64,000 bases of DNA from Fulvivirgaceae bacterium JP3-4 (GTDB taxonomy: Bacteria > Bacteroidota > Bacteroidia > Cytophagales > Cyclobacteriaceae), in assembly GCA_029309925.1 (NCBI GenBank), contig JARKND010000001.1, positions 1,054,001 to 1,118,000 of the forward strand. The letters run 5' to 3'. How positions within the stretch are numbered: the stretch's first letter is position 1; every line of letters starts with the position of its first letter. Under the pieces are notes generated by a model. It was given only the letters and a program-made list of their open reading frames with translations. It was not told the DNA's origin and made no database searches. Both the position numbers and the translations under genes were made by a program. This document shows, piece after piece, positions 1-64,000 of this stretch.

Positions 1-298
1 TATTGCTTACGCGATCATGGCATCTGGCATTTCGGCAATTGTTGCAATCAGCCTGACATATTTCTTCATGTCAATTATGTTCCCGACAATTTTTGCGTTG
101 TCGATCAAGAATCTTGGCGACCAGGTGAAACTCGGTTCAGGTCTTGTGATCATGGCAATAGTCGGAGGTGCAGTGCTGCCGCCACTCACTGGCTATTTGT
201 CACTGGCGGGACTCGAAAACGCCCTTATCATTCCGCTCATCTCGTTTCTCGTTATTTTGTTTTTTGGAATGACGGGCTATAAAGTAAAGCGCGCGTAG
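1..298 (+). CDS. fucP: L-fucose:H+ symporter-like MFS permease, C-terminal part
   Basis: Only the last ~98 codons lie in the window; the frame is open to the left edge (codons from base 2), so the gene is 5'-partial. What is visible is two to three hydrophobic membrane segments separated by a short loop with a GDQVKLGSG motif, ending in a short basic tail (YKVKRA). This looks like the last helices of a FucP-family major facilitator, which imports L-fucose or related sugars with protons across the inner membrane. The following gene is a fucose/rhamnose-type mutarotase 23 bases away, which supports a sugar-uptake operon. Exact substrate is inferred, since the transport core is outside the window. 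Confidence 0.75.
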   Translation, partial: IAYAIMASGISAIVAISLTYFFMSIMFPTIFALSIKNLGDQVKLGSGLVIMAIVGGAVLPPLTGYLSLAGLENALIIPLISFLVILFFGMTGYKVKRA

Positions 299-321
299 CA
301 CATCATTTAAATCGTAATACG

Positions 322-657
322 ATGAAACGATATTGCCTCACCCTCGACCTGAAGAACGATGCAAAAGCCATCGAAGCCTATGATGAATATCACAGGAACG
401 TCTGGCCTGAGATCCAGAAGAGCCTGGGCGATTCCGGAATCGCAAGCATGCAGATCTATCGCGCTGCCAATCGTCTGTTTATGATTATCGAAGTAAGTGA
501 CGACTTTTCATTTGAAAGAAAAGCAAAAATGGACAATGCTAACCCGAAGGTGCAGGAATGGGAAACGCTGATGTCTAACTACCAGCAACGGCTGCCGTTT
601 GCAAAACCCGGTGAAAAATGGGTAGTGATGGAGAAGGTCTTCCAGTACAACAAATAA
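322..657 (+). CDS. L-rhamnose/L-fucose mutarotase (RhaM family)
   Basis: A 111-residue cytoplasmic protein of the RhaM/DUF718 dimeric alpha/beta-barrel family, which interconverts alpha and beta anomers of 6-deoxy sugars. The start MKRYCLTLDLKND, the HRNVWPEI segment (His near residue 24) and the closing WVVMEKVFQ are typical of the family, and the length is usual. It follows the fucose-permease-like gene by 23 bases and is probably cotranscribed, so the substrate is more likely L-fucose than L-rhamnose; sequence alone does not settle this. Confidence 0.82.
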   Translation: MKRYCLTLDLKNDAKAIEAYDEYHRNVWPEIQKSLGDSGIASMQIYRAANRLFMIIEVSDDFSFERKAKMDNANPKVQEWETLMSNYQQRLPFAKPGEKWVVMEKVFQYNK

Positions 658-667
658 TTGTCCAAAT

Positions 668-689
668 AAATATACCGATCGGTATATTT
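668..689. promoter_or_regulatory. 22-bp perfect palindrome, probable TetR operator
   Basis: The core TATACCGATCGGTATA (671-686) is extended by AAA on the left and TTT on the right to a perfect 22-bp palindrome. It lies 27 bases before the ATG of the TetR-family gene and just before a -7 box, the place expected for a self-repressing operator. ACCGATCGGT-type palindromes are typical targets of AcrR-like TetR repressors. Confidence 0.8.
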
Positions 690-702
690 TGATATTTTTC
701 CC

Positions 703-710
703 TATATTTG
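703..710 (+). promoter_or_regulatory. TAnnTTTG -7 promoter element for the TetR gene
   Basis: TATATTTG matches the Bacteroidota -7 consensus TAnnTTTG exactly and begins 13 bases after the operator palindrome. Transcription would start about 4 bases beyond the box, within a few bases of the ATG at 717, so the mRNA may be nearly leaderless. No clear -33 TTTG at the usual distance was found. Confidence 0.5.
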
Positions 711-716
711 TGCCCG

Positions 717-1307
717 ATGACCAAATCGGAGCGCACACGCCAGTTCATTGTTGAGAAAACAGCGCCTCTTTTCAATACGAAAGGATTCGATGGAACGAGT
801 TTGTCCGATCTGACCGAAGCAACGGGACTCACAAAAGGTGCGCTGTACGGGAATTTTTCCGATAAGGATGAAATTGCCGTTGAAGCTTTCCGGCACTCGG
901 CAAAAAAAGTGAAGGAAATGGTCAGGGATCATCTGCAAGGAGCCGACACGTATAAGAAGCGGTTGTTGCTGCTGCTGGATTTTTTTGCCCAGTATGTTTT
1001 TCACCCGCCCGTCCCTGGTGGCTGTCCGTTGCTCAACAGCGCCATCGAGGTGGACGATCATCGCACGTCCATGCGCAGGATGGTAAGTTCTGAATTGCTC
1101 GAAACCATTGACTTTATTGCCGGCTTGCTGAGAAAAGGCGTTCGTGCAAAAGAATTCAGGTCAGATATCAAGCCGCGGCAACTTGCGTATACCTTTTTTT
1201 GTTCTATCGAAGGCGCGCTGATGTTCTCAAGGGTTGAAAAATCGAAGGAGCCGATGGACATTATTGTGAAACATTGCAGAGGAATTTTGGATGAAATTTC
1301 GATTTAA
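717..1307 (+). CDS. TetR/AcrR family transcriptional repressor
   Basis: A 196-residue DNA-binding repressor. The N-terminal helix-turn-helix (about residues 5-52; key stretch GTSLSDLTEATGLTKGALYGNF) is a standard TetR_N domain; the rest is a ligand-binding helical domain with the PGGCPLLNSAIEVDD signature common in Bacteroidota and proteobacterial TetR regulators. The ATG at 717 is preferred over an in-frame TTG at 708 because the TTG lies inside the -7 box. It probably represses itself through the palindrome at 668-689; other targets and the inducer are unknown. The stop codon TAA falls inside the first unit of the heptamer array that follows. Confidence 0.87.
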   Translation: MTKSERTRQFIVEKTAPLFNTKGFDGTSLSDLTEATGLTKGALYGNFSDKDEIAVEAFRHSAKKVKEMVRDHLQGADTYKKRLLLLLDFFAQYVFHPPVPGGCPLLNSAIEVDDHRTSMRRMVSSELLETIDFIAGLLRKGVRAKEFRSDIKPRQLAYTFFCSIEGALMFSRVEKSKEPMDIIVKHCRGILDEISI

Positions 1308-1480
1308 GATTTAAGATTTAAGATTTAAGATTTAAGATTTAGGATTTAAGATTTAAGATTTAAGATTTAAGATTTAAGATTTAAGATTTAAGATTTAAGA
1401 TTTAAGATTTAAGATTTAAGATTTAAGATTTAAGATTTAAGATTTAAGATTTAAGATTTAAGATTTAAGATTTAAGATTT
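1301..1480. repeat. 25-copy GATTTAA heptamer tandem array
   Basis: Twenty-five consecutive 7-base units GATTTAA run from 1301 to 1475 plus a partial GATTT; only the sixth unit differs (GATTTAG). The TetR stop codon TAA is bases 5-7 of the first unit. Near-perfect identity over 175 bases points to recent expansion. The unit carries TAA and its length is not a multiple of three, so any reading frame entering it stops quickly. Confidence 0.95.
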
Positions 1481-1509
1481 TTGTCTCAGCGGCTGATCCG
1501 TACTTTCGA

Positions 1510-1589
1510 ATCAACGTATCAACGTATTAACGTATCAACGTATTAACGAATCAACGTATTAACGAATCAACCTATCAACTAATCACTAA
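1510..1589. repeat. ATYAACGW octamer array abutting the fabF start codon
   Basis: Ten contiguous 8-base units: ATCAACGT, ATCAACGT, ATTAACGT, ATCAACGT, ATTAACGA, ATCAACGT, ATTAACGA, ATCAACCT, ATCAACTA, ATCACTAA. The array ends exactly at base 1589 and the fabF ATG begins at 1590, so the repeats form the whole immediate 5' leader. Units become more degenerate toward the gene. The word is unrelated to the heptamer array 30 bases upstream. Confidence 0.93.
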
Positions 1590-2852
1590 ATGCAACAACC
1601 ACGGAGAGTAGTAGTAACAGGTCTGGGAGCGCTGACGCCACTGGGCAACAACGTGAACGATTTCTGGAACAACCTCATTGAAGGAAAAAGCGGAGCAGCT
1701 CCGATCACGAAATTCGATACGACAAAGTTCAAGACGAAATTTGCATGCGAAGTGAAAGGTTTCGACCCGCTCAATTATTTTGAAAAGGCAGAGGTGCGGA
1801 AGATGGATCCGTTCACGCATTATGCCATGGTATCAAGCGAGGAGGCCCTGAAGGACTCGGGACTTGATCTCAGCAAAATCGATAAAACCCGTGTAGGCGT
1901 GATCTGGGGTTCCGGCAACGGAGGTTTCTCAACGTTCCAGCAGGAGATCATGGAATTTGCCAAAGGCGATGGCACGCCACGGATCAACCCGTACTTCATT
2001 CCAAAGGTGATTGTTGACATCGCTTCGGGCTGGATCTCCATCAAGCACGGTTTTATGGGGCCGAACTTCACAACGGTGTCGGCATGCGCTACTTCAACAA
2101 CTGCGATCATCGATGCCATGAACTACATCCGCTGGGGCAAAGCTGACGTTTTTGTTACCGGTGGCTCTGAAGCTGCTGTGAACGAAGCGGGTATCGGTGG
2201 ATTCAGTGCCCTCAAAGCGCTGTCGACACGCAATGACGATCCGGCAACTGCATCGCGACCATTCGATGTTGACCGCGATGGCTTTGTGATGGGAGAGGGC
2301 GCAGGAGCGCTGATCCTCGAAGAATACGAGCACGCAAAACGAAGAGGTGCAAAAATTTATGCAGAAGTGGCTGGTGGCGGAATGTCGGCAGATGCATATC
2401 ATCTTACTGCCACACATCCGCACGGGACAGGTGCAGCGCTTGGCATGAAGTGGGCACTTGAAGATGCAGGAATTGAACTAAGCCAGGTAGACTACCTGAA
2501 TCCGCACGCTACGTCTACACCACTGGGTGATGTCAGCGAGATGAAAGCCGTTATAAATTTCTTTGGCGAAAAACCTGATCACCTGCACATCAGTGCAACG
2601 AAATCTGCAACGGGGCACCTACTGGGTGGCGCTGGAGCGATTGAAGCCATCATCTCTATCAAAGCCATCCAGGAAGACACAATTCCGCCAACGATCAACA
2701 CTACCAATGTTGACCCAGCATTGCCAACGGGATTGAACATCGTCTTCGGAAAAAAACTGAAAAAGAAAGTAAACATTGCGTTGAGCAACACGTTCGGCTT
2801 TGGAGGACACAATGCGAGTGCAGTGTTTAGGAAGGTGGAGGATCGGACTTAA
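1590..2852 (+). CDS. fabF: beta-ketoacyl-[acyl-carrier-protein] synthase II
   Basis: A 420-residue condensing enzyme of type II fatty acid synthesis, joining malonyl-ACP to a growing acyl-ACP in the cytoplasm. The Cys-His-His triad is present: Cys about 166 in VSACATST, His near 305 in NPHATSTPLGD and His near 341 in KSATGHLLGG, with the glycine-rich C-terminal NTFGFGGHN. Length is normal. The gene is alone on its strand, convergent with the histidine kinase gene 62 bases downstream, and no acpP is adjacent, unlike the usual acpP-fabF pair. Its leader is an octamer array, so its promoter must lie in or before that array. Confidence 0.95.
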   Translation: MQQPRRVVVTGLGALTPLGNNVNDFWNNLIEGKSGAAPITKFDTTKFKTKFACEVKGFDPLNYFEKAEVRKMDPFTHYAMVSSEEALKDSGLDLSKIDKTRVGVIWGSGNGGFSTFQQEIMEFAKGDGTPRINPYFIPKVIVDIASGWISIKHGFMGPNFTTVSACATSTTAIIDAMNYIRWGKADVFVTGGSEAAVNEAGIGGFSALKALSTRNDDPATASRPFDVDRDGFVMGEGAGALILEEYEHAKRRGAKIYAEVAGGGMSADAYHLTATHPHGTGAALGMKWALEDAGIELSQVDYLNPHATSTPLGDVSEMKAVINFFGEKPDHLHISATKSATGHLLGGAGAIEAIISIKAIQEDTIPPTINTTNVDPALPTGLNIVFGKKLKKKVNIALSNTFGFGGHNASAVFRKVEDRT

Positions 2853-2914
2853 GCCGGAAGGACGGAGAGGCAACTGAGGCGAGTCATACTCCTTTGCTGT
2901 GCACACTTTCCATT

Positions 2915-4264
2915 TCAGAACTTCATCGTAAAAATCGTCTGCACATCCGGCTCTGATTCAACCGACAAACTTCCATTGTGCATCTGCATAATCTGCCGCG
3001 ACAAACTCAAACCAATGCCTGAGCCGGTGCGCTTCGTGGTGTAGAACGGAACGAAGATGTGTTCGCGTGCTTCCTTGATAATTCCGGGACCGTTGTCGAT
3101 CACTTCGATCTTTACGGCATTGTCGTCATAGCGCCCGATTAGCGTAAGCTTTGGATTTTCGGTTTCGCCCAAAGCTTCGATTGCATTCTTCAGCAAATTG
3201 ATCAATACCTGTTCGATCATCTCCTCGTCAGCCTGGATGGTGAGGTATTCGGAGCTGTATTCATAGTGGAACTCGATCTTCGTTTTCCGGAGCTCGGTCT
3301 TCATCAGCATCGCGACTTTTTCGATGAGGTCTTTCAGCCGTACCGTTGTCATTTTTGGTTTCGGCAGTGATGTATATTCGCGGTAGGCATCTATAAACTT
3401 GATCAGCCCTTTGCTGCGGTTTTCGATCGTGCTCAGCCCCTCGCGCAGATCATCTGCTCCCTCGTCTTTCAGAACATAATGTCCATTTTCCCTGATCATA
3501 TCGTGATCGAGAATTTCACGCAGCGTTGACGTCAGCGAAGAGATCGGAGTGATCGAATTCATGATCTCATGTCGCAGCACGCGTGTCAGGTTCTGCCATG
3601 CTTCGAGTTCCTGCTTCTGCAATTCAGGTTGAATGTTCTGCAGTGTTACCAGCTTCACATCAATTCCGCGAATGCGCAACTCAGTCGACTGAATGGTGAG
3701 GTAAAGATCGTTTCCACTCTTATATAATTCACTTTTGCCGGCATCAACACTGTTCACAGCATGATAAAGTCGCGGATTTATCTGGATCAGCTCCTTGATG
3801 TTCTTAATTGAGGTGACGCCCATGAATTTTTTTGCATTGGCGTTCATGAGCTGCACGTTGCCGTCAATGTCGTATGAGAGAATACCGGTCCGCACCTGCT
3901 GTACAACCGAGTTCAGGTATTGCCAGTGTTCTTCTTTTTCCGAGCGCGCCTTCCGGAATGCTTCCAGCACTTCGTTGAAGGCGATGTTCAGATCTTTAAA
4001 GCTCTTTCCAAGTTTATTGTCGTTGGCAAAGCCGGAGATAAAGTCAGAATATTTTACAGACTCGAGGAAGCGTGTAAGCTTGCGGTTCGTCTGGCTGACA
4101 AATCGAAAAATCTCGACAAGCTGAAGCAGGATGATGACGAACGTGAGGATAGCCGCGAACAGCATATTCGGTCGCACGACCATATAGCTGAACAACGCCA
4201 TGGAGAGGCCAAGGAAGATCACTCTAAGAATAACCCGCGCACGGAAATCGTTGAAGCCCCTCAA
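2915..4264 (-). CDS. NtrY-like sensor histidine kinase
   Basis: A 449-residue membrane kinase. Two N-terminal hydrophobic segments (about 10-30 and 35-52) are followed by a linker and PAS-like region (about 110-210), the phosphoacceptor box LRHEIMNSITP (His about 232) and a HATPase domain with N-box NLLKNAIEAL, DNGPGI and GSGIGLSLSRQIM. It should phosphorylate the sigma-54 activator encoded just upstream. No in-frame ATG precedes the first membrane segment; the start used is TTG at 4264, and an ATG exists only inside that segment (residue 22). The start is immediately preceded by one arm of an inverted heptamer repeat that could pair with the 3' end of the regulator gene. Confidence 0.9.
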   Translation of the reverse strand: MRGFNDFRARVILRVIFLGLSMALFSYMVVRPNMLFAAILTFVIILLQLVEIFRFVSQTNRKLTRFLESVKYSDFISGFANDNKLGKSFKDLNIAFNEVLEAFRKARSEKEEHWQYLNSVVQQVRTGILSYDIDGNVQLMNANAKKFMGVTSIKNIKELIQINPRLYHAVNSVDAGKSELYKSGNDLYLTIQSTELRIRGIDVKLVTLQNIQPELQKQELEAWQNLTRVLRHEIMNSITPISSLTSTLREILDHDMIRENGHYVLKDEGADDLREGLSTIENRSKGLIKFIDAYREYTSLPKPKMTTVRLKDLIEKVAMLMKTELRKTKIEFHYEYSSEYLTIQADEEMIEQVLINLLKNAIEALGETENPKLTLIGRYDDNAVKIEVIDNGPGIIKEAREHIFVPFYTTKRTGSGIGLSLSRQIMQMHNGSLSVESEPDVQTIFTMKF

Positions 4265-4265
4265 G

Positions 4266-4298
4266 AAATTTTGGATTTTAGATTTTCGATTTAAGATT
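4266..4298. repeat. GATTTTA-type heptamer arm next to the kinase start
   Basis: Read on the + strand: GATTTTA, GATTTTC, GATTTAA, GATT, preceded by AATTTTG. It is nearly the reverse complement of the arm at 4363-4396 (about 28 of 32 bases match). On the coding (minus) strand it lies directly upstream of the kinase TTG start. Confidence 0.85.
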
Positions 4299-4362
4299 CA
4301 AAAACATCCCAAAGTTAAGATTTTCCTGACCTAGCGGACAGTAGTGAAATGTATGCTACTCC

Positions 4363-4396
4363 AAATCTAAAATCTAAAATCTAAAATCTAAAATTA
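4363..4396. repeat. AGATTTT heptamer array starting at the response-regulator stop codon
   Basis: On the minus strand the stop codon TAA of the sigma-54 activator begins the array: TAATTTT followed by four AGATTTT/AGATTTG heptamers. It pairs with the arm at 4266-4298 to make an inverted repeat with a ~64-base loop spanning the regulator-kinase gap. Confidence 0.88.
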
Positions 4397-5779
4397 TAGC
4401 CCGTACTTCTCCAACCTCCGGTACAAAGAAGACCTGGTGAGCCCGAGTTCCGAAGCTGCTTGTGTAATGTTCCCGTTGTACTTCTTGAGTACTTTCCGGA
4501 TGAGAAGCTTTTCGACTTCTTCCAGGTTGTACTGCTCCAGGCTGAGCTGACCGTCTTCTTTGCCTGCATTGTTGGTGTTGAAGTTAAAATCTTCGGGTTG
4601 CAGAACGCTGCCGTTGCTGAGGATGACAGCGCGCTCGATGGCATGCTGGAGCTCGCGGATATTTCCAGGCCATGGATGTTTGTGCATCCGCGTAAGCGCT
4701 CCGTCACTGATCTTCGATACGCTTTTGTTGTAACGCGCAGCATAATGCTTGAGAAAATGTGTTGCGAGTAACGGGATATCTTCAAAGCGATCGCGCAGTG
4801 GAGGAATTTCAATTTCAATGGTGTTGATCCTGTAAAGCAAATCCTGGCGGAAGCGGTTTTCTTTCACCATCTCGTACAGCGGCATATTCGTAGCGCAGAT
4901 CAAACGGATATCAATGTTGGTGTCTTTATTGGATCCTACGCGGCTCACTTTCCTGTTCTGCAGCACAGTAAGAAGTTTTGCCTGCAGTGGCATGGAAAGG
5001 TTTCCGATCTCATCAAGGAAGAGTGTGCCGTTGTTTGCAAGTTCAAAACGTCCAGCGCGGTCTTCCTTTGCATCGGTGAACGATCCTTTCTTATGACCGA
5101 ACAACTCGCTTTCAAAAAGTGTTTCGGTGATACTTCCGAGATCAACGCTGGCAAACGTTTCATTCTGCCGTGACGAATTTCTATGGATCGCGCGGGCGAT
5201 CAGTTCCTTTCCGGTTCCATTTTCACCGAGGATCAAAACATTAGCATCGGTTTTAGCTACGCGGTCGATGGTTTGAAAGATCTTCTGCATGGCAGGACTT
5301 TGTCCGATGATCTCGCTGTAACGATCGTTGATCTCCTGGTTGATCTCATGATTTTTTATCTTGAGCGTCTCAATTGTGTCGCGGGACTCGCGCAACCTCA
5401 TTGCAGAGTAGAGCGTGGCAAGCAACTTTTCGTTTTCCCATGGTTTCAGAACGAAGTCGGTAGCGCCTGCTTTGATTGCCTTTACCGCCATCTGCACGTC
5501 ACCATAAGCTGTGATGAGCACAACGACTGCGCTCGGATCGAGAGTCAGGATCTTCTCCAGCCAGTAATATCCTTCGCTGCCGCTGCTTACGTCTTTGGTG
5601 AAGTTCATGTCAAGGAGGATGACATCGTAATCTTCGTTATTCATCAGCGCGGGAATCGCTTCAGGATTTTTTTCAATATCAACCTGCGCAAAGTGTCGCT
5701 TCAGGTGCATTTTCGCGGCTTTCAGAAGGTCTTCGTTATCATCAACGATCAGAATTTTGCCGTGCTTGTTTTCAGCCAT
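4394..5779 (-). CDS. sigma-54-dependent response regulator (NtrC family)
   Basis: A 461-residue activator. Receiver domain residues 1-125 with phosphorylatable Asp about 57 (VILLDMNF) and KPW near 112; AAA+ domain with Walker A GENGTGKE (185-192) and Walker B LFLDEIG; C-terminal Fis-type helix-turn-helix (ITQAASELGLTRSSLYRRL). The sigma-54 contact loop reads GSFTDA (232-237) instead of GAFTGA. The start at 5779 (MAENKHGKILIVDD) is chosen because the frame further upstream has no domain match and overlaps regulatory palindromes. It is upstream of its kinase and divergent from the efflux operon, so that operon is the likely target. Confidence 0.92.
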   Translation of the reverse strand: MAENKHGKILIVDDNEDLLKAAKMHLKRHFAQVDIEKNPEAIPALMNNEDYDVILLDMNFTKDVSSGSEGYYWLEKILTLDPSAVVVLITAYGDVQMAVKAIKAGATDFVLKPWENEKLLATLYSAMRLRESRDTIETLKIKNHEINQEINDRYSEIIGQSPAMQKIFQTIDRVAKTDANVLILGENGTGKELIARAIHRNSSRQNETFASVDLGSITETLFESELFGHKKGSFTDAKEDRAGRFELANNGTLFLDEIGNLSMPLQAKLLTVLQNRKVSRVGSNKDTNIDIRLICATNMPLYEMVKENRFRQDLLYRINTIEIEIPPLRDRFEDIPLLATHFLKHYAARYNKSVSKISDGALTRMHKHPWPGNIRELQHAIERAVILSNGSVLQPEDFNFNTNNAGKEDGQLSLEQYNLEEVEKLLIRKVLKKYNGNITQAASELGLTRSSLYRRLEKYGL

Positions 5780-5937
5780 GGGTTTACAGGTTTGCGATAT
5801 AAAAGTGCTTCGTTTTCGAGACGAGATGTCCGTTTGTGGGCAAAGGCCATACCGAAAGCGAGAATTCGGTCTTTTACGCGAAAAAGTGGTTTTTATACGA
5901 TTTTCGCAGGTTTTTCCTGTTCGCATCCGGACAGGCT

Positions 5938-5953
5938 CGTTCACATGTGAACG
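5938..5953. promoter_or_regulatory. 16-bp palindrome, candidate enhancer site
   Basis: CGTTCACATGTGAACG is a perfect palindrome centred about 89 bases before the transcription start predicted from the sigma-54-like element, a typical place for an NtrC-family upstream activating sequence. The Fis-type DNA-binding domain encoded next door is a plausible ligand. Confidence 0.55.
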
Positions 5954-6006
5954 TAAAATAAAGCAGAATCCAACTTATTGATAGTGTTTTGACCTGTTAA
6001 TTCACT

Positions 6007-6023
6007 TGGCACGTTTGTTGGCA
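6007..6023 (+). promoter_or_regulatory. sigma-54-like promoter upstream of the efflux operon
   Basis: TGGCACG matches the -24 element of sigma-54 promoters. The -12 part reads TTGGCA rather than TTGCA, so its GC is one base further away than the ideal spacing. The neighbouring gene for a sigma-54 activator makes the call reasonable despite the imperfect -12 half. Confidence 0.45.
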
Positions 6024-6088
6024 ATGGCCCTACCGTTGCCTGAACCTATCTATATCAACAACCAACGATCGGCAACTAACTAACAACA

Positions 6089-7342
6089 ATGGATAAACAG
6101 TTAAAAAAGAAAAAGTGGACAGTAAAGCGTATCGCGACATACGGTGGTATTGCCCTGTTCACCGTGTTTGTAGGATACCAATTTATTTTTGCAGACAGAC
6201 GGAATAAGCTGAAAGTAGAAAAGGACAAGATCACGATTTCGGAAGTAAAACGAGGTGTGTTCCAGGAAACCATTCCGCAAACCGGCATTGTTGAGCCAAG
6301 TCGTACTGTTTATCTTGATGCTGTTGAAGGTGGAACGATTAAGAGTGTTGTAGCCCAGAGCGGCCAGATGTTGAAGAAGGGTGACGTTATACTTGAATTG
6401 AGCAACATCAACCGTGAGATCACCGTGCTTCAGCAGGAAGCTGCGCTCAACGAAAGTATCACGCGTCAGCGCGATACCCGTCTTGCTATCACACGAAACG
6501 ATCTCGAGCAACGCCAGACGCTCGCCCTGATTGATAACCAGCTTCAGGTTCTTGAGCCTCAATACATCCGGCAAAAGCAGCTCTTCGAAAAGAAACTCAT
6601 TTCAAAGCAGGAATTCGAAAAAACGGAAGCCGACTACAAATATAACCTTGAGCGCAGACGGATTACCTATGAAGTTTACAAAGCAGATTCAGTTGATCGT
6701 CTTCGCCAGCTTAAGGAATTGACATTCTCCGAAAGGAAAATGAGCCAGAGTCTGGAAGGCGTAGGAAAAATTCTTGACAATCTCGTGATCCGCGCCCCGA
6801 TGGATGGACAGCTTTCACGTCCGCAGCTTGATCCGGGTCAGGCCGTTGCTCCTGGTCAGCGTTTGGGACAGGTGGACATTGTGGGAAGCTATAAGGTTCG
6901 TGTTCCGATCGATGAACTTTACCTGCCAAGGATCAACGAAGGTCTGCAGGCTACCGCAAGCTTTAACAACAAAGACTATTTGCTTGAAATCACATACGTG
7001 TATACCACGATCTCCAACGGACGTTTCGATGTTGATATGCAATTTGTTGGTGAAGTTCCTCCTGGCATCCGCAGAGGTCAGTCTTTAAGATTGCGCATCC
7101 AGCTGAGCCAGTCTTCAGAAGAGTTGCTGTTGCCGGTGGGAGGTTTCTACAAAGACACCGGTGGAAACTGGGTGTATGTTCTTGAAGAAGGTGGTAACCG
7201 CGCGGTGAAACGTGACGTCAAACTGGGTAGAAAGAATCCCGAGCACTTTGAGATCCTTGAAGGTCTCCAGCCGGGGGATAAGGTTATCACGTCATCATAT
7301 GAAAACTTTGGAAACAACGAAGTTTTGATCCTTAATGAGTAA
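6089..7342 (+). CDS. efflux periplasmic adaptor (MacA/HlyD-like membrane fusion protein)
   Basis: A 417-residue adaptor anchored by one N-terminal membrane helix (about residues 13-31), then a barrel-sandwich/biotinyl-lipoyl-like half (GGTIKSVVAQSGQMLKKGDVILE), a long coiled-coil hairpin (about 100-220), the second lipoyl half (VIRAPMDGQL) and beta-barrel and membrane-proximal domains. It should bridge an inner-membrane ABC transporter to an outer-membrane exit channel. The ATPase and two permeases follow on the same strand; no TolC-like gene is present here. It is preceded by the sigma-54-like promoter, so export is probably switched by the divergent two-component pair. Confidence 0.88.
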   Translation: MDKQLKKKKWTVKRIATYGGIALFTVFVGYQFIFADRRNKLKVEKDKITISEVKRGVFQETIPQTGIVEPSRTVYLDAVEGGTIKSVVAQSGQMLKKGDVILELSNINREITVLQQEAALNESITRQRDTRLAITRNDLEQRQTLALIDNQLQVLEPQYIRQKQLFEKKLISKQEFEKTEADYKYNLERRRITYEVYKADSVDRLRQLKELTFSERKMSQSLEGVGKILDNLVIRAPMDGQLSRPQLDPGQAVAPGQRLGQVDIVGSYKVRVPIDELYLPRINEGLQATASFNNKDYLLEITYVYTTISNGRFDVDMQFVGEVPPGIRRGQSLRLRIQLSQSSEELLLPVGGFYKDTGGNWVYVLEEGGNRAVKRDVKLGRKNPEHFEILEGLQPGDKVITSSYENFGNNEVLILNE

Positions 7343-7429
7343 CCTTTCAAAAGATTGTAAGTATACCATGCAACTAATTGCCTGCTAATAGCATCCTTAA
7401 ACTAATTATAATCGAAAAAATAGAACGCC

Positions 7430-8119
7430 ATGATCAAACTCAAAAACCTCGAAAAAGTTTACACTACTGAAGAAGTAGAAACAACTGCTCTGAACAACAT
7501 CAACCTGGAAATTAAAGATGGAGAATTTGTAGCCATCATGGGTCCTTCTGGTTGCGGAAAGTCTACGCTGTTGAACATCGTAGGGCTTCTCGACAACCCT
7601 TCAGGAGGAGAATATTATTTCGGTGAGCACGAAGTAGCGAAGTACAGCGAACGCCAGCGTGCACAGTTGCGCAAAGGTTCGATCGGCTTCGTATTCCAGA
7701 GCTTTAACCTCATCGATGAACTCACAGTTTTCGAAAACGTAGAGCTCCCTCTATTATATATGAAGGTTCCTGCAGCGGAACGCAAGACCCGCGTGGAAGA
7801 AGTATTGGAGCGCATGAACATCATGCACCGCAGAAATCACTTCCCTCAGCAGTTGTCGGGTGGTCAGCAACAGCGCGTTGCGATCTCACGTGCCATTGTT
7901 GCAAAACCAAAAGTGATCCTTGCCGATGAACCTACCGGTAACCTTGACTCTGCGAACGGTGAAGAAGTAATGAAGCTTCTCTCTCAATTGAATGAAGAAG
8001 GAACAACAATCGTAATGGTGACACACTCTCCTTACGATGCAAATTACGCACACAGAATTGTCAATCTCTTTGACGGAAAAGTGGTTACTGAAAACATTAA
8101 AGAGCACTTCCATATTTAA
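7430..8119 (+). CDS. ABC transporter ATP-binding protein (MacB/LolD-like)
   Basis: A 229-residue ATPase with Walker [10 protein letters not shown] (about 39-47), Q-loop FQSFNL, signature LSGGQQQR, Walker [13 protein letters not shown] and H-loop VTHS. This is the 3.A.1.122/LolD type that works with FtsX-like permeases. It sits 87 bases after the adaptor and before two permeases, and is followed by an intrinsic terminator, so the permeases may be expressed at a lower level. Powers export of an unknown substrate. Confidence 0.93.
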
Positions 8120-8183
8120 ACTAGTAAAAGTGAATGTCAGGTGATTGTGGCGGTCAGTAAACCCTGACTTCCCTTTTCTGTGG

Positions 8184-8216
8184 AGCCTTCCAGGTAACTC
8201 TGGGAGGCTTTTTTTT
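8184..8216 (+). terminator. intrinsic terminator after the ABC ATPase gene
   Basis: A 10-bp stem (8184-8193 with 8200-8209, one G-T wobble) with a 6-base loop is followed by eight T. It lies 65 bases after the ATPase stop and 281 bases before the first permease. Confidence 0.88.
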
Positions 8217-8253
8217 CTCGCGGTGATCCTGAAGCCAGATCGGATGTGTAGGG

Positions 8254-8282
8254 CTCGAAATGACAAGCCGTGTCATTTCGAG
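8254..8282. repeat. perfect 12-bp inverted repeat containing TGTCATTTCGAG
   Basis: CTCGAAATGACA at 8254-8265 and TGTCATTTCGAG at 8271-8282, loop AGCCG. No T-run follows, so it is not an obvious terminator. The word GTCATTTCGAG resembles short dispersed repeats I know from other bacterial genomes, followed here at 8313 by AGCGAGAAA; the family link is only a suggestion. Confidence 0.65.
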
Positions 8283-8497
8283 TCTGCAGGCTATAGTAAA
8301 TGCTCACGATCACAGCGAGAAACCCGGCTTCCTGTCTTTGAACACTCAACTGTACGTAATCGTACAAATAATAATCACGTGGTATGGAATCCACGTCAAT
8401 CCCGCATCTTTTCAGCAATGGCACATTTCTTGGCCGCCTGGTGCAACCTTCAGTGCCTCACTGTAGTCTTAGAGCTGACTTCAACACCAAAACCCAC

Positions 8498-10870
8498 ATG
8501 ATCAAAAACTATTTACTCATCACCTGGCGGAGCATGATGAAAAACAAACTTTTCATCTTCATCAACATTTTTGGGCTCGCCATCGGCATTGCGTGCTGTA
8601 TCGTTGCGTACTTCAACTGGGAATTTGACAGTACTTTCAACTCCTATAATAAGAATGGAGAGAATATTTATCGTATAAGCACGGTTCGCGAATTCGAAGG
8701 GCGTGAACGCCTTTACGGATATGCGCCAGAACCCCTCGCGCTTGTGGTGAAACAAAATATGCCTGATGTCGATAAGGTTGTCAGGTTGAACTGGTCATGG
8801 TCAAATTTTAAAGTTGGCGACAACCTGTTTCCCGCTGAGCTCGCTTATGCGGACGCGGAGTTGTTCGAAGTTTTCACGTTTGAAATGATTGCGGGAAACC
8901 CCGCTGATCTGAAAGATAAATCGAAAGTGTTCCTTAGCGAAGAAATGGCGATGAAGCTTTTCAACTCGACAGATGTGGTTGGGAAGCAGGTGACGCAGGT
9001 GATGGGTGCTCAGACAAAAGAAGTGCAGGTGGGAGGGGTGTATAAGAAGCCTGCACCCAACTCGAGTATGAGCTGGGAATCATATATGTACTATGATAAT
9101 TTCTTTGACGAATCAAAGGAATCAAAAGACAGTGATTGGAAGTTGAGGAATACGGTCTTTTTACAGGTGAAGGATCCATCGCGCCTCACGGCAATCGACA
9201 AAGCTATTCAGCCCTACAGGGAAAACAACAACGCAGTCCGCGAAGATTTCAAGATCAAAAAATTTGTGCTTGATCCATTCATCGGCATGGCCCAGCGTGA
9301 CTCAGCAAACGATACGTGGTCGATGACGCGCACAGCGAATAACCGTGCTGCCGTAATTGCACCGGTGTTCATGGCAGTGCTGTTGTTGCTTATCGCATGC
9401 TTTAACATGACTAACACTGCCATTGCGATTTCGTCAAGAAGGTTAAAGGAAATTGGTGTGAGAAAAGTGATGGGTGGATTAAGGAGTCAGCTGATCGCGC
9501 AATTCATCGGTGAGACAACATTTATCTGTGTGATTGCACTCGGTTTTGGTTTGCTATTGGGCGAAGTGCTGCTCAGTTCCTGGAATGCCCTCTGGACAGA
9601 AATGGAACTGAACTCGCATTATCTTGATAATTTTGGATTCCTGGTTTTCATTGTAAGTACATTATTGATCACCGCACTTCTCGCAGGCGCTTATCCTGCA
9701 TTCTATGTCAGCCGTTTTGAGCCGGTCAGCATCCTGAAAGGAACATTTAAATTCGGTGGTTCGAATTTCTTCACGAAGATTCTTCTTGTGCTTCAATACA
9801 GTTTTTCGCTGTTGGCGATCATCTTCGCGATAGCATTTTACGGCAACTCAGTTTATCAGAAAGATTTTGATATCGGATTCGATCCTGATAATGTGATCAT
9901 CGCCTATGTTGACAACCAGGGCGAATACGAAACATACAAGAATGCGCTGTCATCGAACAAAGATATCAACATCATCGCAGGGTCGCAGCACAGCATTTTC
10001 TCATCGGGATACAATGACCCGGTAAAGCACGAGACAAAAGAGCTTGAAGTTGATATCATCAATGTCGGTGACGACTATGTGAAAACGATCGGCCTTCAAC
10101 TGCTTGAGGGACGCGATTTCATCAAGGATTCAGAAACAGACCGGAAAGAATCTGTGATCGTTACAAAAAAATTTGCAGACAGTTTCGGCTGGGATAATCC
10201 AATTGGAAAACAAATTACCTGGATGGATACGGTGCAACTCTATGTTGTTGGCGTGGTAAAGGATGTCTACACCAATGGTTTGTGGCGCGAAATGGATCCG
10301 CTGATGATCCGCTACACTACGCCTGACAAGTACACGCACGTCATTGTGAGCGTACCGCAGGAGAAAGTCAAAGACGTCAACACGTTTATGGAAAAGGAGT
10401 GGAAACAGATTTTTCCGAATCGGCTTTACAACGGACGCGTGATCAACGAAGGCATGGTTGAAGCGACACAGGTTAATGTTAATATCGTGAAGATGTTTGC
10501 GTTCCTCGGAATTGTTGCCTTGTTGCTTTCGGCCACCGGATTGTTCACGCTCGTTTCGCTCAATATCATCAAGAAAATGAAAGAGATTGGCGTGCGTAAA
10601 GTCCTTGGTGCATCGATAGGAAACATCACCCGCATCATCAACACTCAATTTGCCATCATGCTGGTGATCTCGTCACTGCTTGGATCATTGGGTGCTTACT
10701 TCCTGGTGGATCTGCTGATGTCGACAATCTGGAAATACTACCAGGCAACAACGCCTGTTACGTTAATTCTTTCTGTTCTCATGATGTTTCTGATCTCCGG
10801 GATAGCAATCGGATACAAAGTTTTCAGCGCAGCTTCAATGAATCCTGTGAAAACCCTTCGTGTTGAATAA
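8498..10870 (+). CDS. ABC transporter permease, MacB_PCD/FtsX type (first copy)
   Basis: A 790-residue inner-membrane protein with two MacB_PCD-FtsX modules: a membrane helix near residues 20-40 (IFINIFGLAIGIACC), a large periplasmic domain, three helices around 290-430, another helix and periplasmic domain, then three C-terminal helices and the ending NPVKTLRVE. Motifs RLKEIGVRKVMGG and KEIGVRKVLGAS occur in the two halves, the usual coupling segments of such permeases. Start 8498 (MIKNYLLITWRSMMKNK) is chosen as the family start. It probably pairs with the upstream ATPase; a terminator follows it. Confidence 0.9.
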   Translation: MIKNYLLITWRSMMKNKLFIFINIFGLAIGIACCIVAYFNWEFDSTFNSYNKNGENIYRISTVREFEGRERLYGYAPEPLALVVKQNMPDVDKVVRLNWSWSNFKVGDNLFPAELAYADAELFEVFTFEMIAGNPADLKDKSKVFLSEEMAMKLFNSTDVVGKQVTQVMGAQTKEVQVGGVYKKPAPNSSMSWESYMYYDNFFDESKESKDSDWKLRNTVFLQVKDPSRLTAIDKAIQPYRENNNAVREDFKIKKFVLDPFIGMAQRDSANDTWSMTRTANNRAAVIAPVFMAVLLLLIACFNMTNTAIAISSRRLKEIGVRKVMGGLRSQLIAQFIGETTFICVIALGFGLLLGEVLLSSWNALWTEMELNSHYLDNFGFLVFIVSTLLITALLAGAYPAFYVSRFEPVSILKGTFKFGGSNFFTKILLVLQYSFSLLAIIFAIAFYGNSVYQKDFDIGFDPDNVIIAYVDNQGEYETYKNALSSNKDINIIAGSQHSIFSSGYNDPVKHETKELEVDIINVGDDYVKTIGLQLLEGRDFIKDSETDRKESVIVTKKFADSFGWDNPIGKQITWMDTVQLYVVGVVKDVYTNGLWREMDPLMIRYTTPDKYTHVIVSVPQEKVKDVNTFMEKEWKQIFPNRLYNGRVINEGMVEATQVNVNIVKMFAFLGIVALLLSATGLFTLVSLNIIKKMKEIGVRKVLGASIGNITRIINTQFAIMLVISSLLGSLGAYFLVDLLMSTIWKYYQATTPVTLILSVLMMFLISGIAIGYKVFSAASMNPVKTLRVE

Positions 10871-10884
10871 TTAACCCGACAAAA

Positions 10885-10921
10885 GAGCTCCCCTGCGCCA
10901 CGGGGGAGTTCTTTTTTTTTG
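10885..10921 (+). terminator. intrinsic terminator after first permease
   Basis: Stem of about 9 bp (GAGCTCCCC with GGGGAGTTC, one wobble) and a run of nine or more T. It separates the two permease genes. Confidence 0.9.
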
Positions 10922-10974
10922 CCAACCTGTAACAAGCATGCAATTCCTGCGTCTAATTTTTCAATGACTACATT

Positions 10975-13380
10975 ATGCTAAGTAATTATTTCAAAGTTGC
11001 ATTGCGCAACATTCTTAAATACAAGTTCTTTTCAGCGATCAACATTCTGGGAATGACGATCGGGATAACCGCCTGTCTGCTCATCGTGTTGTATGTGACA
11101 GATGAATTGAGCTACGACCGCTTTCACAGCAAAGCCGACCGCATTTATCAGATCGGCTTGCATGGAAAGATTGGTGACCAGGACATTCGAACATCCACCA
11201 CGTGTCCTCCTATGGCCGAGGCTTTCGTGAAGGAAATTTCGGGTGTGAGCGAGGCCACGCGGATCGCGAACTTCTGGGGCGCGCCAATCATCAAAAACGG
11301 TGATAAGATCTTTACCGAAGAACGTGTTTTCTATGCTGATTCAAACTTCTTCAGCTTTTTCTCATTTGTGCTGAAAGAAGGAGAGATCAAGACCGCGTTG
11401 CTGGAGCCCAACACTGTTGTGATAACCGAAAGTATGGCGAAAAAATATTTCGGTAACGAATCGCCTATGGGCAAGCTGCTGACGATCGGTCAGGATAACG
11501 CTACCTACAAGGTCACTGGCATTTCGGAAGATGCTCCGCTGAATTCGCATTTCATTTACAATGTCCTGATTTCGAGCGCATCGGGTCAGCACCTGAAGTC
11601 AACGCAGTGGCTCAACAACTATCTGCACACATACATCGCGCTCGAGAAGGGAGCAAGCCTTGCAACGGTCCAAAGCAAATTTCCGGAAATGGTTGTGAAA
11701 TATGTCGGCCCTGAACTGGAAAAACTGATGGGCATTTCCATTGAGCAGATGGACAAGTCGGGTGGCGCATATGGCTATTACACCACCGCACTGACTGACA
11801 TTCACCTGAAGTCAACTTCACAGCATGACATGGAGCCTGGCGGAAATATTACTTATGTCTATTTCTTCGCTGCCATCGGATTGTTCATCATTGTTATTGC
11901 CTGTATCAACTTTATGAACCTCTCTACCGCGCGATCTGCAGGTCGCGCGAAGGAAGTAGGTCTCCGGAAAACATTGGGTTCACTTCGCGGTCAAATGATC
12001 GGACAGTTCCTTGCTGAGTCGATGGTATACAGCCTTATCACGGTTATTCTTGCTTTCGGGCTTTGCTACCTACTGCTGCCACAGTTCAATCTTCTCTCGG
12101 GAAAACAACTGGGCATGGATGTTCTCATCAGCCCGCTCTTCATCGGATCATTAATTGGCGTGGCAATTTTTGTCGGCCTTGTTGCCGGAAGTTATCCGGC
12201 ATTCTATCTCACCTCATTCAATGCAGTGGAAGTTCTCAAAGGCAAGGTACGCGCAGGGGTGAAGAGTAAAGGCGTGAGAAGCATGCTCGTGGTGTTGCAA
12301 TTCGCGCTGTCGATCTTCCTTATCATTTTTACCGGAGTGGTTTATCAGCAGATCAAATTCATGCAAAACCGCGACATGGGTATCGATAAACACAACGTGC
12401 TTGTCATTCACAGCGCGACCCGGCTCGGGAATAATATGGATGCCTTCCACAATGCGCTTACCGAGCAAACCGGGATCGTAAAAGCGAGCTATACGAACAA
12501 CAGCTTCCCTGGCGTGAACAACACAACAGTATTCAAGGCGGCAGCTTCGGAGCAGGATCATATCATGGGCGTATACTACGCTGATTACGATCACCAGGAT
12601 GTGATGAAATTTCAATTGAAGGAAGGCCGTTATTTCTCACGCGATTTTCCGTCAGATTCTTCAGCCATTCTGCTAAATGAAGCCGCAGTGAAGGAGTTTG
12701 GTTTCAAAAATCCATTGCAGGAAGAAGTTATTTACAATGACGATGGCGCCAGCGAACGTCTCCGTGTGATCGGAGTCTATAAAGATTTCAACTTCGAATC
12801 GCTGAAGCATGAAGTTCGTCCACTGGCGATCCGCCTGACAAAAACGTCACATCAACTCATGGTTCGCTACGAAGGCGATGCAAAAGCTGCTGTCACAACT
12901 ATTGAAAAGCTGTGGAAGCAATACGCTGCCAATGAGCCCTTCGACTATGCGTTCCTCGACCAGAATTTTGACGGACTGTTCCGTGCAGAGCAACGGATGG
13001 GTGAGCTCTTCACCATCTTCTCCGGCCTTGCAATCTTTATCGCATGTCTTGGCCTGTTTGCACTCGCTGCATTCACGGCAGAACAGCGCACGAAAGAGAT
13101 CGGAATTCGCAAAGCGCTCGGAGCATCAACATCCGGTGTGGCCATTCTGTTGTCGAAAGAATTCACGAAGCTGGTGCTTGTTGCAATTATTCCGGCAGTG
13201 CTGGTAGCGTACTATGTTGTCACAAACTGGCTTGGCACCTTTGCTTATCATGTTGAATTGAGCCCGTGGATTTTTATCGCAAGCGGTGCGATTGCGATTG
13301 TGATTGCCTGGATAACAGTGAGTTTCCAGTCGATCAAAGCGGCCGCCACAAACCCTGTTGAATCCCTTCGCTACGAATAA
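10975..13380 (+). CDS. ABC transporter permease, MacB_PCD/FtsX type (second copy)
   Basis: An 801-residue paralogue of the preceding permease with the same layout: first helix at about 18-40 (FSAINILGMTIGITACLLI), two periplasmic MacB_PCD domains, two FtsX helix groups and the ending NPVESLRYE. Coupling motifs AKEVGLRKTLGS and TKEIGIRKALGA are present. Tandem divergent permeases behind one ATPase are common in Bacteroidota; whether the two form a heterodimer or serve alternative substrates cannot be told. Its own terminator closes the cluster. Confidence 0.9.
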   Translation: MLSNYFKVALRNILKYKFFSAINILGMTIGITACLLIVLYVTDELSYDRFHSKADRIYQIGLHGKIGDQDIRTSTTCPPMAEAFVKEISGVSEATRIANFWGAPIIKNGDKIFTEERVFYADSNFFSFFSFVLKEGEIKTALLEPNTVVITESMAKKYFGNESPMGKLLTIGQDNATYKVTGISEDAPLNSHFIYNVLISSASGQHLKSTQWLNNYLHTYIALEKGASLATVQSKFPEMVVKYVGPELEKLMGISIEQMDKSGGAYGYYTTALTDIHLKSTSQHDMEPGGNITYVYFFAAIGLFIIVIACINFMNLSTARSAGRAKEVGLRKTLGSLRGQMIGQFLAESMVYSLITVILAFGLCYLLLPQFNLLSGKQLGMDVLISPLFIGSLIGVAIFVGLVAGSYPAFYLTSFNAVEVLKGKVRAGVKSKGVRSMLVVLQFALSIFLIIFTGVVYQQIKFMQNRDMGIDKHNVLVIHSATRLGNNMDAFHNALTEQTGIVKASYTNNSFPGVNNTTVFKAAASEQDHIMGVYYADYDHQDVMKFQLKEGRYFSRDFPSDSSAILLNEAAVKEFGFKNPLQEEVIYNDDGASERLRVIGVYKDFNFESLKHEVRPLAIRLTKTSHQLMVRYEGDAKAAVTTIEKLWKQYAANEPFDYAFLDQNFDGLFRAEQRMGELFTIFSGLAIFIACLGLFALAAFTAEQRTKEIGIRKALGASTSGVAILLSKEFTKLVLVAIIPAVLVAYYVVTNWLGTFAYHVELSPWIFIASGAIAIVIAWITVSFQSIKAAATNPVESLRYE

Positions 13381-13406
13381 ATTCGTAGCACCAACCGAAT
13401 AAAAAG

Positions 13407-13428
13407 AGGCGCTTTTTGGCGCCTTTTT
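13407..13428 (+). terminator. intrinsic terminator at end of efflux cluster
   Basis: AGGCGC...GCGCCT stem (13407-13412, 13419-13424) with a 6-base loop followed by a T-run; an A-run before the stem would let it work on both strands. Confidence 0.88.
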
Positions 13429-13514
13429 CGCGTTTTTTAGGGTCAATATTAAGTTTTTGAAAAGGCGTTCGTCTTCCGGCCAGTTTTTATAAATTGGATT
13501 ATCAACCACTAGTT

Positions 13515-13793
13515 ATGGAAAAGATCAAAGTATCGAAGAAGGCATTGAAGAGCTTGCTGAGCGATTCAATGAACACGGCTATAGGTAACTTAGAGCTACC
13601 CAAGCCAACAAAAAAGGTTAAGAAACTTCTTGACCGCAGCTCAAAGAAGCTGGCTTCTGAATTCGTTCGGATCATGAAGAAAGAACATTCGAAGTCGAAA
13701 AAAGCTGAAAAGGATCTGGCATACGTGGACGATGTCCTCAAAGGAAAGAAATCCAAAAAAAACCGGAAACTTCAGCCTGTTGAAACGGTTTAG
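13515..13793 (+). CDS. small lysine-rich hypothetical protein
   Basis: A 92-residue, very basic protein with no signal peptide or membrane segment. Lysine pairs recur throughout (VSKKAL, TKKVKKLL, SSKKLAS, KSKKAEK, KGKKSKKNRK). It could bind nucleic acid or the ribosome, but I recognise no domain. ATG 13515 is preferred to an in-frame TTG at 13494. Its own terminator lies 26 bases past the stop, which supports a real short transcript. Confidence 0.6.
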   Translation: MEKIKVSKKALKSLLSDSMNTAIGNLELPKPTKKVKKLLDRSSKKLASEFVRIMKKEHSKSKKAEKDLAYVDDVLKGKKSKKNRKLQPVETV

Positions 13794-13818
13794 TTTCAGG
13801 TTTATAAACGATGTTTGA

Positions 13819-13843
13819 AACCAGGGGGAACTCTGGTTTTTTT
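13819..13843 (+). terminator. intrinsic terminator after the lysine-rich protein gene
   Basis: AACCAG/CTGGTT stem with an 8-base loop and a seven-T tract. Confidence 0.8.
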
Positions 13844-13855
13844 CATTTCTACTAG

Positions 13856-14143
13856 AGTCACTAGTCACTGGTCATTAGAAATTGGGAGGAAAGAGGTCAA
13901 TGAGGAAAGAGGAAATAGGGATAGTCACTGGTCATTAGATACTAGGAGGAAAAAGTAATTGGGAAGTCAGGTCGAAAGAAAATTAGAGGAAAAATGTCTT
14001 ACAAAAAAGGAATTGGGATTGCCAGCATGATAGGAAAAGTCTAATAAGGAAAAGGTAATCGAAAATGTGCCGCTCCTTTTTTCTAATTTCCTTTTTCTCT
14101 TTCCTCCCAATGCCAATGACCAATGACCAGTGACTAGTGACTA
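13856..14143. repeat. convergent RGTCAYT heptamer arrays filling a 347-bp gap
   Basis: On the + strand AGTCACT, AGTCACT, GGTCATT begin at 13856, with a further AGTCACT-GGTCATT copy at 13923. From the other end, the lycopene cyclase stop codon TAG starts TAGTCAC, TAGTCAC, TGGTCAT, TGGTCAT, TGGCATT (14143 down to 14109, minus strand). Both arms are followed by GGGAGGAAAG, so the gap is bounded by an inverted repeat. The middle is purine-rich (GGAGGAAA, GAGGAAAAA) with no gene. Confidence 0.9.
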
Positions 14144-14836
14144 ATAAACCCTCCGATATTCGAGTTCCTCCGCAATAGTCACTGACATGAGAATCATCAG
14201 CATTCCATAAAAGACATCTTCAAGCGGAATTGTTCCGAGGCGGATGCCCATGTTTTCATTGTCGTTGTACCACACTACGGGTTCATCGATCCAGGATCCG
14301 GTGAGGATGCCGTTGACGATAAAAAACGGGATGAGAATGAACATGAAGGAAAAATAGAAACGACCCATGTATCGCGGGCGCAGTTTCAGCATCTGGTACG
14401 CGAGGAATAAGCCCAGCGCCATGAAGGTTACACCTGTGTATGCATTACCAATGTAATAGCCACCAAAGAGCAGCATGCAGAAAATAATGACACTCGAAAT
14501 TATCTCATGGTGCGGATAAAAGTAATCGCGTTCAAAGAGATATGTCAGCGCAAAGTTCATGAAGATGCAGGCGTACGGAATACAGAAGAAGAAGAGCACT
14601 TCTTCGAGCGGCAGACTCATAATCTTCATTCCCGTAAGGTATTTCTCATTAAAACCCCAGATTCCCATTTGTGTGAACAGCTCATCCCACAGAATGAAGA
14701 TGATGGCCGTGATCGTAATGGCAGGAAGCACATACTTCCATTTTTTTGAAAAATTAGCCTTTGGATAGAAGCTGAACAGGAATGGCACGATGAAAGAACC
14801 AATGTTCAGCGCCAGATACAGGTATTTCTGATTCAA
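14141..14836 (-). CDS. lycopene beta-cyclase, fused CrtYc/CrtYd type
   Basis: A 231-residue membrane protein with about seven helices. It carries two copies of the lycopene-cyclase-domain pattern: WDELFTQMGIWGFNEKYLTG then SLPLEEVLFFFCIPYAC in the first half, and the matching WYNDNENMGIRLGTIPLEDVFYG in the second. It would cyclise both ends of lycopene to give beta-carotene in the inner membrane. No ATG lies before the first helix; TTG at 14836, 8 bases after the crtZ stop, is the likely start. Last gene of the carotenoid operon; its stop codon is also the first triplet of a heptamer array. Confidence 0.88.
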   Translation of the reverse strand: MNQKYLYLALNIGSFIVPFLFSFYPKANFSKKWKYVLPAITITAIIFILWDELFTQMGIWGFNEKYLTGMKIMSLPLEEVLFFFCIPYACIFMNFALTYLFERDYFYPHHEIISSVIIFCMLLFGGYYIGNAYTGVTFMALGLFLAYQMLKLRPRYMGRFYFSFMFILIPFFIVNGILTGSWIDEPVVWYNDNENMGIRLGTIPLEDVFYGMLMILMSVTIAEELEYRRVY

Positions 14837-14844
14837 AGTGGGGA

Positions 14845-15339
14845 CTATTGAGTTTGCGATCTTTCCTTCCTCAATATAAAGTTTTTTGGTTCATATTTTT
14901 TCGGGGCAATCAAGAAACCAAAAGCTTCGCAGCCTTCCTTCGTGTGTTTGCTGTGGTGGACGTAGTGTGCATTGATCATCCGCTGAAGGTACCGGCTGCG
15001 CTTCGCAGGTCTCCAACGCAAACGTTGGTGCACAATGATATCGTGGAAGACGAGATAAAAAAGACCATAGCAGAATATACCCAACCCTACTGCGAGCATA
15101 TAAGGGTTGTACTTTACAAGCGAAAAATAATAGAAGATCCCGATCGATGGAATGCTGAAAACAACTGCGAAAAGATCGTTGCGTTCCAGGCTGTGGTCAT
15201 GCACTGTATGGTGTGACTTGTGCCACGTCCATAAGATGCCGTGCATGATGTATTTATGCGTAAACCATGCAACAAATTCCCAGAACAAAAATGTCGCGAT
15301 GACGATGAGTGAACAGATAACAATTACTTTCGCTTCCAT
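14845..15339 (-). CDS. crtZ: beta-carotene hydroxylase (fatty acid hydroxylase superfamily)
   Basis: A 164-residue membrane di-iron enzyme with the histidine clusters HKYIMHG, HKSHHTVHDH and, near the C-terminus, HYVHHSKH. Hydroxylates the beta-rings of beta-carotene, giving cryptoxanthin and then zeaxanthin. Three to four helices. It lies 2 bases after the SRPBCC gene and 8 bases before the lycopene cyclase, so it is clearly in the operon. No ketolase gene is seen here, so zeaxanthin is the expected end product unless later enzymes are elsewhere. Confidence 0.92.
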   Translation of the reverse strand: MEAKVIVICSLIVIATFLFWEFVAWFTHKYIMHGILWTWHKSHHTVHDHSLERNDLFAVVFSIPSIGIFYYFSLVKYNPYMLAVGLGIFCYGLFYLVFHDIIVHQRLRWRPAKRSRYLQRMINAHYVHHSKHTKEGCEAFGFLIAPKKYEPKNFILRKERSQTQ

Positions 15340-15341
15340 AA

Positions 15342-15830
15342 CTAAACACCAGCCGGCACAGCGGTCTTACGTTTTGTAAAATAAGTTCCCAGTACGCTGA
15401 ACCGGTAATCAAAAATAGCATTTACTTCACGCGCCACAAACAGAGCATTGACGAGCCTGCCCAGGATCCCAAAGGGAATCGCGTAATGAAGTTCGTCTGT
15501 CATCTCCACGCCACCTTCAACTTCCTTAAAATGATGCTGATGATGCCACAGCCTGTACGGTCCCGACACCTGAGTATCGACAAAATGATAGGGCTCGTTA
15601 ACCTGCGTGATCTCGGTGACCCAATTGACGGACAGCCACGATTTGATGCGCACCCGATACCGGATGATCTGCCCTGCATACATCTTGTCTCCTCCTGATA
15701 TGTGCAGAATTCTGAAGTTCATCTCTGCCGGAGTAATGACACCAAGATTTTTTGGAGACGAAAAAAAATCCCACGCCTGGCTCAGTGTGACCGGCAGAAA
15801 CTGCGTGCGTTTAAGGTGATAGACTTTCAT
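15342..15830 (-). CDS. SRPBCC-fold protein in carotenoid operon
   Basis: A 162-residue soluble protein of the START/SRPBCC lipid-binding fold (residues ~5-150), seen from AWDFFSSPKNLGVITPAEMNF and RLWHHQHHFKEVEGG. Members bind hydrophobic ligands; a role in handling carotenoid intermediates or in membrane ordering is inference only. It is packed between photolyase (33 bases) and crtZ (2 bases), a conserved-looking position in pigmented Bacteroidota as far as I recall. Confidence 0.8.
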   Translation of the reverse strand: MKVYHLKRTQFLPVTLSQAWDFFSSPKNLGVITPAEMNFRILHISGGDKMYAGQIIRYRVRIKSWLSVNWVTEITQVNEPYHFVDTQVSGPYRLWHHQHHFKEVEGGVEMTDELHYAIPFGILGRLVNALFVAREVNAIFDYRFSVLGTYFTKRKTAVPAGV

Positions 15831-15863
15831 CGACTTAATAACAGGGATAATGCGGAAATGTTC

Positions 15864-17186
15864 CTACGCTTCCAGCGCAACTTTGTAGGCTTCTAACACC
15901 CGCTCTCTCGCAAACTGGTGGTCAACGATCGGCTTTGGGTATTCCGGTGTGTCGAGTTCCGGAACCCACGTTCGGATATATTTCATTTCAGGATCAAACC
16001 TCTGTGTCTGCAGCATCGGGTTGAATACGCGGAAGTATGGAGCTGCATCACAGCCCGAGCCCGCAGCCCATTGCCAGCTTCCATTGTTCGCTGCGAGATC
16101 AAAATCAAGAAGCTTCTTCGCAAAGTATGCCTCACCCCATCGCCAGTCGATGAGGAGATGTTTGATAAGAAAACTTGCCACGACCATGCGAACGCGATTA
16201 TGCATAAAACCCGTTGCATTTAGTTCGCGCATGCCGGCATCCACGATCGGGTAGCCAGTTCTGCCTTCACACCATGCTTCGAACTCCTTCACGTTGTTCC
16301 GCCAATGGATGCGATCGTATTGCGGTTTGAATGCCTGATCGACTTTTGGAAAGTGCCAAAGGATCATCTGGTAAAATTCCCGCCAGATCAATTCGTTGAG
16401 CCACGTCTCATTTTTCTTCACCGCCAGTTGCACAAGCTTGCGGATGCTCACGGTACCAAAACGCAAATGCACTCCAAGCCGGCTCGTCCCATGAATGCCG
16501 GGAATGTCACGGCTGAGGTGGTAATCTTTGACAATGCTCATCTTCACCGCGCGCTCCGGAAATACTGCGCCCGTAGGCTTGAAGCCGATATCTTCAAGTG
16601 AGGGGAATTTCAATGGCTTTGTCTGCCATAAGTGTTCGAAATATTTTTCAGTCGGATAACTTTTCTGATAAAATGCATTGAGCTTTGCTTTCCACTTTTT
16701 GCTGAAAGGCGTGAACACCGTATAGGGAGTTCCGTCATCTTTCATCACTTCATCCTTTTCGAAAATGACCTGGTCTTTGTAAGAGTGAAAACTGACCCCT
16801 TTTGCTTCAAGGAGCTCTTTTATCTTTTTATCCCGGTCACGGGCATAAGGCTCGTAATCATGATTTGTGTAAACGGCCTTTGGAGTAATTTTTTCAAAAA
16901 GTTTGATCGGATCTCCATGAAGAACGAGTAATGATGATCCGGCCTCTTCAAGCGACTGCTTCAGCACGCGAAGCGATTCCACGATAAATTCCACCCTGCG
17001 GTCTGCTTTGTCGTCAAGCTCATCAAGAATGACCGTGTCGAAAATGAATATCGGAAGAACGTTTTTATTTTTTTTCAGGGCGCGATACAGGCCTGCATTG
17101 TCAGTAGCGCGGAGGTCTCTGCGAAACCAGAACAACGTTGTCTCGCGATCAATTCTACTAAAATAGGATTCATTCGCTGTAAACAT
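15864..17186 (-). CDS. phrB: deoxyribodipyrimidine photolyase / cryptochrome family
   Basis: A 440-residue FAD enzyme. The N-terminal alpha/beta domain (WFRRDLRATDN, residues ~20-130) would hold an antenna cofactor; the C-terminal FAD domain shows GTSRLGVHLRFGTVS, WREFYQMILWHFP, GRTGYPIVDAGMRELNATG, HNRVRM and NNGSWQWAAGSGCDAAPYFR, all diagnostic of class I CPD photolyases. Light-driven repair of UV pyrimidine dimers is the likely job. It is 5 bases downstream of idi inside the carotenoid operon, so DNA repair and pigment would rise together in light. Confidence 0.93.
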   Translation of the reverse strand: MFTANESYFSRIDRETTLFWFRRDLRATDNAGLYRALKKNKNVLPIFIFDTVILDELDDKADRRVEFIVESLRVLKQSLEEAGSSLLVLHGDPIKLFEKITPKAVYTNHDYEPYARDRDKKIKELLEAKGVSFHSYKDQVIFEKDEVMKDDGTPYTVFTPFSKKWKAKLNAFYQKSYPTEKYFEHLWQTKPLKFPSLEDIGFKPTGAVFPERAVKMSIVKDYHLSRDIPGIHGTSRLGVHLRFGTVSIRKLVQLAVKKNETWLNELIWREFYQMILWHFPKVDQAFKPQYDRIHWRNNVKEFEAWCEGRTGYPIVDAGMRELNATGFMHNRVRMVVASFLIKHLLIDWRWGEAYFAKKLLDFDLAANNGSWQWAAGSGCDAAPYFRVFNPMLQTQRFDPEMKYIRTWVPELDTPEYPKPIVDHQFARERVLEAYKVALEA

Positions 17187-17191
17187 CCGGG

Positions 17192-17704
17192 TTAATTGTA
17201 TTTCTCAAGTTGCGGATGTGACAGGATGAGTTTGAACCAGTGGGTGTATTTGGAAGGATTTTTTTTCACGTCTTCGCGAAGCCATGCCAGACTCACATAC
17301 TTCCAGTCTTCGGCTTCGGCAGCATTTAGTACAGGCCGGTCATTGTATTCAGCGACAAATACATGATCCAGTTCATGTTCGATAAGATTCTGATCGAGGG
17401 CGGTTTTGTAAACAAACTTATACGAGAAGACCGGTTTAACATGTATTCCAATTTCTTCACGCACCCTTCGCTGTATCGTAACTTCCATCTGCTCTCCCGG
17501 CATCGGATGACTGCAGCACGCGTTGGTCCACAATCCACCACTGTGGTATTTTGACTTCGCACGTTTCTGAAGCAGCATTTCTCCTTTTGAATTAAAGATC
17601 AACACAGAGAATGCGCGGTGAAGCTCACCTTTGCGATGCGCTTCCATTTTCTCCATCGTGCCAATCTGATTGTCGTCCTTGTCTACTAAAATCACCATCT
17701 CCAT
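17192..17704 (-). CDS. idi: isopentenyl-diphosphate delta-isomerase type 1
   Basis: A 170-residue Nudix-fold enzyme converting IPP to DMAPP. Seen: active-site Cys in WTNACCSHPMPGE, the Nudix-like RRVREEIGI and the metal-binding EHELDHVF. The ATG at 17704 overlaps the crtB stop as TGATG, so translation is probably coupled; a TTG one codon upstream is less likely. Supplies precursors for phytoene. Confidence 0.93.
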   Translation of the reverse strand: MEMVILVDKDDNQIGTMEKMEAHRKGELHRAFSVLIFNSKGEMLLQKRAKSKYHSGGLWTNACCSHPMPGEQMEVTIQRRVREEIGIHVKPVFSYKFVYKTALDQNLIEHELDHVFVAEYNDRPVLNAAEAEDWKYVSLAWLREDVKKNPSKYTHWFKLILSHPQLEKYN

Positions 17705-18540
17705 CAAATCAAATTTAGTTGATGCTTAACAAAAGAATAAGCAAGTAACGTTGCTTTATGGCGATTTCTTATACGGATTCGTCTGCTGAGCACCAGTTCT
17801 GAAGGGGTGTTGCGTATTTTCTTAAACAGCGCGTAATAGTACACGTAAGCCACATACACCCCGAACCGCGATGCCTTTGGAAGCCGCTTTATCCCTTTGA
17901 ACGCGTGACTGAAATCTACAAGAATACTCTGCTCAATGCGCTTTTTGCTGTTCTCGTCAAAACGCTTCAGATCGATTTCGGGAAAGTAGGAGCGGCCCAT
18001 GCCTACGAAGTCTGCTTTCAAATCGCGGAGGAAATTCACTTTCTGAAACGCTGAGCCGAGACTCATCGCAAACGGTTTTAGTTCCTCGTACATTTTCCGA
18101 TCACCTTTCGCAAATACCCTCAGGCACATCAGCCCCACTACCTCGGCCGAGCCAAGAATGTATTCCTTAAATCCGTCTTCGCTGTAATCTTTCTGCAGCA
18201 GGTCCATCTCCATGCTCTTGAGAAATTGATCGATCAGTTCGCGATCAATACCGTAGCTGTTCACCGCGTGTTGGAAGCTGTTGAGGATGGGGTTTAAACT
18301 GATTCCTTCTTCGATACTTTTATACGTGTCTTCTCTGAATCGCTTCAAGAGTGTTTCCTTATCATACTCGTGAAAAGTATCAACGATTTCATCTGCAAAT
18401 CTGACGAAGCCATAGATGGCATAGATCGGGTCACGAAGTTCCTTCTCAAGACAATAGATGCCAAGAGAGAAGGAAGTACTGTACGCCTTGGTTGTAAGTC
18501 GGCTACAGCGGATGGAGACGTTGTCGTATAATTCCTTCAT
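17704..18540 (-). CDS. crtB: phytoene synthase
   Basis: A 278-residue trans-isoprenyl diphosphate synthase, head-to-head type. It joins two geranylgeranyl diphosphates to phytoene. The first Asp-rich motif DEIVD (near 54) and the second region GSAFQKVNFLRDLKADF (QxxNxxRD-like, residues ~165-181) are clear. Start 18540 (MKELYDNVSIRCS) fits the family; an in-frame extension to 18573 adds only a basic leader. Separated from crtI by 88 bases and overlapping idi by one base. No GGPP synthase gene occurs in the window. Confidence 0.94.
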   Translation of the reverse strand: MKELYDNVSIRCSRLTTKAYSTSFSLGIYCLEKELRDPIYAIYGFVRFADEIVDTFHEYDKETLLKRFREDTYKSIEEGISLNPILNSFQHAVNSYGIDRELIDQFLKSMEMDLLQKDYSEDGFKEYILGSAEVVGLMCLRVFAKGDRKMYEELKPFAMSLGSAFQKVNFLRDLKADFVGMGRSYFPEIDLKRFDENSKKRIEQSILVDFSHAFKGIKRLPKASRFGVYVAYVYYYALFKKIRNTPSELVLSRRIRIRNRHKATLLAYSFVKHQLNLI

Positions 18541-18628
18541 GTGTAATCTGCGTTTTTTTTTTAAAACACACATGGAATGTCCACGAACAATCTCGCATCA
18601 GCTTCGGTGTTTGCTAGTGGCCATTTCA

Positions 18629-20110
18629 TCAGGCGGAGTTTTTATTTTTTTTAATCAGTTCCCGCGCTACTACCTGCCCGGAGATAATTGACGGTGGAAC
18701 TCCCGGGCCCGGAACAGTGAGCTGTCCAGTATAAAACAGATTTTTAACCTTTTTGTTAAGAATTCCGGGTTTCAAATTTGCAGTTTGGAGGAGTGTATTT
18801 GCGAGGCCATACGCGTTTCCCCGGAAGGCGTTGTAATCGGCAATGAAATCGTTGTGTGCGTATGACCGTTTGTAAATAATATGCGGTTTAATAGACTCCC
18901 CGATAATCAGTTCCAGCCGGTCAATAACAAGCGAAAAGTATTTTTCACGCTGCGACTCTTCATCTTTCAGGCCTGGCGCTACAGGAATGAGGATCAACAA
19001 ATTTTCACAACCATCCGGTGCAACGGTCGGGTCCGTTTTGGACGGGCAACTCACGTAAAATTGAGGTGACGTGGGCCACTTCGGATCCTCATAAATCTCT
19101 TTGGCATGCAATGAAAAATCCTGGTCAAAAAAGAGTGTGTGGTGTAAGAGATTCTTAACCCGCTTGTTCAATCCAACATAAAACAAGAGACTTGAAGGTG
19201 CCATGACACGGCTGTCCCAGTATGATGATGAATACCGCCTGTATTTTTCAGGAAGGAGATGTTGTTCGATATGATGATAGTCCGCACCTGCAACGATATA
19301 GTCGGACGGGAACATCTGATCGGAAACTTTCAGTCCTTTCGCTTTGACACCGTTCATTTCAAAACCAGTGACAGCGCTCTCGAATCTGAACTTAACTCCC
19401 TGCTGTTCTGCAATTGAAACCATCGCCTCTACGATTTTGTACATGCCGCCCATCGGATACCAAGTGCCAAGCGCCATGTCTGCATAGTTCATGAGGCTGT
19501 AAAGCGCAGGAGTGTTTTGTGGCGTTGCACCCAGGAATAATACAGGGAATTCCAGCAGTTTGATAATTTTTGGTTCCTTAAAAAACTTTCGGATGTAGGT
19601 TGAGATGGATTGAAATACGTGAAGCTTAAATAAGCCTTTAAACAATTCGGCATCTGCAAACTCCAGCAGCGAAAGCCCTGGCTTGTAGACAAGGTTGTTT
19701 ATTCCGAGCTCGTATTTGTATTTGCCCTCATCGAGAAAACGCAGCAGCTGTTTACTGCTGCCGGGCTCAAGCTGATCAAAGAGTTTACATAAGGCCTCAA
19801 CGCCAGATGGAATGTCGAGATAATCATCTTTCCCGTAAAAAATTCGGTATGAAGGATCAAGACGTCTTAAGTCGTAGAAGTCGGAAGTTGTTTTGCCGAA
19901 GCTGTTAAAATATTTTTCGAACACATCGGGCATCCAGTACCAGCTGGGCCCCATGTCGAAAACAAAATTGTTCGCTTCGAATTTCCGCGCGCGGCCTCCC
20001 GGCAGAGCATTTTTTTCGAAAACAGTTACATCAAATCCCTCCCTGGCGAGAACAGCGGCTGATGCCAACCCTGAAAACCCCGAACCGATGACCGCTACTT
20101 TTTTCATCAT
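18629..20110 (-). CDS. crtI: phytoene desaturase
   Basis: A 493-residue FAD-dependent desaturase converting phytoene to lycopene at the membrane. The Rossmann motif GSGFSGLASAAVLAREGFDVTVFEK opens the protein and the C-terminal family signature (NLFYTGQLTVPGPGVPPSIISGQ) is intact. Length is typical. It starts 22 bases after the ECF sigma factor stop, so it is the first structural gene of the carotenoid operon. Confidence 0.95.
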   Translation of the reverse strand: MMKKVAVIGSGFSGLASAAVLAREGFDVTVFEKNALPGGRARKFEANNFVFDMGPSWYWMPDVFEKYFNSFGKTTSDFYDLRRLDPSYRIFYGKDDYLDIPSGVEALCKLFDQLEPGSSKQLLRFLDEGKYKYELGINNLVYKPGLSLLEFADAELFKGLFKLHVFQSISTYIRKFFKEPKIIKLLEFPVLFLGATPQNTPALYSLMNYADMALGTWYPMGGMYKIVEAMVSIAEQQGVKFRFESAVTGFEMNGVKAKGLKVSDQMFPSDYIVAGADYHHIEQHLLPEKYRRYSSSYWDSRVMAPSSLLFYVGLNKRVKNLLHHTLFFDQDFSLHAKEIYEDPKWPTSPQFYVSCPSKTDPTVAPDGCENLLILIPVAPGLKDEESQREKYFSLVIDRLELIIGESIKPHIIYKRSYAHNDFIADYNAFRGNAYGLANTLLQTANLKPGILNKKVKNLFYTGQLTVPGPGVPPSIISGQVVARELIKKNKNSA

Positions 20111-20132
20111 ACAGAAACCATCAGGAAATTAC

Positions 20133-20633
20133 TCAATATCCTGTCAACTTTTTCTGTATTTCCTTTCGCGCGTGGAAAATCCTGTTCTTCACTGTTCCGA
20201 TCGGCAGATTGAGATGTTCCGCAATCTCATGATACTTATATCCGCTCGTGTGCATTTTAAAAGGAATCAGTAATTCATCGCGTAGCTCATTCACATTTTT
20301 CCAGATGTCCTGGTATTCAAATCTGCCGGAAGGCGAATTGAATGTATGTGTGTCTTCAACGTTGAGAAAGTACAGTTCTTTTGTGGTGTCGTTCGAAGTT
20401 CTTGCGCGCTGATTCTTTCTATAATTATTGATAAAGGTGTTCCGCATAATGGTGAATAACCATCCTTTTAAGTTAGTGTCTTGCGTGAACTTGTCTTTAT
20501 ACATCAAAGCTTTCAGGATTGTATCCTGCACCAGGTCAGACGATTCTTCACGGTCATTTGTGAAACGCCTCGTGAAAGTCTTCAGCGTACTGCGAAGATT
20601 CGTGATTTGGTGCGTCAGTTCCAGTGCAGTCAT
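20133..20633 (-). CDS. ECF-type RNA polymerase sigma factor
   Basis: A 166-residue sigma-70 family factor with region 2 (SDLVQDTILKAL, LKGWLFTIMRNTFIN) and region 4 (KYHEIAEHLNLPIGTVKNRIFHARKEI). No anti-sigma gene is adjacent; instead a MerR/B12 regulator lies 172 bases upstream on the same strand. As first gene of the carotenoid operon it may amplify its own and distant light-response genes, as sigma factors linked to B12 photoregulators do in actinobacteria and myxobacteria (comparison by role, not by sequence). Confidence 0.9.
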   Translation of the reverse strand: MTALELTHQITNLRSTLKTFTRRFTNDREESSDLVQDTILKALMYKDKFTQDTNLKGWLFTIMRNTFINNYRKNQRARTSNDTTKELYFLNVEDTHTFNSPSGRFEYQDIWKNVNELRDELLIPFKMHTSGYKYHEIAEHLNLPIGTVKNRIFHARKEIQKKLTGY

Positions 20634-20662
20634 ATGTTTAATGTTTAGAATTAAATTATAAA

Positions 20663-20694
20663 CAAATATACCCTAATAAATGGATTAAGGTCAA
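20663..20694 (-). promoter_or_regulatory. promoter of the ECF sigma/carotenoid operon
   Basis: On the minus strand TTGA (20694-20691), 20 bases, then TATATTTG (20670-20663), an exact TAnnTTTG box with -33-like element at Bacteroidota spacing. The start of transcription would fall about 25 bases before the sigma ATG. Confidence 0.6.
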
Positions 20695-20697
20695 TAA

Positions 20698-20727
20698 TGT
20701 TTAATAAAAACTTAAAATAATTAAACA
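20698..20727. promoter_or_regulatory. TGTTTAAT/ATTAAACA inverted repeat, candidate regulator site
   Basis: Perfect 8-base arms at 20698-20705 and 20720-20727 lie just upstream of the -33-like element. A related pair TGTTTA (20642-20647) and TAAACA (20659-20664) brackets the start point. Repeated TGTTTA half-sites around a promoter next to a MerR-family gene suggest an operator. Confidence 0.5.
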
Positions 20728-20805
20728 ATACACTGAAAATGACTTTTCAGAGCCGTTTTTACTGATTTACGCAATGCAGCGAAGAACTGGATTTAAAGAG
20801 AAATG

Positions 20806-21684
20806 TTACTGGTTATCAGCGAGATAGATATCAAGCTCTGACACCTGCTTCAGAAAGCGGATGTTACCATGCTTGGGCTGATAGTTTTGAATTTGCCAGC
20901 CGGTGATAAGAATGTCGGCCTGGGGGAAATTAGTAGAAAGTCTTTCAAGGTAGTTCTCCAGGCTGTTACGCGTCATGGCAGACGTGATGGAGGTCAGCAG
21001 CAAGTGGGGCTGATGAACTTCGAATGCAGCCTTGAGGTCGTTGAACGGAACGGTTTGGCCAAGATAGAAAGTGCGAAAACCTGCCTTGCGAAAGCGATAG
21101 TGTGAGAACAGTAAACTGATTTCGTGCAACTCGTGTTCTGGAAGAAAAAGCATGACGCGCTTTGCAGTCTTCTGTGCAATCGGCAATGAGTCGATGGCAA
21201 CGATCACTTTCTGACGAATGAGATTCGATATGAAATGTTCCTGCGCTGGATTGATGTGATGCGTCTGCCACAGGATTCCGATTTTTTCGAGAAACGGGTA
21301 GAGGATCTCGACAACGGTTTTTTCGAATCCGAAGCGAAGAATCAAACCTGACAATGTTTTCTCGAACTTCTCTTCATCGAGTTCAACCATGGCGATGACG
21401 AGCTGATCGATGTGTACCATCGCCTCCTGTTTCGTCTCGCTGATCTCGATGACCTTGCGGCTCATCTCATCGACAGACATGCCTGCAATTTTTGAGATCT
21501 TGATTCCGTTAGCGTTGAGCAGTGATACGTTGATGATCTTTTTGAGATCGTCATCGGAATAGAAGCGGATATTGGTGGTGGTTCGCTGGGGCTCGATGAG
21601 GCGATGGCGCTTTTCCCAGATGCGAATGGTGTGCGCCTTTATGCCGGAAAGCTGTTCAAGTTCTTTAATTGAATATTTACCCAT
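20806..21684 (-). CDS. MerR-family regulator with B12-binding domain (CarH/LitR-like)
   Basis: A 292-residue regulator: MerR helix-turn-helix at residues 3-70 (YSIKELEQLSGIKAHTIRIWEKR), a four-helix bundle with the cobalamin-capping W-x9-EH motif exactly kept (Trp139, Glu149-His150), and a C-terminal B12-binding Rossmann domain with E-x-H-x-x-S (185-190) where the family consensus is DxHxxG, then FYLGQTVPFNDL. CarH-type proteins repress carotenoid genes in the dark with adenosylcobalamin and release DNA in light; that role is inferred here. Start 21684 (MGKYSIKEL) fits MerR proteins better than the upstream ATG at 21735. It lies just upstream of the sigma-crt operon. Confidence 0.88.
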   Translation of the reverse strand: MGKYSIKELEQLSGIKAHTIRIWEKRHRLIEPQRTTTNIRFYSDDDLKKIINVSLLNANGIKISKIAGMSVDEMSRKVIEISETKQEAMVHIDQLVIAMVELDEEKFEKTLSGLILRFGFEKTVVEILYPFLEKIGILWQTHHINPAQEHFISNLIRQKVIVAIDSLPIAQKTAKRVMLFLPEHELHEISLLFSHYRFRKAGFRTFYLGQTVPFNDLKAAFEVHQPHLLLTSITSAMTRNSLENYLERLSTNFPQADILITGWQIQNYQPKHGNIRFLKQVSELDIYLADNQ

Positions 21685-21746
21685 TTGCGAACATTTAAAG
21701 GCTATAACAACGGGGTGCTGAAAATGTTTTTGCAAGAATCATCAGA

Positions 21747-24212
21747 ATGATACCTTTAATTATGGCAAATGATCCTTTAAAGTTAGGAAAAGATTGGTTT
21801 GAGAAAATGGGGTGGAAACCATTTGCCTTCCAGACCGAGGCGTGGAATGCCTACCTTTCAGGAAAGAGCGGTCTGGTGAATGCCCCTACCGGTAGCGGGA
21901 AAACATATTCACTTCTGATGCCCATCGTCCTTGAATTTCTGAAGAATCACCCGACCGCGAAATCGCAGAAAGCGAGTGGGCTGCAGGCGATCTGGATAAC
22001 ACCCATCAGGGCGCTTTCAAAGGAAATTGATATTTCAGCCAACAGGTTAGTCGAAGGACTCGATATTCATTTCCGGATTGGCGTAAGGTCTGGCGATACA
22101 AAGCTCAACGAACGTGCAAAGCAGCGACTGAAACCTCCGCAGCTGCTCATTACTACTCCTGAAAGTCTTCATCTTTTGCTCGCCAGTAAAAATTACGCTG
22201 ACTTTTTCAAAGACCTGAAAGTAGTGGTGGCAGATGAGTGGCATGAATTGATGGGATCGAAGCGCGGTGTGCAGGTAGAGCTTGGCCTTTCAAGGCTGAA
22301 GGCAATTGCACCTTCGCTGAAAGTGTGGGGCATCTCTGCAACCATTGGAAACATGGATGAAGCAGTTGAAGCACTACTCGGCAATTATTATGTTGAGGAC
22401 AGGTACAAAATTATCCGGGCCGATATCCGGAAGAAAGTAGAAGTGGAGGCAGTGATGCCCGACAGTCTTGAGCGCATGCCGTGGGCCGGTCATCTCGGAA
22501 TTCACTTGTTGTCGAAAGTGATCGACATTGTCAAGAACAGCAACAGCACCCTGATCTTTACCAACACGCGATCATTTGCAGAGATCTGGTATCAGAAAAT
22601 GCTGGACAAAGCACCGGAGCTCTCCGGTTTGATAGCCATGCACCACGGATCGATAAGCCAGGAGCTTCGCAGCTGGGTCGAAGATCAGCTACATGAGGGG
22701 AAGCTTAAAGCTGTGGTATGCACTTCGAGCCTCGACCTGGGTGTCGATTTCCGTCCGGTGGAAACCGTAGTGCAGGTGGGAAGTCCGAAAGGTGTTGCTC
22801 GTTTTCTTCAACGCGCAGGTCGCAGCGGTCACCAGCCCGGGGCAATAAGCAAGATCCATTTCGTTCCTACACATTCCCTTGAATTGATCGAGGCCGCAGG
22901 ACTGAGGGAAGCTATTCGTCAGAATATCGTTGAAGACCGGTTTCCCTATGTGCGTTCATTTGATGTGCTGATGCAATATCTCATCACGCTTGCCGTCTCC
23001 GATGGATTTCGTCCCGAAGAAATCTTCGGGGAGATCAAAGGCACCTTCAGTTTTTCAAGTGTTACGGAAGAGGAGTGGAGCTGGCTTATCTCTTTCATCA
23101 CGACTGGAGGAGATTCGCTTCAGGCTTATAACGAATACAGGAAAGTTGTGGTCCATGATGGTGTGTATAAAGTTGAGAACCGGAACATCGCCATGCGGCA
23201 TCGCCTTTCGATCGGGACAATTGTTGGCGATGCTTCTCTACACATTAGATTTGTATCGGGCAAATATCTCGGAACAATCGAGGAATATTTCATCTCGAGA
23301 CTTAACCCGGGAGATGTTTTCTGGTTTGCGGGAAGAAATCTTGAGCTCGTGCGCATCAAAGAAATGGAAGTGCATGTAAGGAAGACGAACAGGAAGTCGG
23401 GAGCCGTTCCTTCCTGGCAGGGTGGACGCATGCCCTTGTCTTCACAGATGAGCGAGATGATCCGCTACAAGATCAATGAAGTTGTGGAAGGAAATCTCCG
23501 TGATGAAGAGCTGAAATTTCTCACACCTCTTTTTGACTTGCAGAGACAGCGCTCGTTTCTCCCTTCTTCAAAAGATTTCCTGATCGAATACTTTGAGACA
23601 ACGGAAGGCTACCACGTGCTGATGTATCCGTTCGAGGGAAGGTTTGTTCACGAAGGAATGGCAGCACTGGTTGCTTATCGGATTGCGCAGATCCAGCCGA
23701 TCACTTTTTCCATCGCCATGAATGATTATGGTTTTGAATTGCTGTCGGATCAACCTATTCCCATTGAGGAGGCGGTGGAGACGGACGTGCTGGGCACCGA
23801 TAACCTCAGCCGTGATATTCAGGCGAGCATCAATTCGATAGAGATGGCGCGCAGAAAATTCAGGGATATCGCAGCGATCTCCGGACTAGTATTCAAAGGC
23901 TATCCGGGCAAGCCTGTGAAAGACAAACACCTTCAATCATCGTCTCAATTGTTCTTTAATGTGTTCAATGACTACGAGGCACACAACCTTTTGCTCCGGC
24001 AGGCGTTTGAAGAGGTAATGGACTTCCAGTTGGAAGAAGCCAGGATGCGAAAAGCGCTCGAGCGGATCGCCACACAAAAGATCACCATCACGAATCCAGA
24101 AAAACCCACACCGTTTGCTTTTCCCATAATGGTCGACCGGATGCGTGAAAAACTGACCACCGAAAAACTCGAAGACAGAATTAAGAAGATGGCGTTGAAT
24201 TACGCAGAATAG
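21747..24212 (+). CDS. ligase-associated DNA damage response DEXH-box helicase (Lhr-like)
   Basis: An 821-residue superfamily 2 helicase. Motifs in order: Walker A PTGSGKT (about 46-52), ITPIRALSKE, TTPESLH, DEXH box DEWH (~163), SATIGN, the second RecA domain with TSSLDLGVDFRPVE and QRAGRSGH, then a long C-terminal winged-helix/Lhr-core region. Bacterial members are encoded with an ATP-dependent DNA ligase, an exonuclease and a PdeM phosphoesterase and act in DNA repair. Here PdeM is 3 kb downstream; ligase and exonuclease are not in the window. ATG 21762 is a possible alternative start. Divergent from the B12 regulator by 62 bases. Confidence 0.9.
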   Translation: MIPLIMANDPLKLGKDWFEKMGWKPFAFQTEAWNAYLSGKSGLVNAPTGSGKTYSLLMPIVLEFLKNHPTAKSQKASGLQAIWITPIRALSKEIDISANRLVEGLDIHFRIGVRSGDTKLNERAKQRLKPPQLLITTPESLHLLLASKNYADFFKDLKVVVADEWHELMGSKRGVQVELGLSRLKAIAPSLKVWGISATIGNMDEAVEALLGNYYVEDRYKIIRADIRKKVEVEAVMPDSLERMPWAGHLGIHLLSKVIDIVKNSNSTLIFTNTRSFAEIWYQKMLDKAPELSGLIAMHHGSISQELRSWVEDQLHEGKLKAVVCTSSLDLGVDFRPVETVVQVGSPKGVARFLQRAGRSGHQPGAISKIHFVPTHSLELIEAAGLREAIRQNIVEDRFPYVRSFDVLMQYLITLAVSDGFRPEEIFGEIKGTFSFSSVTEEEWSWLISFITTGGDSLQAYNEYRKVVVHDGVYKVENRNIAMRHRLSIGTIVGDASLHIRFVSGKYLGTIEEYFISRLNPGDVFWFAGRNLELVRIKEMEVHVRKTNRKSGAVPSWQGGRMPLSSQMSEMIRYKINEVVEGNLRDEELKFLTPLFDLQRQRSFLPSSKDFLIEYFETTEGYHVLMYPFEGRFVHEGMAALVAYRIAQIQPITFSIAMNDYGFELLSDQPIPIEEAVETDVLGTDNLSRDIQASINSIEMARRKFRDIAAISGLVFKGYPGKPVKDKHLQSSSQLFFNVFNDYEAHNLLLRQAFEEVMDFQLEEARMRKALERIATQKITITNPEKPTPFAFPIMVDRMREKLTTEKLEDRIKKMALNYAE

Positions 24213-24217
24213 GAATT

Positions 24218-24290
24218 AGTCACTGGTCACTAGTCACTAGGAGGAAAGAGGGATATTTCTACCAATTCTAATGACTAGTGACTATTGACT
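24218..24290. repeat. AGTCACT heptamer array after the helicase stop, with inverted arm
   Basis: AGTCACT, GGTCACT, AGTCACT begin 5 bases after the helicase stop, followed by AGGAGGAAAGAG. On the minus strand AGTCAAT, AGTCACT, AGTCATT (24290 down to 24270) form the opposite arm. The words match the 13.86-14.14 kb locus, so these two loci share one family. Confidence 0.9.
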
Positions 24291-24373
24291 CCTTTGTATT
24301 GGCATACAATTTATCTAATATTGAAAACAATTCAATTCGCACAGATCGTGCAAACCAAAAATCAAGAACAATT

Positions 24374-24571
24374 ATGAAGGGGATTTATCGTGAGATCTTG
24401 AATCCGGATCATGTCGTGAAAGTAATTAGCCGAAATGATGACGGGCTCTCGTATGAAGATGGTGGAAGGATTATCTGCACCAAACGCGTGAAGAGCTTCG
24501 ATCAGAAATTCAAAAAGGATGAAATGGCAACGAATGCCGAGATCCTTGCCGATTACAAGATTCCGGTGTAA
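24374..24571 (+). CDS. small hypothetical protein
   Basis: A 65-residue charged, soluble protein (MKGIYREILNPDHVVKVISRNDDG start; ends ADYKIPV). No domain recognised. ATG 24374 is taken as start because upstream sequence is the repeat arm and untranslated-looking. It ends 10 bases from the converging Pit transporter gene. Confidence 0.5.
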   Translation: MKGIYREILNPDHVVKVISRNDDGLSYEDGGRIICTKRVKSFDQKFKKDEMATNAEILADYKIPV

Positions 24572-24581
24572 TCGAGTCAGA

Positions 24582-26003
24582 CTAGAAGATTGAGCGGAAC
24601 AACAGGAAGAGTGTTCCCGACATCAGTATCACCACAGGTAAGGTCAACAGCCACGCCATCAGAATGTTGCGAACTGTATCGGCCTGAAGATTCTTTATCC
24701 CTTTGCTGGCCACCATGCTGCCCGCAATTCCAGACGAAAGAACATGCGTAGTACTTACAGGAAGTCCGAGATTGGTTGACAGGCCGATGGTACTTGCTGC
24801 CACTAATTCCGCGGAAGCGCCCTGCGCGTAGGTAAGGTGCTCTTTACCGATCTTCTCGCCAATCGTTTTTACGATTCGTTTCCATCCGATCATCGTTCCA
24901 AGCCCGAGTGATATGGAAATCATGACGATCACCCAGCGCGGTGAGTAATCAGTGATCTTCTTGATCGTTTTCAGTTCATTGGCAATAACAGCTTTGTCAG
25001 CCGAACTGATCTTGATCTCCGGCTTGTCAACGATCGACTTGAGATTGCGATCCATGACCATAATGTCTTTGCGAACCAGAAAGCGGCTGTTCTTCTCGAT
25101 GGCTTCAACGGATTTTTTGCCGTCTACGGAGGCCATCAGGTTTCGGTTGATCTGGCGAGTTTCTTCGAATTTTTCCTGATCGGGCTGCGAAAGCGGGCCT
25201 GGATCAAGCGATGCGAGCACGGCTTCGATCTTCTGCAATGGCTGTGACAGCGAGGTCGGGTTAACATTCGTGTTCAATGCGTAGAATGCTGGCACGATCC
25301 CGATAAGGATCAACATCACAAGGCCGATTCCTTTCTGTCCGTCATTCGAGCCGTGGTAATAACTCACGCTGGTACAGGTTAAAATCAGTATGATGCGAAT
25401 CCACATTGGCGGTGGGGCGTTTTTCTTAGGCTCCTTGAACAGCGCGTCACCATAGGATGTCTTTTTCGTGAGCCGCCTCAGCAGGAACATCAGGATGATC
25501 GTCATCGAAAAACCGAACAGCGGTGAGATCAGCAGTGATGACCCTATTTTGCTCGCTTGCGACCAGTCCACTGCAGCCTGTGATGTATCGGGCAGAAGCG
25601 AATAGGCAATACCCACACCGAGGATCGAGCCGATGAGCGTATGCGAGCTGGAGCATGGAATTCCAAAATACCATGTCAGCAAATTCCAGGCAATCGCACT
25701 GATCAGCAATGCCATGACCATCGCCAGACTATGCGCGAGGTTCTGATCAATGAGGGATTCAACTGGCAGGAGTGCAACGATACCCATGGCCACTTTCACA
25801 CCGACAAACAGACCGGAAGAGACACCCAGGAAATTCCAGATACCGGACCAGATTACCGCTGTCCAGGGTTTGAGTGAATTTGTATAAATAACTGTCGCAA
25901 CTGCATTTGCTGTGTCATGGAAGCCGTTTACGAATTCAAAACCGAAAGCCGCAATGAGACAAATAACTAAGAGGACAGTGTACGAAAAGTCTAACTCGAA
26001 CAT
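24582..26003 (-). CDS. pit: Pit-family inorganic phosphate transporter
   Basis: A 473-residue membrane protein with the two PHO4 signatures: FGFEFVNGFHDTANAVATVI near the N-terminus and GASAELVAASTIGLSTNLGLPVSTTHV near the C-terminus, each followed by helices, and a soluble cytoplasmic loop at roughly residues 220-345. Low-affinity H+/Na+-coupled phosphate (metal-phosphate) uptake across the inner membrane. Start 26003 (MFELDFSYTVLL) is chosen because upstream codons are not membrane-like. No PhoU-like partner is adjacent, though many Bacteroidota place one next to pit. Confidence 0.93.
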   Translation of the reverse strand: MFELDFSYTVLLVICLIAAFGFEFVNGFHDTANAVATVIYTNSLKPWTAVIWSGIWNFLGVSSGLFVGVKVAMGIVALLPVESLIDQNLAHSLAMVMALLISAIAWNLLTWYFGIPCSSSHTLIGSILGVGIAYSLLPDTSQAAVDWSQASKIGSSLLISPLFGFSMTIILMFLLRRLTKKTSYGDALFKEPKKNAPPPMWIRIILILTCTSVSYYHGSNDGQKGIGLVMLILIGIVPAFYALNTNVNPTSLSQPLQKIEAVLASLDPGPLSQPDQEKFEETRQINRNLMASVDGKKSVEAIEKNSRFLVRKDIMVMDRNLKSIVDKPEIKISSADKAVIANELKTIKKITDYSPRWVIVMISISLGLGTMIGWKRIVKTIGEKIGKEHLTYAQGASAELVAASTIGLSTNLGLPVSTTHVLSSGIAGSMVASKGIKNLQADTVRNILMAWLLTLPVVILMSGTLFLLFRSIF

Positions 26004-26115
26004 AAATACAAATTCGGCCCGCAATCTAAGCGGAATTCGCCATCCCATCGGTATGGCTCAGTTAAGATTTTATGAAATTGCCGGTTGGGCCGTTATTGCA
26101 TTGGAAAACACACGC

Positions 26116-26880
26116 CTAGTCCGAATTTCCTTGCGTTTTTTGCTTAAAAAGCCATGGTAGCAGATGGGGTTCCTGATAGGCCTGCACCCAGCTGTCGTGT
26201 TTGATATCAGGGTATTCGGTGTAGCCGGGGGTACCACCCGCCTTCCGAATCGCGTCAATCATCGTTCTGGACTGCCTGGCAGCAACGATGTTATCAAGGG
26301 CGCCATGGAAGGCCCAGACAGGAATATTTTTGAGTTTTGAGGCAGTTCGTTCGTCACCGCCTCCGCAGACCGGCACGCCTGCAGCAAATTTTGAAGGAAA
26401 ACGCGCAAGCAGATCCCAGGTGCCGTAGCCACCCATCGACACACCAGTCAGATAGATGCGGGTCTCATCGATAGGAAATTCATCCGATATCTTATCAATC
26501 AGCTCCACTAGCAGCTGCGTAGGTTTAGTGGGCTGCGACTTCACCGAACCATCGCGATTGTGTTCGGCCCACAATTGTCCTTTCGGGCATTGCGGCACCA
26601 AAACATAACATGGGTACTTTCCGCGGTTTCTCGAATCAAGCACGAGGTTCTTAATGTGTTTTATTTGTGCTTCGTTATCAGATCCCCGTTCACCGGAACC
26701 ATGGAGAAAGATAATGAGCGGAAACTTTTCCAGCGCATTTGGATTCACTGGTTTCAGCAACCGATAGGGCAGCGAGTCAGAACCTTTGGTATAAACGAGC
26801 TTGTCGAAAAGATCTGGAGTTTGCGCGTGACCCATAATAGAGATCGTGAATGTCAGGATGATACAAAAGAGTTGGCGCAT
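26116..26880 (-). CDS. secreted alpha/beta-hydrolase esterase
   Basis: A 254-residue protein with a Sec signal peptide (MRQLFCIILTFTISIMGHAQ, cleavage after the Ala). The fold signature is complete: oxyanion-hole region LIIFLHGSGERG, nucleophile elbow GVSMGGYG (Ser), Asp near HGALDN and His in DIKHDSW. It resembles the phospholipase/carboxylesterase and PHB-depolymerase-like group that pairs with prolyl oligopeptidase-type enzymes. Substrate unknown; location periplasm or outside. Confidence 0.82.
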   Translation of the reverse strand: MRQLFCIILTFTISIMGHAQTPDLFDKLVYTKGSDSLPYRLLKPVNPNALEKFPLIIFLHGSGERGSDNEAQIKHIKNLVLDSRNRGKYPCYVLVPQCPKGQLWAEHNRDGSVKSQPTKPTQLLVELIDKISDEFPIDETRIYLTGVSMGGYGTWDLLARFPSKFAAGVPVCGGGDERTASKLKNIPVWAFHGALDNIVAARQSRTMIDAIRKAGGTPGYTEYPDIKHDSWVQAYQEPHLLPWLFKQKTQGNSD

Positions 26881-27005
26881 AAGGGAGAAAAGTATTGGAA
26901 GTTTCAACGGGATGATAAAAATTGCGTTCCCGCTGGGGGTATACAGGTCTTCGAGATTAACATTGCACAGCGCTTGACCCATGTTTGACGATTAGTCTTT
27001 GAACA

Positions 27006-27091
27006 TTTGAAATCTGAAATTTGAAATTTTGAAATTTAATATCGGTGTATCCTTGCTTTAAATTTCAAATGTAAAATGTCAAATTTAAAAT
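27006..27091. repeat. TTTGAAA / TTTCAAA heptamer arms between divergent genes
   Basis: Left arm TTTGAAA, TCTGAAA, TTTGAAA, then an 8-base TTTTGAAA (27006-27034); right arm TTTCAAA, TGTAAAA, TGTCAAA, TTTAAAA (27063-27090). They are roughly reverse complements with a ~28-base spacer. The element occupies the promoter region between the esterase (minus) and the phosphoesterase (plus). Confidence 0.85.
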
Positions 27092-27125
27092 CATTAAAGG
27101 TGCGGTTCAGACCGGTGATTATAGG

Positions 27126-27764
27126 ATGAATATTGAAGTTTGTAAAGAAGTCATGGAATTATTCCCCCAGAAAGCCCTTTTCTGGAAGAAGCATCGTATT
27201 TTATTCCTTGCTGATCTTCATCTCGGAAAAGTAAACCATTTCCGCAAGTCAGGATTTCCGGTGCCATCAAAAGCAAACGATCACAACCTCGAGCTTCTGC
27301 TCGATGTCGTGAGCCTGGCAAAGCCTTCACGCATTATCTGCCTGGGCGACCTGTTTCATAGTCACTATAATCCGGAGTGGGAAGTTTTTGGTGAAGTGGT
27401 GAAGCATCTTTCCGGCATTTCGTTTGAACTGGTGATGGGAAACCATGACATCATGAGCGAGCGTCAGTATGAGCGCAAGGGGATTAAAGTATATGATGAA
27501 TTGACCATCGATTCTTTTTTGCTCACGCATCACCCGATGGAAGAGATCCCCGAAAATCTTTACAACATTGCCGGGCACATTCACCCGGGAGTTCATCTTG
27601 TGGGAAAGGGAAGGCAGTCGATGACGTTGCCGTGTTTTTATTTCGGAGCGAGGCAGGCTTACCTTCCAGCGTTCGGAATGTTCACCGGGCTGGCGCGAAT
27701 TGCTCCAAAGAAAGAAGATAAAGTATTTGTAGTCGCGGATAATAAAATTCTGATGGTTGCATAA
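27126..27764 (+). CDS. pdeM: ligase-associated DNA damage response endonuclease PdeM
   Basis: A 212-residue calcineurin-like metallophosphoesterase with the full metal-ligand series: ADLHLGK (Asp, His), GDLFHS, MGNHD, THHP and GHIHPG, plus the family-specific HFRKSGFPVP stretch. It belongs to the Lhr helicase-exonuclease-ligase repair set; the helicase gene is 3 kb upstream on the same strand but a Pit transporter and an esterase on the opposite strand lie between. Acts in the cytoplasm. Confidence 0.9.
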   Translation: MNIEVCKEVMELFPQKALFWKKHRILFLADLHLGKVNHFRKSGFPVPSKANDHNLELLLDVVSLAKPSRIICLGDLFHSHYNPEWEVFGEVVKHLSGISFELVMGNHDIMSERQYERKGIKVYDELTIDSFLLTHHPMEEIPENLYNIAGHIHPGVHLVGKGRQSMTLPCFYFGARQAYLPAFGMFTGLARIAPKKEDKVFVVADNKILMVA

Positions 27765-27797
27765 ACCGGATGAACACACCAGCTCAAAAATAACGAC

Positions 27798-29135
27798 ATG
27801 AAAAAAGTTGCCCTCGTGCTTTTGCTATTTGTAATCAGTGGATTTGCTGTCGCGCAGGACACAACACGATTGTCGCTGCTTTTTTTTGGCGACATTATGC
27901 AGCACGATTCTCAAATTTCTGATGCGTATGACCGCGTGACGAAGAAGTACAATTACGATCCGTGCTTTCAGTTTGTGAAGCCGTATATCCAGTCCGTTGA
28001 CCTTGCGATTGGAAACCTGGAACTAACGCTGGCCGGCCCGCCTTACAAAGGTTATCCGCAGTTCAGTGCTCCGGACGAATTGTTGCATACGCTGAAAAGT
28101 TCAGGCGTAGACGTTCTTGTCACAGCCAATAACCACTGCGTTGACACAGGTAAAAAAGGACTTGAACGCACAGTGATGATGCTGGACAGTCTGAAGATCC
28201 CGCACACCGGAACGTTTGTCGATGAAGTTGACAAATTGAATAACCATCCACTTATCATTAATAAGAATGGATTTAAGCTGGCGCTGTTGAACTACACTTA
28301 TGGAACGAACGGACTCCCGATAACAAAACCAAATATTGTAAACCTGATTGATACAGCTGCGATACGCCAGGATCTCATCAAGGCGAAAGCCGCGAAACCT
28401 GATGCCATCATTGTGTTCACGCACTGGGGATCCGAGTACCAGAGTCTGCCTTCAAAATGGCAGAAAGATGTGACGGAGTTTTGCTTCAGACACGGAGCTC
28501 AGCTGGTGATCGGAGCGCATCCGCACGTGTTGCAACCGATGGAATTCCGCAAGGACAAAAATCAATTGATTGCTTACTCCCTTGGGAATTTTGTTTCGGG
28601 TCAGCGGAAGCGCTACACCGATGGTGGAGCGATGATCACGATGTATCTGGAGAAGGTGACCTTCAATGACGAAAGCAGCATCACTACGATTAAAAATCCG
28701 GAGTATACCCTCGAGTGGGTTTACCGGACAGTGGATGCTGAGAAAAATTATTATATCCTTCCTGTTCCGGAATTTGAAAAAGACACAACAGGATTCATCA
28801 GGGATGAAGAATCAAAAGCCGCCTTCAAGTTGTATGCGGCTGACTCTCGTGCGTTGTATAAGAAACACAACATTGAAATCCCGGAAAACACTGACATTCC
28901 CTCCGACACCCTCGTTACATTTAAGGTGCAGGTTTCTGCGTCATCATCGAGCAATAACGGAAGTACATTGAACCTGCCTTATGGGATCGAAAAGTCAGAT
29001 TCGGGCGAAGCGGAGCTCTACTATTCAGGAGAATTCCTTGAGCAAAACGCTGCGGAAAAATATCAGAAGAAACTCGCTGCCCTAGGCTATACCACCACGG
29101 TTGTAAAATTTATGAACAACCAAAAGTCCGACTAG
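27798..29135 (+). CDS. CapA-like metallophosphatase-fold protein with C-terminal SPOR-like domain
   Basis: A 445-residue exported protein. Signal peptide MKKVALVLLLFVISGFAVAQ; CapA/PgsA domain at residues ~25-290 with FFGDIMQHDSQI, GNLELTLAGPP, TANNHCVDTGKKG, THWGSEYQ and IGAHPHVLQPME. The last ~70 residues (FKVQVSAS ... YYSGEFLEQNAAEKYQKKLAALGYTTT) look like a peptidoglycan-binding SPOR domain. CapA proteins are tied to poly-gamma-glutamate or envelope polymers; the SPOR tail suggests septal or wall localisation. Lies 33 bases after pdeM. Its stop codon is followed at once by a heptamer array. Confidence 0.85.
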   Translation: MKKVALVLLLFVISGFAVAQDTTRLSLLFFGDIMQHDSQISDAYDRVTKKYNYDPCFQFVKPYIQSVDLAIGNLELTLAGPPYKGYPQFSAPDELLHTLKSSGVDVLVTANNHCVDTGKKGLERTVMMLDSLKIPHTGTFVDEVDKLNNHPLIINKNGFKLALLNYTYGTNGLPITKPNIVNLIDTAAIRQDLIKAKAAKPDAIIVFTHWGSEYQSLPSKWQKDVTEFCFRHGAQLVIGAHPHVLQPMEFRKDKNQLIAYSLGNFVSGQRKRYTDGGAMITMYLEKVTFNDESSITTIKNPEYTLEWVYRTVDAEKNYYILPVPEFEKDTTGFIRDEESKAAFKLYAADSRALYKKHNIEIPENTDIPSDTLVTFKVQVSASSSSNNGSTLNLPYGIEKSDSGEAELYYSGEFLEQNAAEKYQKKLAALGYTTTVVKFMNNQKSD

Positions 29136-29191
29136 CCTTCAACCTTGAACCTTGAACCTTGAACGCGTAACTCGTAACCCGCAATCCCGCT
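29136..29191. repeat. CCTTGAA heptamer array immediately after the capA-like stop
   Basis: Directly after the stop TAG: CCTTCAA, CCTTGAA three times, then decaying heptamers CGCGTAA, CTCGTAA, CCCGCAA. Phase is kept at seven bases for the whole run. Confidence 0.9.
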
Positions 29192-29221
29192 GTTCCGCTT
29201 CGCTTCAATCGGGGGTCCGCG
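29191..29221. repeat. REP-like element, copy at 29.2 kb
   Basis: Contains TTCCGCTTCGCTTCAATCGG, closely matching the 37-bp duplicated element at 44.1 kb. It lies immediately past the stop codon of the minus-strand gene that ends at 29222. Confidence 0.7.
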
Positions 29222-29794
29222 CTACCAGTCTTCGTCAATCACCTGATTCACTTTAATCGTAAAGCTGTCTTTAAAGCTTGAGTGAAGGATGTCGAGGTTT
29301 ACGGCATTTCGTTTCTTAAAGTGTGTGCGATAATTGTTGAGCGCAAAATCTTCCAGTGTGCCTGAAACTTCGTGCTGTTCGATCGTGGCCTTGCCGGACC
29401 CTGTCGATGCCTGAAGCGCTTTGTACGTGATGCCCTGCAGAATGACCCTGTATTTTCCTTCCTTGAAATTGATTCTCACTTTTCCGAAGAACCTTCCTGT
29501 GCGGACAATGGATGATGTATTCGTAAATTTTCCGCCATAGCGTTTGTAGTCGGGGCGATATTCGGTCAGTTCTGCAACGATGTCTGTACCCTCAAAGTGA
29601 ATGTCTTTGATCCACACTTTGTTTTTGAGATGGGTAAACAGGCGTTCGGGTAAGTTTTCTACCACCGGCTCTTCGTGATACACCTGCACCCATACTACAT
29701 CTTTGTGCTCGATATGAAACGAGCGGTACGCAACGGGAACCTGGGCAGAAACAACGTGGGCGACAAAAAGTAAAATGACTGAAATAAACTTCAT
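29222..29794 (-). CDS. secreted hypothetical protein
   Basis: A 190-residue protein with signal peptide MKFISVILLFVAHVVSAQ and an otherwise soluble beta-rich-looking sequence (many alternating hydrophobic/charged stretches such as YRVILQGITYKAL). No known domain recognised. Start 29794 is fixed by the signal peptide. It begins 4 bases after the stop of the upstream outer-membrane-type gene, so the two are probably cotranscribed and could act together in the envelope. Confidence 0.7.
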   Translation of the reverse strand: MKFISVILLFVAHVVSAQVPVAYRSFHIEHKDVVWVQVYHEEPVVENLPERLFTHLKNKVWIKDIHFEGTDIVAELTEYRPDYKRYGGKFTNTSSIVRTGRFFGKVRINFKEGKYRVILQGITYKALQASTGSGKATIEQHEVSGTLEDFALNNYRTHFKKRNAVNLDILHSSFKDSFTIKVNQVIDEDW

Positions 29795-29798
29795 ACAG

Positions 29799-30524
29799 TT
29801 ATCGCCTGCGCTTTTTATAGTTCTTCTTCGGACCATTTCCACCACCTGAGGAAAAAATCAGGCCGATAGAAAATTCCAGACCTGTAAAATCCATTTTTGC
29901 CTCAGCATAGTCAAGTGATTCTGTTGCGAGCGGAGAGCCTCCGCCCGTTACGCTGCCACTGACCGGAAATTTAGCCTGGCCCACAAAATAATTTGTTTCA
30001 AGAGAAACGCCAACATCACCTGTGACATTGATGGTGAGCTCCGCACCGCCATGATAACCGAAACCCGGCCTGGCCCTGAACGACAAATCTGAATTGGCAA
30101 CTTCCCAGCCGTAGTATCCCCGCAAGGCACGATCGAAATTGCCATAGTTGATTTTGTTTCCGAACGTGTGAAAGAAGAATCCTCCGCCTTTGATATCGAA
30201 CTGGAGAGCATTGCCGCGCAACTCAAAAACAATTTCTGCAGGAACCAGTATTGTAAAATTCGGGCCGATGAGCGGTGACTTACTTTCAAAAGGAAGGTCT
30301 TTCAGGTTGAGACCAGACATTCGATAGAGAGACGCGCCTGTCTCAAAAGCAACAAAACGATTCAGGCTAAAGCCAAGACCGCGGATTGAAAACGGACTTA
30401 TTGGCGTTGAGAAGTAACCGTTCTTCGGAAGGAAGTATGAGAATGACAATCCGAAGTCTTGAGCGCTGGCTGATGATATGGCGAATAATGAAATAGCGAC
30501 AATTCTTACAAACACTTTATTCAT
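29799..30524 (-). CDS. outer-membrane beta-barrel-like protein
   Basis: A 241-residue exported protein: signal peptide ending SSASAQ, then amphipathic strands with aromatic ends (FGLSFSYFLPKNGYFSTP, VSLETNYFVGQ, FSIGLIFSSGGG), typical of a small porin-like barrel. The C-terminus is unusual, a glycine-rich turn followed by KKNYKKRRR rather than a terminal aromatic residue. ATG 30524 chosen for the signal peptide. Function unknown. Confidence 0.72.
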   Translation of the reverse strand: MNKVFVRIVAISLFAISSASAQDFGLSFSYFLPKNGYFSTPISPFSIRGLGFSLNRFVAFETGASLYRMSGLNLKDLPFESKSPLIGPNFTILVPAEIVFELRGNALQFDIKGGGFFFHTFGNKINYGNFDRALRGYYGWEVANSDLSFRARPGFGYHGGAELTINVTGDVGVSLETNYFVGQAKFPVSGSVTGGGSPLATESLDYAEAKMDFTGLEFSIGLIFSSGGGNGPKKNYKKRRR

Positions 30525-30566
30525 GCATCTCAAAGGTAATCATTTTCCCGATGGGCTCGCGAGGCA

Positions 30567-32405
30567 TTACTTCGCGTTAAAATCTGAAAACATAATTTGC
30601 TGATACGCTTTCGTGCGCTCTAAACTTTCCTGTGAAGCACCGCTGGTCTCCAGGAACCTGCGTGCAGTATGATCGAAGACGATGTATTGATCCGGATCTA
30701 CATAGCCATAGCCATTGTTGAAGAAGTAGAATGCAAACTGTTTCACATCGGGTGCCATAATGTTTTTGCTGAAGCGAAACTCCTTGCTCGGTTTGTCAAT
30801 CTGTGCCAGCAATGTGTTGGCGATATCCGTCTGACCCGCCACTGTGTGAATCAGAGTGTCGCCTTTGATTGCTCCACCACTGATTATAAACGGAATGCGG
30901 AACCGCTTCTTATCTTTTAGCTCTTTATTTCCCGGCTGACGATGGCCATGGTCGGCAACAAAGAGAATTACTGTGTTATCCCACCAGTTTGACTTCCGCG
31001 CAGAATCCATAAACGTACCGATGCTGCGATCGGTATAGTGGATCGAATTCAGGAAAAGCGAATCTTCGTTGTCGCCTTTGAACACCGGTTCCATCGGCAC
31101 ATCAAATGGTTCGTGGCTGCTCAAGGTCAGAATCACTTTGAAGAATGGCGAACGCGATGAATCGATTTCATGGAGTGCGCGATTCAAAACAATATGGTCG
31201 TGATAGCCCCACTTGCTCGGTTCACCATTCTCATCGTTGTCGAACTCATCGTAGGTGACGAGGTCTCGGAATTGGCAGTTCGTCAGGTATGATCGGAAGT
31301 TCGCGAAGTTTATATCACCACCGTAATAAAACGAAGAGCGATAGCCGAGGTCATTCATTGCACGCGTCAGGTACGGAAGCTTCTCGGTCTTAGATGGGAA
31401 TTTGCTGATGCTGTTTAATGGCTGCGCAGGGTATCCACTCAACACACTCACCACGCCTTTGTCGGTGCGATCACCGCTCGAATAAAAGTTTGTAAACAAG
31501 ATTCCTTCTTTTGCAATACGGTTCAGATTAGGCGTGAGGCCCTTTATTCCACCCAGTGGTTCTATCGCATCTGCTGTGAAGCTCTCCAGGATAAAGAGGA
31601 TGACGTTCGGTTTTTGTGTCGTAAAGAGCCTGAGGGCTGAGTCGCTTTCTGAATAATATTCTTTGAAATATTCTTCCGACTTCGCTTTGTCAAAAAAGCG
31701 CTCGTCATATTTGGTCTTTGAACTTTTGGAGAGGCTGTAAATAAAATTCCAGATGACATTGATGGCAGCATGGTTCGCGAACGCATTGGTCTTGTGAAAG
31801 TAGACAAATCCGCTGTTCATCGGTGCAACGGAAAAACTTCCGCGGATCGGTATAAACATCAATGCAGCGATGACGATAAATACGAGCGCTTTCTTTTTTT
31901 GTGTCGGCTCTAGCAGTTTAAGATTCGGCATGAGCCAGGTGGAGTACACAAACAGCGCTATGGCTACAAGGGCAGTGAGAATCAGGAATAGGTTGATAAC
32001 CACGGAAATTTCCACGCTGCCGGCTGCTTCTGATTCAGCTCCAGCGATATAAAAAAATGGTGTTGTGTCGAGCCGGAAGCCCCAGTGGCGATACAGTTCA
32101 ATGTCAACAATTGTGATGATCGAACAGAGGATGATCAGCGTGATGGAAATGGTGTGGAGCACGATGTAGAGCCAGCGTTCCTGCACAAAGACCGTAACTA
32201 CAAACAGCAGCGATGTGAGCATCATGAAATATCCGACAATGCTCAAATCCATTCTCAGGCCACTCCAGAAGACCCGGGCAATTTCGCCTGTCGTGAGCGC
32301 TTCTGCGAGTTGTCTGTTATAAAGCAGGAACAGACCGCGGATGACAAGCTGAAAACCAATCCAGAATGCTGCGTAATAGGCCAGTAGTCTTAAGCGTTGA
32401 CGCAT
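30567..32405 (-). CDS. LTA-synthase-family sulfatase-like phosphotransferase
   Basis: A 612-residue membrane enzyme with five N-terminal helices (residues ~8-190) and a periplasmic alkaline-phosphatase-fold domain. Metal and nucleophile motifs: PNVILFILESF (Glu), SSGDRTDKGV (Thr nucleophile), and ADHGHR near 480. In Gram-positives the family polymerises lipoteichoic acid; in Bacteroidota members likely move phosphoglycerol or phosphoethanolamine onto glycolipids or glycans. Substrate is unknown here. Divergent from the amidohydrolase by 83 bases. Confidence 0.87.
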   Translation of the reverse strand: MRQRLRLLAYYAAFWIGFQLVIRGLFLLYNRQLAEALTTGEIARVFWSGLRMDLSIVGYFMMLTSLLFVVTVFVQERWLYIVLHTISITLIILCSIITIVDIELYRHWGFRLDTTPFFYIAGAESEAAGSVEISVVINLFLILTALVAIALFVYSTWLMPNLKLLEPTQKKKALVFIVIAALMFIPIRGSFSVAPMNSGFVYFHKTNAFANHAAINVIWNFIYSLSKSSKTKYDERFFDKAKSEEYFKEYYSESDSALRLFTTQKPNVILFILESFTADAIEPLGGIKGLTPNLNRIAKEGILFTNFYSSGDRTDKGVVSVLSGYPAQPLNSISKFPSKTEKLPYLTRAMNDLGYRSSFYYGGDINFANFRSYLTNCQFRDLVTYDEFDNDENGEPSKWGYHDHIVLNRALHEIDSSRSPFFKVILTLSSHEPFDVPMEPVFKGDNEDSLFLNSIHYTDRSIGTFMDSARKSNWWDNTVILFVADHGHRQPGNKELKDKKRFRIPFIISGGAIKGDTLIHTVAGQTDIANTLLAQIDKPSKEFRFSKNIMAPDVKQFAFYFFNNGYGYVDPDQYIVFDHTARRFLETSGASQESLERTKAYQQIMFSDFNAK

Positions 32406-32488
32406 TCAGAATGGATTTTAAACCGTAAAGATAATTGGTAAGCCGGTTCCACAAATAATGATTAACATTGCGCACAAATTTAAACCTC

Positions 32489-34216
32489 ATGCGATTGAAT
32501 ACTATCATCCGCGTTACAGCTTTTCTATTTGTTTTAACTCTGCTCGGCTGCGGTCGCTCGAAAACGCCTGCCGATATGGTTATCCATGGCGGCAAGATAT
32601 ACACTGTTAACGACAAAGAGCCGGTGGTTGAAGCCGTTGTTGTAGTGAATGGGAAAATCGAATTTGCGGGAAAGGAAAGTGAAGCGCGCGATTATATCGG
32701 TGAGAAGACGCAAGTGATCGACCTGGCAGGTAAAACCATGACACCTGGTTTCATTGAGGGGCACGGTCACATCATGGGTGTCGGTTACAACGAATTGAAT
32801 CTCGACCTTGCTTCCGTCAAAAACTACAACGAACTCGTTGAGAAGGTTCGCGAGGCAGCAAGCAAGGCAAAACCCGGTCAGTGGATCCAGGGTCGTGGAT
32901 GGCATCAGGAGAAGTGGGATCAGAAACCCGACAAGCTCGTCAAGGGATTCCAGACGCATCATCTGCTGAGCGAAGCATCGCCAAACAATCCGGTGTTCCT
33001 GCGCCATGCAAGTGGCCATGCTGCGCTGGCCAATGCGAAGGCTATGGAGATAGCAGGAGTAAATCCGCTTTCGGTTGAGAAGCTTCAGCAAAACCTCACG
33101 CAGCAAGGCGGTGAGGTGATTCTTGACGAACTTGGAAATCCCACTGGGATCTTCAACGAGCGCGCGATGAGTCTTGTCACTCGTCATATTCCTGAAAACA
33201 CTTCGGAAACAAATGAGCAGGCGCTCGATCTGGCTATCAAGGCTTGCTGGAGAAACGGGATTACAAGCTTCCATGATGCGGGCGCGGGGAGAGAAGACAT
33301 TGAATTGTTCAAAAAGTTTAAAGCAGAAAACAAACTTGGAATCAGATTGTATGTAATGCTCACGGGATTCGATCGCGAGCTCGTGTACGAGCGGTTTAAA
33401 AAAGGTCCTGAAATTGATAAGGACAATTTGCTGACTATCCGATCAGTGAAGCTGAATTGTGACGGAGCGCTCGGATCGCGCGGGGCGTGGCTGCTTGAAT
33501 CGTATTCTGATCGTCCGAACTTCTTCGGCATGGCAACATATCCGATGGACACCGTTCTCAAAATATCGCGTGAAGCGCTGAAGGCGGGATTCCAGGTGTG
33601 CTCACATGCGATCGGTGACCGTGCGAACCAGGAGATACTGAATCGTTACGAGCAGGCAATGAAAGAAAATCCAGGCGCAAAAGATCATCGCTTCCGCATC
33701 GAGCATGCACAACATCTTCATCCGAACGATATTCCGCGATTCGCTCAGCTCGGTGTAATACCAGCGATGCAGGCAATACACATGTCGTCAGACAGACCAT
33801 GGGCAATTGAGCGCCTTGGCGAAAAGAGAATCAAGGAAGGCGCTTACATGTGGCAATCGTTGCTGAAGTCAGGTGCGCATATCGTGAACGGTACAGACGC
33901 CCCTGTAGAACCATTGAATCCGATCCCAAGTTTTTATGCATCAATCACCCGCAAGACGCTGAAAGGTGAACCCGAAGGTGGTTATGAACCGGAGGAGAAG
34001 ATGACACGCGAGCAGGCGCTGAAGTCATACACGCTTGATGCAGCCTATGGTGCTTTCGAAGAGAATATCAAAGGCAGCATTGAAAAAGGCAAGCTTGCCG
34101 ACTTCGCCATATTTTCCAAAAACATCATGGAAGCAGAAGAGATGGAGGTGCTGACTGCAACCGTTGAGATGACTATTGTGGGGGGTAAAGTGGTGTTTGA
34201 TAAAAAGCTCCAATAA
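32489..34216 (+). CDS. amidohydrolase family lipoprotein (YtcJ/AMDHD-like)
   Basis: A 575-residue metal-dependent hydrolase. The N-terminus has a lipobox (LTLLGCGRS), so it is probably a lipoprotein. The metallo-beta-lactam-like barrel motifs are the opening MVIHGGKIYTVND, TPGFIEGHGHIMG (HxH), HAIGDRA and RIEHAQHL, then GTDAPVEPLNP and the closing KGKLADFAIF. Amidohydrolase_3 members remove acyl groups or open cyclic amides; substrate not known. ATG 32489 chosen over upstream TTG. Its stop codon is followed directly by a heptamer array. Confidence 0.88.
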   Translation: MRLNTIIRVTAFLFVLTLLGCGRSKTPADMVIHGGKIYTVNDKEPVVEAVVVVNGKIEFAGKESEARDYIGEKTQVIDLAGKTMTPGFIEGHGHIMGVGYNELNLDLASVKNYNELVEKVREAASKAKPGQWIQGRGWHQEKWDQKPDKLVKGFQTHHLLSEASPNNPVFLRHASGHAALANAKAMEIAGVNPLSVEKLQQNLTQQGGEVILDELGNPTGIFNERAMSLVTRHIPENTSETNEQALDLAIKACWRNGITSFHDAGAGREDIELFKKFKAENKLGIRLYVMLTGFDRELVYERFKKGPEIDKDNLLTIRSVKLNCDGALGSRGAWLLESYSDRPNFFGMATYPMDTVLKISREALKAGFQVCSHAIGDRANQEILNRYEQAMKENPGAKDHRFRIEHAQHLHPNDIPRFAQLGVIPAMQAIHMSSDRPWAIERLGEKRIKEGAYMWQSLLKSGAHIVNGTDAPVEPLNPIPSFYASITRKTLKGEPEGGYEPEEKMTREQALKSYTLDAAYGAFEENIKGSIEKGKLADFAIFSKNIMEAEEMEVLTATVEMTIVGGKVVFDKKLQ

Positions 34217-34258
34217 CCAAAATCCAAAGACCAAATCCCAAAAACCAAAAACCAAATG
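34217..34258. repeat. CCAAANN heptamer array immediately after the amidohydrolase stop
   Basis: Six units with no gap after TAA: CCAAAAT, CCAAAGA, CCAAATC, CCAAAAA, CCAAAAA, CCAAATG. The reverse complement of the last part (CATTTGG) recurs in the ~85-bp repeats that follow. Confidence 0.92.
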
Positions 34259-34585
34259 GGAGAGTACACTCCACGGTACACGCTTCTATTTGAGATTTGG
34301 TAATTGATTATTGGATATTTTTAAATGCGTTGAACGCTAACTCCAAAGGAGAATGCTATTGCCTCAACACGCCCCTCTTTGAGATTTGGTCATTGATCAT
34401 TGGTGCTTTTCACCCCGTGGTCTTTGAACGAGGAATACTAGTGCTTCAACACGCCTCCCATTTGAGCTTTGGTCATTGATCATTGAAATTTTTAGTGCGT
34501 TGAACTCCAATTGGAGGAATGGACGAGCTTCGACACGACTCTATTTGAGATTTGCTTATTGACCATTGGTGGTTTTAACAGTAAC
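34259..34585. repeat. ~85-bp tandem repeats with internal hairpins
   Basis: Units start with ATTTGAGATTTGG-like sequence at 34288, 34377, 34460 and 34543 (spacing 89, 83, 83), with a partial half-unit before the first. Each has an AT-rich part with GGTCATTGATCATTGG, then a hairpin-like part bounded by GCGTTGAAC and CTTCAACACGC and holding CTCCAAAGGAG or the perfect palindrome CTCCAATTGGAG. No coding frame fits. Together with the heptamers it fills a 432-bp gene-free gap between the amidohydrolase and terB-like gene. Confidence 0.85.
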
Positions 34586-34589
34586 TATT

Positions 34590-34620
34590 AAAACAAAAGA
34601 GGGGCAGCTTTCGCAACCCC
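34590..34620 (-). terminator. terminator of the TerB-like gene
   Basis: On the minus strand GGGGTTGC, loop GAAA, GCTGCCCC (one mismatch), then TCTTTTGTTTT. Confidence 0.75.
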
Positions 34621-34648
34621 ACTCTATATTTTAGGTTTTTAGGTACTA

Positions 34649-35053
34649 TTACGCTTTCAAAAACTTCTCTGCTTTTTTCTTCACCATGTCGCGGTCTGCC
34701 GTGATAGATGGATCGCTGTACACGTGCTGAGAGATTTCTGCCACTACTGCTTTTTTATAACCAAGCTTCTCAGCGATCTGCTCACAGAACACAATTTCAC
34801 TGCGGAACACCTGGCCGTCCATTTTCATGAGTTGGATCAGGTAGTAAAGGTGGGTGAATTTTTCGTCATTGGTGAGGGTCGCAATATTGTTGATAGGTTG
34901 AGGATTTTTCAACATGGTGTTGATTTCGTCCGTTGAAATTCCATTCGCCTTACCAATCATGTGAATGAGTTTGGATTCACGTTCAGCAACGTTTCTGTCA
35001 CTTGCGGCAAGATTAATGAGAACATTCAATTCCGCCTTTTTGTCAAAAATCAT
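34649..35053 (-). CDS. TerB-like tellurite-resistance/DUF533-type protein
   Basis: A 134-residue all-helical soluble protein. It shows a TerB-type pattern of paired acidic helices: NLAASDRNVAERESKLIHMIG and LMKMDGQVFRSEIVFCEQIAEKLGY, the segments that bind metal in the family. Role unknown; TerB proteins are linked to envelope stress and metal handling. Divergent from the GIN-domain gene. A similar N-terminal domain appears in the ABC fusion at 59.6 kb. Confidence 0.75.
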   Translation of the reverse strand: MIFDKKAELNVLINLAASDRNVAERESKLIHMIGKANGISTDEINTMLKNPQPINNIATLTNDEKFTHLYYLIQLMKMDGQVFRSEIVFCEQIAEKLGYKKAVVAEISQHVYSDPSITADRDMVKKKAEKFLKA

Positions 35054-35198
35054 AGTAGCTCTTTTGGTTTGTAGTGCAAAGGTTTTAAAATATATATTGA
35101 AAATTAATCAAATTTACGATGTTTTAGTACATCGGAAAAAAAAATATGGCGATGCAACCCTTATCTTTAAGCGCTGTCTTTAGGGCAAATTGACACTT

Positions 35199-35876
35199 AT
35201 GAAGAAGGTTTTAATCGTTTTTTTGACTTGTATCTCAGCACTGGCTTTCGCGCAGGAAACTGAAACACGCAATCTGAGCAGTTTCACAGGCGTGAAAGTG
35301 AGTGAAGGTATCAGCGTATATCTGAAGAAGGGTGATAAGGAGTCGGCACGCGTAGAAGTGACTGGTACAAAACCGTCAAACGTCATGACAGAAATTTCAG
35401 GATCTTACCTAAAAGTACATATGCGCGATGGCAACTATCGCAACGTCAATGCGAAGGTGTATGTCACCTATGTGTCAATCGAGAACCTGTATGCCAGTTC
35501 TGCGGGGAACTTGTTTTCGTCCGAGACGATCCGAGGCAACGACATTGAGATCAACGCCTCAAGTGCGGGAACTATTGAAGTTGTTGTTGAAGCGCAAAGG
35601 CTTGAGGCCAGCGCCTCTAGTGCCGGTGATGTAGAAATCAAAGGGCGGGCTAAGTCTGTGATCATGGAGGCAAGCAGTGCTGGTGAAGTGGACGCATACG
35701 ATCTTGAAGCTGACGAAGCTGAAGTGGAGGCAAGCAGTGCCGGGGCGGTGAAGCTCAGTGTGAAGTCAGGCCTGGATGCGCGCGCCAGCAGTGGAGGAAG
35801 TATTCGCTACCGGGGAAACCCTGATAAGTCGAACACAACCTCGAGTAGTGGCGGGTCGGTGAAGAAATCTAACTAA
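35199..35876 (+). CDS. exported GIN/DUF2807-domain protein with ASSAG repeats
   Basis: A 225-residue secreted protein: signal peptide MKKVLIVFLTCISALAFAQ, then a right-handed beta-helix-like repeat. The word ASSAG (or SSSGG, ASSGG) recurs seven times every ~20-25 residues, each at a turn (YASSAGNLF, NASSAGTIE, SASSAGDVE, EASSAGEVD, EASSAGAVK, RASSGGSIR, TSSSGGSV). This is the DUF2807 family, abundant in Bacteroidota, likely a cell-surface or periplasmic structural protein. Followed by a strong terminator. Confidence 0.88.
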   Translation: MKKVLIVFLTCISALAFAQETETRNLSSFTGVKVSEGISVYLKKGDKESARVEVTGTKPSNVMTEISGSYLKVHMRDGNYRNVNAKVYVTYVSIENLYASSAGNLFSSETIRGNDIEINASSAGTIEVVVEAQRLEASASSAGDVEIKGRAKSVIMEASSAGEVDAYDLEADEAEVEASSAGAVKLSVKSGLDARASSGGSIRYRGNPDKSNTTSSSGGSVKKSN

Positions 35877-35882
35877 ACAAAT

Positions 35883-35906
35883 ACCCCGGTTAACCGGGGT
35901 TTTTTA
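35883..35906 (+). terminator. terminator after the GIN-domain gene
   Basis: Palindrome ACCCCGGTTAACCGGGGT (35883-35900) followed by TTTTTT. Confidence 0.92.
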
Positions 35907-35993
35907 TTATAAACGCTGCCATTTTTTGCAATTCAGGCAAAAAATAACCCCATTGCAATCGTATTCTTAACAATTTTTTAAAAACGAGGGGTC

Positions 35994-36030
35994 ATTTTTA
36001 CCCAGCACTGGTAAAAATCGCATATTTTTG
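35994..36030 (+). promoter_or_regulatory. glnA3 promoter with 9-bp inverted-repeat operator
   Basis: TATTTTTG at 36023-36030 matches TAnnTTTG exactly. Just upstream, ATTTTTACC (35994-36002) and GGTAAAAAT (36010-36018) are perfect inverted arms with a 7-base spacer. The repeat covers the usual -33 region, as expected for a repressor site. Confidence 0.65.
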
Positions 36031-36059
36031 CGCACCACTAAACAACAACCAACTATTCT

Positions 36060-38222
36060 ATGGCGCAATTAAGATTCGAAGCTCTCAAAAGGCTGAGCGA
36101 ACGGCCCAAAGTGCATGTTGACCTTTCCACCCCATTTGTGTCCAAGTTCTTTGGCGAAAATGTGTATGGAATTGAGCAAATGCGCGCAACGTTAGCCCCT
36201 GCTGTATTCAAGAAGGTAAGTCAGGCTATCAAGAACCACGAAAAGATTGATGAAGCAACAGCCGATGCAGTAGCTTCAGCAGCAAAGTCGTGGGCTATCT
36301 CGAAAGGTGCAACGCACTTCACCCACTGGTTCCAGCCAATGACCGGTGGAACAGCAGAAAAGCATGATTCGTTTTTCGATGCGTTAGCAGGAATTGAAAA
36401 ATTCAAAGGCAGCGAACTCGTCCAGCAGGAGCCAGACGCATCGTCTTTCCCGAGCGGAGGAATCAGAAGTACTTTTGAAGCACGCGGTTATACAGCTTGG
36501 GATCCAACCTCCCCGATGTTCCTTTATGGAAAAACGCTCTCCATTCCTACTGTCTTCGTTTCTTATACCGGAGAAACACTTGACACAAAAGCGCCATTGT
36601 TGAAAGCTCTGAAGGCAGTAGACATTGCAGCAACGCAGGTTTGCCAGTTGTTTGACAAGGACATCCAGCATGTAGTTGCCTCTCTCGGATCTGAGCAGGA
36701 ATATTTCGTTGTTGATTCTGCACTCTTCCAGGCACGACCAGACCTGGTGATGGCGGGTCGCAGCGTGTTTGGTCATTCACCGGCACGCGGTCAGCAGATG
36801 GAAGATCATTACTTCGGATCAATTCCGAGCCGTGTTTATGATTTCATGAAGGATTTTGAAATCGAAGCATGGAAACTTGGAATTCCGGTTCGCACACGCC
36901 ACAATGAGGTTGCGCCAAGCCAGTTTGAAGTGGCCCCGTTGTTTGAGGAAGTAAACGTAGCGAACGATCACAACCAGCTCCTGATGGATGTGATGAATCG
37001 TGTCGCTGAAAAGCATAGCCTTAAAATTATTTTCCACGAGAAGCCTTTCGCGGGATTGAACGGATCGGGTAAGCACAACAACTGGTCGCTGATCACTGAC
37101 ACCGGTGTGAATCTTTACGCACCAACAAGCAGCGCGCGTGATAATCTTATGTTCCTCACCTTCTTCATCACCACAGTGAAGGCCGTGCATGAATACTCTG
37201 ATCTGCTCCGGGCAAGTATCGCTACCCAGGCAAATGATTTCCGCCTCGGTGCGAACGAAGCTCCTCCAGCGATCATGTCTGTATTCCTTGGTTCACAGAT
37301 GTCTGCCGTGCTTGATGAGCTCGAGAAGAAAGGAAACGTGAAGATTGAGAAAGGTGACAATATGTATATGAAACTCGGAATCGACCAGATCCCTGAGATC
37401 ATACTCGATGCAACAGACCGCAACCGTACTTCGCCTTTTGCATTCACCGGAAATAAGTTCGAGTTCCGCGCAGTAGGAGGAAGCGATAACTGTGCTACAC
37501 CGATGACCGCATTGAACACCATCGTAGCGGAACAGCTCACCCATTTCCTTGCTGCAGTAAATAAGGAAATCGACAAGGGTGAAGAAAAGCGTATTGCGAT
37601 TGTGAACGTTCTCCGCCAATACATCAAGGAATCGAAGAACATACGTTTCGAGGGTGATGGTTATTCAGACGAGTGGGTACAGGAAGCAGCGAAGCGTGGT
37701 CTTAGCAATCTGAAAAATACGCCACGTGCTCTAGAAGCTTACCTTCAGAAAAAATCAATGGATCTCTTCGAGAAACATGGTGTTATGTCGCACAAGGAGG
37801 TTGAAGCGCGTACGGAAATCCGCTGGGAATCGTATATCAAGCGCGTGCAGATCGAAGCGCGTGTGATGGGTGACCTCGCGATGAACCATATTGTTCCTAC
37901 AGCAATTGCTTACCAGAACAAGCTGATCACAAACGCAAATGGGCTGGCAGGTCTTGGCATTGATAACAAAGCTGTTGTTCAGACGATAAAGGAAATTTCC
38001 GGATACATCGAGATCATCAAGAACGGTGTGCGTGAAATGGTTGAAGAGCGCAAGCGCATCAACAAGATCACTGATACGCATAAACGCGCCATCGCCTACT
38101 GCGATGATATCAAAGAAAAATACTTTGAGTCGATCCGCGATGCCGTTGATAAGCTTGAATTGCTTGTTGATGACGAAGACTGGCCACTGGTGAAATACAG
38201 AGAGCTTCTTTTCCTGAGATAA
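36060..38222 (+). CDS. glnA: glutamine synthetase type III
   Basis: A 720-residue GSIII enzyme, condensing glutamate and ammonia with ATP to glutamine. Family marks: SKFFGENVYGIEQMR at the N-terminus, THWFQPMTGGTAEKHDSF, DPTSPMFLYGKTL, LGSEQEYFVVD, PVRTRHNEVAPSQFEVAP, NGSGKHNNWSL and FEFRAVGGSDN. Length matches the ~80 kDa type III form. It is transcribed alone, with its own operator-like promoter and terminators. The end of the gene reads TAAGCT TAAGCT, a short hexamer repeat starting at its stop codon. Confidence 0.96.
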   Translation: MAQLRFEALKRLSERPKVHVDLSTPFVSKFFGENVYGIEQMRATLAPAVFKKVSQAIKNHEKIDEATADAVASAAKSWAISKGATHFTHWFQPMTGGTAEKHDSFFDALAGIEKFKGSELVQQEPDASSFPSGGIRSTFEARGYTAWDPTSPMFLYGKTLSIPTVFVSYTGETLDTKAPLLKALKAVDIAATQVCQLFDKDIQHVVASLGSEQEYFVVDSALFQARPDLVMAGRSVFGHSPARGQQMEDHYFGSIPSRVYDFMKDFEIEAWKLGIPVRTRHNEVAPSQFEVAPLFEEVNVANDHNQLLMDVMNRVAEKHSLKIIFHEKPFAGLNGSGKHNNWSLITDTGVNLYAPTSSARDNLMFLTFFITTVKAVHEYSDLLRASIATQANDFRLGANEAPPAIMSVFLGSQMSAVLDELEKKGNVKIEKGDNMYMKLGIDQIPEIILDATDRNRTSPFAFTGNKFEFRAVGGSDNCATPMTALNTIVAEQLTHFLAAVNKEIDKGEEKRIAIVNVLRQYIKESKNIRFEGDGYSDEWVQEAAKRGLSNLKNTPRALEAYLQKKSMDLFEKHGVMSHKEVEARTEIRWESYIKRVQIEARVMGDLAMNHIVPTAIAYQNKLITNANGLAGLGIDNKAVVQTIKEISGYIEIIKNGVREMVEERKRINKITDTHKRAIAYCDDIKEKYFESIRDAVDKLELLVDDEDWPLVKYRELLFLR

Positions 38223-38263
38223 GCTTAAGCTTAAAGCAAGAGGAGTACAGGTTGATTATTAAG

Positions 38264-38302
38264 ATCAATCAGCCACTTGCAAAAGTGATTGACGTTTTTT
38301 TT
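38264..38302 (+). terminator. bulged hairpin terminator after glnA
   Basis: TCAATCA ... TGATTGA with inner CACTT/AAGTG and a 4-base bulge, followed by nine T. Confidence 0.7.
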
Positions 38303-38321
38303 TTCTTAAACCTAAACTTTA

Positions 38322-38351
38322 AAAGCGGTTTCCGAGAGGGACCGCTTTTTT
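38322..38351 (+). terminator. second terminator, AAAGCGGT/ACCGCTTT
   Basis: 8-bp stem (38322-38329, 38341-38348) and T tract. Two terminators in series insulate glnA from the downstream peptidase gene. Confidence 0.88.
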
Positions 38352-38508
38352 AATTTGTCCAAAGCCCTGAAGGATGACCATTTCAATTGTTGGCCTGACA
38401 TTGATAATACACGAAACCTGCTTTCTGCTTTTAGCTTTCAGCTTTTATACGGAAGGTTAGGAACTCATCCCAAATTGCCTTTTCTTCGAATCCCTAAACT
38501 TCAAACGA

Positions 38509-39981
38509 ATGCGGAAGGCAATTTTAGCACTTTTCATCCTGGTCAGCACGCTGACATTTGCGCAGAAAAAGAAAGGTGCAGCTTCAATTGACGATATTAT
38601 CAGGCCAGAGGAAATTGAAGCTCATCTCTCATTTTTGGCTGCGGATGAAATGCGTGGCCGGAATGCAGGCTCACCCGAAATTGAAATTGCGGCCAACTAC
38701 ATCCGGGCAAACTTCAAAATCTATGGCTTGAAACCTGTGCCCGGTGCCAGCAATTATTTTCAGCGCGTAGACCAGTTGAAGTTATCTCCGGCCACTTTCG
38801 GTGAGGCATCGATTGGTGATAAGAAATTTTTGCTCAAAGAAAGTCTGCTCGTCATTGATGGCGACTCACTTTCTTGGTCGGGAGATTTCATCTATGTCGG
38901 CTATGGCAGCGATGAAGACCTGAAGAAATATGATCTTAAAGGCAAAATGGTGCTTGCCCTTGCCGGGGCGAAAAATGCTGACCAGCTGAACAAAGTGTTC
39001 AACGCTAGCTCGGCAAAACTCAAAAGCGTTCGTGACGCTGGCGCGCAAGGTCTCGTAGAAATATTGGCACTGCCACAGGCACCCTGGCCAACGCTGGTAA
39101 ATTATTTGTCAGGAACCTCGTGGACAATCAGAAGACCGGACAAAGTGATCCCACATGTATGGGTGAAGCCTGGTGACCTGGCATCACTGTCACTGCAGGA
39201 AAACACAACTGTCAAAGGATCATTGTCAATGTCCGGCAAGAAGAAAATCGAAGTGCCCGGAAAGAACGTGGTGGGCATGATTGAGGGCTCTGATGCAAAA
39301 TTGAAAGATCAATACATTGTGATTACCGCCCACTATGACCATATAGGTGTCGGCAAGAGTAAAGATGGGCAGGACTCGATTTTCAATGGCGCGCGCGACA
39401 ATGCTGTAGGAGCAACAGCGTTGATGCAGACGGCAAAATATCTGAAACTTAATCCACCGAAACGCTCTGTTATATTGATTGCACTGACCTCAGAAGAGAA
39501 GGGGCTGTTGGGTAGTAAGTGGTACACCGAAAATCCGCTGATACCATTGAACAAGACTGTGTTGAGCATCAATTGCGATGGGGTAGGTTATAACGACAAG
39601 TCAATCATTACGAGCATCAGCTGGGGGCGGACATCTTCCGATCCCCTGGTAACGAAGGCAGCAAAGGCGTATGGCCTGGGCGTTGGTGGTGATCCAGATC
39701 CAAAGGAAGGATTTTTTGAGCGTTCCGATCAGGTTTCATTTGCCAGTAAAGGAGTTGTTGCCATCAAGCTTCAGCCCGGCCTCGCGCGGATGGATGACGA
39801 GATCAGAAAATATTATCACCGCCAGGCGGACGAAGTATCGACACTCGACTTCGACTACCTGACCAAATTTTATAAAACCTTCGTCACCGCGGTACAACTG
39901 CTCGCCAATGAGCCGGGAAAATATTCATGGAATGCAGGTGATAAGTATGAGGAGGTTTCCAAGAAGCTGTACGGGCAGTGA
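38509..39981 (+). CDS. secreted M28-family zinc aminopeptidase
   Basis: A 490-residue exported peptidase. Signal peptide MRKAILALFILVSTLTFAQ; PA-like insert at residues ~110-240; catalytic M28 domain with HYDHIG (Zn His and Asp), GARDNAVG (bridging Asp), TSEEKGLLGS (Glu base and ligand), NCDGVG and the distal FFERSDQVSF. Removes N-terminal residues from peptides in the periplasm or outside. Its stop is followed after 3 bases by an octamer array. Confidence 0.9.
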   Translation: MRKAILALFILVSTLTFAQKKKGAASIDDIIRPEEIEAHLSFLAADEMRGRNAGSPEIEIAANYIRANFKIYGLKPVPGASNYFQRVDQLKLSPATFGEASIGDKKFLLKESLLVIDGDSLSWSGDFIYVGYGSDEDLKKYDLKGKMVLALAGAKNADQLNKVFNASSAKLKSVRDAGAQGLVEILALPQAPWPTLVNYLSGTSWTIRRPDKVIPHVWVKPGDLASLSLQENTTVKGSLSMSGKKKIEVPGKNVVGMIEGSDAKLKDQYIVITAHYDHIGVGKSKDGQDSIFNGARDNAVGATALMQTAKYLKLNPPKRSVILIALTSEEKGLLGSKWYTENPLIPLNKTVLSINCDGVGYNDKSIITSISWGRTSSDPLVTKAAKAYGLGVGGDPDPKEGFFERSDQVSFASKGVVAIKLQPGLARMDDEIRKYYHRQADEVSTLDFDYLTKFYKTFVTAVQLLANEPGKYSWNAGDKYEEVSKKLYGQ

Positions 39982-39984
39982 AAT

Positions 39985-40106
39985 GTGTTCATGTACGCAT
40001 GTGCTCTGGTGCTCATGTCAGGTACTCTGAACCGCTTTTTTGGCAGAGTAGCTGAGTCGCGAACGGCACTCCCACATGAGCACAGAACACCCGATCACCT
40101 GCGCAC
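39985..40106. repeat. convergent GTGNNCAT octamer arrays between two gene ends
   Basis: On the + strand, 3 bases after the M28 stop: GTGTTCAT, GTACGCAT, GTGCTCTG, GTGCTCAT (39985-40016). On the minus strand, 2 bases after the opposing hydrolase stop: GTGCGCAG, GTGATCGG, GTGTTCTG, TGCTCATG (40106 down to 40075). The arms form an inverted repeat around a ~58-base centre. Confidence 0.85.
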
Positions 40107-40108
40107 AA

Positions 40109-41002
40109 CTACTTTTTGACCGTCAGCGAATCCGCCCTTACCACCATCTTTAAAACAGCATCGGTGATCAACTGCGGGTGCGACCACGGGACAAAGTGAT
40201 TCATGTCGTCAACGATCACATATTCGACTGGCGCATTGACGAGCATCTTTTTTGCAAACTCCACATTTTCATAAGGCACAAGCTCGTCCACTTTTCCCTG
40301 GATGACAATGACCGGACACGTAATGTTCTTCCAGTAAGGGAGCATCTGTTCCAGCTCAGGCTTGAGGTGATAGATTTCTTCGTTTGAAGCCCGAAATGCG
40401 CCAGGTAAAATCCAGCTTAGAAAGGGAGTGGCGAGTGGCGCGCGAAACCAGGTTTCATTCGGTTCGAGTTCGGGGTCAATCGACCCGGCAACGATGATCA
40501 AACCATCCACAAGTTCAGGATACTCAATCGCCATTTTTGCAATCAGCGGTCCTCCAAGGGAATGACCGACAAGCACTCGCGGTTTGTTATGCCGGTACTT
40601 TTCGAGAATGGGTTTTAGTGCCAGTGCCTGTTTCTTTAGGGAAGGTTCTGCGTTTCCGAAGTTTGAGTAACCGAAGCCCGGACGATCTGTTGTAACCAGA
40701 AAAGCATTTTCTCTAAGCTTCTCCGTTGCGAGAAATCCAATGAAGGCATCCAGCGAGCCGGGCGATCCGTGAACAAACAATACAAGCGGTTTTGTACTGT
40801 CTCCTGCGCTGACATAATGAATATCACGCCACTCGTATTTGTATTGATGCTGGTTTGCGCTGAGGTTTCTGCTTTTGAAGTAGCTGTCAACTTCTTTCGA
40901 TGACATCCGAAAGCTCGGCATGCACGAGTGGAGGAAAAGTACAGGCGCGGCAAGAACGATCAGGATTGTGATAACCCCGATCCTCCGAAACGACAACTTC
41001 AT
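40109..41002 (-). CDS. membrane-anchored alpha/beta hydrolase
   Basis: A 297-residue alpha/beta-hydrolase fold protein. An N-terminal hydrophobic stretch ends in LFLHSCMPS, a possible lipobox. Motifs: LVLFVHGSPGS (oxyanion hole), VLVGHSLGGPL (Ser nucleophile), GKVDELVPYENV (Asp) and MNHFVPWSH (His). Substrate unknown. It begins 5 bases after the S41 protease gene, so the two are an operon. Confidence 0.85.
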   Translation of the reverse strand: MKLSFRRIGVITILIVLAAPVLFLHSCMPSFRMSSKEVDSYFKSRNLSANQHQYKYEWRDIHYVSAGDSTKPLVLFVHGSPGSLDAFIGFLATEKLRENAFLVTTDRPGFGYSNFGNAEPSLKKQALALKPILEKYRHNKPRVLVGHSLGGPLIAKMAIEYPELVDGLIIVAGSIDPELEPNETWFRAPLATPFLSWILPGAFRASNEEIYHLKPELEQMLPYWKNITCPVIVIQGKVDELVPYENVEFAKKMLVNAPVEYVIVDDMNHFVPWSHPQLITDAVLKMVVRADSLTVKK

Positions 41003-41007
41003 TTATT

Positions 41008-42657
41008 CTATTGTAAATTAAGTAGCTTCCTGTACTGAGGAAGATTGTGAACGATTTCAACTGCTTTCTTGATATCCTGATCGTATTTGAAACCGGTTTC
41101 AATCCCGCCTTTCTCAAGGTGATAGCGCGACACAATCTCTTCCTCGAGCAACATCTTGATCTGCTCTTTGTGGAGCATTAACTCATTCTTTTTGCTCTCT
41201 TCAATCCGCTTCTGGATCTGATCAAGTTGGCCTTTGATCTCACCATAATACTTCTCTTTTTTCGCCTCTTCGGTCAGCTGCTGGATGCCATACTCAAGAA
41301 ACGTTTTGTAAGCATAATCTTTGTCCTTCATCCACGTTACAAACTGCTGATACTCGTCATCTGAGAGACTGAAATTGCGAGCATCGACCTGCAGGTTCTT
41401 GCCAGTCACGTAATGGGTAGCGAAGTCAAAAAGAAAGCCCTTTTCAAACAGCACCTGTGTGAGTGGATGCGCTTCCTCAGCAGCCACTTTAATGTCCGGC
41501 TCAATGCCACCGCCATCATGCACCGTGCGTCCGGTTGAAGTCTTGAATTCGCGCTTCAATGAATCGGGAATCGACCCCACACTGCCATCGTCTCTGCGGT
41601 GAGCATAGTCGAGCACCTGGATACAACGGCCGGTTGGTGTATAATATTTTGCTGTAGTGACTTTAAGTTGAGAGTTATAGGACAACGGACGGCTTACCTG
41701 CACCAGGCCTTTTCCGTACGACTTTTCACCAATCACAATAGCGCGATCATAATCCTGCAATGTGCCAGCAACGATCTCTGAAGCGGAAGCGCTTCCGCGA
41801 TTAATCAGAACCGTTACGGGAATCTCAGTGTCTGTCGGGTTGTTTAAGGTTTCGTAGCTCAGGTTGTTTTCCGGAATCTTGCCTTTCGTGCTCACTACAA
41901 GTTTCCCTTTCGGGAGAAACAGATTACAGATATTCACGGCTTCGATCAACAGACCTCCAGGATTTCCGCGAAGATCGAGGATCACGCTTTTTGCACCTTG
42001 TTCTTTCAGCGCCACCAAAGCATTCTTCACTTCTTTTCCTGCATCAGGTGTAAAATCCGACAGGTGGATATAGGCAACATCTTTTCCAATAAGGCCGAAA
42101 TACGGAACGTTGCTTACCTTGATCTTTTCACGTTTGAATTCTAGTCTGATGGGCTTGTCAACGCCTGCGCGCTTCACGGTAAGGGCAACGGGAGTTCCTA
42201 CCTGACCTTTCATGAGTTGGCTCGATTGTTCCCGCGACAGCTTTGACAACTCGATATCATCAATCTTTAATACTTCATCTCCGATTTTCAAGCCACCTTT
42301 CTGTGCGCCATAACCTTCCATGATCATCGTTACCACAGTGCGATTGCCGATCTCGCGCGTGATGGCTCCTATGCCACCATACTGTCCGGTGTTGATAGTT
42401 CTGAAATCCTCAACTTCATCTTCAGGGATGTAGTTTGTGTAAGGGTCAAGCGAGGTGAGCATCGCGTCAATCCCTGTCCGCACGAGTGTGTTGGGATTAA
42501 CCTCATCCACATACAGTGCGTTGACTTCCTTAAACAGTGTTGCAAAAATGTCGAGGTTCTTGGCGATCTCGAAATATCGTTCGGCCGGCCTCGTAAACGA
42601 GAAGGCGATGAGTGCAACAATAAATATCAGGGGTAAATAGAATCTCTTCTTCTTCAT
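41008..42657 (-). CDS. ctpA: carboxy-terminal processing protease (S41, CtpA-like)
   Basis: A 549-residue envelope protease. Membrane anchor at residues 7-22; PDZ domain about 92-165 (GGIGAITREIGNRTVV, GLKIGDEVLKIDD); S41 protease domain with LDLRGNPGG, NRGSASASEI and GEKSYGKGLVQ. By the 25-residue Ser-Lys spacing of the family, Ser291 and Lys316 are the likely dyad. A C-terminal coiled region follows (~420-520). Cleaves C-termini of periplasmic proteins. Confidence 0.94.
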   Translation of the reverse strand: MKKKRFYLPLIFIVALIAFSFTRPAERYFEIAKNLDIFATLFKEVNALYVDEVNPNTLVRTGIDAMLTSLDPYTNYIPEDEVEDFRTINTGQYGGIGAITREIGNRTVVTMIMEGYGAQKGGLKIGDEVLKIDDIELSKLSREQSSQLMKGQVGTPVALTVKRAGVDKPIRLEFKREKIKVSNVPYFGLIGKDVAYIHLSDFTPDAGKEVKNALVALKEQGAKSVILDLRGNPGGLLIEAVNICNLFLPKGKLVVSTKGKIPENNLSYETLNNPTDTEIPVTVLINRGSASASEIVAGTLQDYDRAIVIGEKSYGKGLVQVSRPLSYNSQLKVTTAKYYTPTGRCIQVLDYAHRRDDGSVGSIPDSLKREFKTSTGRTVHDGGGIEPDIKVAAEEAHPLTQVLFEKGFLFDFATHYVTGKNLQVDARNFSLSDDEYQQFVTWMKDKDYAYKTFLEYGIQQLTEEAKKEKYYGEIKGQLDQIQKRIEESKKNELMLHKEQIKMLLEEEIVSRYHLEKGGIETGFKYDQDIKKAVEIVHNLPQYRKLLNLQ

Positions 42658-42801
42658 ATCACAGGAATCAACGTCAAATGCAGGATAAAATTACTGTACC
42701 GTAAGTTCCTGATTTATACGTAAAAAAGCATCCAGGTAAATGAAATTTTCAGCGGATTTACGGGAATCTGCTTTTCGGAGCGACCAGTGGCAAGCCGGGG
42801 T

Positions 42802-42963
42802 TAATGTGCCAATGTGCCAATTAGTCAATGTGCCAATTGACTGACGTTGATTGCGCTAGTCGAGGTGGCAAACCCGTCCGCATGAACGTATAACTTCGAA
42901 TTTAACGTTTCGGTCATTGGCACATTAGCATATTGGCTAATCAATTCATTGACGCCACGCGTT
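42802..42963. repeat. CAATGTGC octamer array pair upstream of the protease gene
   Basis: Left arm, + strand: TAATGTGC, CAATGTGC, CAATTAGT, CAATGTGC, CAATTGAC (42802-42841). Right arm, minus strand, in phase with the dipeptidase end codons CAA-TGA: CAATGAAT, TGATTAGC, CAATATGC, TAATGTGC, CAATGACC. The two share the CAATGTGC word and bracket ~70 bases of unrelated sequence. Confidence 0.85.
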
Positions 42964-44019
42964 TCTGAGAAAGCGGAGCCAGTTTCCATGCATCACCTTT
43001 TCAACATCACCATCGCTATACCCACGTTTTTTCAATAAAACAGGCAGTTTCTGAAGGTCTGCGATGGTCTCGATGTCATACGGACTTTGCTCTTTGCCAA
43101 ATGCCCCATCGAGGTCTGACCCGATCGCAATGTGGTTTGCGTTACCAGCGATCTGGCATATGTGATCCATGTGGTCAATCAGCACATCGAGTCCACAGTT
43201 CATTTGTCTTGGGTCGGAAACTCCCTTGTGCCAGTTCGGGACCATCATCCAGGTATCCATCACACCTCCGATCACTGCCCCGCGGCTGATCAGTACCTTG
43301 ATCATCTCATCGCTGAACTGCCGGTTGTGATCCACAAGTTTGCGAACGTTGTTGTGACTCGCCCAAACGTGGCCGTTGAAGTTATCGAGTGCTTCCCAGA
43401 AGCTGTCATCACAGAGATGCGTAGCATCGAGTATGATGTTGAGGCGTTCCATTTCCTTCAGCAATTCTCTGCCTGCCTTTCCGATACCACCTTTGGCATT
43501 TGTTCCCTGGGCGTAACGGCCGGGGCCATAGTGTCCGGGACCAACGGCACGCAGGCCATAGTTGTGAGCACGTTCAAGGTGTCTGATCGTCACGATCGAG
43601 TCTGCACCCTCGAGGCTCAGAATGTACCCGATAGCCTTGCGGGAAGTGTCCTGCCCATCATGCCAGTACTTCAAATGTTTTTCAAGTTCTTCAAGATTGC
43701 GGATAGGCGTGAGTTCGCCTTCTTCTTCCATTTGCTTGTACCATGCAAGCTGTCCCTGCGTCTGAGCCCATGCCTGTTCTGGCGAGTGCCAGCCCGGAAG
43801 TTTATTTTCTGGCGCAACATATCGTGCAATTTGTGTTGCTACCACCAGACCAATATTGCCTTTTCTCAACTCTTCAAAGTTGACAACATTTTTTCCGCGA
43901 TCCGGCTTGTCCGTCATCCCTTTCTCGCGGTCGCGAATTTCCCGGATCGGTTTTCGGTAATCCCGATTCCACTCCATCGCATTCATAGCAAGATCGAGGT
44001 GAGCATCAATGATGAACAT
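42946..44019 (-). CDS. membrane dipeptidase-type (M19) dipeptidase
   Basis: A 357-residue zinc dipeptidase of the renal dipeptidase family: IIDAHLDLAM (HxD zinc ligands), LSLEGADSI (bridging Glu), ATHLCDDSFW, ASHNNVR and IAIGSDLDGAFG. Members often cleave dipeptides with a D-residue, which fits the operon with a D-threonine-aldolase-like enzyme, RidA and GntP. Start 44019 (MFIIDAHLD) is chosen; a longer frame would run into the upstream repeat. No signal peptide, so likely cytoplasmic. Confidence 0.87.
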   Translation of the reverse strand: MFIIDAHLDLAMNAMEWNRDYRKPIREIRDREKGMTDKPDRGKNVVNFEELRKGNIGLVVATQIARYVAPENKLPGWHSPEQAWAQTQGQLAWYKQMEEEGELTPIRNLEELEKHLKYWHDGQDTSRKAIGYILSLEGADSIVTIRHLERAHNYGLRAVGPGHYGPGRYAQGTNAKGGIGKAGRELLKEMERLNIILDATHLCDDSFWEALDNFNGHVWASHNNVRKLVDHNRQFSDEMIKVLISRGAVIGGVMDTWMMVPNWHKGVSDPRQMNCGLDVLIDHMDHICQIAGNANHIAIGSDLDGAFGKEQSPYDIETIADLQKLPVLLKKRGYSDGDVEKVMHGNWLRFLRNAWRQ

Positions 44020-44060
44020 GAAAACAATTTTAAATTTGAAAATTTTAAACTTGAAATTTG
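44020..44060. repeat. TTTCAAA/TTTAAAA-type AT-rich array before the dipeptidase start
   Basis: On the minus strand, ending just before the ATG: TTTCAAG, TTTAAAA, TTTTCAAA, TTTAAAA, TTG. Periodicity is 7-8 bases. Words resemble the arms at 27.0 kb. Confidence 0.7.
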
Positions 44061-44081
44061 CCTGGCATTCCCCGGCTTCCG

Positions 44082-44155
44082 GATGTTTCGCATCGCTACA
44101 ATCGGGGTCTTCGACCACGATGTTTCGCTTCGCTACAATCGGGGTCTTCGACCCG
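44082..44155. repeat. 37-bp tandem duplication, REP-like element
   Basis: Copy one 44082-44118 and copy two 44119-44155 differ at only a few bases. The core on the minus strand is GGTCGAAGACCCCGATTG followed by AGCGAAGCGAAACA. It lies within 15-90 bases of the D-TA stop codon. A shorter relative is at 29191-29221. Confidence 0.9.
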
Positions 44156-44168
44156 GCCGGCCTCCTGA

Positions 44169-45278
44169 TTATATCGTCAGCTTCCTCCTCCTCGCTGCAT
44201 TCCTCCACTTCTCACCAGCAAGTCCATCAACTACCGTGTGCGCTATTTCGTGCAGCGCTACCGTTGGGCAAATATGGAAAGGCACACCATACAAAACATC
44301 ACCAACCTTGTAATCGATACCCGGGACTGTTTTAAATACCATATGCTCTTCACTATGACCAACGGGTTGAAGCTCGGGCGCATTCAGGAAGTGCACGCGA
44401 TTCTGAATCGGATTTTCAGAAGCAATGGCTTTGTGACCAAGGTCGACACAGATCGTATTTTTCGCTGGTGTCGAGACCACGCGGGTTACAACCAGCGCAG
44501 CATGCAGATATTTCTGCTCCTGCAATATTTCTTCATAGCCTTTGTCCCAGTAGATATATGTTCCCGGGCTGCACTCCACATCCTGCCGATTCCTGTGGAT
44601 AGAAAAGGTTGGTGTTCCTCCCACTACTACAATCATTTTTTTTCCGAACGCCCTTTCAATTTCCTGCCGGAGTTGCTTTACCGGTTCAAATGCTGCGTCA
44701 CATTTTTTTGCGCGCAGATCGAGGTCCGCATCGCGAAGGTGACCATCGTAAGCATGGAGGCCAATGATCGAGATTCCGCTTAGTCTTTTGCTGTCGTCAA
44801 ATAACCCGAGAGCATCGGCTGGGGAGATCCCGGTTCTGTTCATGCCCACATTGAGGTCGATGAAAACGGAAATTTTCTGCTTTGCCTCATCGAATATATA
44901 AGAAAGATCTTTCGCAACTTCAACGTCATCGATTAGGCAGGCCCATGTGATGTCGGGAAATTCCTGTACGAGTGTTGCAAGCCGTGCGGCCTTAGGACCA
45001 ACAGGCTGATAGGCGAGAAGTATGTCTTTCACACCAGCTGACGCGAGCATTTCTGCTTCTGCGATGGTCGCACACTTGAACTTCGTGATGCCGGCCTCAA
45101 GCATCATCTTGGAAACTTCGTACGACTTGTGTGTTTTGATGTGCGGGCGAAGGCGACTTACATTACCAATGCTCTCTATAAGTGTTCGAATATTTTTTTT
45201 AACCCTGTCCGGATACACCACGAGACAAGGTGAATCCAATGCATCAATATCTTTTATTAAATACCAGTCGGAGGTCAT
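44169..45278 (-). CDS. D-threonine aldolase-like PLP enzyme (D-TA/DSD1 family)
   Basis: A 369-residue alanine-racemase-fold PLP enzyme. The PLP lysine lies in RPHIKTHKSYEV near the N-terminus; the barrel continues to GGTPTFSIH and the C-terminal metal-site domain to EEHMVFKTVPG and YKVGDVLYGVPFHICPTVALHE, typical of D-threonine aldolase and D-serine dehydratase relatives. Splits or dehydrates D-hydroxy amino acids. It lies 6 bases after ridA, which fits because RidA deaminates the enamine/imine products of such enzymes. Confidence 0.9.
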   Translation of the reverse strand: MTSDWYLIKDIDALDSPCLVVYPDRVKKNIRTLIESIGNVSRLRPHIKTHKSYEVSKMMLEAGITKFKCATIAEAEMLASAGVKDILLAYQPVGPKAARLATLVQEFPDITWACLIDDVEVAKDLSYIFDEAKQKISVFIDLNVGMNRTGISPADALGLFDDSKRLSGISIIGLHAYDGHLRDADLDLRAKKCDAAFEPVKQLRQEIERAFGKKMIVVVGGTPTFSIHRNRQDVECSPGTYIYWDKGYEEILQEQKYLHAALVVTRVVSTPAKNTICVDLGHKAIASENPIQNRVHFLNAPELQPVGHSEEHMVFKTVPGIDYKVGDVLYGVPFHICPTVALHEIAHTVVDGLAGEKWRNAARRRKLTI

Positions 45279-45284
45279 TCGGAT

Positions 45285-45758
45285 TTACTGTTCAAGTTCA
45301 AACATCGCTTCAATTTCTACCGGGATATTGTCAGGCAGCGAGCCCATTCCGACAGCGCTGCGTACACCCACCCCGTTGTCGTCACCCCAGACTTTTGCAA
45401 AGAGTTCGCTGCAGCCGTTGATGATGAACGGATGCCTTTCAAATTCAGGAACACAATTCACCATGCCGAGAACTTTGATGACCCGCGTGATCTTGTTGAG
45501 AGAGCCGAGATTTTTTTTCAGGGTTGCAAGGATGGCAAGTCCTACCTGTTGTGCTGCGAGCTTTCCTTCTTCGGGAGTGAGATCTTTGCCGATCCTTCCG
45601 ATGATCAGCGTTCCATCATCTTTCACCGTACCATGTCCGGAGACGTAAACAAATTTATCAACGATGAGAAAAGGTTTATAGACGCCCAGCGGTTTCGGAG
45701 CGGGTGGTAACGACAAATTCAATGCGGCAAAGCGCTGATCGGGAGTAGAAGTATTCAT
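45285..45758 (-). CDS. RidA-family enamine/imine deaminase
   Basis: A 157-residue YjgF/YER057c/UK114 protein. It contains the family C-terminal motif with the conserved Arg (GVRSAVGMGSLPDNIPVEIEAM) and the central KVLGMVNCVPEF. Members hydrolyse reactive 2-aminoacrylate-type intermediates released by PLP enzymes, matching its neighbour. It overlaps the GntP stop by one base (TAATG), so it is translationally coupled. The ~150-residue length marks the longer RidA subfamily. Confidence 0.9.
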   Translation of the reverse strand: MNTSTPDQRFAALNLSLPPAPKPLGVYKPFLIVDKFVYVSGHGTVKDDGTLIIGRIGKDLTPEEGKLAAQQVGLAILATLKKNLGSLNKITRVIKVLGMVNCVPEFERHPFIINGCSELFAKVWGDDNGVGVRSAVGMGSLPDNIPVEIEAMFELEQ

Positions 45759-47074
45759 TAGTTAATCAAACTGTTTAAGATCAGGACACCAAGTAGTCCA
45801 ACGATACCCACGATGGTTTCCATAACCGACCACGAACGGAGTGTATCCTTTACACTCAGATTCAGATATTCCTTGAATAGCCAGAAGCCAGTATCGTTGA
45901 CATGTGAAAACATAAGACTGCCTGCACCGATCGAAAGTACCATCAGGTTGGCATCGACATTCAGGTTAGGGAGCATGGGTGCCATAAGTCCTGCAGCGGT
46001 GAGCCCTGCAACGGTTGCCGAACCAACGCACACGCGAATCACACACGCCATTGTCCATCCTAACACGAGCGGGTGAACATCCATCCCGCCAAGGAGAAGG
46101 GCAATTTCATTACTTACTCCGCTTTCGATCAGAATTTGCTTCAATGCCCCAGCGCCACTCATGATCAGGAGGATCATCGCGACATCCTTCACCGCATCTC
46201 CATAAATGTCCATAATTTTTTTCATGGTGAATCCGTAACGCAAACCAATTGAATAGGTCGCGTAGGCAAGCGAGATGAGAAGCACGATTACGGGATCACT
46301 CAAAAAAATAACGATCTGTTTTGCGAGACCGTCACCTTGAATGCGAGGTGAAATTATTGTTGTCGCAGCGAGTAGTACAACCGGCAGCAATGACGAGATA
46401 ACACTGTTCGCCATTCCTGGAAGTTTCCCGGTCTCGTTCACGTTGGGCTTAAATGTGTCGGGAAGTTTTGAATCGATGCGCTTTAAGGTTTTTGCGAAAA
46501 GCGGACCTGCAATGATCACCGTGGGGATTGCAACGACAATTCCATACAACAGCGTTTTGCCCATGTCGGCATTGAACTGCGCAACCAATGCCGTAGGCGA
46601 GGGATGAGGTGGAAGAAAACCATGCGTAACCGAAAGCGCTGCAAGCATCGGCAATCCAATGTATACAACTGGAAAATGGTAGCGGTAAACCACCGAGAAT
46701 ATCAATGGTATCACCAGAACGAAACCAACATTATAAAACAGTGGAATTCCGATAATAAATCCTGTGATCATCAGTGCCCAGTGAATGTATTTTTCACCGA
46801 AGAGATACATCAGGCCTGACGAGATGCGTTGTGCTGCTCCGCTTTCGGCAACAAGCTTACCCAGCATGGCGCCACTGACGATAACAATTACAAGACTGCC
46901 CAGCATGTCACCAATTCCCTTTTGTACTGCACCCGTGATGCGTCCAACAGGTATTCCTAAAAGCAATCCGGCAAGAATCGAGATGATGAGGAATGCGAGA
47001 AAGGGATTGATCTTGAAGTAAGTGATGAGAACAACAAGCAGCGCAATACAAAGGAGGACGATGATGATTGCCAT
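45758..47074 (-). CDS. GntP-family gluconate/D-amino-acid:H+ symporter
   Basis: A 438-residue membrane protein of the GntP/DsdX family with about 12-14 helices and typical stretches LKINPFLAFLIISILAG, GFLPPHPSPTALVAQFN and VCVGSATVAGLTAAG. Gluconate and D-serine are the known substrates of the family; the neighbouring D-amino-acid enzymes favour D-serine, D-threonine or a related compound. Coupled to ridA by a one-base overlap. Confidence 0.9.
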   Translation of the reverse strand: MAIIIVLLCIALLVVLITYFKINPFLAFLIISILAGLLLGIPVGRITGAVQKGIGDMLGSLVIVIVSGAMLGKLVAESGAAQRISSGLMYLFGEKYIHWALMITGFIIGIPLFYNVGFVLVIPLIFSVVYRYHFPVVYIGLPMLAALSVTHGFLPPHPSPTALVAQFNADMGKTLLYGIVVAIPTVIIAGPLFAKTLKRIDSKLPDTFKPNVNETGKLPGMANSVISSLLPVVLLAATTIISPRIQGDGLAKQIVIFLSDPVIVLLISLAYATYSIGLRYGFTMKKIMDIYGDAVKDVAMILLIMSGAGALKQILIESGVSNEIALLLGGMDVHPLVLGWTMACVIRVCVGSATVAGLTAAGLMAPMLPNLNVDANLMVLSIGAGSLMFSHVNDTGFWLFKEYLNLSVKDTLRSWSVMETIVGIVGLLGVLILNSLIN

Positions 47075-47084
47075 TTGCCTGTTG

Positions 47085-47309
47085 TTAAAATTTATCAGGG
47101 ATCTGGATTACACGAACCACGATCTCGTGCGGGTCACCGTCTTTATCCACCAGATTAAATTTCACCATCGGGTTGTCACGCTTGAGAAAAGTTTCAACTT
47201 TCGTGATTGCATTTCCCTGCAGGTGTTTCTCGAGATCTTTTTGGAGAATATAGAGTGCATTCGCGAAGTCAACTTCTATAGGAGAAGGGTTGTAGGTGGA
47301 GGTTTTCAT
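47085..47309 (-). CDS. small hypothetical protein upstream of the GntP gene
   Basis: A 74-residue soluble acidic/basic protein (MKTSTYNPSPIEVDFANALYILQ ... RVIQIPDKF) with no signal or membrane segment. I recognise no domain. It ends 10 bases before the permease start, so it is probably the first gene of the D-amino-acid operon, although its job may be unrelated. Confidence 0.62.
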   Translation of the reverse strand: MKTSTYNPSPIEVDFANALYILQKDLEKHLQGNAITKVETFLKRDNPMVKFNLVDKDGDPHEIVVRVIQIPDKF

Positions 47310-47399
47310 TCTTACAAGTTAGAAAATTCCCATGGGTAATTGATGGCTTTAGACTTCGAATTTAAGCCATTCAACCAATAATCAGAAATCCAAATTTCT

Positions 47400-48401
47400 T
47401 TATTGCCAGCGGATCAGCGCAGAGGCCCAGGTGAAACCGCTTCCAAAAGCTGCAAGACAAACGAGGTCGTTCGGTTTGATCCTTCCTTCTTCCCAGGCTT
47501 CACTCATCGCAATGGGAATGGACGCAGCCGTGGTGTTGCCATAGCGCATAATATTGTTGTAGACCTGCGCATCTGACAGTGCAAGTTTCTCCTGGATATA
47601 CTGGCTGATGCGAAGATTAGCCTGGTGGGGCACGAGCAGGTTAATATCTTCCTTCTTCAAGTTGTTGGCGCGCAATGCTTCGTTGATCACTTCCATAAAA
47701 CGGACTACGGCATGTTTGAAAACCTGGTTTCCGTTCATGACAACTTTGAAGGTTGTGGTGTCGGTGATCTGCTCTGGTTGACGTTCGCTGTGAGGACGGC
47801 TACTGCCAGGATCTTTTACATAAAGTTCTTCGGCAAACTTTCCATCGGAGTGAAGGTGTGTCGAAAGCACACCGGGTTTGTCTGACGGCTGCAGAATGGC
47901 GACCCCCGCACCGTCACCAAAGATTACCGCTGTGTTTCTTCCTCGTGTAGAAATATCGAGCGCTGTTGACTGAATTTCTGCACCAACAACAAGGATTGTT
48001 TTATACATTCCGGTCTTGATGAACTGGTCAGCCACTGACAAGGCATAAATAAAACCTGAGCACGCATTGCGAATATCCAATGCAGGAATGCTCTCAAGAC
48101 CGAGTTCGCGCTGCAACAGCACACCTGAACCCGGAAAAAAATAATCGGGTGTGATGGTTGCAAAAACGATGAAGTCAATATCCTTTTCCGTGAGGTTTGC
48201 GCGCTTCAGGGCCATTCGCGTTGCCTTCGCAGCCATGTTGGCCACGGTATCTTTAGCAGGATCCATCCAACGCCTTTCCTTGATGCCGGTTCGTTCAATG
48301 ATCCATTCATTGTTGGTGTCCATCACCGTTGAGAGGTATTCGTTCGTGATCACACCTTCAGGTACGTGATGTCCGAGTCCTACAATTTTGGAATATGGCA
48401 T
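47400..48401 (-). CDS. fabH: 3-oxoacyl-[acyl-carrier-protein] synthase III
   Basis: A 333-residue KASIII enzyme starting fatty acid synthesis by joining an acyl-CoA primer to malonyl-ACP. The triad is clear: Cys in DIRNACSGFIYAL (~110), His in LLVPHQANLRI and Asn in YGNTTAASIPIA. Length and ends are normal. It stands alone; Bacteroidota often hold several fabH-like genes, and one of them may serve secondary metabolism. Confidence 0.93.
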   Translation of the reverse strand: MPYSKIVGLGHHVPEGVITNEYLSTVMDTNNEWIIERTGIKERRWMDPAKDTVANMAAKATRMALKRANLTEKDIDFIVFATITPDYFFPGSGVLLQRELGLESIPALDIRNACSGFIYALSVADQFIKTGMYKTILVVGAEIQSTALDISTRGRNTAVIFGDGAGVAILQPSDKPGVLSTHLHSDGKFAEELYVKDPGSSRPHSERQPEQITDTTTFKVVMNGNQVFKHAVVRFMEVINEALRANNLKKEDINLLVPHQANLRISQYIQEKLALSDAQVYNNIMRYGNTTAASIPIAMSEAWEEGRIKPNDLVCLAAFGSGFTWASALIRWQ

Positions 48402-48513
48402 GGCTGGAAAATTAGTGCGCTAATGTAAGAAATTTTGCGAATGGGTGTTAGGGTAGTTGATGAAGCAGTTAATTTGGCTGAAAATTTGTCGTAAATTGAC
48501 AAACGACCTGCTT

Positions 48514-49704
48514 ATGACCCTCTCCCCATTGAAACGACTCTTCTTATTATTTTGTATTGCCGTCCTTGGTTTCGCCTGCGAACGCGATGAACCTGTTCCT
48601 GAGAAGGCGCTGTTCACACTCGACATCCGCGATAATTTTTTCAGGTTTAATTACATGTCGGTGGTCATCATTTCAAACACCAGCGGTGATGTGCTGATCA
48701 CGCGGCCGATAACATCTGTTGGAGAACTGGCATTGAAGGTTCCGAAGCAGAACGATAATATCTATAACCTAACTTTCTATGGCGACCTGCAGACCTTCAC
48801 TACCTACGCGCACATACCATCTGGAAAGTATGTCTTAGATGAAGATGTGCCCTCCAACTATTCACCAGTAGTTGGCACTCACTCCATTTTCTTTACGCCT
48901 TCATACATTGAGTTATCAGGTTCGAGTGCTCGTCTGGTCGCGCGCAACAATGATCAACTGACTTTGAATATGAGAAAGGAGACAAGTGATGCATACATAT
49001 TCTATGACACTGGCCCTGCCGGACATAGTGGGTATGTCTATCTTCCAACAATATCCGTCAACGAAAGTACAACGTTGACTACAGAGGCAAACGGCCGCAA
49101 ATTCAATACAGTTCGCGTCATGATCGAAAACACAACGGGTACACGCGTCACGCTGGAAGGCGGCAACGAACCGCATGCGAATGAAATGCAGTATCTTTTG
49201 TCAAGGAACTTTCTACGATCAGGTGGTGATGATTTGAGGGTGCCCGCGAAAGGAGAGCCACCATTGACCTACTATCGGACTACTTTTTTAACAAATGACG
49301 GGCATTATTATTCGGTGACTGGGCCTGAGATTGCAACAACTCAGAAGCAGCTGAACACGAATGTGCAGTTAATTCGGACAACGCCAGCATCCATTGAATA
49401 TTCGATCGAAAGCAATGCGACACTTATTGATTGGACTGGTGAGTCTGCAGGCTTTACCTGGCGGGTCTTAAGTCCAGCAGGAACATCTATGAAAATCAAT
49501 CTTCCTAAATTGTCGAGAGAATTTAAGGATCAATACAGCATCCCCAGCATGGAGACTCTCAAATTCTCCTCGGCTTCGGTTATAAGCGACTCAAGATTTG
49601 GATCATACACGGAAACGATAAAGTTTAAGTATCTGGAGCAGCGGCCCGGAGCAACCGGAAAGTCGTCATACGAAGTGATTCAGCATCCAATGCCCGTAGA
49701 TTGA
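48514..49704 (+). CDS. large hypothetical lipoprotein
   Basis: A 396-residue protein with a lipobox (LFCIAVLGFACERDEPVPEK) and a predominantly beta-sandwich-like sequence. No domain recognised. Start 48514 (MTLSPLKRLF) is preferred over an upstream in-frame start because the signal fits directly. Divergent from fabH by 112 bases. Probably exposed on the cell surface or in the outer membrane. Confidence 0.7.
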   Translation: MTLSPLKRLFLLFCIAVLGFACERDEPVPEKALFTLDIRDNFFRFNYMSVVIISNTSGDVLITRPITSVGELALKVPKQNDNIYNLTFYGDLQTFTTYAHIPSGKYVLDEDVPSNYSPVVGTHSIFFTPSYIELSGSSARLVARNNDQLTLNMRKETSDAYIFYDTGPAGHSGYVYLPTISVNESTTLTTEANGRKFNTVRVMIENTTGTRVTLEGGNEPHANEMQYLLSRNFLRSGGDDLRVPAKGEPPLTYYRTTFLTNDGHYYSVTGPEIATTQKQLNTNVQLIRTTPASIEYSIESNATLIDWTGESAGFTWRVLSPAGTSMKINLPKLSREFKDQYSIPSMETLKFSSASVISDSRFGSYTETIKFKYLEQRPGATGKSSYEVIQHPMPVD

Positions 49705-49743
49705 AAGCAGGGCGTAGCGGGTCTCCGCTCGGGGCCGGGCGAG

Positions 49744-50022
49744 TCATTTCTTGTCGGGATGTTGCCTTACATCAAAAAATGATACGATGATGATCCTGTC
49801 GTTTTTTATTCGGTATAAAACCCGGGTTTGTGGAGTAATCTGAAACCCTCTGATATTCTCACTTTCCTTTTGACCGATAAGCGGGTACTTTTTTAGTAAC
49901 ACGAGCATGTCATCAACTTTCTTGATGAACTCATGAGCAGTTGGGGCGCCCCACTTATTCTTGATATAATCGACAATTGAACTGAAATTTTTTTCCGCTC
50001 TTGCGGTAACGAATACCTGCAT
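49744..50022 (-). CDS. ParE/RelE-family toxin
   Basis: A 92-residue type II toxin of the ParE/RelE superfamily: MQVFVTARAEKNFSSIVDYI, LLKKYPLIGQ and the C-terminal RVLYRIKNDRIIIVSFFDVRQHP, with the basic/aromatic residues of the family. Usually inhibits gyrase or cleaves mRNA at the ribosome. Starts one base into the stop codon of the antitoxin (TAATG), standard for such operons. Confidence 0.88.
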   Translation of the reverse strand: MQVFVTARAEKNFSSIVDYIKNKWGAPTAHEFIKKVDDMLVLLKKYPLIGQKESENIRGFQITPQTRVLYRIKNDRIIIVSFFDVRQHPDKK

Positions 50023-50252
50023 TAGTATTTGTTCTTGATGTCATCCCATGTTTTTAAGTTGGCATCTTCTTCGGATTCTTGGTAGGACAGATAAATCTCC
50101 TTTTTTTGCTCTTCTGTAAGTGTAGCCCAGAATTTTCCCTCGTGCTGATCTTTATTTTCTTTAACAAAATCATAGATCGCACGGAGCAACTGTTCATTGT
50201 CGATTGCTCCTAGCATTTTAATCAAGTCAGATCTTAGTTCTGAGGCACCCAT
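50022..50252 (-). CDS. antitoxin of the ParE-type module
   Basis: A 76-residue acidic helical protein (MGASELRSDLIKMLGAIDNEQLLRAIYDFV ... WDDIKNKY), matching the small antitoxins that Bacteroidota place before ParE/RelE toxins. The C-terminal half, rich in E and K and ending in TWDDIKNKY, would wrap the toxin. Located upstream of the toxin with a one-base overlap. Confidence 0.82.
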   Translation of the reverse strand: MGASELRSDLIKMLGAIDNEQLLRAIYDFVKENKDQHEGKFWATLTEEQKKEIYLSYQESEEDANLKTWDDIKNKY

Positions 50253-50379
50253 AACCGATAATCGAGAGTGATTAAGGTAACGATTTTAAGCACGAATGTC
50301 AACCGACAATCGGCTTCAGGTTTCAAGTACCGGAGTGGTGTCCGCTTCGGCAATTCGCGTGGCACTGCCTTCCAAGGGC

Positions 50380-53184
50380 CTACACCACCACATTCACAAT
50401 CTTCCCCGGCACGATAATCACCTTCTTCGGTGGCTTTCCTTCGGTCCATTTCTGCACAAGCTCTGAAGCCATCACTTGCTTCTCCATGTCTTCCTTCGGC
50501 ATGTCGAGTGCGAATTCCATCTTCGCCCGAACTTTACCATTGATAGAGATTGGATATTCGAAAGAGTTTTCTTTCAGGTATTCTTCGTTGTGATCCGGGA
50601 ACTTCGCATTCAAAATCGAATCCTTGTGACCAAGTTTCTCCCACAACTCCTCTGTAATGAAAGGCGCATAGGAAGCCAACGCGATGGCTAGTGGCTCAAG
50701 GATCTTGCGCTTGTTTGTCTTCAATGAACCCAACTCATTCACGCAGATCATGAACTCACTCACGGATGTGTTGAACGAAAAGTTTTCGATGTCGTAAGCA
50801 ACTTTCTTCAACGTCTTGTGAAGCAGTTTCAATTCTTCGCGCGTTGGTTCTTCATCGGTCACTTTCAAGTTGCCTTGTGGATCGTGGAAGAGATTCCAGA
50901 ATTTTCGCAGGAACTTGAATACACCATCGATGCCGTTTGTATTCCACGGCTTGGATTGCTCCAATGGTCCAAGGAACATTTCATACATGCGAAGCGTATC
51001 GGCACCATAGTTGTCGATGATGTCGTCAGGATTCACCACGTTGAAGTATGACTTACTCATCTTCTCAATAGCGGAGCCGCAGATATATTTTCCGTCTTCA
51101 AGCACAAATTCCGCGGAAGCGAAATCAGGTTTCCATTTCCTGAATGCTTCCGTGTCAAGCTCAAGACCATTGACAATATTTACATCCACGTGCAACTCAT
51201 CCGTCTCGTATTTACTTTTCAATCCTGCAGACACAAACTTTTGTGTTCCGCGAATGCGATAAACAAAACGTGAGTCACCTGTGATCTTTCCCTGATTGAT
51301 CAACTTTTTGAACGGCTCATCAAAATTGAGATAACCTAAGTCGTGGAGGATTTTCACCCACAAGCGTGAATACAACAAGTGTGCAACTGCGTGCTCTGAA
51401 CCACCGATGTAGACATCAACTTGTCCCCAGTAGTCAAGCCCTTCACGACTTGCAAATTCTTTATCGTTGTGCGGATCGGTGTAACGCAGGAAATACCAGG
51501 CAGCGCCAGCATGTGTCGGCATGGTGTTGCTGTCCCGCTTTTCTGTCGGACTAATGTTGATCCAGTCTTTCAAGTTTGCCAACGGACCTTCACCGTTTCC
51601 TGAAGGTTTGAAATTATTGGAAGGTGGTAACTCCAACGGAAGATCTTTCACGTCCATCGCATAAGGCATGTCGTCTTTGAACACAACTGGGAACGGTTCG
51701 CCCCAATACCGCTGACGGCTCCATCCTGCATCACGCATCTTGTAATTCACCTGACGCTGACCGATTCCCATCTCTTCAACTTTCTTCACCACAACTTCGA
51801 TCGCATCTGACATTACCATCCCGTTAAGGAAATCAGAGTTTTCCAGAGTGGCGTCTTTGGTTGGATTGGCTTCATTGCCGTTGTAGGCAGCGCCAAGAAT
51901 ATTGGTGATCGGTAAGTTGAAGTGTTTCGCGAATTTGTGATCACGCTCATCACCGCTTGGCACACCCATGATCGCACCGGTTCCGTAGCCAGCCAAAACA
52001 TACTCGCTGATCCACACAGGAACTTTACGACCATTGAACGGATTGATCGCGTAAGCACCCGTAAAAGCTCCCGTGATTTTTTTCACTTCGGCCATTCGGT
52101 CTACTTCCGAACGACTCTCTACATATTTCAGATAGGCATCAACTTCTTTCTGTTGCGCTGCGCTCGTGATCTGTTTCACGTATTCGTGCTCCGGAGCCAA
52201 TACCATGAAGTCAACACCGAAGATTGTGTCGGGACGTGTAGTGAAGACAGTCAACGTTAAATCCTTCGTCTTCTCACTTTCTAATTTGAAATTGATCTTC
52301 GCACCAACGCTTTTACCGATCCAGTTGCGCTGAATCTCTTTCATCGAGTCGCTGAAATCAATTTCATCCAGACCTCGCAACAAACGCTCAGCGTATTCGG
52401 TAATTCTCAAGCTCCACTGACGCATCTGTCTTTTTACCACAGGAAATCCACCGCGGTAGCTCACACCATTGATGACTTCATCGTTTGCCAACACGGTGCC
52501 CAAGGCCTCACACCAGTTCACATCGGTATACGCCAGGTAGGCCAGACGATACTGCATCAAAATTTCTTCTTTCGTTTTCGCGTCAAACGCCTTCCATTCA
52601 GCCGAAGTGAAAGTAGTTCCGCCATTCGCCAGCACAAACTTGGCATTCGGGAAGGGATTATTCTTATTACCCTCGCTCTCAAAAATCCTCACCAACTGCT
52701 TTATGCTTTCCGCTTTCTGCTTTCCGCGATTATACCAACTGTCGAATATTTGCAGGAAGATCCACTGCGTCCACTTGTAATACTTGGGATCACAGGTTCT
52801 CACTTCACGAGACCAATCGTAGCAGAAGCCGATCTTGTCGAGTTGTCTGCGGAAATTCTGGATATTATTTTCTGTCGAAACCGCTGGATGAATACCGTGT
52901 TCGATGGCATACTGTTCAGCCGGAAGACCAAATGCATCGAAGCCCATCGGGTGAAGGACGTTGAAACCCTTCAAGCGCTTGTAGCGGGAGATGATATCGG
53001 AAGCGATGTAACCAAGAGGGTGGCCAACGTGAAGTCCCGCCCCGGACGGATACGGGAACATATCGAGGGCATAATACTTCGGTTTGGTCGACTTGTTGTC
53101 AACCTTATAAACCTGACGTTTTTCCCACTCCTTGCGCCACTTTTCCTCAATCCTTTTGATCTCTTCTTTGCTGTATTCGGCCAT
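50380..53184 (-). CDS. leuS: leucyl-tRNA synthetase
   Basis: A 934-residue class I synthetase charging tRNA-Leu with leucine. ATP-site HIGH-type motif HVGHPLGY near residue 55, editing domain GAIMGVPSGDERDH and the loop motif KMSKS at EKMSKSYFNVVNPDD, C-terminal anticodon-binding region. Length is typical. Divergent from the TonB receptor. An 18-bp palindrome and a TAnnTTTG box sit directly before the start. Confidence 0.97.
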   Translation of the reverse strand: MAEYSKEEIKRIEEKWRKEWEKRQVYKVDNKSTKPKYYALDMFPYPSGAGLHVGHPLGYIASDIISRYKRLKGFNVLHPMGFDAFGLPAEQYAIEHGIHPAVSTENNIQNFRRQLDKIGFCYDWSREVRTCDPKYYKWTQWIFLQIFDSWYNRGKQKAESIKQLVRIFESEGNKNNPFPNAKFVLANGGTTFTSAEWKAFDAKTKEEILMQYRLAYLAYTDVNWCEALGTVLANDEVINGVSYRGGFPVVKRQMRQWSLRITEYAERLLRGLDEIDFSDSMKEIQRNWIGKSVGAKINFKLESEKTKDLTLTVFTTRPDTIFGVDFMVLAPEHEYVKQITSAAQQKEVDAYLKYVESRSEVDRMAEVKKITGAFTGAYAINPFNGRKVPVWISEYVLAGYGTGAIMGVPSGDERDHKFAKHFNLPITNILGAAYNGNEANPTKDATLENSDFLNGMVMSDAIEVVVKKVEEMGIGQRQVNYKMRDAGWSRQRYWGEPFPVVFKDDMPYAMDVKDLPLELPPSNNFKPSGNGEGPLANLKDWINISPTEKRDSNTMPTHAGAAWYFLRYTDPHNDKEFASREGLDYWGQVDVYIGGSEHAVAHLLYSRLWVKILHDLGYLNFDEPFKKLINQGKITGDSRFVYRIRGTQKFVSAGLKSKYETDELHVDVNIVNGLELDTEAFRKWKPDFASAEFVLEDGKYICGSAIEKMSKSYFNVVNPDDIIDNYGADTLRMYEMFLGPLEQSKPWNTNGIDGVFKFLRKFWNLFHDPQGNLKVTDEEPTREELKLLHKTLKKVAYDIENFSFNTSVSEFMICVNELGSLKTNKRKILEPLAIALASYAPFITEELWEKLGHKDSILNAKFPDHNEEYLKENSFEYPISINGKVRAKMEFALDMPKEDMEKQVMASELVQKWTEGKPPKKVIIVPGKIVNVVV

Positions 53185-53197
53185 TTTCCGTTAAAAA

Positions 53198-53220
53198 TTG
53201 CTGTTCGAACAGCAAAAATA
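53198..53220 (-). promoter_or_regulatory. palindrome TTGCTGTTCGAACAGCAA over the leuS promoter
   Basis: A perfect 18-bp palindrome (53198-53215) overlaps a minus-strand -7 box TATTTTTG (53220-53213). The ATG of leuS is 14 bases past the palindrome. It could be a regulator site or, transcribed, a 5' hairpin. Confidence 0.6.
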
Positions 53221-53347
53221 AGCCAATCCGCGGAATTGCCTATCCCGGAAAGGCCACAACTCATCTCTTTTCTTCGACAGTCCGGTAACACGAATTATTA
53301 CCGCAGCCCGCCCCCGGACATCTTTGACTCGCAAATCGCAATAACCC

Positions 53348-55489
53348 ATGCAACAAACGCTACTTCTGATTTTGATCACATCTTTTTCCACCGCCCTTGC
53401 GCAAACCACCATCAGCGGAAAGGTACTGGACCAAAGCAATCAACCCGTGCCGATGGCGAACGTCTTCCTGAAAGACACATACGATGGAACAACGGCTGAC
53501 GAAAACGGGAACTTTTCATTTACAACAGAGGAAAAAGGCGACCACATCCTAATCGTGCGGCTGATCGGCTTCAAGGAATCTGTTCAGTCTGTTACCCTTT
53601 CGGGGAGACCATTGGCGATCAACATTGAGATGAAGGAAGAGATCAGCGAGTTGAAAGCAGTAACCATTTCGGCTGGGTCGTTTGCGGCAAGTGATGAATC
53701 GAGAAGAACAGTTTTTCGCGCTGTGGATATTGCCACAACAGCTGGAGCTACCGCTGACATTGCGGGCGCATTGAACACACTTCCAGGAACACAGAAGAAT
53801 GGAGAAAGCGGCCGGCTGTTCGTTCGCGGTGGCGATGGTAACGAAGTAAAAACATTCATTGATGGAATGCTTGTGCTCGATGCGTATAGCCCTTCTGCTC
53901 CGAATACACCCTCACGCGGAAGATTTCTTCCATTCATGTTTAAAGGAACGAGCTTTAGTACCGGTGGATACTCGGCAGAGTTTGGTCAGGCACTGTCGTC
54001 AACACTTGCGCTTGACTCGAAAGATGAGACGACCCAATCACGAACGGACTTTGGATTGCTTTCCGTTGGAGGAGATGTTGCGCATACGCAAGCATGGAAG
54101 GGGGGATCGGTGGCGGGTAAAGTCCAATACACGAACCTGACGCCCTACATGGGATTAATCAATCAGGAGATTGACTGGATTGCTGCTCCAGTTTCCTGGG
54201 AAGGAATTGGGTCATTCCGTCAGCGTGTCAACAAAAATGGCATTGTTAAAGTATATGGAAATTTTAATCGCTCTGAATTTTCGTTGAACAATCATGACAT
54301 CGATGATCCCTCGTTGACACAATACTTCAAACTCACCAACGATTACAACTACATCAATGCATCTTACAAAGACGTACTGAAAGGTGATTGGATGATTCGG
54401 GGAGGAGTTGCTTACACTAGCCTACGAAACAAATATGATATCGGGAATGACTTGATCAACGAATCGGAAAAAGGTGCACACACAAAAGTTGCTGTAGAAG
54501 GATCGGTCACGGACCACATGGAGTTAAAAGCCGGAGTGGAACTATTTACACGGGAGTTTTCGCAAGGCGGAACGCAGGAGGGAAGTCCGTTCTCGCTTGG
54601 ATTCGATGAGATCATCACAGCAGGTTTTGTTGAAACCGATTTGTATGCGAGTAACAATTTTGTAACGCGAGCGGGTGTTCGTGTTGAACAAAACAGTCTG
54701 ACGGAAAAGGTCACAGCTGATCCACGCATGTCACTTGCATACAAAGTAGGTAACAATGGACAGTTCTCATTGGCGTGGGGTAAGTTCAGGCAAACTGTAA
54801 AGAATGAATGGCTAAGACTAAACACTTCGCTTCAAGCCGAGAAGGCCGACCACTACATCCTGAACTATCAACGGATCGAGAACAACAAAACATTCCGTGT
54901 TGAGACTTATTATAAAAAATATGACAACCTCATAAAGATTGAGAACGGAGTTGTAACCAACAATGGATACGGCTACGCGCAGGGGCTGGAACTCTTCTGG
55001 AGAGATAACGAGTCAGTCGACAACCTTGACTATTGGATTTCATACTCGTTCCTCGATACAAAACGCAACTACCTCAATTTTGCTCACGAAGCAGCACCAG
55101 GCTTTTCATCGAAGCATAACCTGTCAATTGTCGCGAAATACTTTGTCGTGAAATTGAAAAGCCAATTGGGTACAACGTTTTCCTATACCAGTGGCAGACC
55201 CTACAACAATCCAAACGAAACGAAGTTCAACGGAAGCAAAACACCTTCTTACCAGGATCTGAGTTTCAACTGGAGTTACCTCCCGAAACCTTACCTGATT
55301 GTTTACTTCTCATGCACAAACCTGCTCGGACGTGACAATATTTTCGGATATGAATACGGCTCAACGCTGAACGAGCAGGGCATGTACAACAGCCGGGCTA
55401 TACGCCAGTCAGCACCACGATTTCTATTCCTCGGAATCTTCCTAACACTTTCAAAAGATAAATCTGTAAACCAATTGCCAACCCTGTAA
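53348..55489 (+). CDS. TonB-dependent receptor with CarboxypepD-like N-domain
   Basis: A 713-residue outer-membrane receptor. Signal peptide (MQQTLLLILITSFSTALAQ), CarboxypepD_reg-like domain (~20-105, TTISGKVLDQSNQPVPMANV), plug domain with LFVRGGDGNEVKTFIDGML, then a barrel to a C-terminus ending in LFLGIFLTLSKD. Imports an unknown ligand, energised by TonB-ExbBD. It is not followed by a SusD-like lipoprotein, so it is unlikely to be a polysaccharide-utilisation pair. The next gene lies 6 bases after its stop. Confidence 0.92.
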   Translation: MQQTLLLILITSFSTALAQTTISGKVLDQSNQPVPMANVFLKDTYDGTTADENGNFSFTTEEKGDHILIVRLIGFKESVQSVTLSGRPLAINIEMKEEISELKAVTISAGSFAASDESRRTVFRAVDIATTAGATADIAGALNTLPGTQKNGESGRLFVRGGDGNEVKTFIDGMLVLDAYSPSAPNTPSRGRFLPFMFKGTSFSTGGYSAEFGQALSSTLALDSKDETTQSRTDFGLLSVGGDVAHTQAWKGGSVAGKVQYTNLTPYMGLINQEIDWIAAPVSWEGIGSFRQRVNKNGIVKVYGNFNRSEFSLNNHDIDDPSLTQYFKLTNDYNYINASYKDVLKGDWMIRGGVAYTSLRNKYDIGNDLINESEKGAHTKVAVEGSVTDHMELKAGVELFTREFSQGGTQEGSPFSLGFDEIITAGFVETDLYASNNFVTRAGVRVEQNSLTEKVTADPRMSLAYKVGNNGQFSLAWGKFRQTVKNEWLRLNTSLQAEKADHYILNYQRIENNKTFRVETYYKKYDNLIKIENGVVTNNGYGYAQGLELFWRDNESVDNLDYWISYSFLDTKRNYLNFAHEAAPGFSSKHNLSIVAKYFVVKLKSQLGTTFSYTSGRPYNNPNETKFNGSKTPSYQDLSFNWSYLPKPYLIVYFSCTNLLGRDNIFGYEYGSTLNEQGMYNSRAIRQSAPRFLFLGIFLTLSKDKSVNQLPTL

Positions 55490-55495
55490 ATAGAA

Positions 55496-56155
55496 ATGAT
55501 TATGAAACAATTAACGATCATCCCCATTCTGATTGCTGTGCTTTTCTTCGCACTGATCAAAACAGCTTTTGCGAACGATGGCAAATATGTCGAAGCTATG
55601 AAGAAAAATATCGATGCCGTTTACAAGGCGGCAACGATTGACGAGTTGCAGGCTGCTGTCAACGCTTTTCAACGCATCGCGGATGCGGAGAAAACAAAAT
55701 GGGAACCCAACTACTACGCAGCGTTTGGAAGTATCCTGATGGCAACACGTGAAAAAGATGGCGCTAAAAAAGATGCTCACCTGGATCGCGCCATGGAGTT
55801 TGTAAAAAAATGTAAGGAGATCGCACCGGAGGATTCTGAAGTCATCACGCTCGAAGGGTTTATCTACACAATTCGCGTGACCGTAGATCCTGCCACACGA
55901 GGTCCGCAATTCGCTGGACTTGCCATGCAAACTTATGGAAAAGCAATTGCTCTCAATCCTGAAAATCCACGAGCTCTATCGATGCTTGCCCAGATGCAAT
56001 ATGGGACAGCGCAATTTTTTGGTTCGTCCACTGCAGAAGCATGTGCAACGCTTGATAAATCGCTTGAAAAATTTGCTACCTACAAATCAGATAATCCGCT
56101 TGCTCCGATGTGGGGCAAGAAAGGCGCGGAAGATTTGAAGTCACAGTGTAAATAA
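55496..56155 (+). CDS. secreted helical repeat protein
   Basis: A 219-residue exported protein with a signal peptide (PILIAVLFFALIKTAFA) and TPR-like helices (AYDAVYKAATIDE-type segments, YGKAIALNPENPRALSMLAQM). The last section has SLEKFATYKSDNPLAPMWGKKGAE. Probably a periplasmic partner of the TonB receptor upstream; spacing 6 bases. Function unknown. ATG 55502 is an equally good start. Confidence 0.75.
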   Translation: MIMKQLTIIPILIAVLFFALIKTAFANDGKYVEAMKKNIDAVYKAATIDELQAAVNAFQRIADAEKTKWEPNYYAAFGSILMATREKDGAKKDAHLDRAMEFVKKCKEIAPEDSEVITLEGFIYTIRVTVDPATRGPQFAGLAMQTYGKAIALNPENPRALSMLAQMQYGTAQFFGSSTAEACATLDKSLEKFATYKSDNPLAPMWGKKGAEDLKSQCK

Positions 56156-56172
56156 AAACGAAGTTTAATTGT

Positions 56173-56206
56173 GCTCAAGGTTGCCAACTTTTGCGCAACT
56201 TTGAGC
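56173..56206. promoter_or_regulatory. 12-bp stem-loop before the LytS-type kinase
   Basis: GCTCAAGGTTGC (56173-56184) and GCAACTTTGAGC (56195-56206) pair except for one G-T wobble; loop of 10 bases. It lies 17 bases before the kinase ATG and could be a hairpin in the leader, an attenuator or an operator. Confidence 0.5.
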
Positions 56207-56222
56207 TTTAAGATAGTGTTGC

Positions 56223-57263
56223 ATGCAAAACCGTCTGGCTGTCGAAGCTTGTCCAAAGAGAAACGTATGGATTGAACTGCGTGACATCGCCATCCTCATT
56301 CTTTTCGGATTTCTCATGACCTTAGCAGGATTGAGTTGCCGCAATTGTCCTTTTCCAGGTAAGGAGTTCTGGATCCTGGGATCATTTACAGCGCTGGTTT
56401 GGGTTGTGCTGTGGAAAGGAAATGATTATCTCGGAGCATACATATCATCGAAGATCTCCTGGTTGAAATTTCCGGTTAAGCGATTTGTGATCGGGGTGAT
56501 TTCCACTTTCGCATTCACGCTGACGGCAATTTACATACTGAGTGCGGTGTGGAAAGCGATTTTCGAGGTTAACATTTCATACGGTGTTTTGTATTCGGTC
56601 ATCATCACGGTCATCATATCCCTCTTTCTGCATGGCCGTGCTTTTCTTCTAAACTGGCAGCAAAGTAAAATTGATGCAGAGCGATTGCAGCGTGAAAACA
56701 TTGCAGGGAAATACGAGGCCCTGAAGAACCAGGTAAATCCACACTTCCTGTTCAATAGTTTGAATGCGCTTTCCAATCTCGTTTATGAAGATCAGGACAA
56801 AGCCGTGAAGTTTATCAAGCAGTTATCCGAAGTCTATCGTTACGTTCTGGACACCCGCGATCAGGAAATCGTCTCACTTGAACAGGAAATCAAGTTCCTG
56901 GAATCATATATCTACCTGCAGCAGATTCGTTTCGAAAACCGGCTGAGTGTTGAATTGAACATCACTGATGGGAGTGTTTATGTGACACCACTAGCGCTCC
57001 AGATGCTGATCGAAAACGCCATAAAACACAACATCGTGTCTGCTGACGACCCATTAAAAATTCACGTTTACCAGGATAACGGTCAGCTGGTAGTTGAAAA
57101 TAACCTGCAGCGTAAGCAGATCCTGGGCGAACCTTCCGCAGGTGTCGGTCTTGAAAATATTGTGAAGCGCTACGAGCTGCTCACCGAGAAGAAAGTGGAA
57201 ATTGTAGATGGCCCCGGGAAGTTTGTTGTAAAGCTTCCTTTGCTCCGGAATTCAAAAATATGA
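56223..57263 (+). CDS. LytS-type sensor histidine kinase
   Basis: A 346-residue membrane kinase of the YehU/LytS group: about four helices (residues ~18-150), a coiled segment and the His_kinase phosphoacceptor NQVNPHFLFNSLNALSNL, then HATPase motifs LIENAIKHN and GVGLENIVKRYELL. Overlaps the response regulator by four bases (ATGA), so the two are a pair. Signals membrane or envelope state; possible link to the TonB operon just upstream. Confidence 0.9.
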   Translation: MQNRLAVEACPKRNVWIELRDIAILILFGFLMTLAGLSCRNCPFPGKEFWILGSFTALVWVVLWKGNDYLGAYISSKISWLKFPVKRFVIGVISTFAFTLTAIYILSAVWKAIFEVNISYGVLYSVIITVIISLFLHGRAFLLNWQQSKIDAERLQRENIAGKYEALKNQVNPHFLFNSLNALSNLVYEDQDKAVKFIKQLSEVYRYVLDTRDQEIVSLEQEIKFLESYIYLQQIRFENRLSVELNITDGSVYVTPLALQMLIENAIKHNIVSADDPLKIHVYQDNGQLVVENNLQRKQILGEPSAGVGLENIVKRYELLTEKKVEIVDGPGKFVVKLPLLRNSKI

Positions 57264-58024
57264 AGATCTTAATTGTTGAAGACGAACCACACGCGGCACA
57301 GCGCTTGCAGACGCTTGTTTCCGGGTTAATTCCCGATGCGGACATCGTTGGTAAAATTGACACGGTGAAAAAATCAGTTCAATGGTTGAAGGACAATCCG
57401 AATCCTGACCTGATCTTCATGGACATTCAGCTGGCGGACGGATTGAGCTTTCAGATCTTCGAGCAGCATGCGATTAGCTCGCCCGTCATTTTCACTACCG
57501 CTTATGATGAGTACGCGCTGAAAGCCTTTAAGGTGAACAGCATCGACTACATTCTAAAACCCGTTGACAGAACTGAGCTGGAAGCAGCGCTGAACAAACT
57601 TAAAACGCTTTCCGGTAACGGTAGCCCAAGTCATAAAGATGTGCTTCATAACATCGGTCAGGCTGTAGAAATGCTTTTAAAAAAGTATAAAACGCGTTTT
57701 GTGGTCAAGGTGGGGGAGCATCTGCGTACGATCGAAGTCAACTCAATCCGTTATTTTTTCAGCCAGGAAAAAGCCACCTTCTGCGTTACGGATGATAACC
57801 GGAACCACATCCTCGACTACACACTTGAGCAACTGGAGGAAATGCTCGATCCGTCTGAATTTTATCGTATTAACCGCAAGTATCTGGTGCGGTCAAACGC
57901 CATTCAGGACATTATCAATTACACGAACAGCCGGCTGAAGCTTGTACTGAAAGGGTCGCACGATAACGATATCATTGTTGCACGCGAACGTGTGCAGGAT
58001 TTCAAGATATGGCTTGACCGCTAG
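57260..58024 (+). CDS. LytTR-family response regulator
   Basis: A 254-residue regulator. Receiver at residues ~1-115 (MKILIVEDEPHAAQRL; Asp in IFMDIQLADG; TTAYDEYALKAF; KPVD) and a LytTR DNA-binding domain at ~150-250 (YRINRKYLVRSNAI, NSRLKLVLKG). Partner of the LytS-type kinase that overlaps it. Binds direct repeats in target promoters; no such pair could be pinned down here with confidence. Confidence 0.92.
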   Translation: MKILIVEDEPHAAQRLQTLVSGLIPDADIVGKIDTVKKSVQWLKDNPNPDLIFMDIQLADGLSFQIFEQHAISSPVIFTTAYDEYALKAFKVNSIDYILKPVDRTELEAALNKLKTLSGNGSPSHKDVLHNIGQAVEMLLKKYKTRFVVKVGEHLRTIEVNSIRYFFSQEKATFCVTDDNRNHILDYTLEQLEEMLDPSEFYRINRKYLVRSNAIQDIINYTNSRLKLVLKGSHDNDIIVARERVQDFKIWLDR

Positions 58025-58033
58025 CGGTTTACA

Positions 58034-58441
58034 TCACCGCGATTTTTTCACCAGTTCGTTCAATCTTTCAATATCGGACTGCTTCAGCGGTTTGGTGATA
58101 AACTGGATCACGTTCTTGTTTTCGAAGGCGAGCTCGCGGTCTTTTGAGCTGTTGGAGCTTGTCAGTACCACAATTCGTGCGGCTTTTCTGACCTTTTCGG
58201 GTAAGGTTTCAAAACTTTGGAGGAAGGCAAATCCATCAACTTCAGGCATGTTCAGGTCCAGGAAGATAACGTCTGGCGGGTCCTGACCATCGATATTGCG
58301 GAGCCAGTTGAGCGCATCGCTCGCAGACTTGTACGAAACCAGCTGGTTGGAAAAGTTGTAGACTTCCAGGAACCTTCGTTGAATGAACAGGTCGATGTCA
58401 CTATCATCGATGAGCATGGTTTTGTTGACCTTGATTGCCAT
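58034..58441 (-). CDS. single-domain response regulator
   Basis: A 135-residue receiver-only protein (Asp in VIFLDLNMPEVDGF; Thr in LTSSNSS region; Lys in ITKPLKQ). No output domain, so it likely relays phosphate to or from a kinase elsewhere. Convergent with the LytTR gene, 9 bases apart, with a short GCGGT/ACCGC stem in the gap. Confidence 0.87.
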   Translation of the reverse strand: MAIKVNKTMLIDDSDIDLFIQRRFLEVYNFSNQLVSYKSASDALNWLRNIDGQDPPDVIFLDLNMPEVDGFAFLQSFETLPEKVRKAARIVVLTSSNSSKDRELAFENKNVIQFITKPLKQSDIERLNELVKKSR

Positions 58442-58653
58442 AGTTTTGAGCGTGACACCTATTCATCTAAACTTACCAAAAAACCACTCAAATACCAGAA
58501 ATTTCGGCCAAAAATATAGTTACACGTTTTATTGGATAAAAAAATGTGTTAAAATTGAATCTTCTAAACCTATTAATGACCTTGAATGGACTTCGGTCGA
58601 TTTTCTAAGCAGAATTTCAATCGCAGGACATTTATAAAAACAACAAATACAAT

Positions 58654-59544
58654 ATGAAATTCAAGCAACCCATTTCGTTCTTTTTTAGTGTTCTTCTCGC
58701 AGCGGGTCTGGCTTCGTGCGCGTCTTCCAGTGAGGATAAGTCAAAAAACTCTGATGAGTTTGACGAGGCAAACAAGTCCCTCAAGAATCAGATCGAAGAT
58801 GTTGTTTACAATATTCCTTCTCCTTCTGAGATCCCATATCTCCTTCAGGCTACTGGTGCAGAATTCAACGAAACACTGCTACACGACCGTAAGAAGGTAG
58901 ATTCTTATAACACTAAGAACGACAAGGCTGCCATGAACCTCGGTGTTTATGTCGCTGACATCGGCTACCTCACTTCATATGATAAAACACAGGACGCCAT
59001 TGACTATCTGACCGCTTGCAAGACGCTTGCTGATAACCTTGGCCTCATCGGAACTTTTGATTCAGAGCTTGGAAAACAATTCGAAGCTAACATTTCTAAC
59101 AAGGATTCACTTGCACACCTCCTTGACAGAACCATCAAGCAGGCTGAGGCATTTCTCATCGATGACAACCGTAACAAACTTGCTGCCCTGATCGTGACTG
59201 GCAGCTTCATCGAAGGTCTTTACATCTCGACAGGTCTGATCAAGTCCTATCCTAAGAATATCCTGCCTGAAGACAGCCGCAATCTTGTGTTGACACCACT
59301 GATGCGCGTAGTACTTGAACAACGCAAAGCTGTTTCTGAATTGCTCAAGATCCTTAGCTCCGTTGAACAAACAGGAAATATCGCGACCATTACAGGCGAC
59401 CTGAAAAATCTCGAGGCTGCATATTCAAAACTTAATATTGAAGAGCAGATCAAGAACAACCGTGCAGACCTGGTTTTGACTGACAAGAACCTTGAAGAGA
59501 TCACAACGATTGTTGAAAAGGTTAGAAAAGATATTACGGAATAG
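58654..59544 (+). CDS. hypothetical lipoprotein
   Basis: A 296-residue lipoprotein (lipobox LAAGLASCASSSEDKS) followed by a helical, acidic domain: charged stretches such as KSLKNQIEDVVYNIPSP and YLTACKTLADNLG. I do not recognise a domain. It ends with a strong terminator and precedes the ABC fusion gene by 104 bases, so a shared role is unproven. Confidence 0.75.
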   Translation: MKFKQPISFFFSVLLAAGLASCASSSEDKSKNSDEFDEANKSLKNQIEDVVYNIPSPSEIPYLLQATGAEFNETLLHDRKKVDSYNTKNDKAAMNLGVYVADIGYLTSYDKTQDAIDYLTACKTLADNLGLIGTFDSELGKQFEANISNKDSLAHLLDRTIKQAEAFLIDDNRNKLAALIVTGSFIEGLYISTGLIKSYPKNILPEDSRNLVLTPLMRVVLEQRKAVSELLKILSSVEQTGNIATITGDLKNLEAAYSKLNIEEQIKNNRADLVLTDKNLEEITTIVEKVRKDITE

Positions 59545-59565
59545 TTAATCCGCTGAGGATATAAG

Positions 59566-59597
59566 AAAAGGACTGGTAGCTTTTACCAGTCCTTTTT
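59566..59597 (+). terminator. intrinsic terminator after lipoprotein gene
   Basis: 13-bp stem (59566-59578 with 59584-59596) with a 5-base loop and a T tract. Confidence 0.93.
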
Positions 59598-59648
59598 GTT
59601 TAATGAGATTACATCTTTCTGTATCTTTAAAACTTAAGCCTATACCCC

Positions 59649-62600
59649 ATGAGTGAAGCATTGCTGAAAGCCATTCTCCGCCTGTTTGCCGTTGTTGCGA
59701 AAGAAGGTGAAGTGACACGACAAGAGCGCGATCAGATCAAGAACTTCCTGGAAGAACACCTTAGCAAGGTTGCCGTTGACAATTATCTCAAATTGTTTGA
59801 TGAGTACACCCAGGCCTCATCGGATAAATCAAGTGATGCGGCCTCGATAACTAAACTTTGCGATGAAATCAATCCGCAGCTGACGCAAAAGCAGAAGATC
59901 GTCATTCTTTTAGAACTTACTAGCATTATTCAGGCTGACGGCACCGTGTCGGCAGGCGAAGACAAGCTGCTGAAACTTATCGGTGAGAATTTCAAGGTAA
60001 GTGCCGAAGATGTCGATATGATAAAAACATTTGTCCTGGGAAAGGCGCCATCTGAACTCGATCATGACAAGATTCTCATCATTGATGCTTCGGCAACAGG
60101 ATATCCGAAGGCACGTCACCTGGTCAGACCACACCTCAATGGATTCATTGCCGTACTCTTTCACCAGAAAACTGAGTTGTATTTCATCAAATATTTTGGC
60201 AAGACTGATATCTATCTGAATGGTGTTCCCGTGAAGGCGGGCAAGATCAGTGTGCTTGCTGTGGGAAGTCTTCTGCGCTGGGATAAAGATGATCCTGTGT
60301 ACTACGGACAGATCTTGAATCAGTTTGTGAAGTTCACTGAACACACACGAACATCGTTCGAGGCCTCAAACCTCGTGTTCAAATTCAAGAGCGGGAGGAT
60401 TGGCTTGCGCGATGTAAGCCTTGCAGAAGAATCGGGAAATCTGATTGCATTGATGGGAGGCAGTGGTGCGGGAAAGTCTACGCTCCTGCATGTACTGAAC
60501 GGTTCCGAGAAGCCGGCATCAGGCCAGGTGCTTATCAACGGGATCGATATTCACAAAAATCCCGAAAGGATAGAAGGCGTGATGGGCTTTGTGCCGCAGG
60601 ACGATCTGCTCATCGAAGATCTTACTGTGTACCAGAATCTTTATTATGCAGCGAAACTGTGTTTCAGCAAAAAGTCGGAAGAAGAAATTGACTTTCTAGT
60701 AATGAAGGTATTGGAAGATCTGGGTCTTGCTGAGACCAAGGATCTTAAAGTGGGATCGCCCCTGCAAAAGACCATCAGTGGAGGGCAGCGCAAGCGTCTT
60801 AACATTGGACTTGAATTACTGCGCGAGCCTGCTGTGTTGTTCTGCGATGAACCCACCAGTGGACTGTCGTCACGCGATTCGGAAAATATTATTGACTTGT
60901 TGAAAGAGCTTTCGTTGAAAGGGAAACTCGTATTCGCGGTTATTCACCAGCCATCATCAGATATTTTCAAAATGTTTGACAAGCTTGTGATACTCGATGC
61001 AGGTGGCTACCAGATTTATTACGGAAACCCCGTTGATGCCATCGTATATTTCAAGAAGAGCATCGACATGGTGAACAGCGATGAAGGAGAATGTCACGAA
61101 TGCGGAAATGTAAACCCTGAGCAGATCTTCAACATCATCGAGACAAAGGTGATCAATGAATACGGTCATTTTACAAACGAGCGGAAGATCACTGCACAGC
61201 AATGGAACGACATCTATAAACAGAATTACAGACCATTTGCAGTTGAAAAATCAAATGACCAGCCGCACTCATCGATAGACATTCCTTCAAAAGTAAAACA
61301 GGCGCATTTGTTTTCGATGCGCGACATCACTGCGAAGCTGCACAACAGGCAGTACATGATCATCAACTTACTCGAGGCACCTGTACTTGCTTTTATTCTT
61401 GCATTTATTGTAAGATACTATCACAAGGATGACGTACTGAGTTCGGGTTATCTGTTCTCCAAGAATCTCAATATGCCAGCATACCTTTTCATGAGTGTGA
61501 TCGTGGCGTTATTTATGGGACTGACGGTGAGTGCCGAGGAGATCATTCGCGATAGAAAAATTTTGAAACGCGAGGCTTTTCTTCATCTCAGCCGGATGAG
61601 TTATATCTGTTCGAAAATTTCGATTTTGTTTATCCTGTCCGCGATACAAACTTTCCTTTTCGTGGCCGTTGGAAATTATATTCTTGAGATCAAAGGATTG
61701 TTTTTCGAACATTGGTTTATTCTATTTACGGTTTCATGTTTTGCCAACCTGCTGGGATTGAACATTTCGTCAGCATTCAATTCTGCAGTAACGATCTATA
61801 TCCTCATTCCGCTGCTGCTGATCCCCCAGCTTATTCTCAGTGGCGTGGTCGTTAAGTTTGACAAGCTTAATCCTGCGATCGGCAACACTGCTACGGTTCC
61901 GTTCGTGGGCGATCTGATGGCATCGCGCTGGGCCTTTGAAGCTGCAATGGTGACGCAATTCAAAGACAATCCTTTTGAACGCGAGTTTTATCTCTACGAC
62001 AAAGTGATGGCGAATGCAGACTTCATGAAAGTCTATTTCATTCCGAAGCTTGAGTCGAAGCTTCAGTATTGTCTGAACAACTACAAATCAGGCGATCCGG
62101 AAGTGAAAGAAAACGTGCGGAAGAACCTGGCGTTGATCCGTTACGAGATAGGACAGGAGCTTGAAGCTGTGGGTAAAGATAATTTCGCAACGCTGGACAT
62201 GCTGGTTCCCGAAAAGTTTGATTCAGCTGTGTACCGTGATGTAGCGGCTTTTCAGGAGACACTCAAGGCGTTTTACGTAAAGCGATTCAACAATGCCGAT
62301 CAGCAGAAGGAAAAAAAGATTTTTGAAATGACAAAAACTCCCGAGCTGGAAAAACAATTTGATGAGTTTCGCGAAACATACCACAATGAGACGATCACAG
62401 AGCTTGTGAAGAATACTGCCGAGACCAACCGTATCATTGAGGTAGATGGAAAGCTCATTCAAAAGATTTATCCGATTTACAAAGATCCGGAGCCCGACCA
62501 CATGGTGGATTTCAATGCGCAGTTTTACATGCCCTCTAAGCACTTTTTGCGAAGCAATGTTGATACGTTCTGGTTTAATACCGGTGTGATCTGGTCTATG

Positions 62601-62696
62601 ACTTTGGTTCTGGCCGTCCTATTGTATTTTGATGTATTGCGAAGGATTATAGATGGTATTGGAAACCTGTCGAACCCGTTGAACAGAAGGATGTAG
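59649..62696 (+). CDS. TerB-FHA-like-ABCG fusion transporter
   Basis: A 1015-residue inner-membrane protein of unusual build. Residues 1-130 are helical and TerB-like (AVVAKEGEVTRQERDQIKNF, IIQADGTVSAGEDKLLKLIG); 140-230 resemble an FHA-type beta-sandwich (IDIYLNG, AVGSLLRWD); 235-480 form an ABC ATPase with Walker A MGGSGAGKST (269-278), signature ISGGQRKR and VLFCDEPTSGLSSRD; a Cys pair ECHEC lies around 481; about six membrane helices follow (560-780) and a periplasmic loop (780-990) precedes the last helix. This is the ABCG/White type fused to extra sensors, substrate unknown. Confidence 0.88.
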   Translation: MSEALLKAILRLFAVVAKEGEVTRQERDQIKNFLEEHLSKVAVDNYLKLFDEYTQASSDKSSDAASITKLCDEINPQLTQKQKIVILLELTSIIQADGTVSAGEDKLLKLIGENFKVSAEDVDMIKTFVLGKAPSELDHDKILIIDASATGYPKARHLVRPHLNGFIAVLFHQKTELYFIKYFGKTDIYLNGVPVKAGKISVLAVGSLLRWDKDDPVYYGQILNQFVKFTEHTRTSFEASNLVFKFKSGRIGLRDVSLAEESGNLIALMGGSGAGKSTLLHVLNGSEKPASGQVLINGIDIHKNPERIEGVMGFVPQDDLLIEDLTVYQNLYYAAKLCFSKKSEEEIDFLVMKVLEDLGLAETKDLKVGSPLQKTISGGQRKRLNIGLELLREPAVLFCDEPTSGLSSRDSENIIDLLKELSLKGKLVFAVIHQPSSDIFKMFDKLVILDAGGYQIYYGNPVDAIVYFKKSIDMVNSDEGECHECGNVNPEQIFNIIETKVINEYGHFTNERKITAQQWNDIYKQNYRPFAVEKSNDQPHSSIDIPSKVKQAHLFSMRDITAKLHNRQYMIINLLEAPVLAFILAFIVRYYHKDDVLSSGYLFSKNLNMPAYLFMSVIVALFMGLTVSAEEIIRDRKILKREAFLHLSRMSYICSKISILFILSAIQTFLFVAVGNYILEIKGLFFEHWFILFTVSCFANLLGLNISSAFNSAVTIYILIPLLLIPQLILSGVVVKFDKLNPAIGNTATVPFVGDLMASRWAFEAAMVTQFKDNPFEREFYLYDKVMANADFMKVYFIPKLESKLQYCLNNYKSGDPEVKENVRKNLALIRYEIGQELEAVGKDNFATLDMLVPEKFDSAVYRDVAAFQETLKAFYVKRFNNADQQKEKKIFEMTKTPELEKQFDEFRETYHNETITELVKNTAETNRIIEVDGKLIQKIYPIYKDPEPDHMVDFNAQFYMPSKHFLRSNVDTFWFNTGVIWSMTLVLAVLLYFDVLRRIIDGIGNLSNPLNRRM

Positions 62697-62708
62697 GACT
62701 CATCTGAA

Positions 62709-63473
62709 ATGTTTTTCTTTTTGTCAAAAACGCTTACTTATCTGGTAATGCCACTCACCATTGTGTGTGGTATGTTGATTTACGCGGCAATAACAAAGCA
62801 TCAAAAGAGGAAGAAGATATTTTTCATTACGGGCCTGAGCCTGTTGCTGTTTTTTTCGAACGATTTTGTTGCCAATGAAGTAATGACCGCATGGGAAGTC
62901 GAAGCAAAGCCAATTGCATCATTGAAGAAATATAAGCTCGGCATTGTTCTTACCGGAACGACTATGCACCGGTTTCCCGATGACCGCGTGTACTTTCTGA
63001 AAGGAGCTGATCGCGTAACACACACAGTCCAATTGTACAAGGAGGGGTTGATCAGCAAAATACTCATCAGTGGCGGATCCGGACGGTTGAGAGGAGAACC
63101 GGAGCCTGAAGCGAACAAGTACAGGAAAGTTATGTTGCTGATGGGCGTACCTGATGCTGACATCATTATTGAAAACGAAACGCGCAATACGCACGAGTCA
63201 GCGCTTGAAGTAAAAAAGATGCTGGATCAGCTAATGCTTCGCGGAAGCGATTGTTTAATCATCACATCGGCATTTCACATGAGGAGATCACTCGCATGTT
63301 ACCGAAAAGTTGGGCTTGAAATGGACAGCTTCGCAACGGATTTCTACACCTATCCACGAGACTATCATGTTGATGCATTTGTCGTTCCCCGTGTGGAGGC
63401 AATAGCGGTGTGGCATAAACTCGTGAAGGAGTGGGTTGGATTTGTTGCATACAAGGTTGCGGGGTACATTTGA
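62709..63473 (+). CDS. YdcF-family DUF218 protein
   Basis: A 254-residue membrane protein with two to three N-terminal helices (residues ~8-60) and a DUF218 domain: LGIVLTGTT, RVTHTVQLYKEGLISKILISGGSG and NTHESALEVKKML, then FHMRRSLACYRKVG. Family members (e.g. SanA, ElyC) act on envelope integrity. Starts 12 bases after the ABC fusion stop, so the pair may be cotranscribed. Confidence 0.85.
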   Translation: MFFFLSKTLTYLVMPLTIVCGMLIYAAITKHQKRKKIFFITGLSLLLFFSNDFVANEVMTAWEVEAKPIASLKKYKLGIVLTGTTMHRFPDDRVYFLKGADRVTHTVQLYKEGLISKILISGGSGRLRGEPEPEANKYRKVMLLMGVPDADIIIENETRNTHESALEVKKMLDQLMLRGSDCLIITSAFHMRRSLACYRKVGLEMDSFATDFYTYPRDYHVDAFVVPRVEAIAVWHKLVKEWVGFVAYKVAGYI

Positions 63474-63492
63474 TGTGTATGGAAGCAAATGA

Positions 63493-63524
63493 AAAAGGCA
63501 GCCTATACAAGACTGCCTTTTTTT
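63493..63524. terminator. bidirectional terminator between converging genes
   Basis: AAAAGGCAG (63493-63501) pairs with CTGCCTTTT (63513-63521), flanked by A and T runs on the two sides, serving both the YdcF gene and the minus-strand hydrolase gene. Confidence 0.9.
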
Positions 63525-63544
63525 ATTGGTGTTATTCAGTTTTT

Positions 63545-64000
63545 TTAAGGAAGAGGCAAACCAGTGGCGCCTAGTTTCGCAAGGTTCACCTTTGGAACGG
63601 ATGCGCCAAATTTTGCATTGATTGCATCGATAAACATATTCGCTATAAAACCATAACCACGTGTGTTCGGATGCATACCATCTTCGGAATAGATTCCGGT
63701 AGGCGGATTAATATTCGGGGTTAGTGTAACGCCATTTGCAACAGCAGCCTTTGCTGTAACAAACGCTGTGAACGAAGCATCGATATCTGCCAAAGCGAGA
63801 CGTGTCGCGTTTGCAGCTGCAGCATTTTTAATAGTTGTATTGAAAGCCTGGCGCGCTGCTTCAATCGCTGCAATTTCAGATGGTATGAGCGCATACTGAT
63901 CTGCAAGAGGTACTGCCACTCCGCGAACTGACGAAGCGTTTCCTGGCACCGCTAATGTTCCCAACACACTTCCTGTTGCAAGAGGAATGATGTCTCCAAC
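63545..64000 (-). CDS. SGNH/GDSL hydrolase, C-terminal part
   Basis: The frame is open to the right edge, so the gene is 5'-partial; ~151 C-terminal codons are visible. The last block, DGMHPNTRGYGFIANMFIDAI, holds the Asp-x-x-His catalytic pair of SGNH (GDSL) lipases/esterases. Upstream lies an alanine-rich segment (AARQAFNTTIKNAAAANATR). The Ser and Gly/Asn blocks are outside the window. Probably an exported lipase or esterase; likely surface-attached. Confidence 0.8.
   Translation of the reverse strand, partial: VGDIIPLATGSVLGTLAVPGNASSVRGVAVPLADQYALIPSEIAAIEAARQAFNTTIKNAAAANATRLALADIDASFTAFVTAKAAVANGVTLTPNINPPTGIYSEDGMHPNTRGYGFIANMFIDAINAKFGASVPKVNLAKLGATGLPLP

Follow-up and report, generated by a model that had tools for sequence, protein, structure and literature searches.

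Imperfect hairpins with 7- and 8-nt repeat arms lie past stop codons in a Fulvivirgaceae genome and a congener

Introduction

What are the short tandem arrays that stand directly past many genes of Fulvivirgaceae bacterium JP3-4, a Cyclobacteriaceae-like member of the Bacteroidota, and why does their spelling change from locus to locus when their period does not? An initial annotation of a 64,000-nt stretch of this genome (the window) described 7- or 8-nt units at many gene ends and summarised them as one rule, different words and a fixed position. Heptamer repeats in bacteria have so far been noticed as single words, with no role assigned. Here, we analysed the arrays in the host genome (G000) and in two congeners used for comparison, G001 and G002, the latter also called the sister species.

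Results

Period-7 and period-8 arrays occur far above chance

Arrays in the window were called with TRF, and repeat runs were sought genome-wide by scanning intergenic DNA by lag, with dinucleotide shuffles and a matched length of coding DNA as controls. The intergenic DNA of G000 held 37 lag-7 runs compared to 0.2 in dinucleotide shuffles and 0.6 in matched coding DNA, as well as 8 lag-8 runs compared to 0 in shuffles; other lags were near chance, except for the harmonics 14, 16 and 21. A second, independent 400 kb sample showed the same pattern (51 period-7 and 11 period-8 runs). The period-7/8 arrays are genuine and much more frequent than chance would give, and the lag-7/8 excess, whose lack in the rest of the genome had been named beforehand as grounds for abandoning the pattern, was found when the scan was run. 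With 7-nt units standing head to tail between genes above chance, the arrays belong to the heptamer simple sequence repeats (STRR/LSSR) in the broad sense.

Array loci in the window

Almost all of the arrays listed for the window faced an inverted partner within their own gap. A GATTTAA array of 25.7 copies (1301–1480, + strand; TRF, 98% match) begins inside the last codons and stop (TAA, 1305–1307) of a TetR-like gene (717–1307), and this word was found at 132 places in the genome, compared to 0 for the reversed control. A period-8/16 array (ATCAACGT; 1510–1585, + strand; TRF) ends 4 nt before the start, at 1590, of fabF, which was identified by NCBIfam TIGR03150. The remaining features are given without strand. 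An arm of the AGATTTT/GATTTAA family (4267–4298) forms a 32-nt inverted pair with 4364–4395 (91% complementary, 65-nt spacer, RNA fold z −5.0); the partner abuts the stop of a sigma-54 response-regulator gene (4394–5779, − strand), where TRF called an array at 4363–4394, and the orthologous gene end in G002 bears a GTTTAAA hairpin. An AGTCACT/GGTCATT arm (13856–13885; TRF 13856–13878) forms a 30-nt inverted pair with 14113–14142 (90% complementary, 227-nt spacer; TRF 14107–14145), with a further copy of the family at 13922–13955. Its partner overlaps in phase the TAG stop of a lycopene-cyclase-domain gene (14141–14836, − strand), and in G002 an AGTCGAC array stands at the orthologous gene end. 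A TAGTCAC arm (24217–24240; TRF), 4 nt past the stop codon of the gene for the ligase-associated DEXH helicase (21762–24212), faces a partner (CTAATGACTAGTGACTATTGACT; 24268–24290) recognised by TRF, sequence and fold, and the resulting hairpin folds at −35 kcal/mol (z −5.2; −4.9 in a second calculation).

The array that had been placed in a divergent promoter at 27.0 kb was recovered by TRF (26998–27091) as two opposed arms, a TTTGAAA arm (26998–27037) and its partner (AAATTTCAAATGTAAAATGTCAAATTT; 27060–27091), both called from TRF and sequence within the divergent gap 26983–27125. Directly past the stop of the gene at 27798–29135, a CCTTGAA array runs into GTAACYC heptamers (29136–29187; lag-7 run score 22.5; TRF 29136–29164) with no inverted partner and no stable fold (z 0.14), and (AACCTTG)3 has 72 matches in G000 and 0 in both G001 and G002. 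A CCAAANN array (34210–34256; TRF; fold z −4.1) spans the stop of the gene at 32576–34216 and has complementary blocks in four copies spaced by ~83–89 nt (34278–34321, 34367–34410, 34450–34493 and 34533–34576). The arm TAAGCTTAAGCTTAAAGC (38220–38240, from sequence), at the stop of the gene at 36060–38222, is complementary to GCTTTCTGCTTTTAGCTTTCAGC (38420–38447; TRF), and a terminator-like hairpin lies between the two.

TRF found arrays at or near most of the places first listed. At 39981, 40109 and 42946, the octamers are degenerate, with a signal close to or under the threshold of detection. Past the stop of the gene at 38509–39981, a degenerate GTGNNCAT octamer arm (39983–40014, from sequence) faces a degenerate partner (40077–40108, from sequence and fold) at the stop of the gene at 40109–41002 (− strand), with a gap fold z of −2.5. 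Similarly, an octamer arm (AATGTGCC; 42803–42837; TRF) has a degenerate partner (TTGGCACATTAGCATATTGGCTAAT; 42912–42944, from sequence) that adjoins the stop of the gene at 42946–44208 (− strand). An Rfam search of the window gave no family match at the gathering score.

The arrays are mostly arms of hairpins

In a larger sample, 66–73% of array loci carried their reverse complement in the same gap, so that the object is a hairpin with period-7/8 stems; the arrays first described past genes are present, but most are not one-sided. A typical stem has ~4–5 units per arm, 7-mers or sometimes 8-mers in opposite orientation, around a unique spacer of ~50–60 nt, and about one-third of array loci had no detectable partner arm. 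The mean complementarity score of arms in G000 was 15.4 with the own-gap partner, compared to 8.0 with other array-bearing gaps and 7.8 with shuffles of the same gap (17.0, 8.2 and 7.3, respectively, in G002). The median RNA fold z was −3.5 in array-bearing gaps of G000 and −3.3 in those of G002, compared to −0.9 and −0.8 in the remaining gaps.

Partner arms matched each other no better than they matched same-family arms at other loci, which leaves no sign of compensatory change within a locus; for the same reason, local inverted duplication of one arm was rejected as the main route. The spacers, compared between loci, were unrelated, with internal sequence in common only as local duplications. 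Arms that are not local copies and spacers that are unrelated argue against a MITE, that is, against a non-autonomous mobile element (MITE- or REP-like, moved for example by a RAYT/Y1 transposase) that carries heptamer arrays as terminal repeats and inserts beside stop codons. Dispersed, species-specific families favouring gene 3' ends do resemble REP/BIME, and Y1_Tnp genes are present (five in G000). However, these genes number four in both G001 and G002 even though G001 is almost array-free, so RAYT genes do not track array density, and a dozen unrelated words with a single period are hard to reconcile with one element. REP/BIME consist of a fixed 20–40 nt palindrome with a conserved body; the G000 hairpins are likewise dispersed palindromes near gene 3' ends, but they have no conserved body and a density not linked to RAYT number, which places them outside that class. 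We regard the MITE/REP reading as very improbable, in agreement with the initial view that these are not ordinary mobile repeats.

Arms begin just past stop codons

Positions were compared to 1000 random placements, with an arm counted as abutting when it lay within 3 nt. Stop-abutting arms numbered 36 in G000 (16.0 ± 3.5 expected) and 32 in G002 (10.2 expected), in both cases beyond all 1000 placements. Start-abutting arms were not enriched in either genome (4 compared to 6.9 expected in G000; 1 compared to 5.0 in G002) and arrays were nearly absent just before starts, long tandem gaps included; the fabF octamer array, one of the related arrays first placed directly before starts, is an isolated case. 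Arrays occupied 38% of convergent, 11% of tandem and 7% of divergent gaps in G000, and 41%, 29% and 22%, respectively, in G002. Only 4 of 22 abutting arrays in G000 and 2 of 24 in G002 had a unit phase that took in the whole stop triplet, indicating that arrays begin just after the stop; the idea that the unit meeting the gene contains the stop triplet was rejected as a rule and describes a minority. Among the 66 stop-abutting arms with unequal counts, G exceeded C in 50 (p = 3e-5).

The arrays thus form a genome-wide class of imperfect intergenic hairpins, typically 0–3 nt past the stop codon, and a large share of host genes end in RNA-foldable hairpins with tandem 7- or 8-letter arms. The lag-7/8 runs, the word clusters described below and the stop-abutting excess extend the rule first proposed for the window to the whole genome.

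Terminator-like sites were not commoner with arrays, being present at 10% of array-bearing gene ends and 19% of others in G000 (p = 0.04), and at 14% and 15%, respectively, in G002. A replacement of intrinsic terminators by arrays was rejected, since this deficit is weak in G000 and absent in G002. The array stems lack the U-tract of intrinsic (rho-independent) terminators and do not belong to that class. The deficit in G000 fits a role at the 3' end; its weakness there and absence in G002, the stems without a U-tract, the partnerless loci and the presence of arrays in divergent gaps too count against one.

Hairpin sites, but not words, are shared by G000 and G002

The set of word families is small and differs from species to species. 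The unit words of G000 fell into 20 period-7 clusters, compared to 47 for random words, and 9 period-8 clusters, and most lacked a G-tract. G002 had even more hairpins, spelled with other words, and G001 had almost no arrays (2 runs in 21 kb). Uptake words of Neisseria and Haemophilus occur at gene ends as inverted pairs that also serve as terminators, and a reading of the arrays as DNA-level recognition words (DNA-uptake signals, nucleoid or replication sites) would fit words that differ between species, recur heavily across the genome and stand as inverted pairs at the ends of genes. Uptake words, however, are one per species and not tandem, whereas a single genome here contains many unrelated families that have nothing but their period in common, and we consider this reading quite improbable.

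At 59 orthologous gene ends compared between G000 and G002, hairpins were present in both at 7 (1.7 expected), in G000 only at 2, in G002 only at 4 and in neither at 46 (p = 3e-5). This sharing persisted among tandem pairs alone (p = 9e-4) and where at least 60 nt of space was available in both (p = 1e-4). The words at shared sites were no more alike than permuted pairs (permutation P = 0.46), and a suspected one-to-one correspondence between species (AGATTTT/GTTTAAA, AGTCACT/AGTCCAC) was rejected accordingly. Judged from sequence, position and shape seem to have been kept and the letters swapped. The helicase end has a stop-adjacent stem in all three congeners (z −5.5 in G002), which in G001 is a perfect 11-bp stem without heptamers that is not unusual by shuffling (z −1.3). 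At host position C1:1092223, a conserved terminator has the G000 array on one side and the G002 array on the other, indicating independent gain in the two species.

Such independent gain is consistent with neutral or selfish heptamer repeats that lengthen by slippage during replication, at about the size of the polymerase footprint, become dispersed over loci and survive where they are least harmful, past stops and between convergent genes. On this account, inverted pairs would come from template switching or repeated insertion, and shared sites from common ancestry and the same few tolerant places. The sharp difference in array density within one genus, the nearly perfect GATTTAA array of ~26 copies and the several arrays without partners are consistent with it. 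In many genomes, heptamers outnumber every other class of long SSR, and a slippage mechanism involving polymerase contact over 7 nt has been put forward (Mrazek 2007, as cited in PMC4679880). Slippage alone, however, does not set same-family arms face to face in one gap, nor does it give a small lexicon common to loci. The near absence of arrays before starts even in long tandem gaps, and the sharing of sites above chance within one gap class though the ancestral words are gone, also speak against neutrality, which we retain as a tentative possibility.

Discussion

The explanation that we favour, to which we would give an even chance, is that of a 3'-end stem-loop selected for its structure and built from exchangeable heptamer arrays. 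The arrays would be transcribed together with the upstream gene and, after the ribosome leaves the stop codon, would fold into a stem-loop that may mark or protect the mRNA end and limit read-through, in both directions when it lies between convergent genes. Selection would maintain a stem in its place without regard to the letters that spell it, in which case any heptamer family could supply the stem, and the turnover of word families, by spread to other loci and displacement of one family by another, may outpace the divergence of species. As G001, a member of the same genus, is nearly without arrays, the role cannot be essential. A broader proposal, that this group of Bacteroidota maintains stem-loops at selected gene ends, written in 7-nt units from a species-specific and fast-changing lexicon, and that an undescribed copying activity carries arrays from locus to locus and dictates how long the unit is, appears unlikely to us.

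Shared hairpin sites without shared words in two congeners separate selection on structure and position from sequence history, so that function becomes testable. Dense G000 and G002 and nearly array-free G001 form a natural contrast in which to look for the gene behind the making or spreading of the arrays, and the hairpins would be relevant for 3'-end annotation in Bacteroidota. Cyanobacterial STRR (short tandemly repeated repetitive) sequences are tandem heptamer families dispersed between genes and, to our knowledge, have not been described as stop-adjacent inverted pairs. STRR heptamer words from Calothrix are cited in PMC4692102. Although the initial annotation knew of no described element of this kind, partial precedents exist. 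TAACTGA direct repeats, a single word in Beggiatoaceae, Cyanobacteria and five Bacteroidetes, are intergenic heptamer arrays like those described here, but lie mostly just upstream of start codons, with one inverted case (MacGregor 2015, PMC4679880); TAACTGA is absent from the G000 lexicon and the start side is not enriched, so our arrays are not of that type.

The closest known systems are the Xanthomonas GGGAATC heptamers (Rehm 2015, PMC4692102) and the heptamer stem of Nostoc trnL P6b (PMC4476775). The Xanthomonas arrays, of ~4 units, form 70–75 close inverted pairs per genome; on the sense strand they meet or overlap stop codons, and few lie between divergent genes. Downstream of genes, it is the sense strand that carries the G-rich arm. 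Most arrays are transcribed, and in Xanthomonas axonopodis transcript starts and stops are more frequent at the G-quadruplex-forming heptamer repeats than at controls (PMC4692102). G000 similarly has close inverted heptamer pairs near or over stops with a G-rich arm on the sense strand. In contrast to the one G-quadruplex word per Xanthomonas lineage, it uses the many clusters described above, from which the G-quadruplex-forming word GGGNATC is absent, and shared sites are spelled differently in species of one genus. In the P6b stem of the Nostoc tRNA-Leu(UAA) group I intron, the unrelated heptamer units TDNGATT and NNTGAGT give a similar structure and have repeatedly replaced each other (PMC4476775). 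The hairpins described here likewise have stems of heptamer units in which unrelated words give similar structure but, unlike P6b with its one intron site and two words, occupy many intergenic sites with many words.

Distribution of period-7 and period-8 arrays in the host genome

Genes were called in the window and in 400 kb of evenly spaced DNA from the host genome (G000; 5.81 Mb in 5 contigs, with the window at C1:1054001-1118000) using a simple home-made caller, for which stops are exact and starts approximate, and runs of self-matching sequence were tallied for each lag. Over 48 kb of intergenic DNA there were 37 runs at lag 7, where dinucleotide shuffles gave 0.2 and coding DNA of equal length 0.6, and 8 runs at lag 8, cf. 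0; other lags gave 0-5 runs each, excepting harmonics 14, 16 and 21. An independent second 400 kb of the host yielded 51 runs at lag 7 and 11 at lag 8. Overall, period-7/8 arrays are a genome-wide phenomenon in the host. The initial annotation had reported them at a number of places in the window, at most of which TRF recovered them, and the excess extended beyond the window, with runs far above shuffles in the wider host DNA. Weaker signals, some of them paired, were seen in other Bacteroidota, e.g., relatives of Chitinophaga and Lewinella. One period-7 run, at window 52696-52727 (CTGCTTTATGCTTTCC), falls inside the reading frame of gene 50380-53184; coding DNA otherwise rarely contains runs of this kind.

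Position of arrays relative to genes

The best named matches of the ligase-associated DEXH helicase encoded in the window (21762-24212) were from Ohtaekwangia koreensis (80%) and Chryseolinea lacunae (79%), which makes the host a Cyclobacteriaceae-like member of the Bacteroidota. Two genomes, G002 and G001, belong to the same genus as the host (helicases 84% and 81% identical, respectively). When every array was re-placed randomly within its own gap 1000 times, arms (single arrays) lying ≤3 nt from a stop were in excess in G000 (36 vs 16.0 ± 3.5 expected) and G002 (32 vs 10.2 ± 2.8); start-abutting arms were not (4 vs 6.9 expected and 1 vs 5.0, respectively). Arrays occurred in 38% of convergent, 11% of tandem and 7% of divergent gaps in G000, and in 41%, 29% and 22% in G002. 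On the coding strand, G exceeded C in 50 of the 66 stop-abutting arms with unequal counts (p=3e-5). The proposal that the unit contains the stop triplet held for only 4 of 22 (G000) and 2 of 24 (G002) abutting arrays, where the triplet was in phase, and failed for the rest; the arrays therefore start after the stop. The start of ORF 42946-44208 (minus strand) is probably ~63 codons too far upstream, with the G002 and G001 orthologs aligning from residue 64, and the period-7 run at 44026-44060 would therefore be intergenic.

Most arrays are paired as hairpins

Inspection of gap sequences revealed that, for most arrays, a spacer separates the array from a second one of the same family in reverse-complement orientation, a feature that the initial annotation had overlooked. 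In G000, the complementarity score of an arm was 15.4 within its own gap, 8.0 when matched to other gaps with arrays and 7.8 for shuffles (G002: 17.0, 8.2 and 7.3). In a larger sample, a clear partner arm was present at 66% of G000 and 73% of G002 loci, and partners were 89-90% complementary over ~22 nt. The median fold z was -3.5 (G000) and -3.3 (G002) for array-bearing gaps, cf. -0.9 and -0.8 for other gaps, and the hairpin at the helicase end in the window reached -35 kcal/mol (z -5.2). The array at window 29136 had no inverted partner and no stable fold. At window 34278-34576, TTTGAGATTTGGTNATTGATNATTGG occurs in four copies spaced ~83-89 nt, and the single CCAAANN array at 34210-34256 is complementary to all four.

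Word lexicon and shared sites

The 97 period-7 arms in 0.97 Mb of G000 fell into 20 word clusters, compared to 47 for random words (leading clusters AAATTTC, AAGCTGC, AAAATCT, AACCTTG, the AGTCAYT family and AAAAACC), and 26 period-8 arms into 9. For G002, 0.415 Mb yielded 88 arms in 14 clusters, led by AAACTTT, ACAGTCC, AACCGGC, ACCTCGT and AATCGGT. Genome-wide, (GTTTAAA)3 matched 380 times in G002, 9 in G000 and 2 in G001; (AACCTTG)3 and (GATTTAA)3 matched 72 and 132 times in G000 and 0 times in either congener. In intergenic samples of 21 kb from each congener, G002 had 40 lag-7 runs and G001 only 2. GATTTAA is common to the host and G035, a genome of a related genus with few, long arrays; at locus L202 (8672-8863) of G035, a long (GATTTAA)n follows GACATAA units directly at a stop codon.

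Site sharing was examined in one species pair, G000/G002, at 59 gene ends that were orthologous by reciprocal best hits and had free space on the 3' side, with a detection threshold fixed beforehand. Stop-abutting arrays were present in both species at 7 ends, compared to 1.7 expected (p=3e-5), in G000 only at 2, in G002 only at 4 and in neither at 46, the 59 including all nine of the first window sites, which had prompted the test. Within the main 270 kb block, the corresponding counts were 4/0/3/26 for tandem neighbours alone (p=9e-4) and 6/0/5/28 for ends with ≥60 nt in both species (p=1e-4). Protein ends at shared sites align within 4 residues; therefore, the stops stayed in place. The helicase end carries TAGTCAC arms in G000 (z -4.9) and AGTCCAC arms in G002 (z -5.5); G001 has a perfect 11-bp stem at the stop without heptamers, alone not unusual relative to shuffles (z -1.3). 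In one shared gap, gain was independent, the G000 and G002 arms flanking a conserved terminator on opposite sides. A one-to-one word correspondence between the two species, suspected earlier, failed a permutation test (P=0.46). At locus L160 of G002 (14335-14942), a putative RNase P RNA, judged by look (GAGGAAAGTCCGGGCAACACAGAG), adjoins a hairpin of GGTAATC words; in the host, the orthologous gap (C1:1041023-1042003) carries CCAAANN/CCAATAA arrays.

Comparison with known systems and possible function

The initial annotation knew of no described element of this kind. GGGAATC heptamers are, however, known in Xanthomonas (Rehm et al.; PMC4692102), where they form 70-75 inverted pairs per genome, lie near and overlapping stop codons and are scarce between divergent genes, and where transcript starts/stops are more frequent at the G-quadruplex-forming repeats than at controls. 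The Nostoc trnL P6b stem consists of heptamers, for which two words are interchangeable (PMC4476775), and TAACTGA arrays use one start-proximal word (PMC4679880). Unlike these, the arrays here draw on a lexicon of many words that turns over between congeners, and occupy sites shared by the congeners. A prior description in Bacteroidota, outside the open-licence literature, is possible.

The best-supported reading is that paired arrays form a 3'-end RNA stem-loop in which the letters are immaterial. Terminator-like sites were found at 10% of array-bearing and 19% of other ends in the host (p=0.04), with no such deficit in G002, and array stems lack U-tracts. As possible roles, protecting mRNA 3' ends or preventing read-through from one convergent gene into the other fits as well as termination does.

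Origin of the arrays

It is unlikely that a mobile element of fixed body underlies the arrays: spacers compared between loci showed no relatedness, and Y1-transposase genes (5 in G000, 4 in G001, 4 in G002) did not parallel array density, in agreement with the earlier view that these do not look like ordinary mobile repeats such as REP. Local inverted copying of one arm was rejected as the main origin of the pairs, as partner arms resembled each other no more closely than they resembled arms of their family at other loci. A 37-nt unit of REP-like look (GATGTTTCGCATCGCTACAATCGGGGTCTTCGACCAC) is present in two tandem copies at window 44082-44153, with a 66% similar copy at 29189-29223; its core was absent from all 236 other loci. 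At locus L190 of the host (C1; 17595-18570), approximately seven direct repeats of ~120 nt lie 3' of a tRNA-like sequence. In each, AAGCTGC heptamers form an array, accompanied by a duplicate of the tRNA-like 3' end (ctctccgcagaag); this suggests that the array was duplicated in tandem together with its flank.

What the first reader, a model, noticed from the sequence alone, without database searches (positions are those of the whole stretch)
59649..62696. TerB plus FHA-like sensor domains fused to an ABCG transporter
A phosphothreonine-reading-like domain and a metal/stress-linked TerB domain sit ahead of an ABCG half-transporter with a CxxC pair and a long periplasmic loop. A stand-alone TerB gene occurs at 34.6 kb. 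A fused phospho-signal-gated exporter would be new to me.
Basis: inference. Interest (0 to 1): 0.6.

Follow-up and report, generated by a model that had tools for sequence, protein, structure and literature searches.

The report
TerB–FHA-fold ABCG exporter linked to SiaABC
This gene encodes an uncharacterised membrane exporter, found in many Bacteroidota, that carries two extra regulatory domains; in the genomes sampled it almost always occurs together with a threonine-phosphorylation switch (SiaABC) and a partner lipoprotein, which suggests, but does not yet prove, that the switch turns export on and off.

Summary
The ORF 59649-62696 is real: TerB (residues 11-126), an FHA-fold domain (about 140-226), an ABCG nucleotide-binding domain, a conserved CxxC linker, and an ABCG membrane domain with a loop of about 236 residues before the last helix. 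The layout is not unique: full-length homologues (45-81% identity) form a multi-paralogue family (80 of 80 named hits are Bacteroidota; three copies in the host genome). The FHA match is structural only; Pfam sees no FHA and the pThr-pocket residues are missing. The host genome has no Hanks kinase and no canonical FHA protein, so classical phosphothreonine reading is not supported. New here: one paralogue clade sits in an operon SiaA-SiaB-SiaC-ABCG-lipoprotein-secreted protein, and in 117 genomes of the order all 73 with the ABCG family also have SiaC (2 of 44 without; Fisher 8e-30) and the lipoprotein. Two closer relatives break the SiaC rule. Best reading: an exporter that works with a lipoprotein and is gated by SiaABC partner switching, untested by experiment. 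The window copy lies in a lipoprotein-ABCG-ElyC cluster, with SiaC elsewhere in the genome. Rv1747 is a published phospho-gated FHA exporter, so this is a new variant of a known kind.

The parts
59649..62696 (+). TerB-FHAfold-ABCG half-transporter, 1015 aa
59679..60026 (+). TerB domain (residues 11-126), all helical
   Evidence: PF05099 41.8 bits vs cut-off 24.4; 46/46 homologues; model
60066..60326 (+). FHA-fold domain (residues about 140-226) without the canonical pThr pocket; keeps the second 'LNG' and 'GS' turns
   Evidence: Foldseek to FHA; hhalign register and conservation
60354..61058 (+). ABCG nucleotide-binding domain (residues about 236-470)
   Evidence: PF00005; invariant Walker A and ISGGQRKR signature
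61059..61289 (+). NBD-TMD linker with CxxC (C482/C485; codons 61092-61103) and CGNVNPEQIFNIIE, at the place of the ABCG NPADF motif (placement inferred)
   Evidence: C482, C485, G486, N487, N489 at least 90% conserved
61290..61853 (+). ABC2 membrane domain, TM1-TM5 (residues about 548-735)
   Evidence: PF01061; model helices
61854..62564 (+). large, presumably periplasmic loop before the last TM helix (residues about 736-972), mostly long helices
   Evidence: model secondary structure; poorly conserved in every clade
62565..62627 (+). last TM helix (TM6)
58654..59544 (+). partner lipoprotein, 296 aa, invariant lipobox Cys22, no Pfam family
   Evidence: directly upstream in the window's clade, downstream in the Sia clade; family A4
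62709..63473 (+). DUF218 protein of the ElyC/SanA kind, 12 bp downstream, conserved neighbour in the window's clade
   Evidence: PF02698 and weak NCBIfam ElyC match below its cut-off
56223..58024 (+). LytS-like histidine kinase and LytTR response regulator; conserved upstream pair in close relatives only
58034..58441 (-). stand-alone receiver-domain response regulator on the opposite strand, conserved in part of the window's clade

Best explanation
The protein is a (presumably homodimeric) ABCG-type exporter of the inner membrane. Its TerB and FHA-fold domains form a cytoplasmic regulatory platform in front of the ATPase, and it works with a lipoprotein encoded next to it. In this family export is probably gated by SiaABC partner switching: the SiaB-like kinase phosphorylates SiaC on the conserved threonine, the SiaA-like PP2C phosphatase removes the phosphate in response to a signal sensed by its GAF/PAS domains, and one form of SiaC docks on the TerB/FHA-fold platform and switches the ATPase. 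Shown: domains, fold, lipoprotein linkage, operon linkage, co-occurrence, conserved SiaC phosphosite. Inferred: dimer, SiaC docking, direction of the switch, envelope-type substrate. For the window copy itself, control by SiaC would have to act in trans, or its neighbouring two-component genes may control it instead.
For: Full-length family in most relatives. ABCG fold. TerB in 46/46. SiaC lies upstream of ABCG in 21 of 22 Sia-clade loci of the tree (in the host genome with a gene between), followed in nearly all by lipoprotein and a 140-aa secreted protein; SiaA/B/C identities confirmed by Pfam on L028, SiaA-like also on L087. A second clade has SiaC/SiaB nearby in another arrangement in 5 loci, in three parts of the tree (L089/L093/L112, L099, L081). 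In the same 117 genomes: ABCG 73, SiaC 75, lipoprotein 74; all ABCG genomes have both. Phylum sample: 4 of 4 ABCG genomes have SiaC. The phosphosite Thr is kept in 27 of 28 SiaC rows near ABCG. The host genome has exactly one SiaC and one SiaB, beside a paralogue, and no Pkinase or FHA. Precedent: SiaC binds and activates SiaD unless T68 is phosphorylated (PMC8457831, PMC7647112). TerB is nearly as conserved as the NBD in the Sia, Prc and Bact clades.
Against: G008 has three ABCG copies and no SiaC although 97% complete, and G007 has ABCG fragments and no SiaC. The window copy's own clade has no SiaC beside it in any of about 25 loci seen, and there the TerB domain is less conserved. Genomes are related, so the Fisher value overstates independence. 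No interface was modelled. No substrate evidence.
Confidence: 0.5

Rival explanations
1. The N-terminal domains are structural: TerB and the FHA-fold domain only stabilise or dimerise the ATPase, or sense a metal or lipid, and the transporter is not controlled by SiaC. SiaABC co-occurs because both belong to the same ecological or envelope programme, and operon linkage reflects co-expression.
For: FHA pocket lost; FHA-fold domain less conserved than TerB in the Sia and Bact clades; the exporter persists without SiaC in G008; the window clade is not linked to SiaC.
Against: TerB is under strong constraint in three clades; SiaC linkage in both operon and convergent form; co-occurrence far stronger than for canonical FHA in the same genomes.
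Confidence: 0.27
2. For the window copy, control is by the neighbouring two-component genes: LytS-like kinase, LytTR regulator and the stand-alone receiver protein, acting on transcription or on the TerB platform, in response to envelope stress together with the ElyC-like protein.
For: HK, LytTR and RR135 precede lipoprotein-ABCG-ElyC in window, L041, L042, L043, L048, L056; RR135 also in L046, L049, L050, L051.
Against: HK and LytTR are limited to a few close relatives while lipoprotein-ABCG-ElyC is broader.
Confidence: 0.15
3. A true phosphothreonine-reading FHA exporter like Rv1747, binding a pThr peptide in the FHA pocket.
For: FHA fold; exporter fusion precedent (PMC5549992).
Against: No GR, S, H or N(GT) at the aligned places; no Pkinase and no canonical FHA in the genome.
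Confidence: 0.05

Closest known systems
Rv1747 of Mycobacterium tuberculosis (FHA-FHA-ABC exporter; PknF, Rv2623)
   Same: FHA-fold domain ahead of an ABC exporter; proposed control of export by a phosphoprotein
   Different: Rv1747 has canonical FHA domains, one of which reads pThr on Rv2623, and no TerB (the latter from memory); here the FHA pocket is gone, the genome has no Pkinase, and the linked phospho-switch is SiaABC
SiaABCD of Pseudomonas aeruginosa
   Same: PP2C phosphatase, SiaB kinase and SiaC with the phosphorylatable Thr in one operon with an effector
   Different: the effector there is a diguanylate cyclase (SiaD); here the gene next to SiaC is an ABCG exporter
ABCG half-transporters (ABCG1, ABCG2, ABCG5/G8, plant ABCG25)
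   Same: NBD-TMD order, six TM helices, overall fold
   Different: TerB and FHA-fold domains in front; a loop of about 236 residues between TM5 and TM6; CxxC linker; lipoprotein partner
TerB tellurite-resistance proteins
   Same: TerB domain above the curated cut-off
   Different: fused to an exporter; no ter genes recognised among the neighbours that were annotated

Membership tests
ABCG-type ABC exporter | NBD before TMD in one chain | tested here: met
   PF00005 at 253-404, PF01061 at 554-771
ABCG-type ABC exporter | ABCG fold of NBD and TMD | tested here: met
   best 50 PDB hits are ABCG/PDR proteins, E 1e-24 to 2e-19
ABCG-type ABC exporter | export activity, dimer | not testable with these tools
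   needs biochemistry
TerB domain | score over curated cut-off | tested here: met
   41.8 vs 24.4 bits; 46/46 homologues match
FHA domain | FHA beta-sandwich fold | tested here: met
   model pLDDT 88.9; listed Foldseek hits are FHA or FHA-containing chains, but E only 0.007-0.13 and TM about 0.5
FHA domain | Pfam FHA score over cut-off | tested here: not met
   0 of 46 full-length; 1 of 56 isolated domains at E 0.015
FHA domain | pThr pocket: Arg of GR, Ser, His, Asn of NGT | tested here: not met
   hhalign register, low confidence (local E 0.044), plus conservation
Rv1747-type phospho-gated exporter | canonical FHA plus cognate Hanks kinase | tested here: not met
   no PF00069 and no PF00498 in the genome
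SiaABC-controlled module | SiaB/SiaC genes in the genome | tested here: met
   one each, beside a paralogue
SiaABC-controlled module | SiaC next to this gene | tested here: not met
   window clade has lipoprotein-ABCG-ElyC instead
SiaABC-controlled module | SiaC binds the effector | not testable with these tools
   no complex prediction on offer
anti-phage defence (PADLOC) | full-length match to a defence protein | tested here: not met
   only partial ATPase-region matches

The most novel reading that the evidence does not exclude
SiaC, so far known to switch a diguanylate cyclase, also switches a family of ABCG exporters across the Bacteroidota by docking on a TerB/FHA-fold platform, giving phospho-gated export in bacteria such as this one that lack Hanks kinases and canonical FHA proteins; one SiaC may serve several paralogous exporters.
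Probability: 0.4. Interest if true: 0.75.

Novelty: new variant of a known kind. Interest (0 to 1): 0.55.

Why it matters
If true, it gives SiaC-type partner switching an output other than c-di-GMP, gives a function to a large unnamed exporter family and its lipoprotein, and supplies a direct experimental handle (siaA/siaB deletions with opposite effects) on regulated export from the Bacteroidota envelope. Even if gating is wrong, the co-occurring set of SiaC, exporter and lipoprotein is a well-defined uncharacterised module.

Tried and rejected
Classical pThr-reading FHA: rejected on pocket residues and lack of kinase/FHA in the genome. Sequence matches of residues 1-235 and of the FHA-fold profile to the PDB: nothing credible. 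Lipoprotein profile against the PDB: only weak matches, E 0.046 and up. Defence system: only partial ATPase-region matches to mad3/mad8/AbiLi. Stand-alone TerB at 34.6 kb as part of the system: not supported. Sigma-70 promoter scan: 12 found, 9.0 expected, uninformative. Literature: no paper held the terms TerB, FHA domain, ABC transporter and ABCG together; the SiaABC papers found treat P. aeruginosa, and the two searched for the term do not mention an exporter of this kind. A review of Ter systems recalled from memory is not held.

Full report
OBSERVATION. The ORF at 59649-62696 (+) codes for 1015 aa. Pfam gives TerB (11-126, 41.8 bits, cut-off 24.4), ABC_tran (253-404) and ABC2_membrane (554-771), and no FHA. 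All 46 aligned homologues match TerB, ABC_tran and ABC2_membrane. The predicted full-length structure (mean pLDDT 83.3, pTM 0.69) resembles ABCG5/G8, ABCG1, ABCG2 and plant ABCGs, with a mainly helical segment of about 236 residues between TM5 and TM6. C482 and C485 are at least 90% conserved.

THE FHA QUESTION. Residues 131-242 fold confidently as a mainly beta domain (pLDDT 88.9). The 50 PDB hits listed are, by their descriptions, FHA domains or chains that contain one, mostly at probability 0.93-1.00, though E-values are only 0.007-0.13 and TM-scores about 0.5. Pfam sees FHA in 1 of 56 members at E 0.015. A profile alignment with canonical FHA domains of related genomes is weak (local E 0.044) but places the second 'NG' and the 'GD/GS' turn on each other and puts no Arg, Ser, His or NGT-Asn of the pocket on the family. 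I therefore read it as an FHA fold that has lost the canonical pThr pocket. The host genome has no PF00498 and no PF00069 match.

NOT UNIQUE. Full-length homologues of 45-81% identity occur in most of 29 relatives, with three in the host genome (C1:1113649 = window, C1:2530242, C1:379729). The 80 best named loci are all Bacteroidota; nearest named relatives of the window copy are Chryseosolibacter indicus, Chryseolinea and Pseudochryseolinea. In an even sample of 148 Bacteroidota genomes only 4 have it, in 117 genomes of the window's order 73 have it, so it is common in some lineages and absent from others. I did not test other phyla systematically.

NEIGHBOURHOODS. A tree of 99 proteins has four main groups that agree with gene order. 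The window group: lipoprotein-ABCG-ElyC-like, in close relatives preceded by a histidine kinase, LytTR regulator and a receiver protein. The Prc group: often near a tail-specific protease and a small lipoprotein. The Sia group: SiaA-like (GAF/PAS-SpoIIE phosphatase), SiaB-like (DUF6272), SiaC, ABCG, lipoprotein, and a secreted protein of about 140 aa, SiaC being upstream of ABCG in 21 of 22 loci; Pfam identities were checked on L028 and, for SiaA, L087. A fourth group: lipoprotein, 140-aa protein, ABCG, with SiaC or SiaC/SiaB nearby on the other strand in L081, L089, L093, L099 and L112. The lipoproteins of the window and Sia groups are homologous, with an invariant lipobox Cys. In the host genome the Sia-group copy has SiaA, SiaB and SiaC upstream, separated from ABCG by a gene on the other strand; these are its only SiaB and SiaC.

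CO-OCCURRENCE. The same 117 genomes, at least 95% complete, were searched for four families: ABCG (FHA-fold profile) 73, SiaC 75, lipoprotein 74 with one weak, canonical FHA 29. All 73 ABCG genomes have SiaC and the lipoprotein; 2 have SiaC without ABCG (G023, G185); 42 have neither ABCG nor SiaC. Fisher's exact test gives 8e-30 for SiaC and 0.045 for canonical FHA; by genus (45 both, 2 SiaC only, 20 neither) 4e-15. Relatedness makes these values too small, but within families f1 and f47 both genes are present in some genera and absent in others together. In the phylum sample all 4 ABCG genomes are among the 8 with SiaC. Exceptions: G008 (three ABCG, no SiaC) and G007 (ABCG fragments, no SiaC). 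The profile counts any paralogue, so it does not show that the window clade by itself tracks SiaC.

MECHANISM. In P. aeruginosa unphosphorylated SiaC binds and activates the cyclase SiaD, SiaB phosphorylates SiaC T68 and blocks this, SiaA reverses it (PMC8457831, PMC7647112). The authors suggest that SiaC-type (DUF1987) proteins commonly modulate adjacent proteins. The threonine motif is kept here (YFNTASSK/YVNTSSIK; one second SiaC copy has Ser). The adjacent protein here is the exporter. TerB is 0.82-0.87 times as conserved as the NBD in the Prc, Sia and Bact groups, 0.60 in the window group; the FHA-fold domain is at 0.53-0.65 in three groups and 0.89 in the Prc group. I therefore place the docking site more likely on TerB. 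This, the direction of the switch, and an envelope-type substrate are inference. Rv1747 is the published precedent for a phospho-gated FHA exporter (PMC5549992).

VERDICT. New variant of a known kind.

Noticed in passing
L028:3555-3971 (-) and equivalents in 38 loci: A secreted protein of about 140 aa with no Pfam match (tested on L028) sits next to the lipoprotein in the Sia and fourth groups.
   Followed up: partly
G004:C303:36105-39181: The ABCG homologue appears as two separate ORFs, TerB-FHAfold-NBD and TMD.
   Followed up: no
G209 and G245: 34 SiaC matches each in genomes of 9-10 Mb, which suggests SiaC is a general adaptor with many outputs there.
   Followed up: no
window 34649-35053 (-): Small DUF533/TerB-like protein, TerB below cut-off; no link to the finding seen.
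   Followed up: partly
L021:8363-10393 (-), host genome paralogue locus: The third paralogue lies next to a tail-specific protease (TSP_NTD, S41, DUF3340) in this genome and many relatives.
   Followed up: partly
window 63522-63492 (-): Strong terminator-like hairpin (13 pairs) just after the ElyC-like gene.
   Followed up: no
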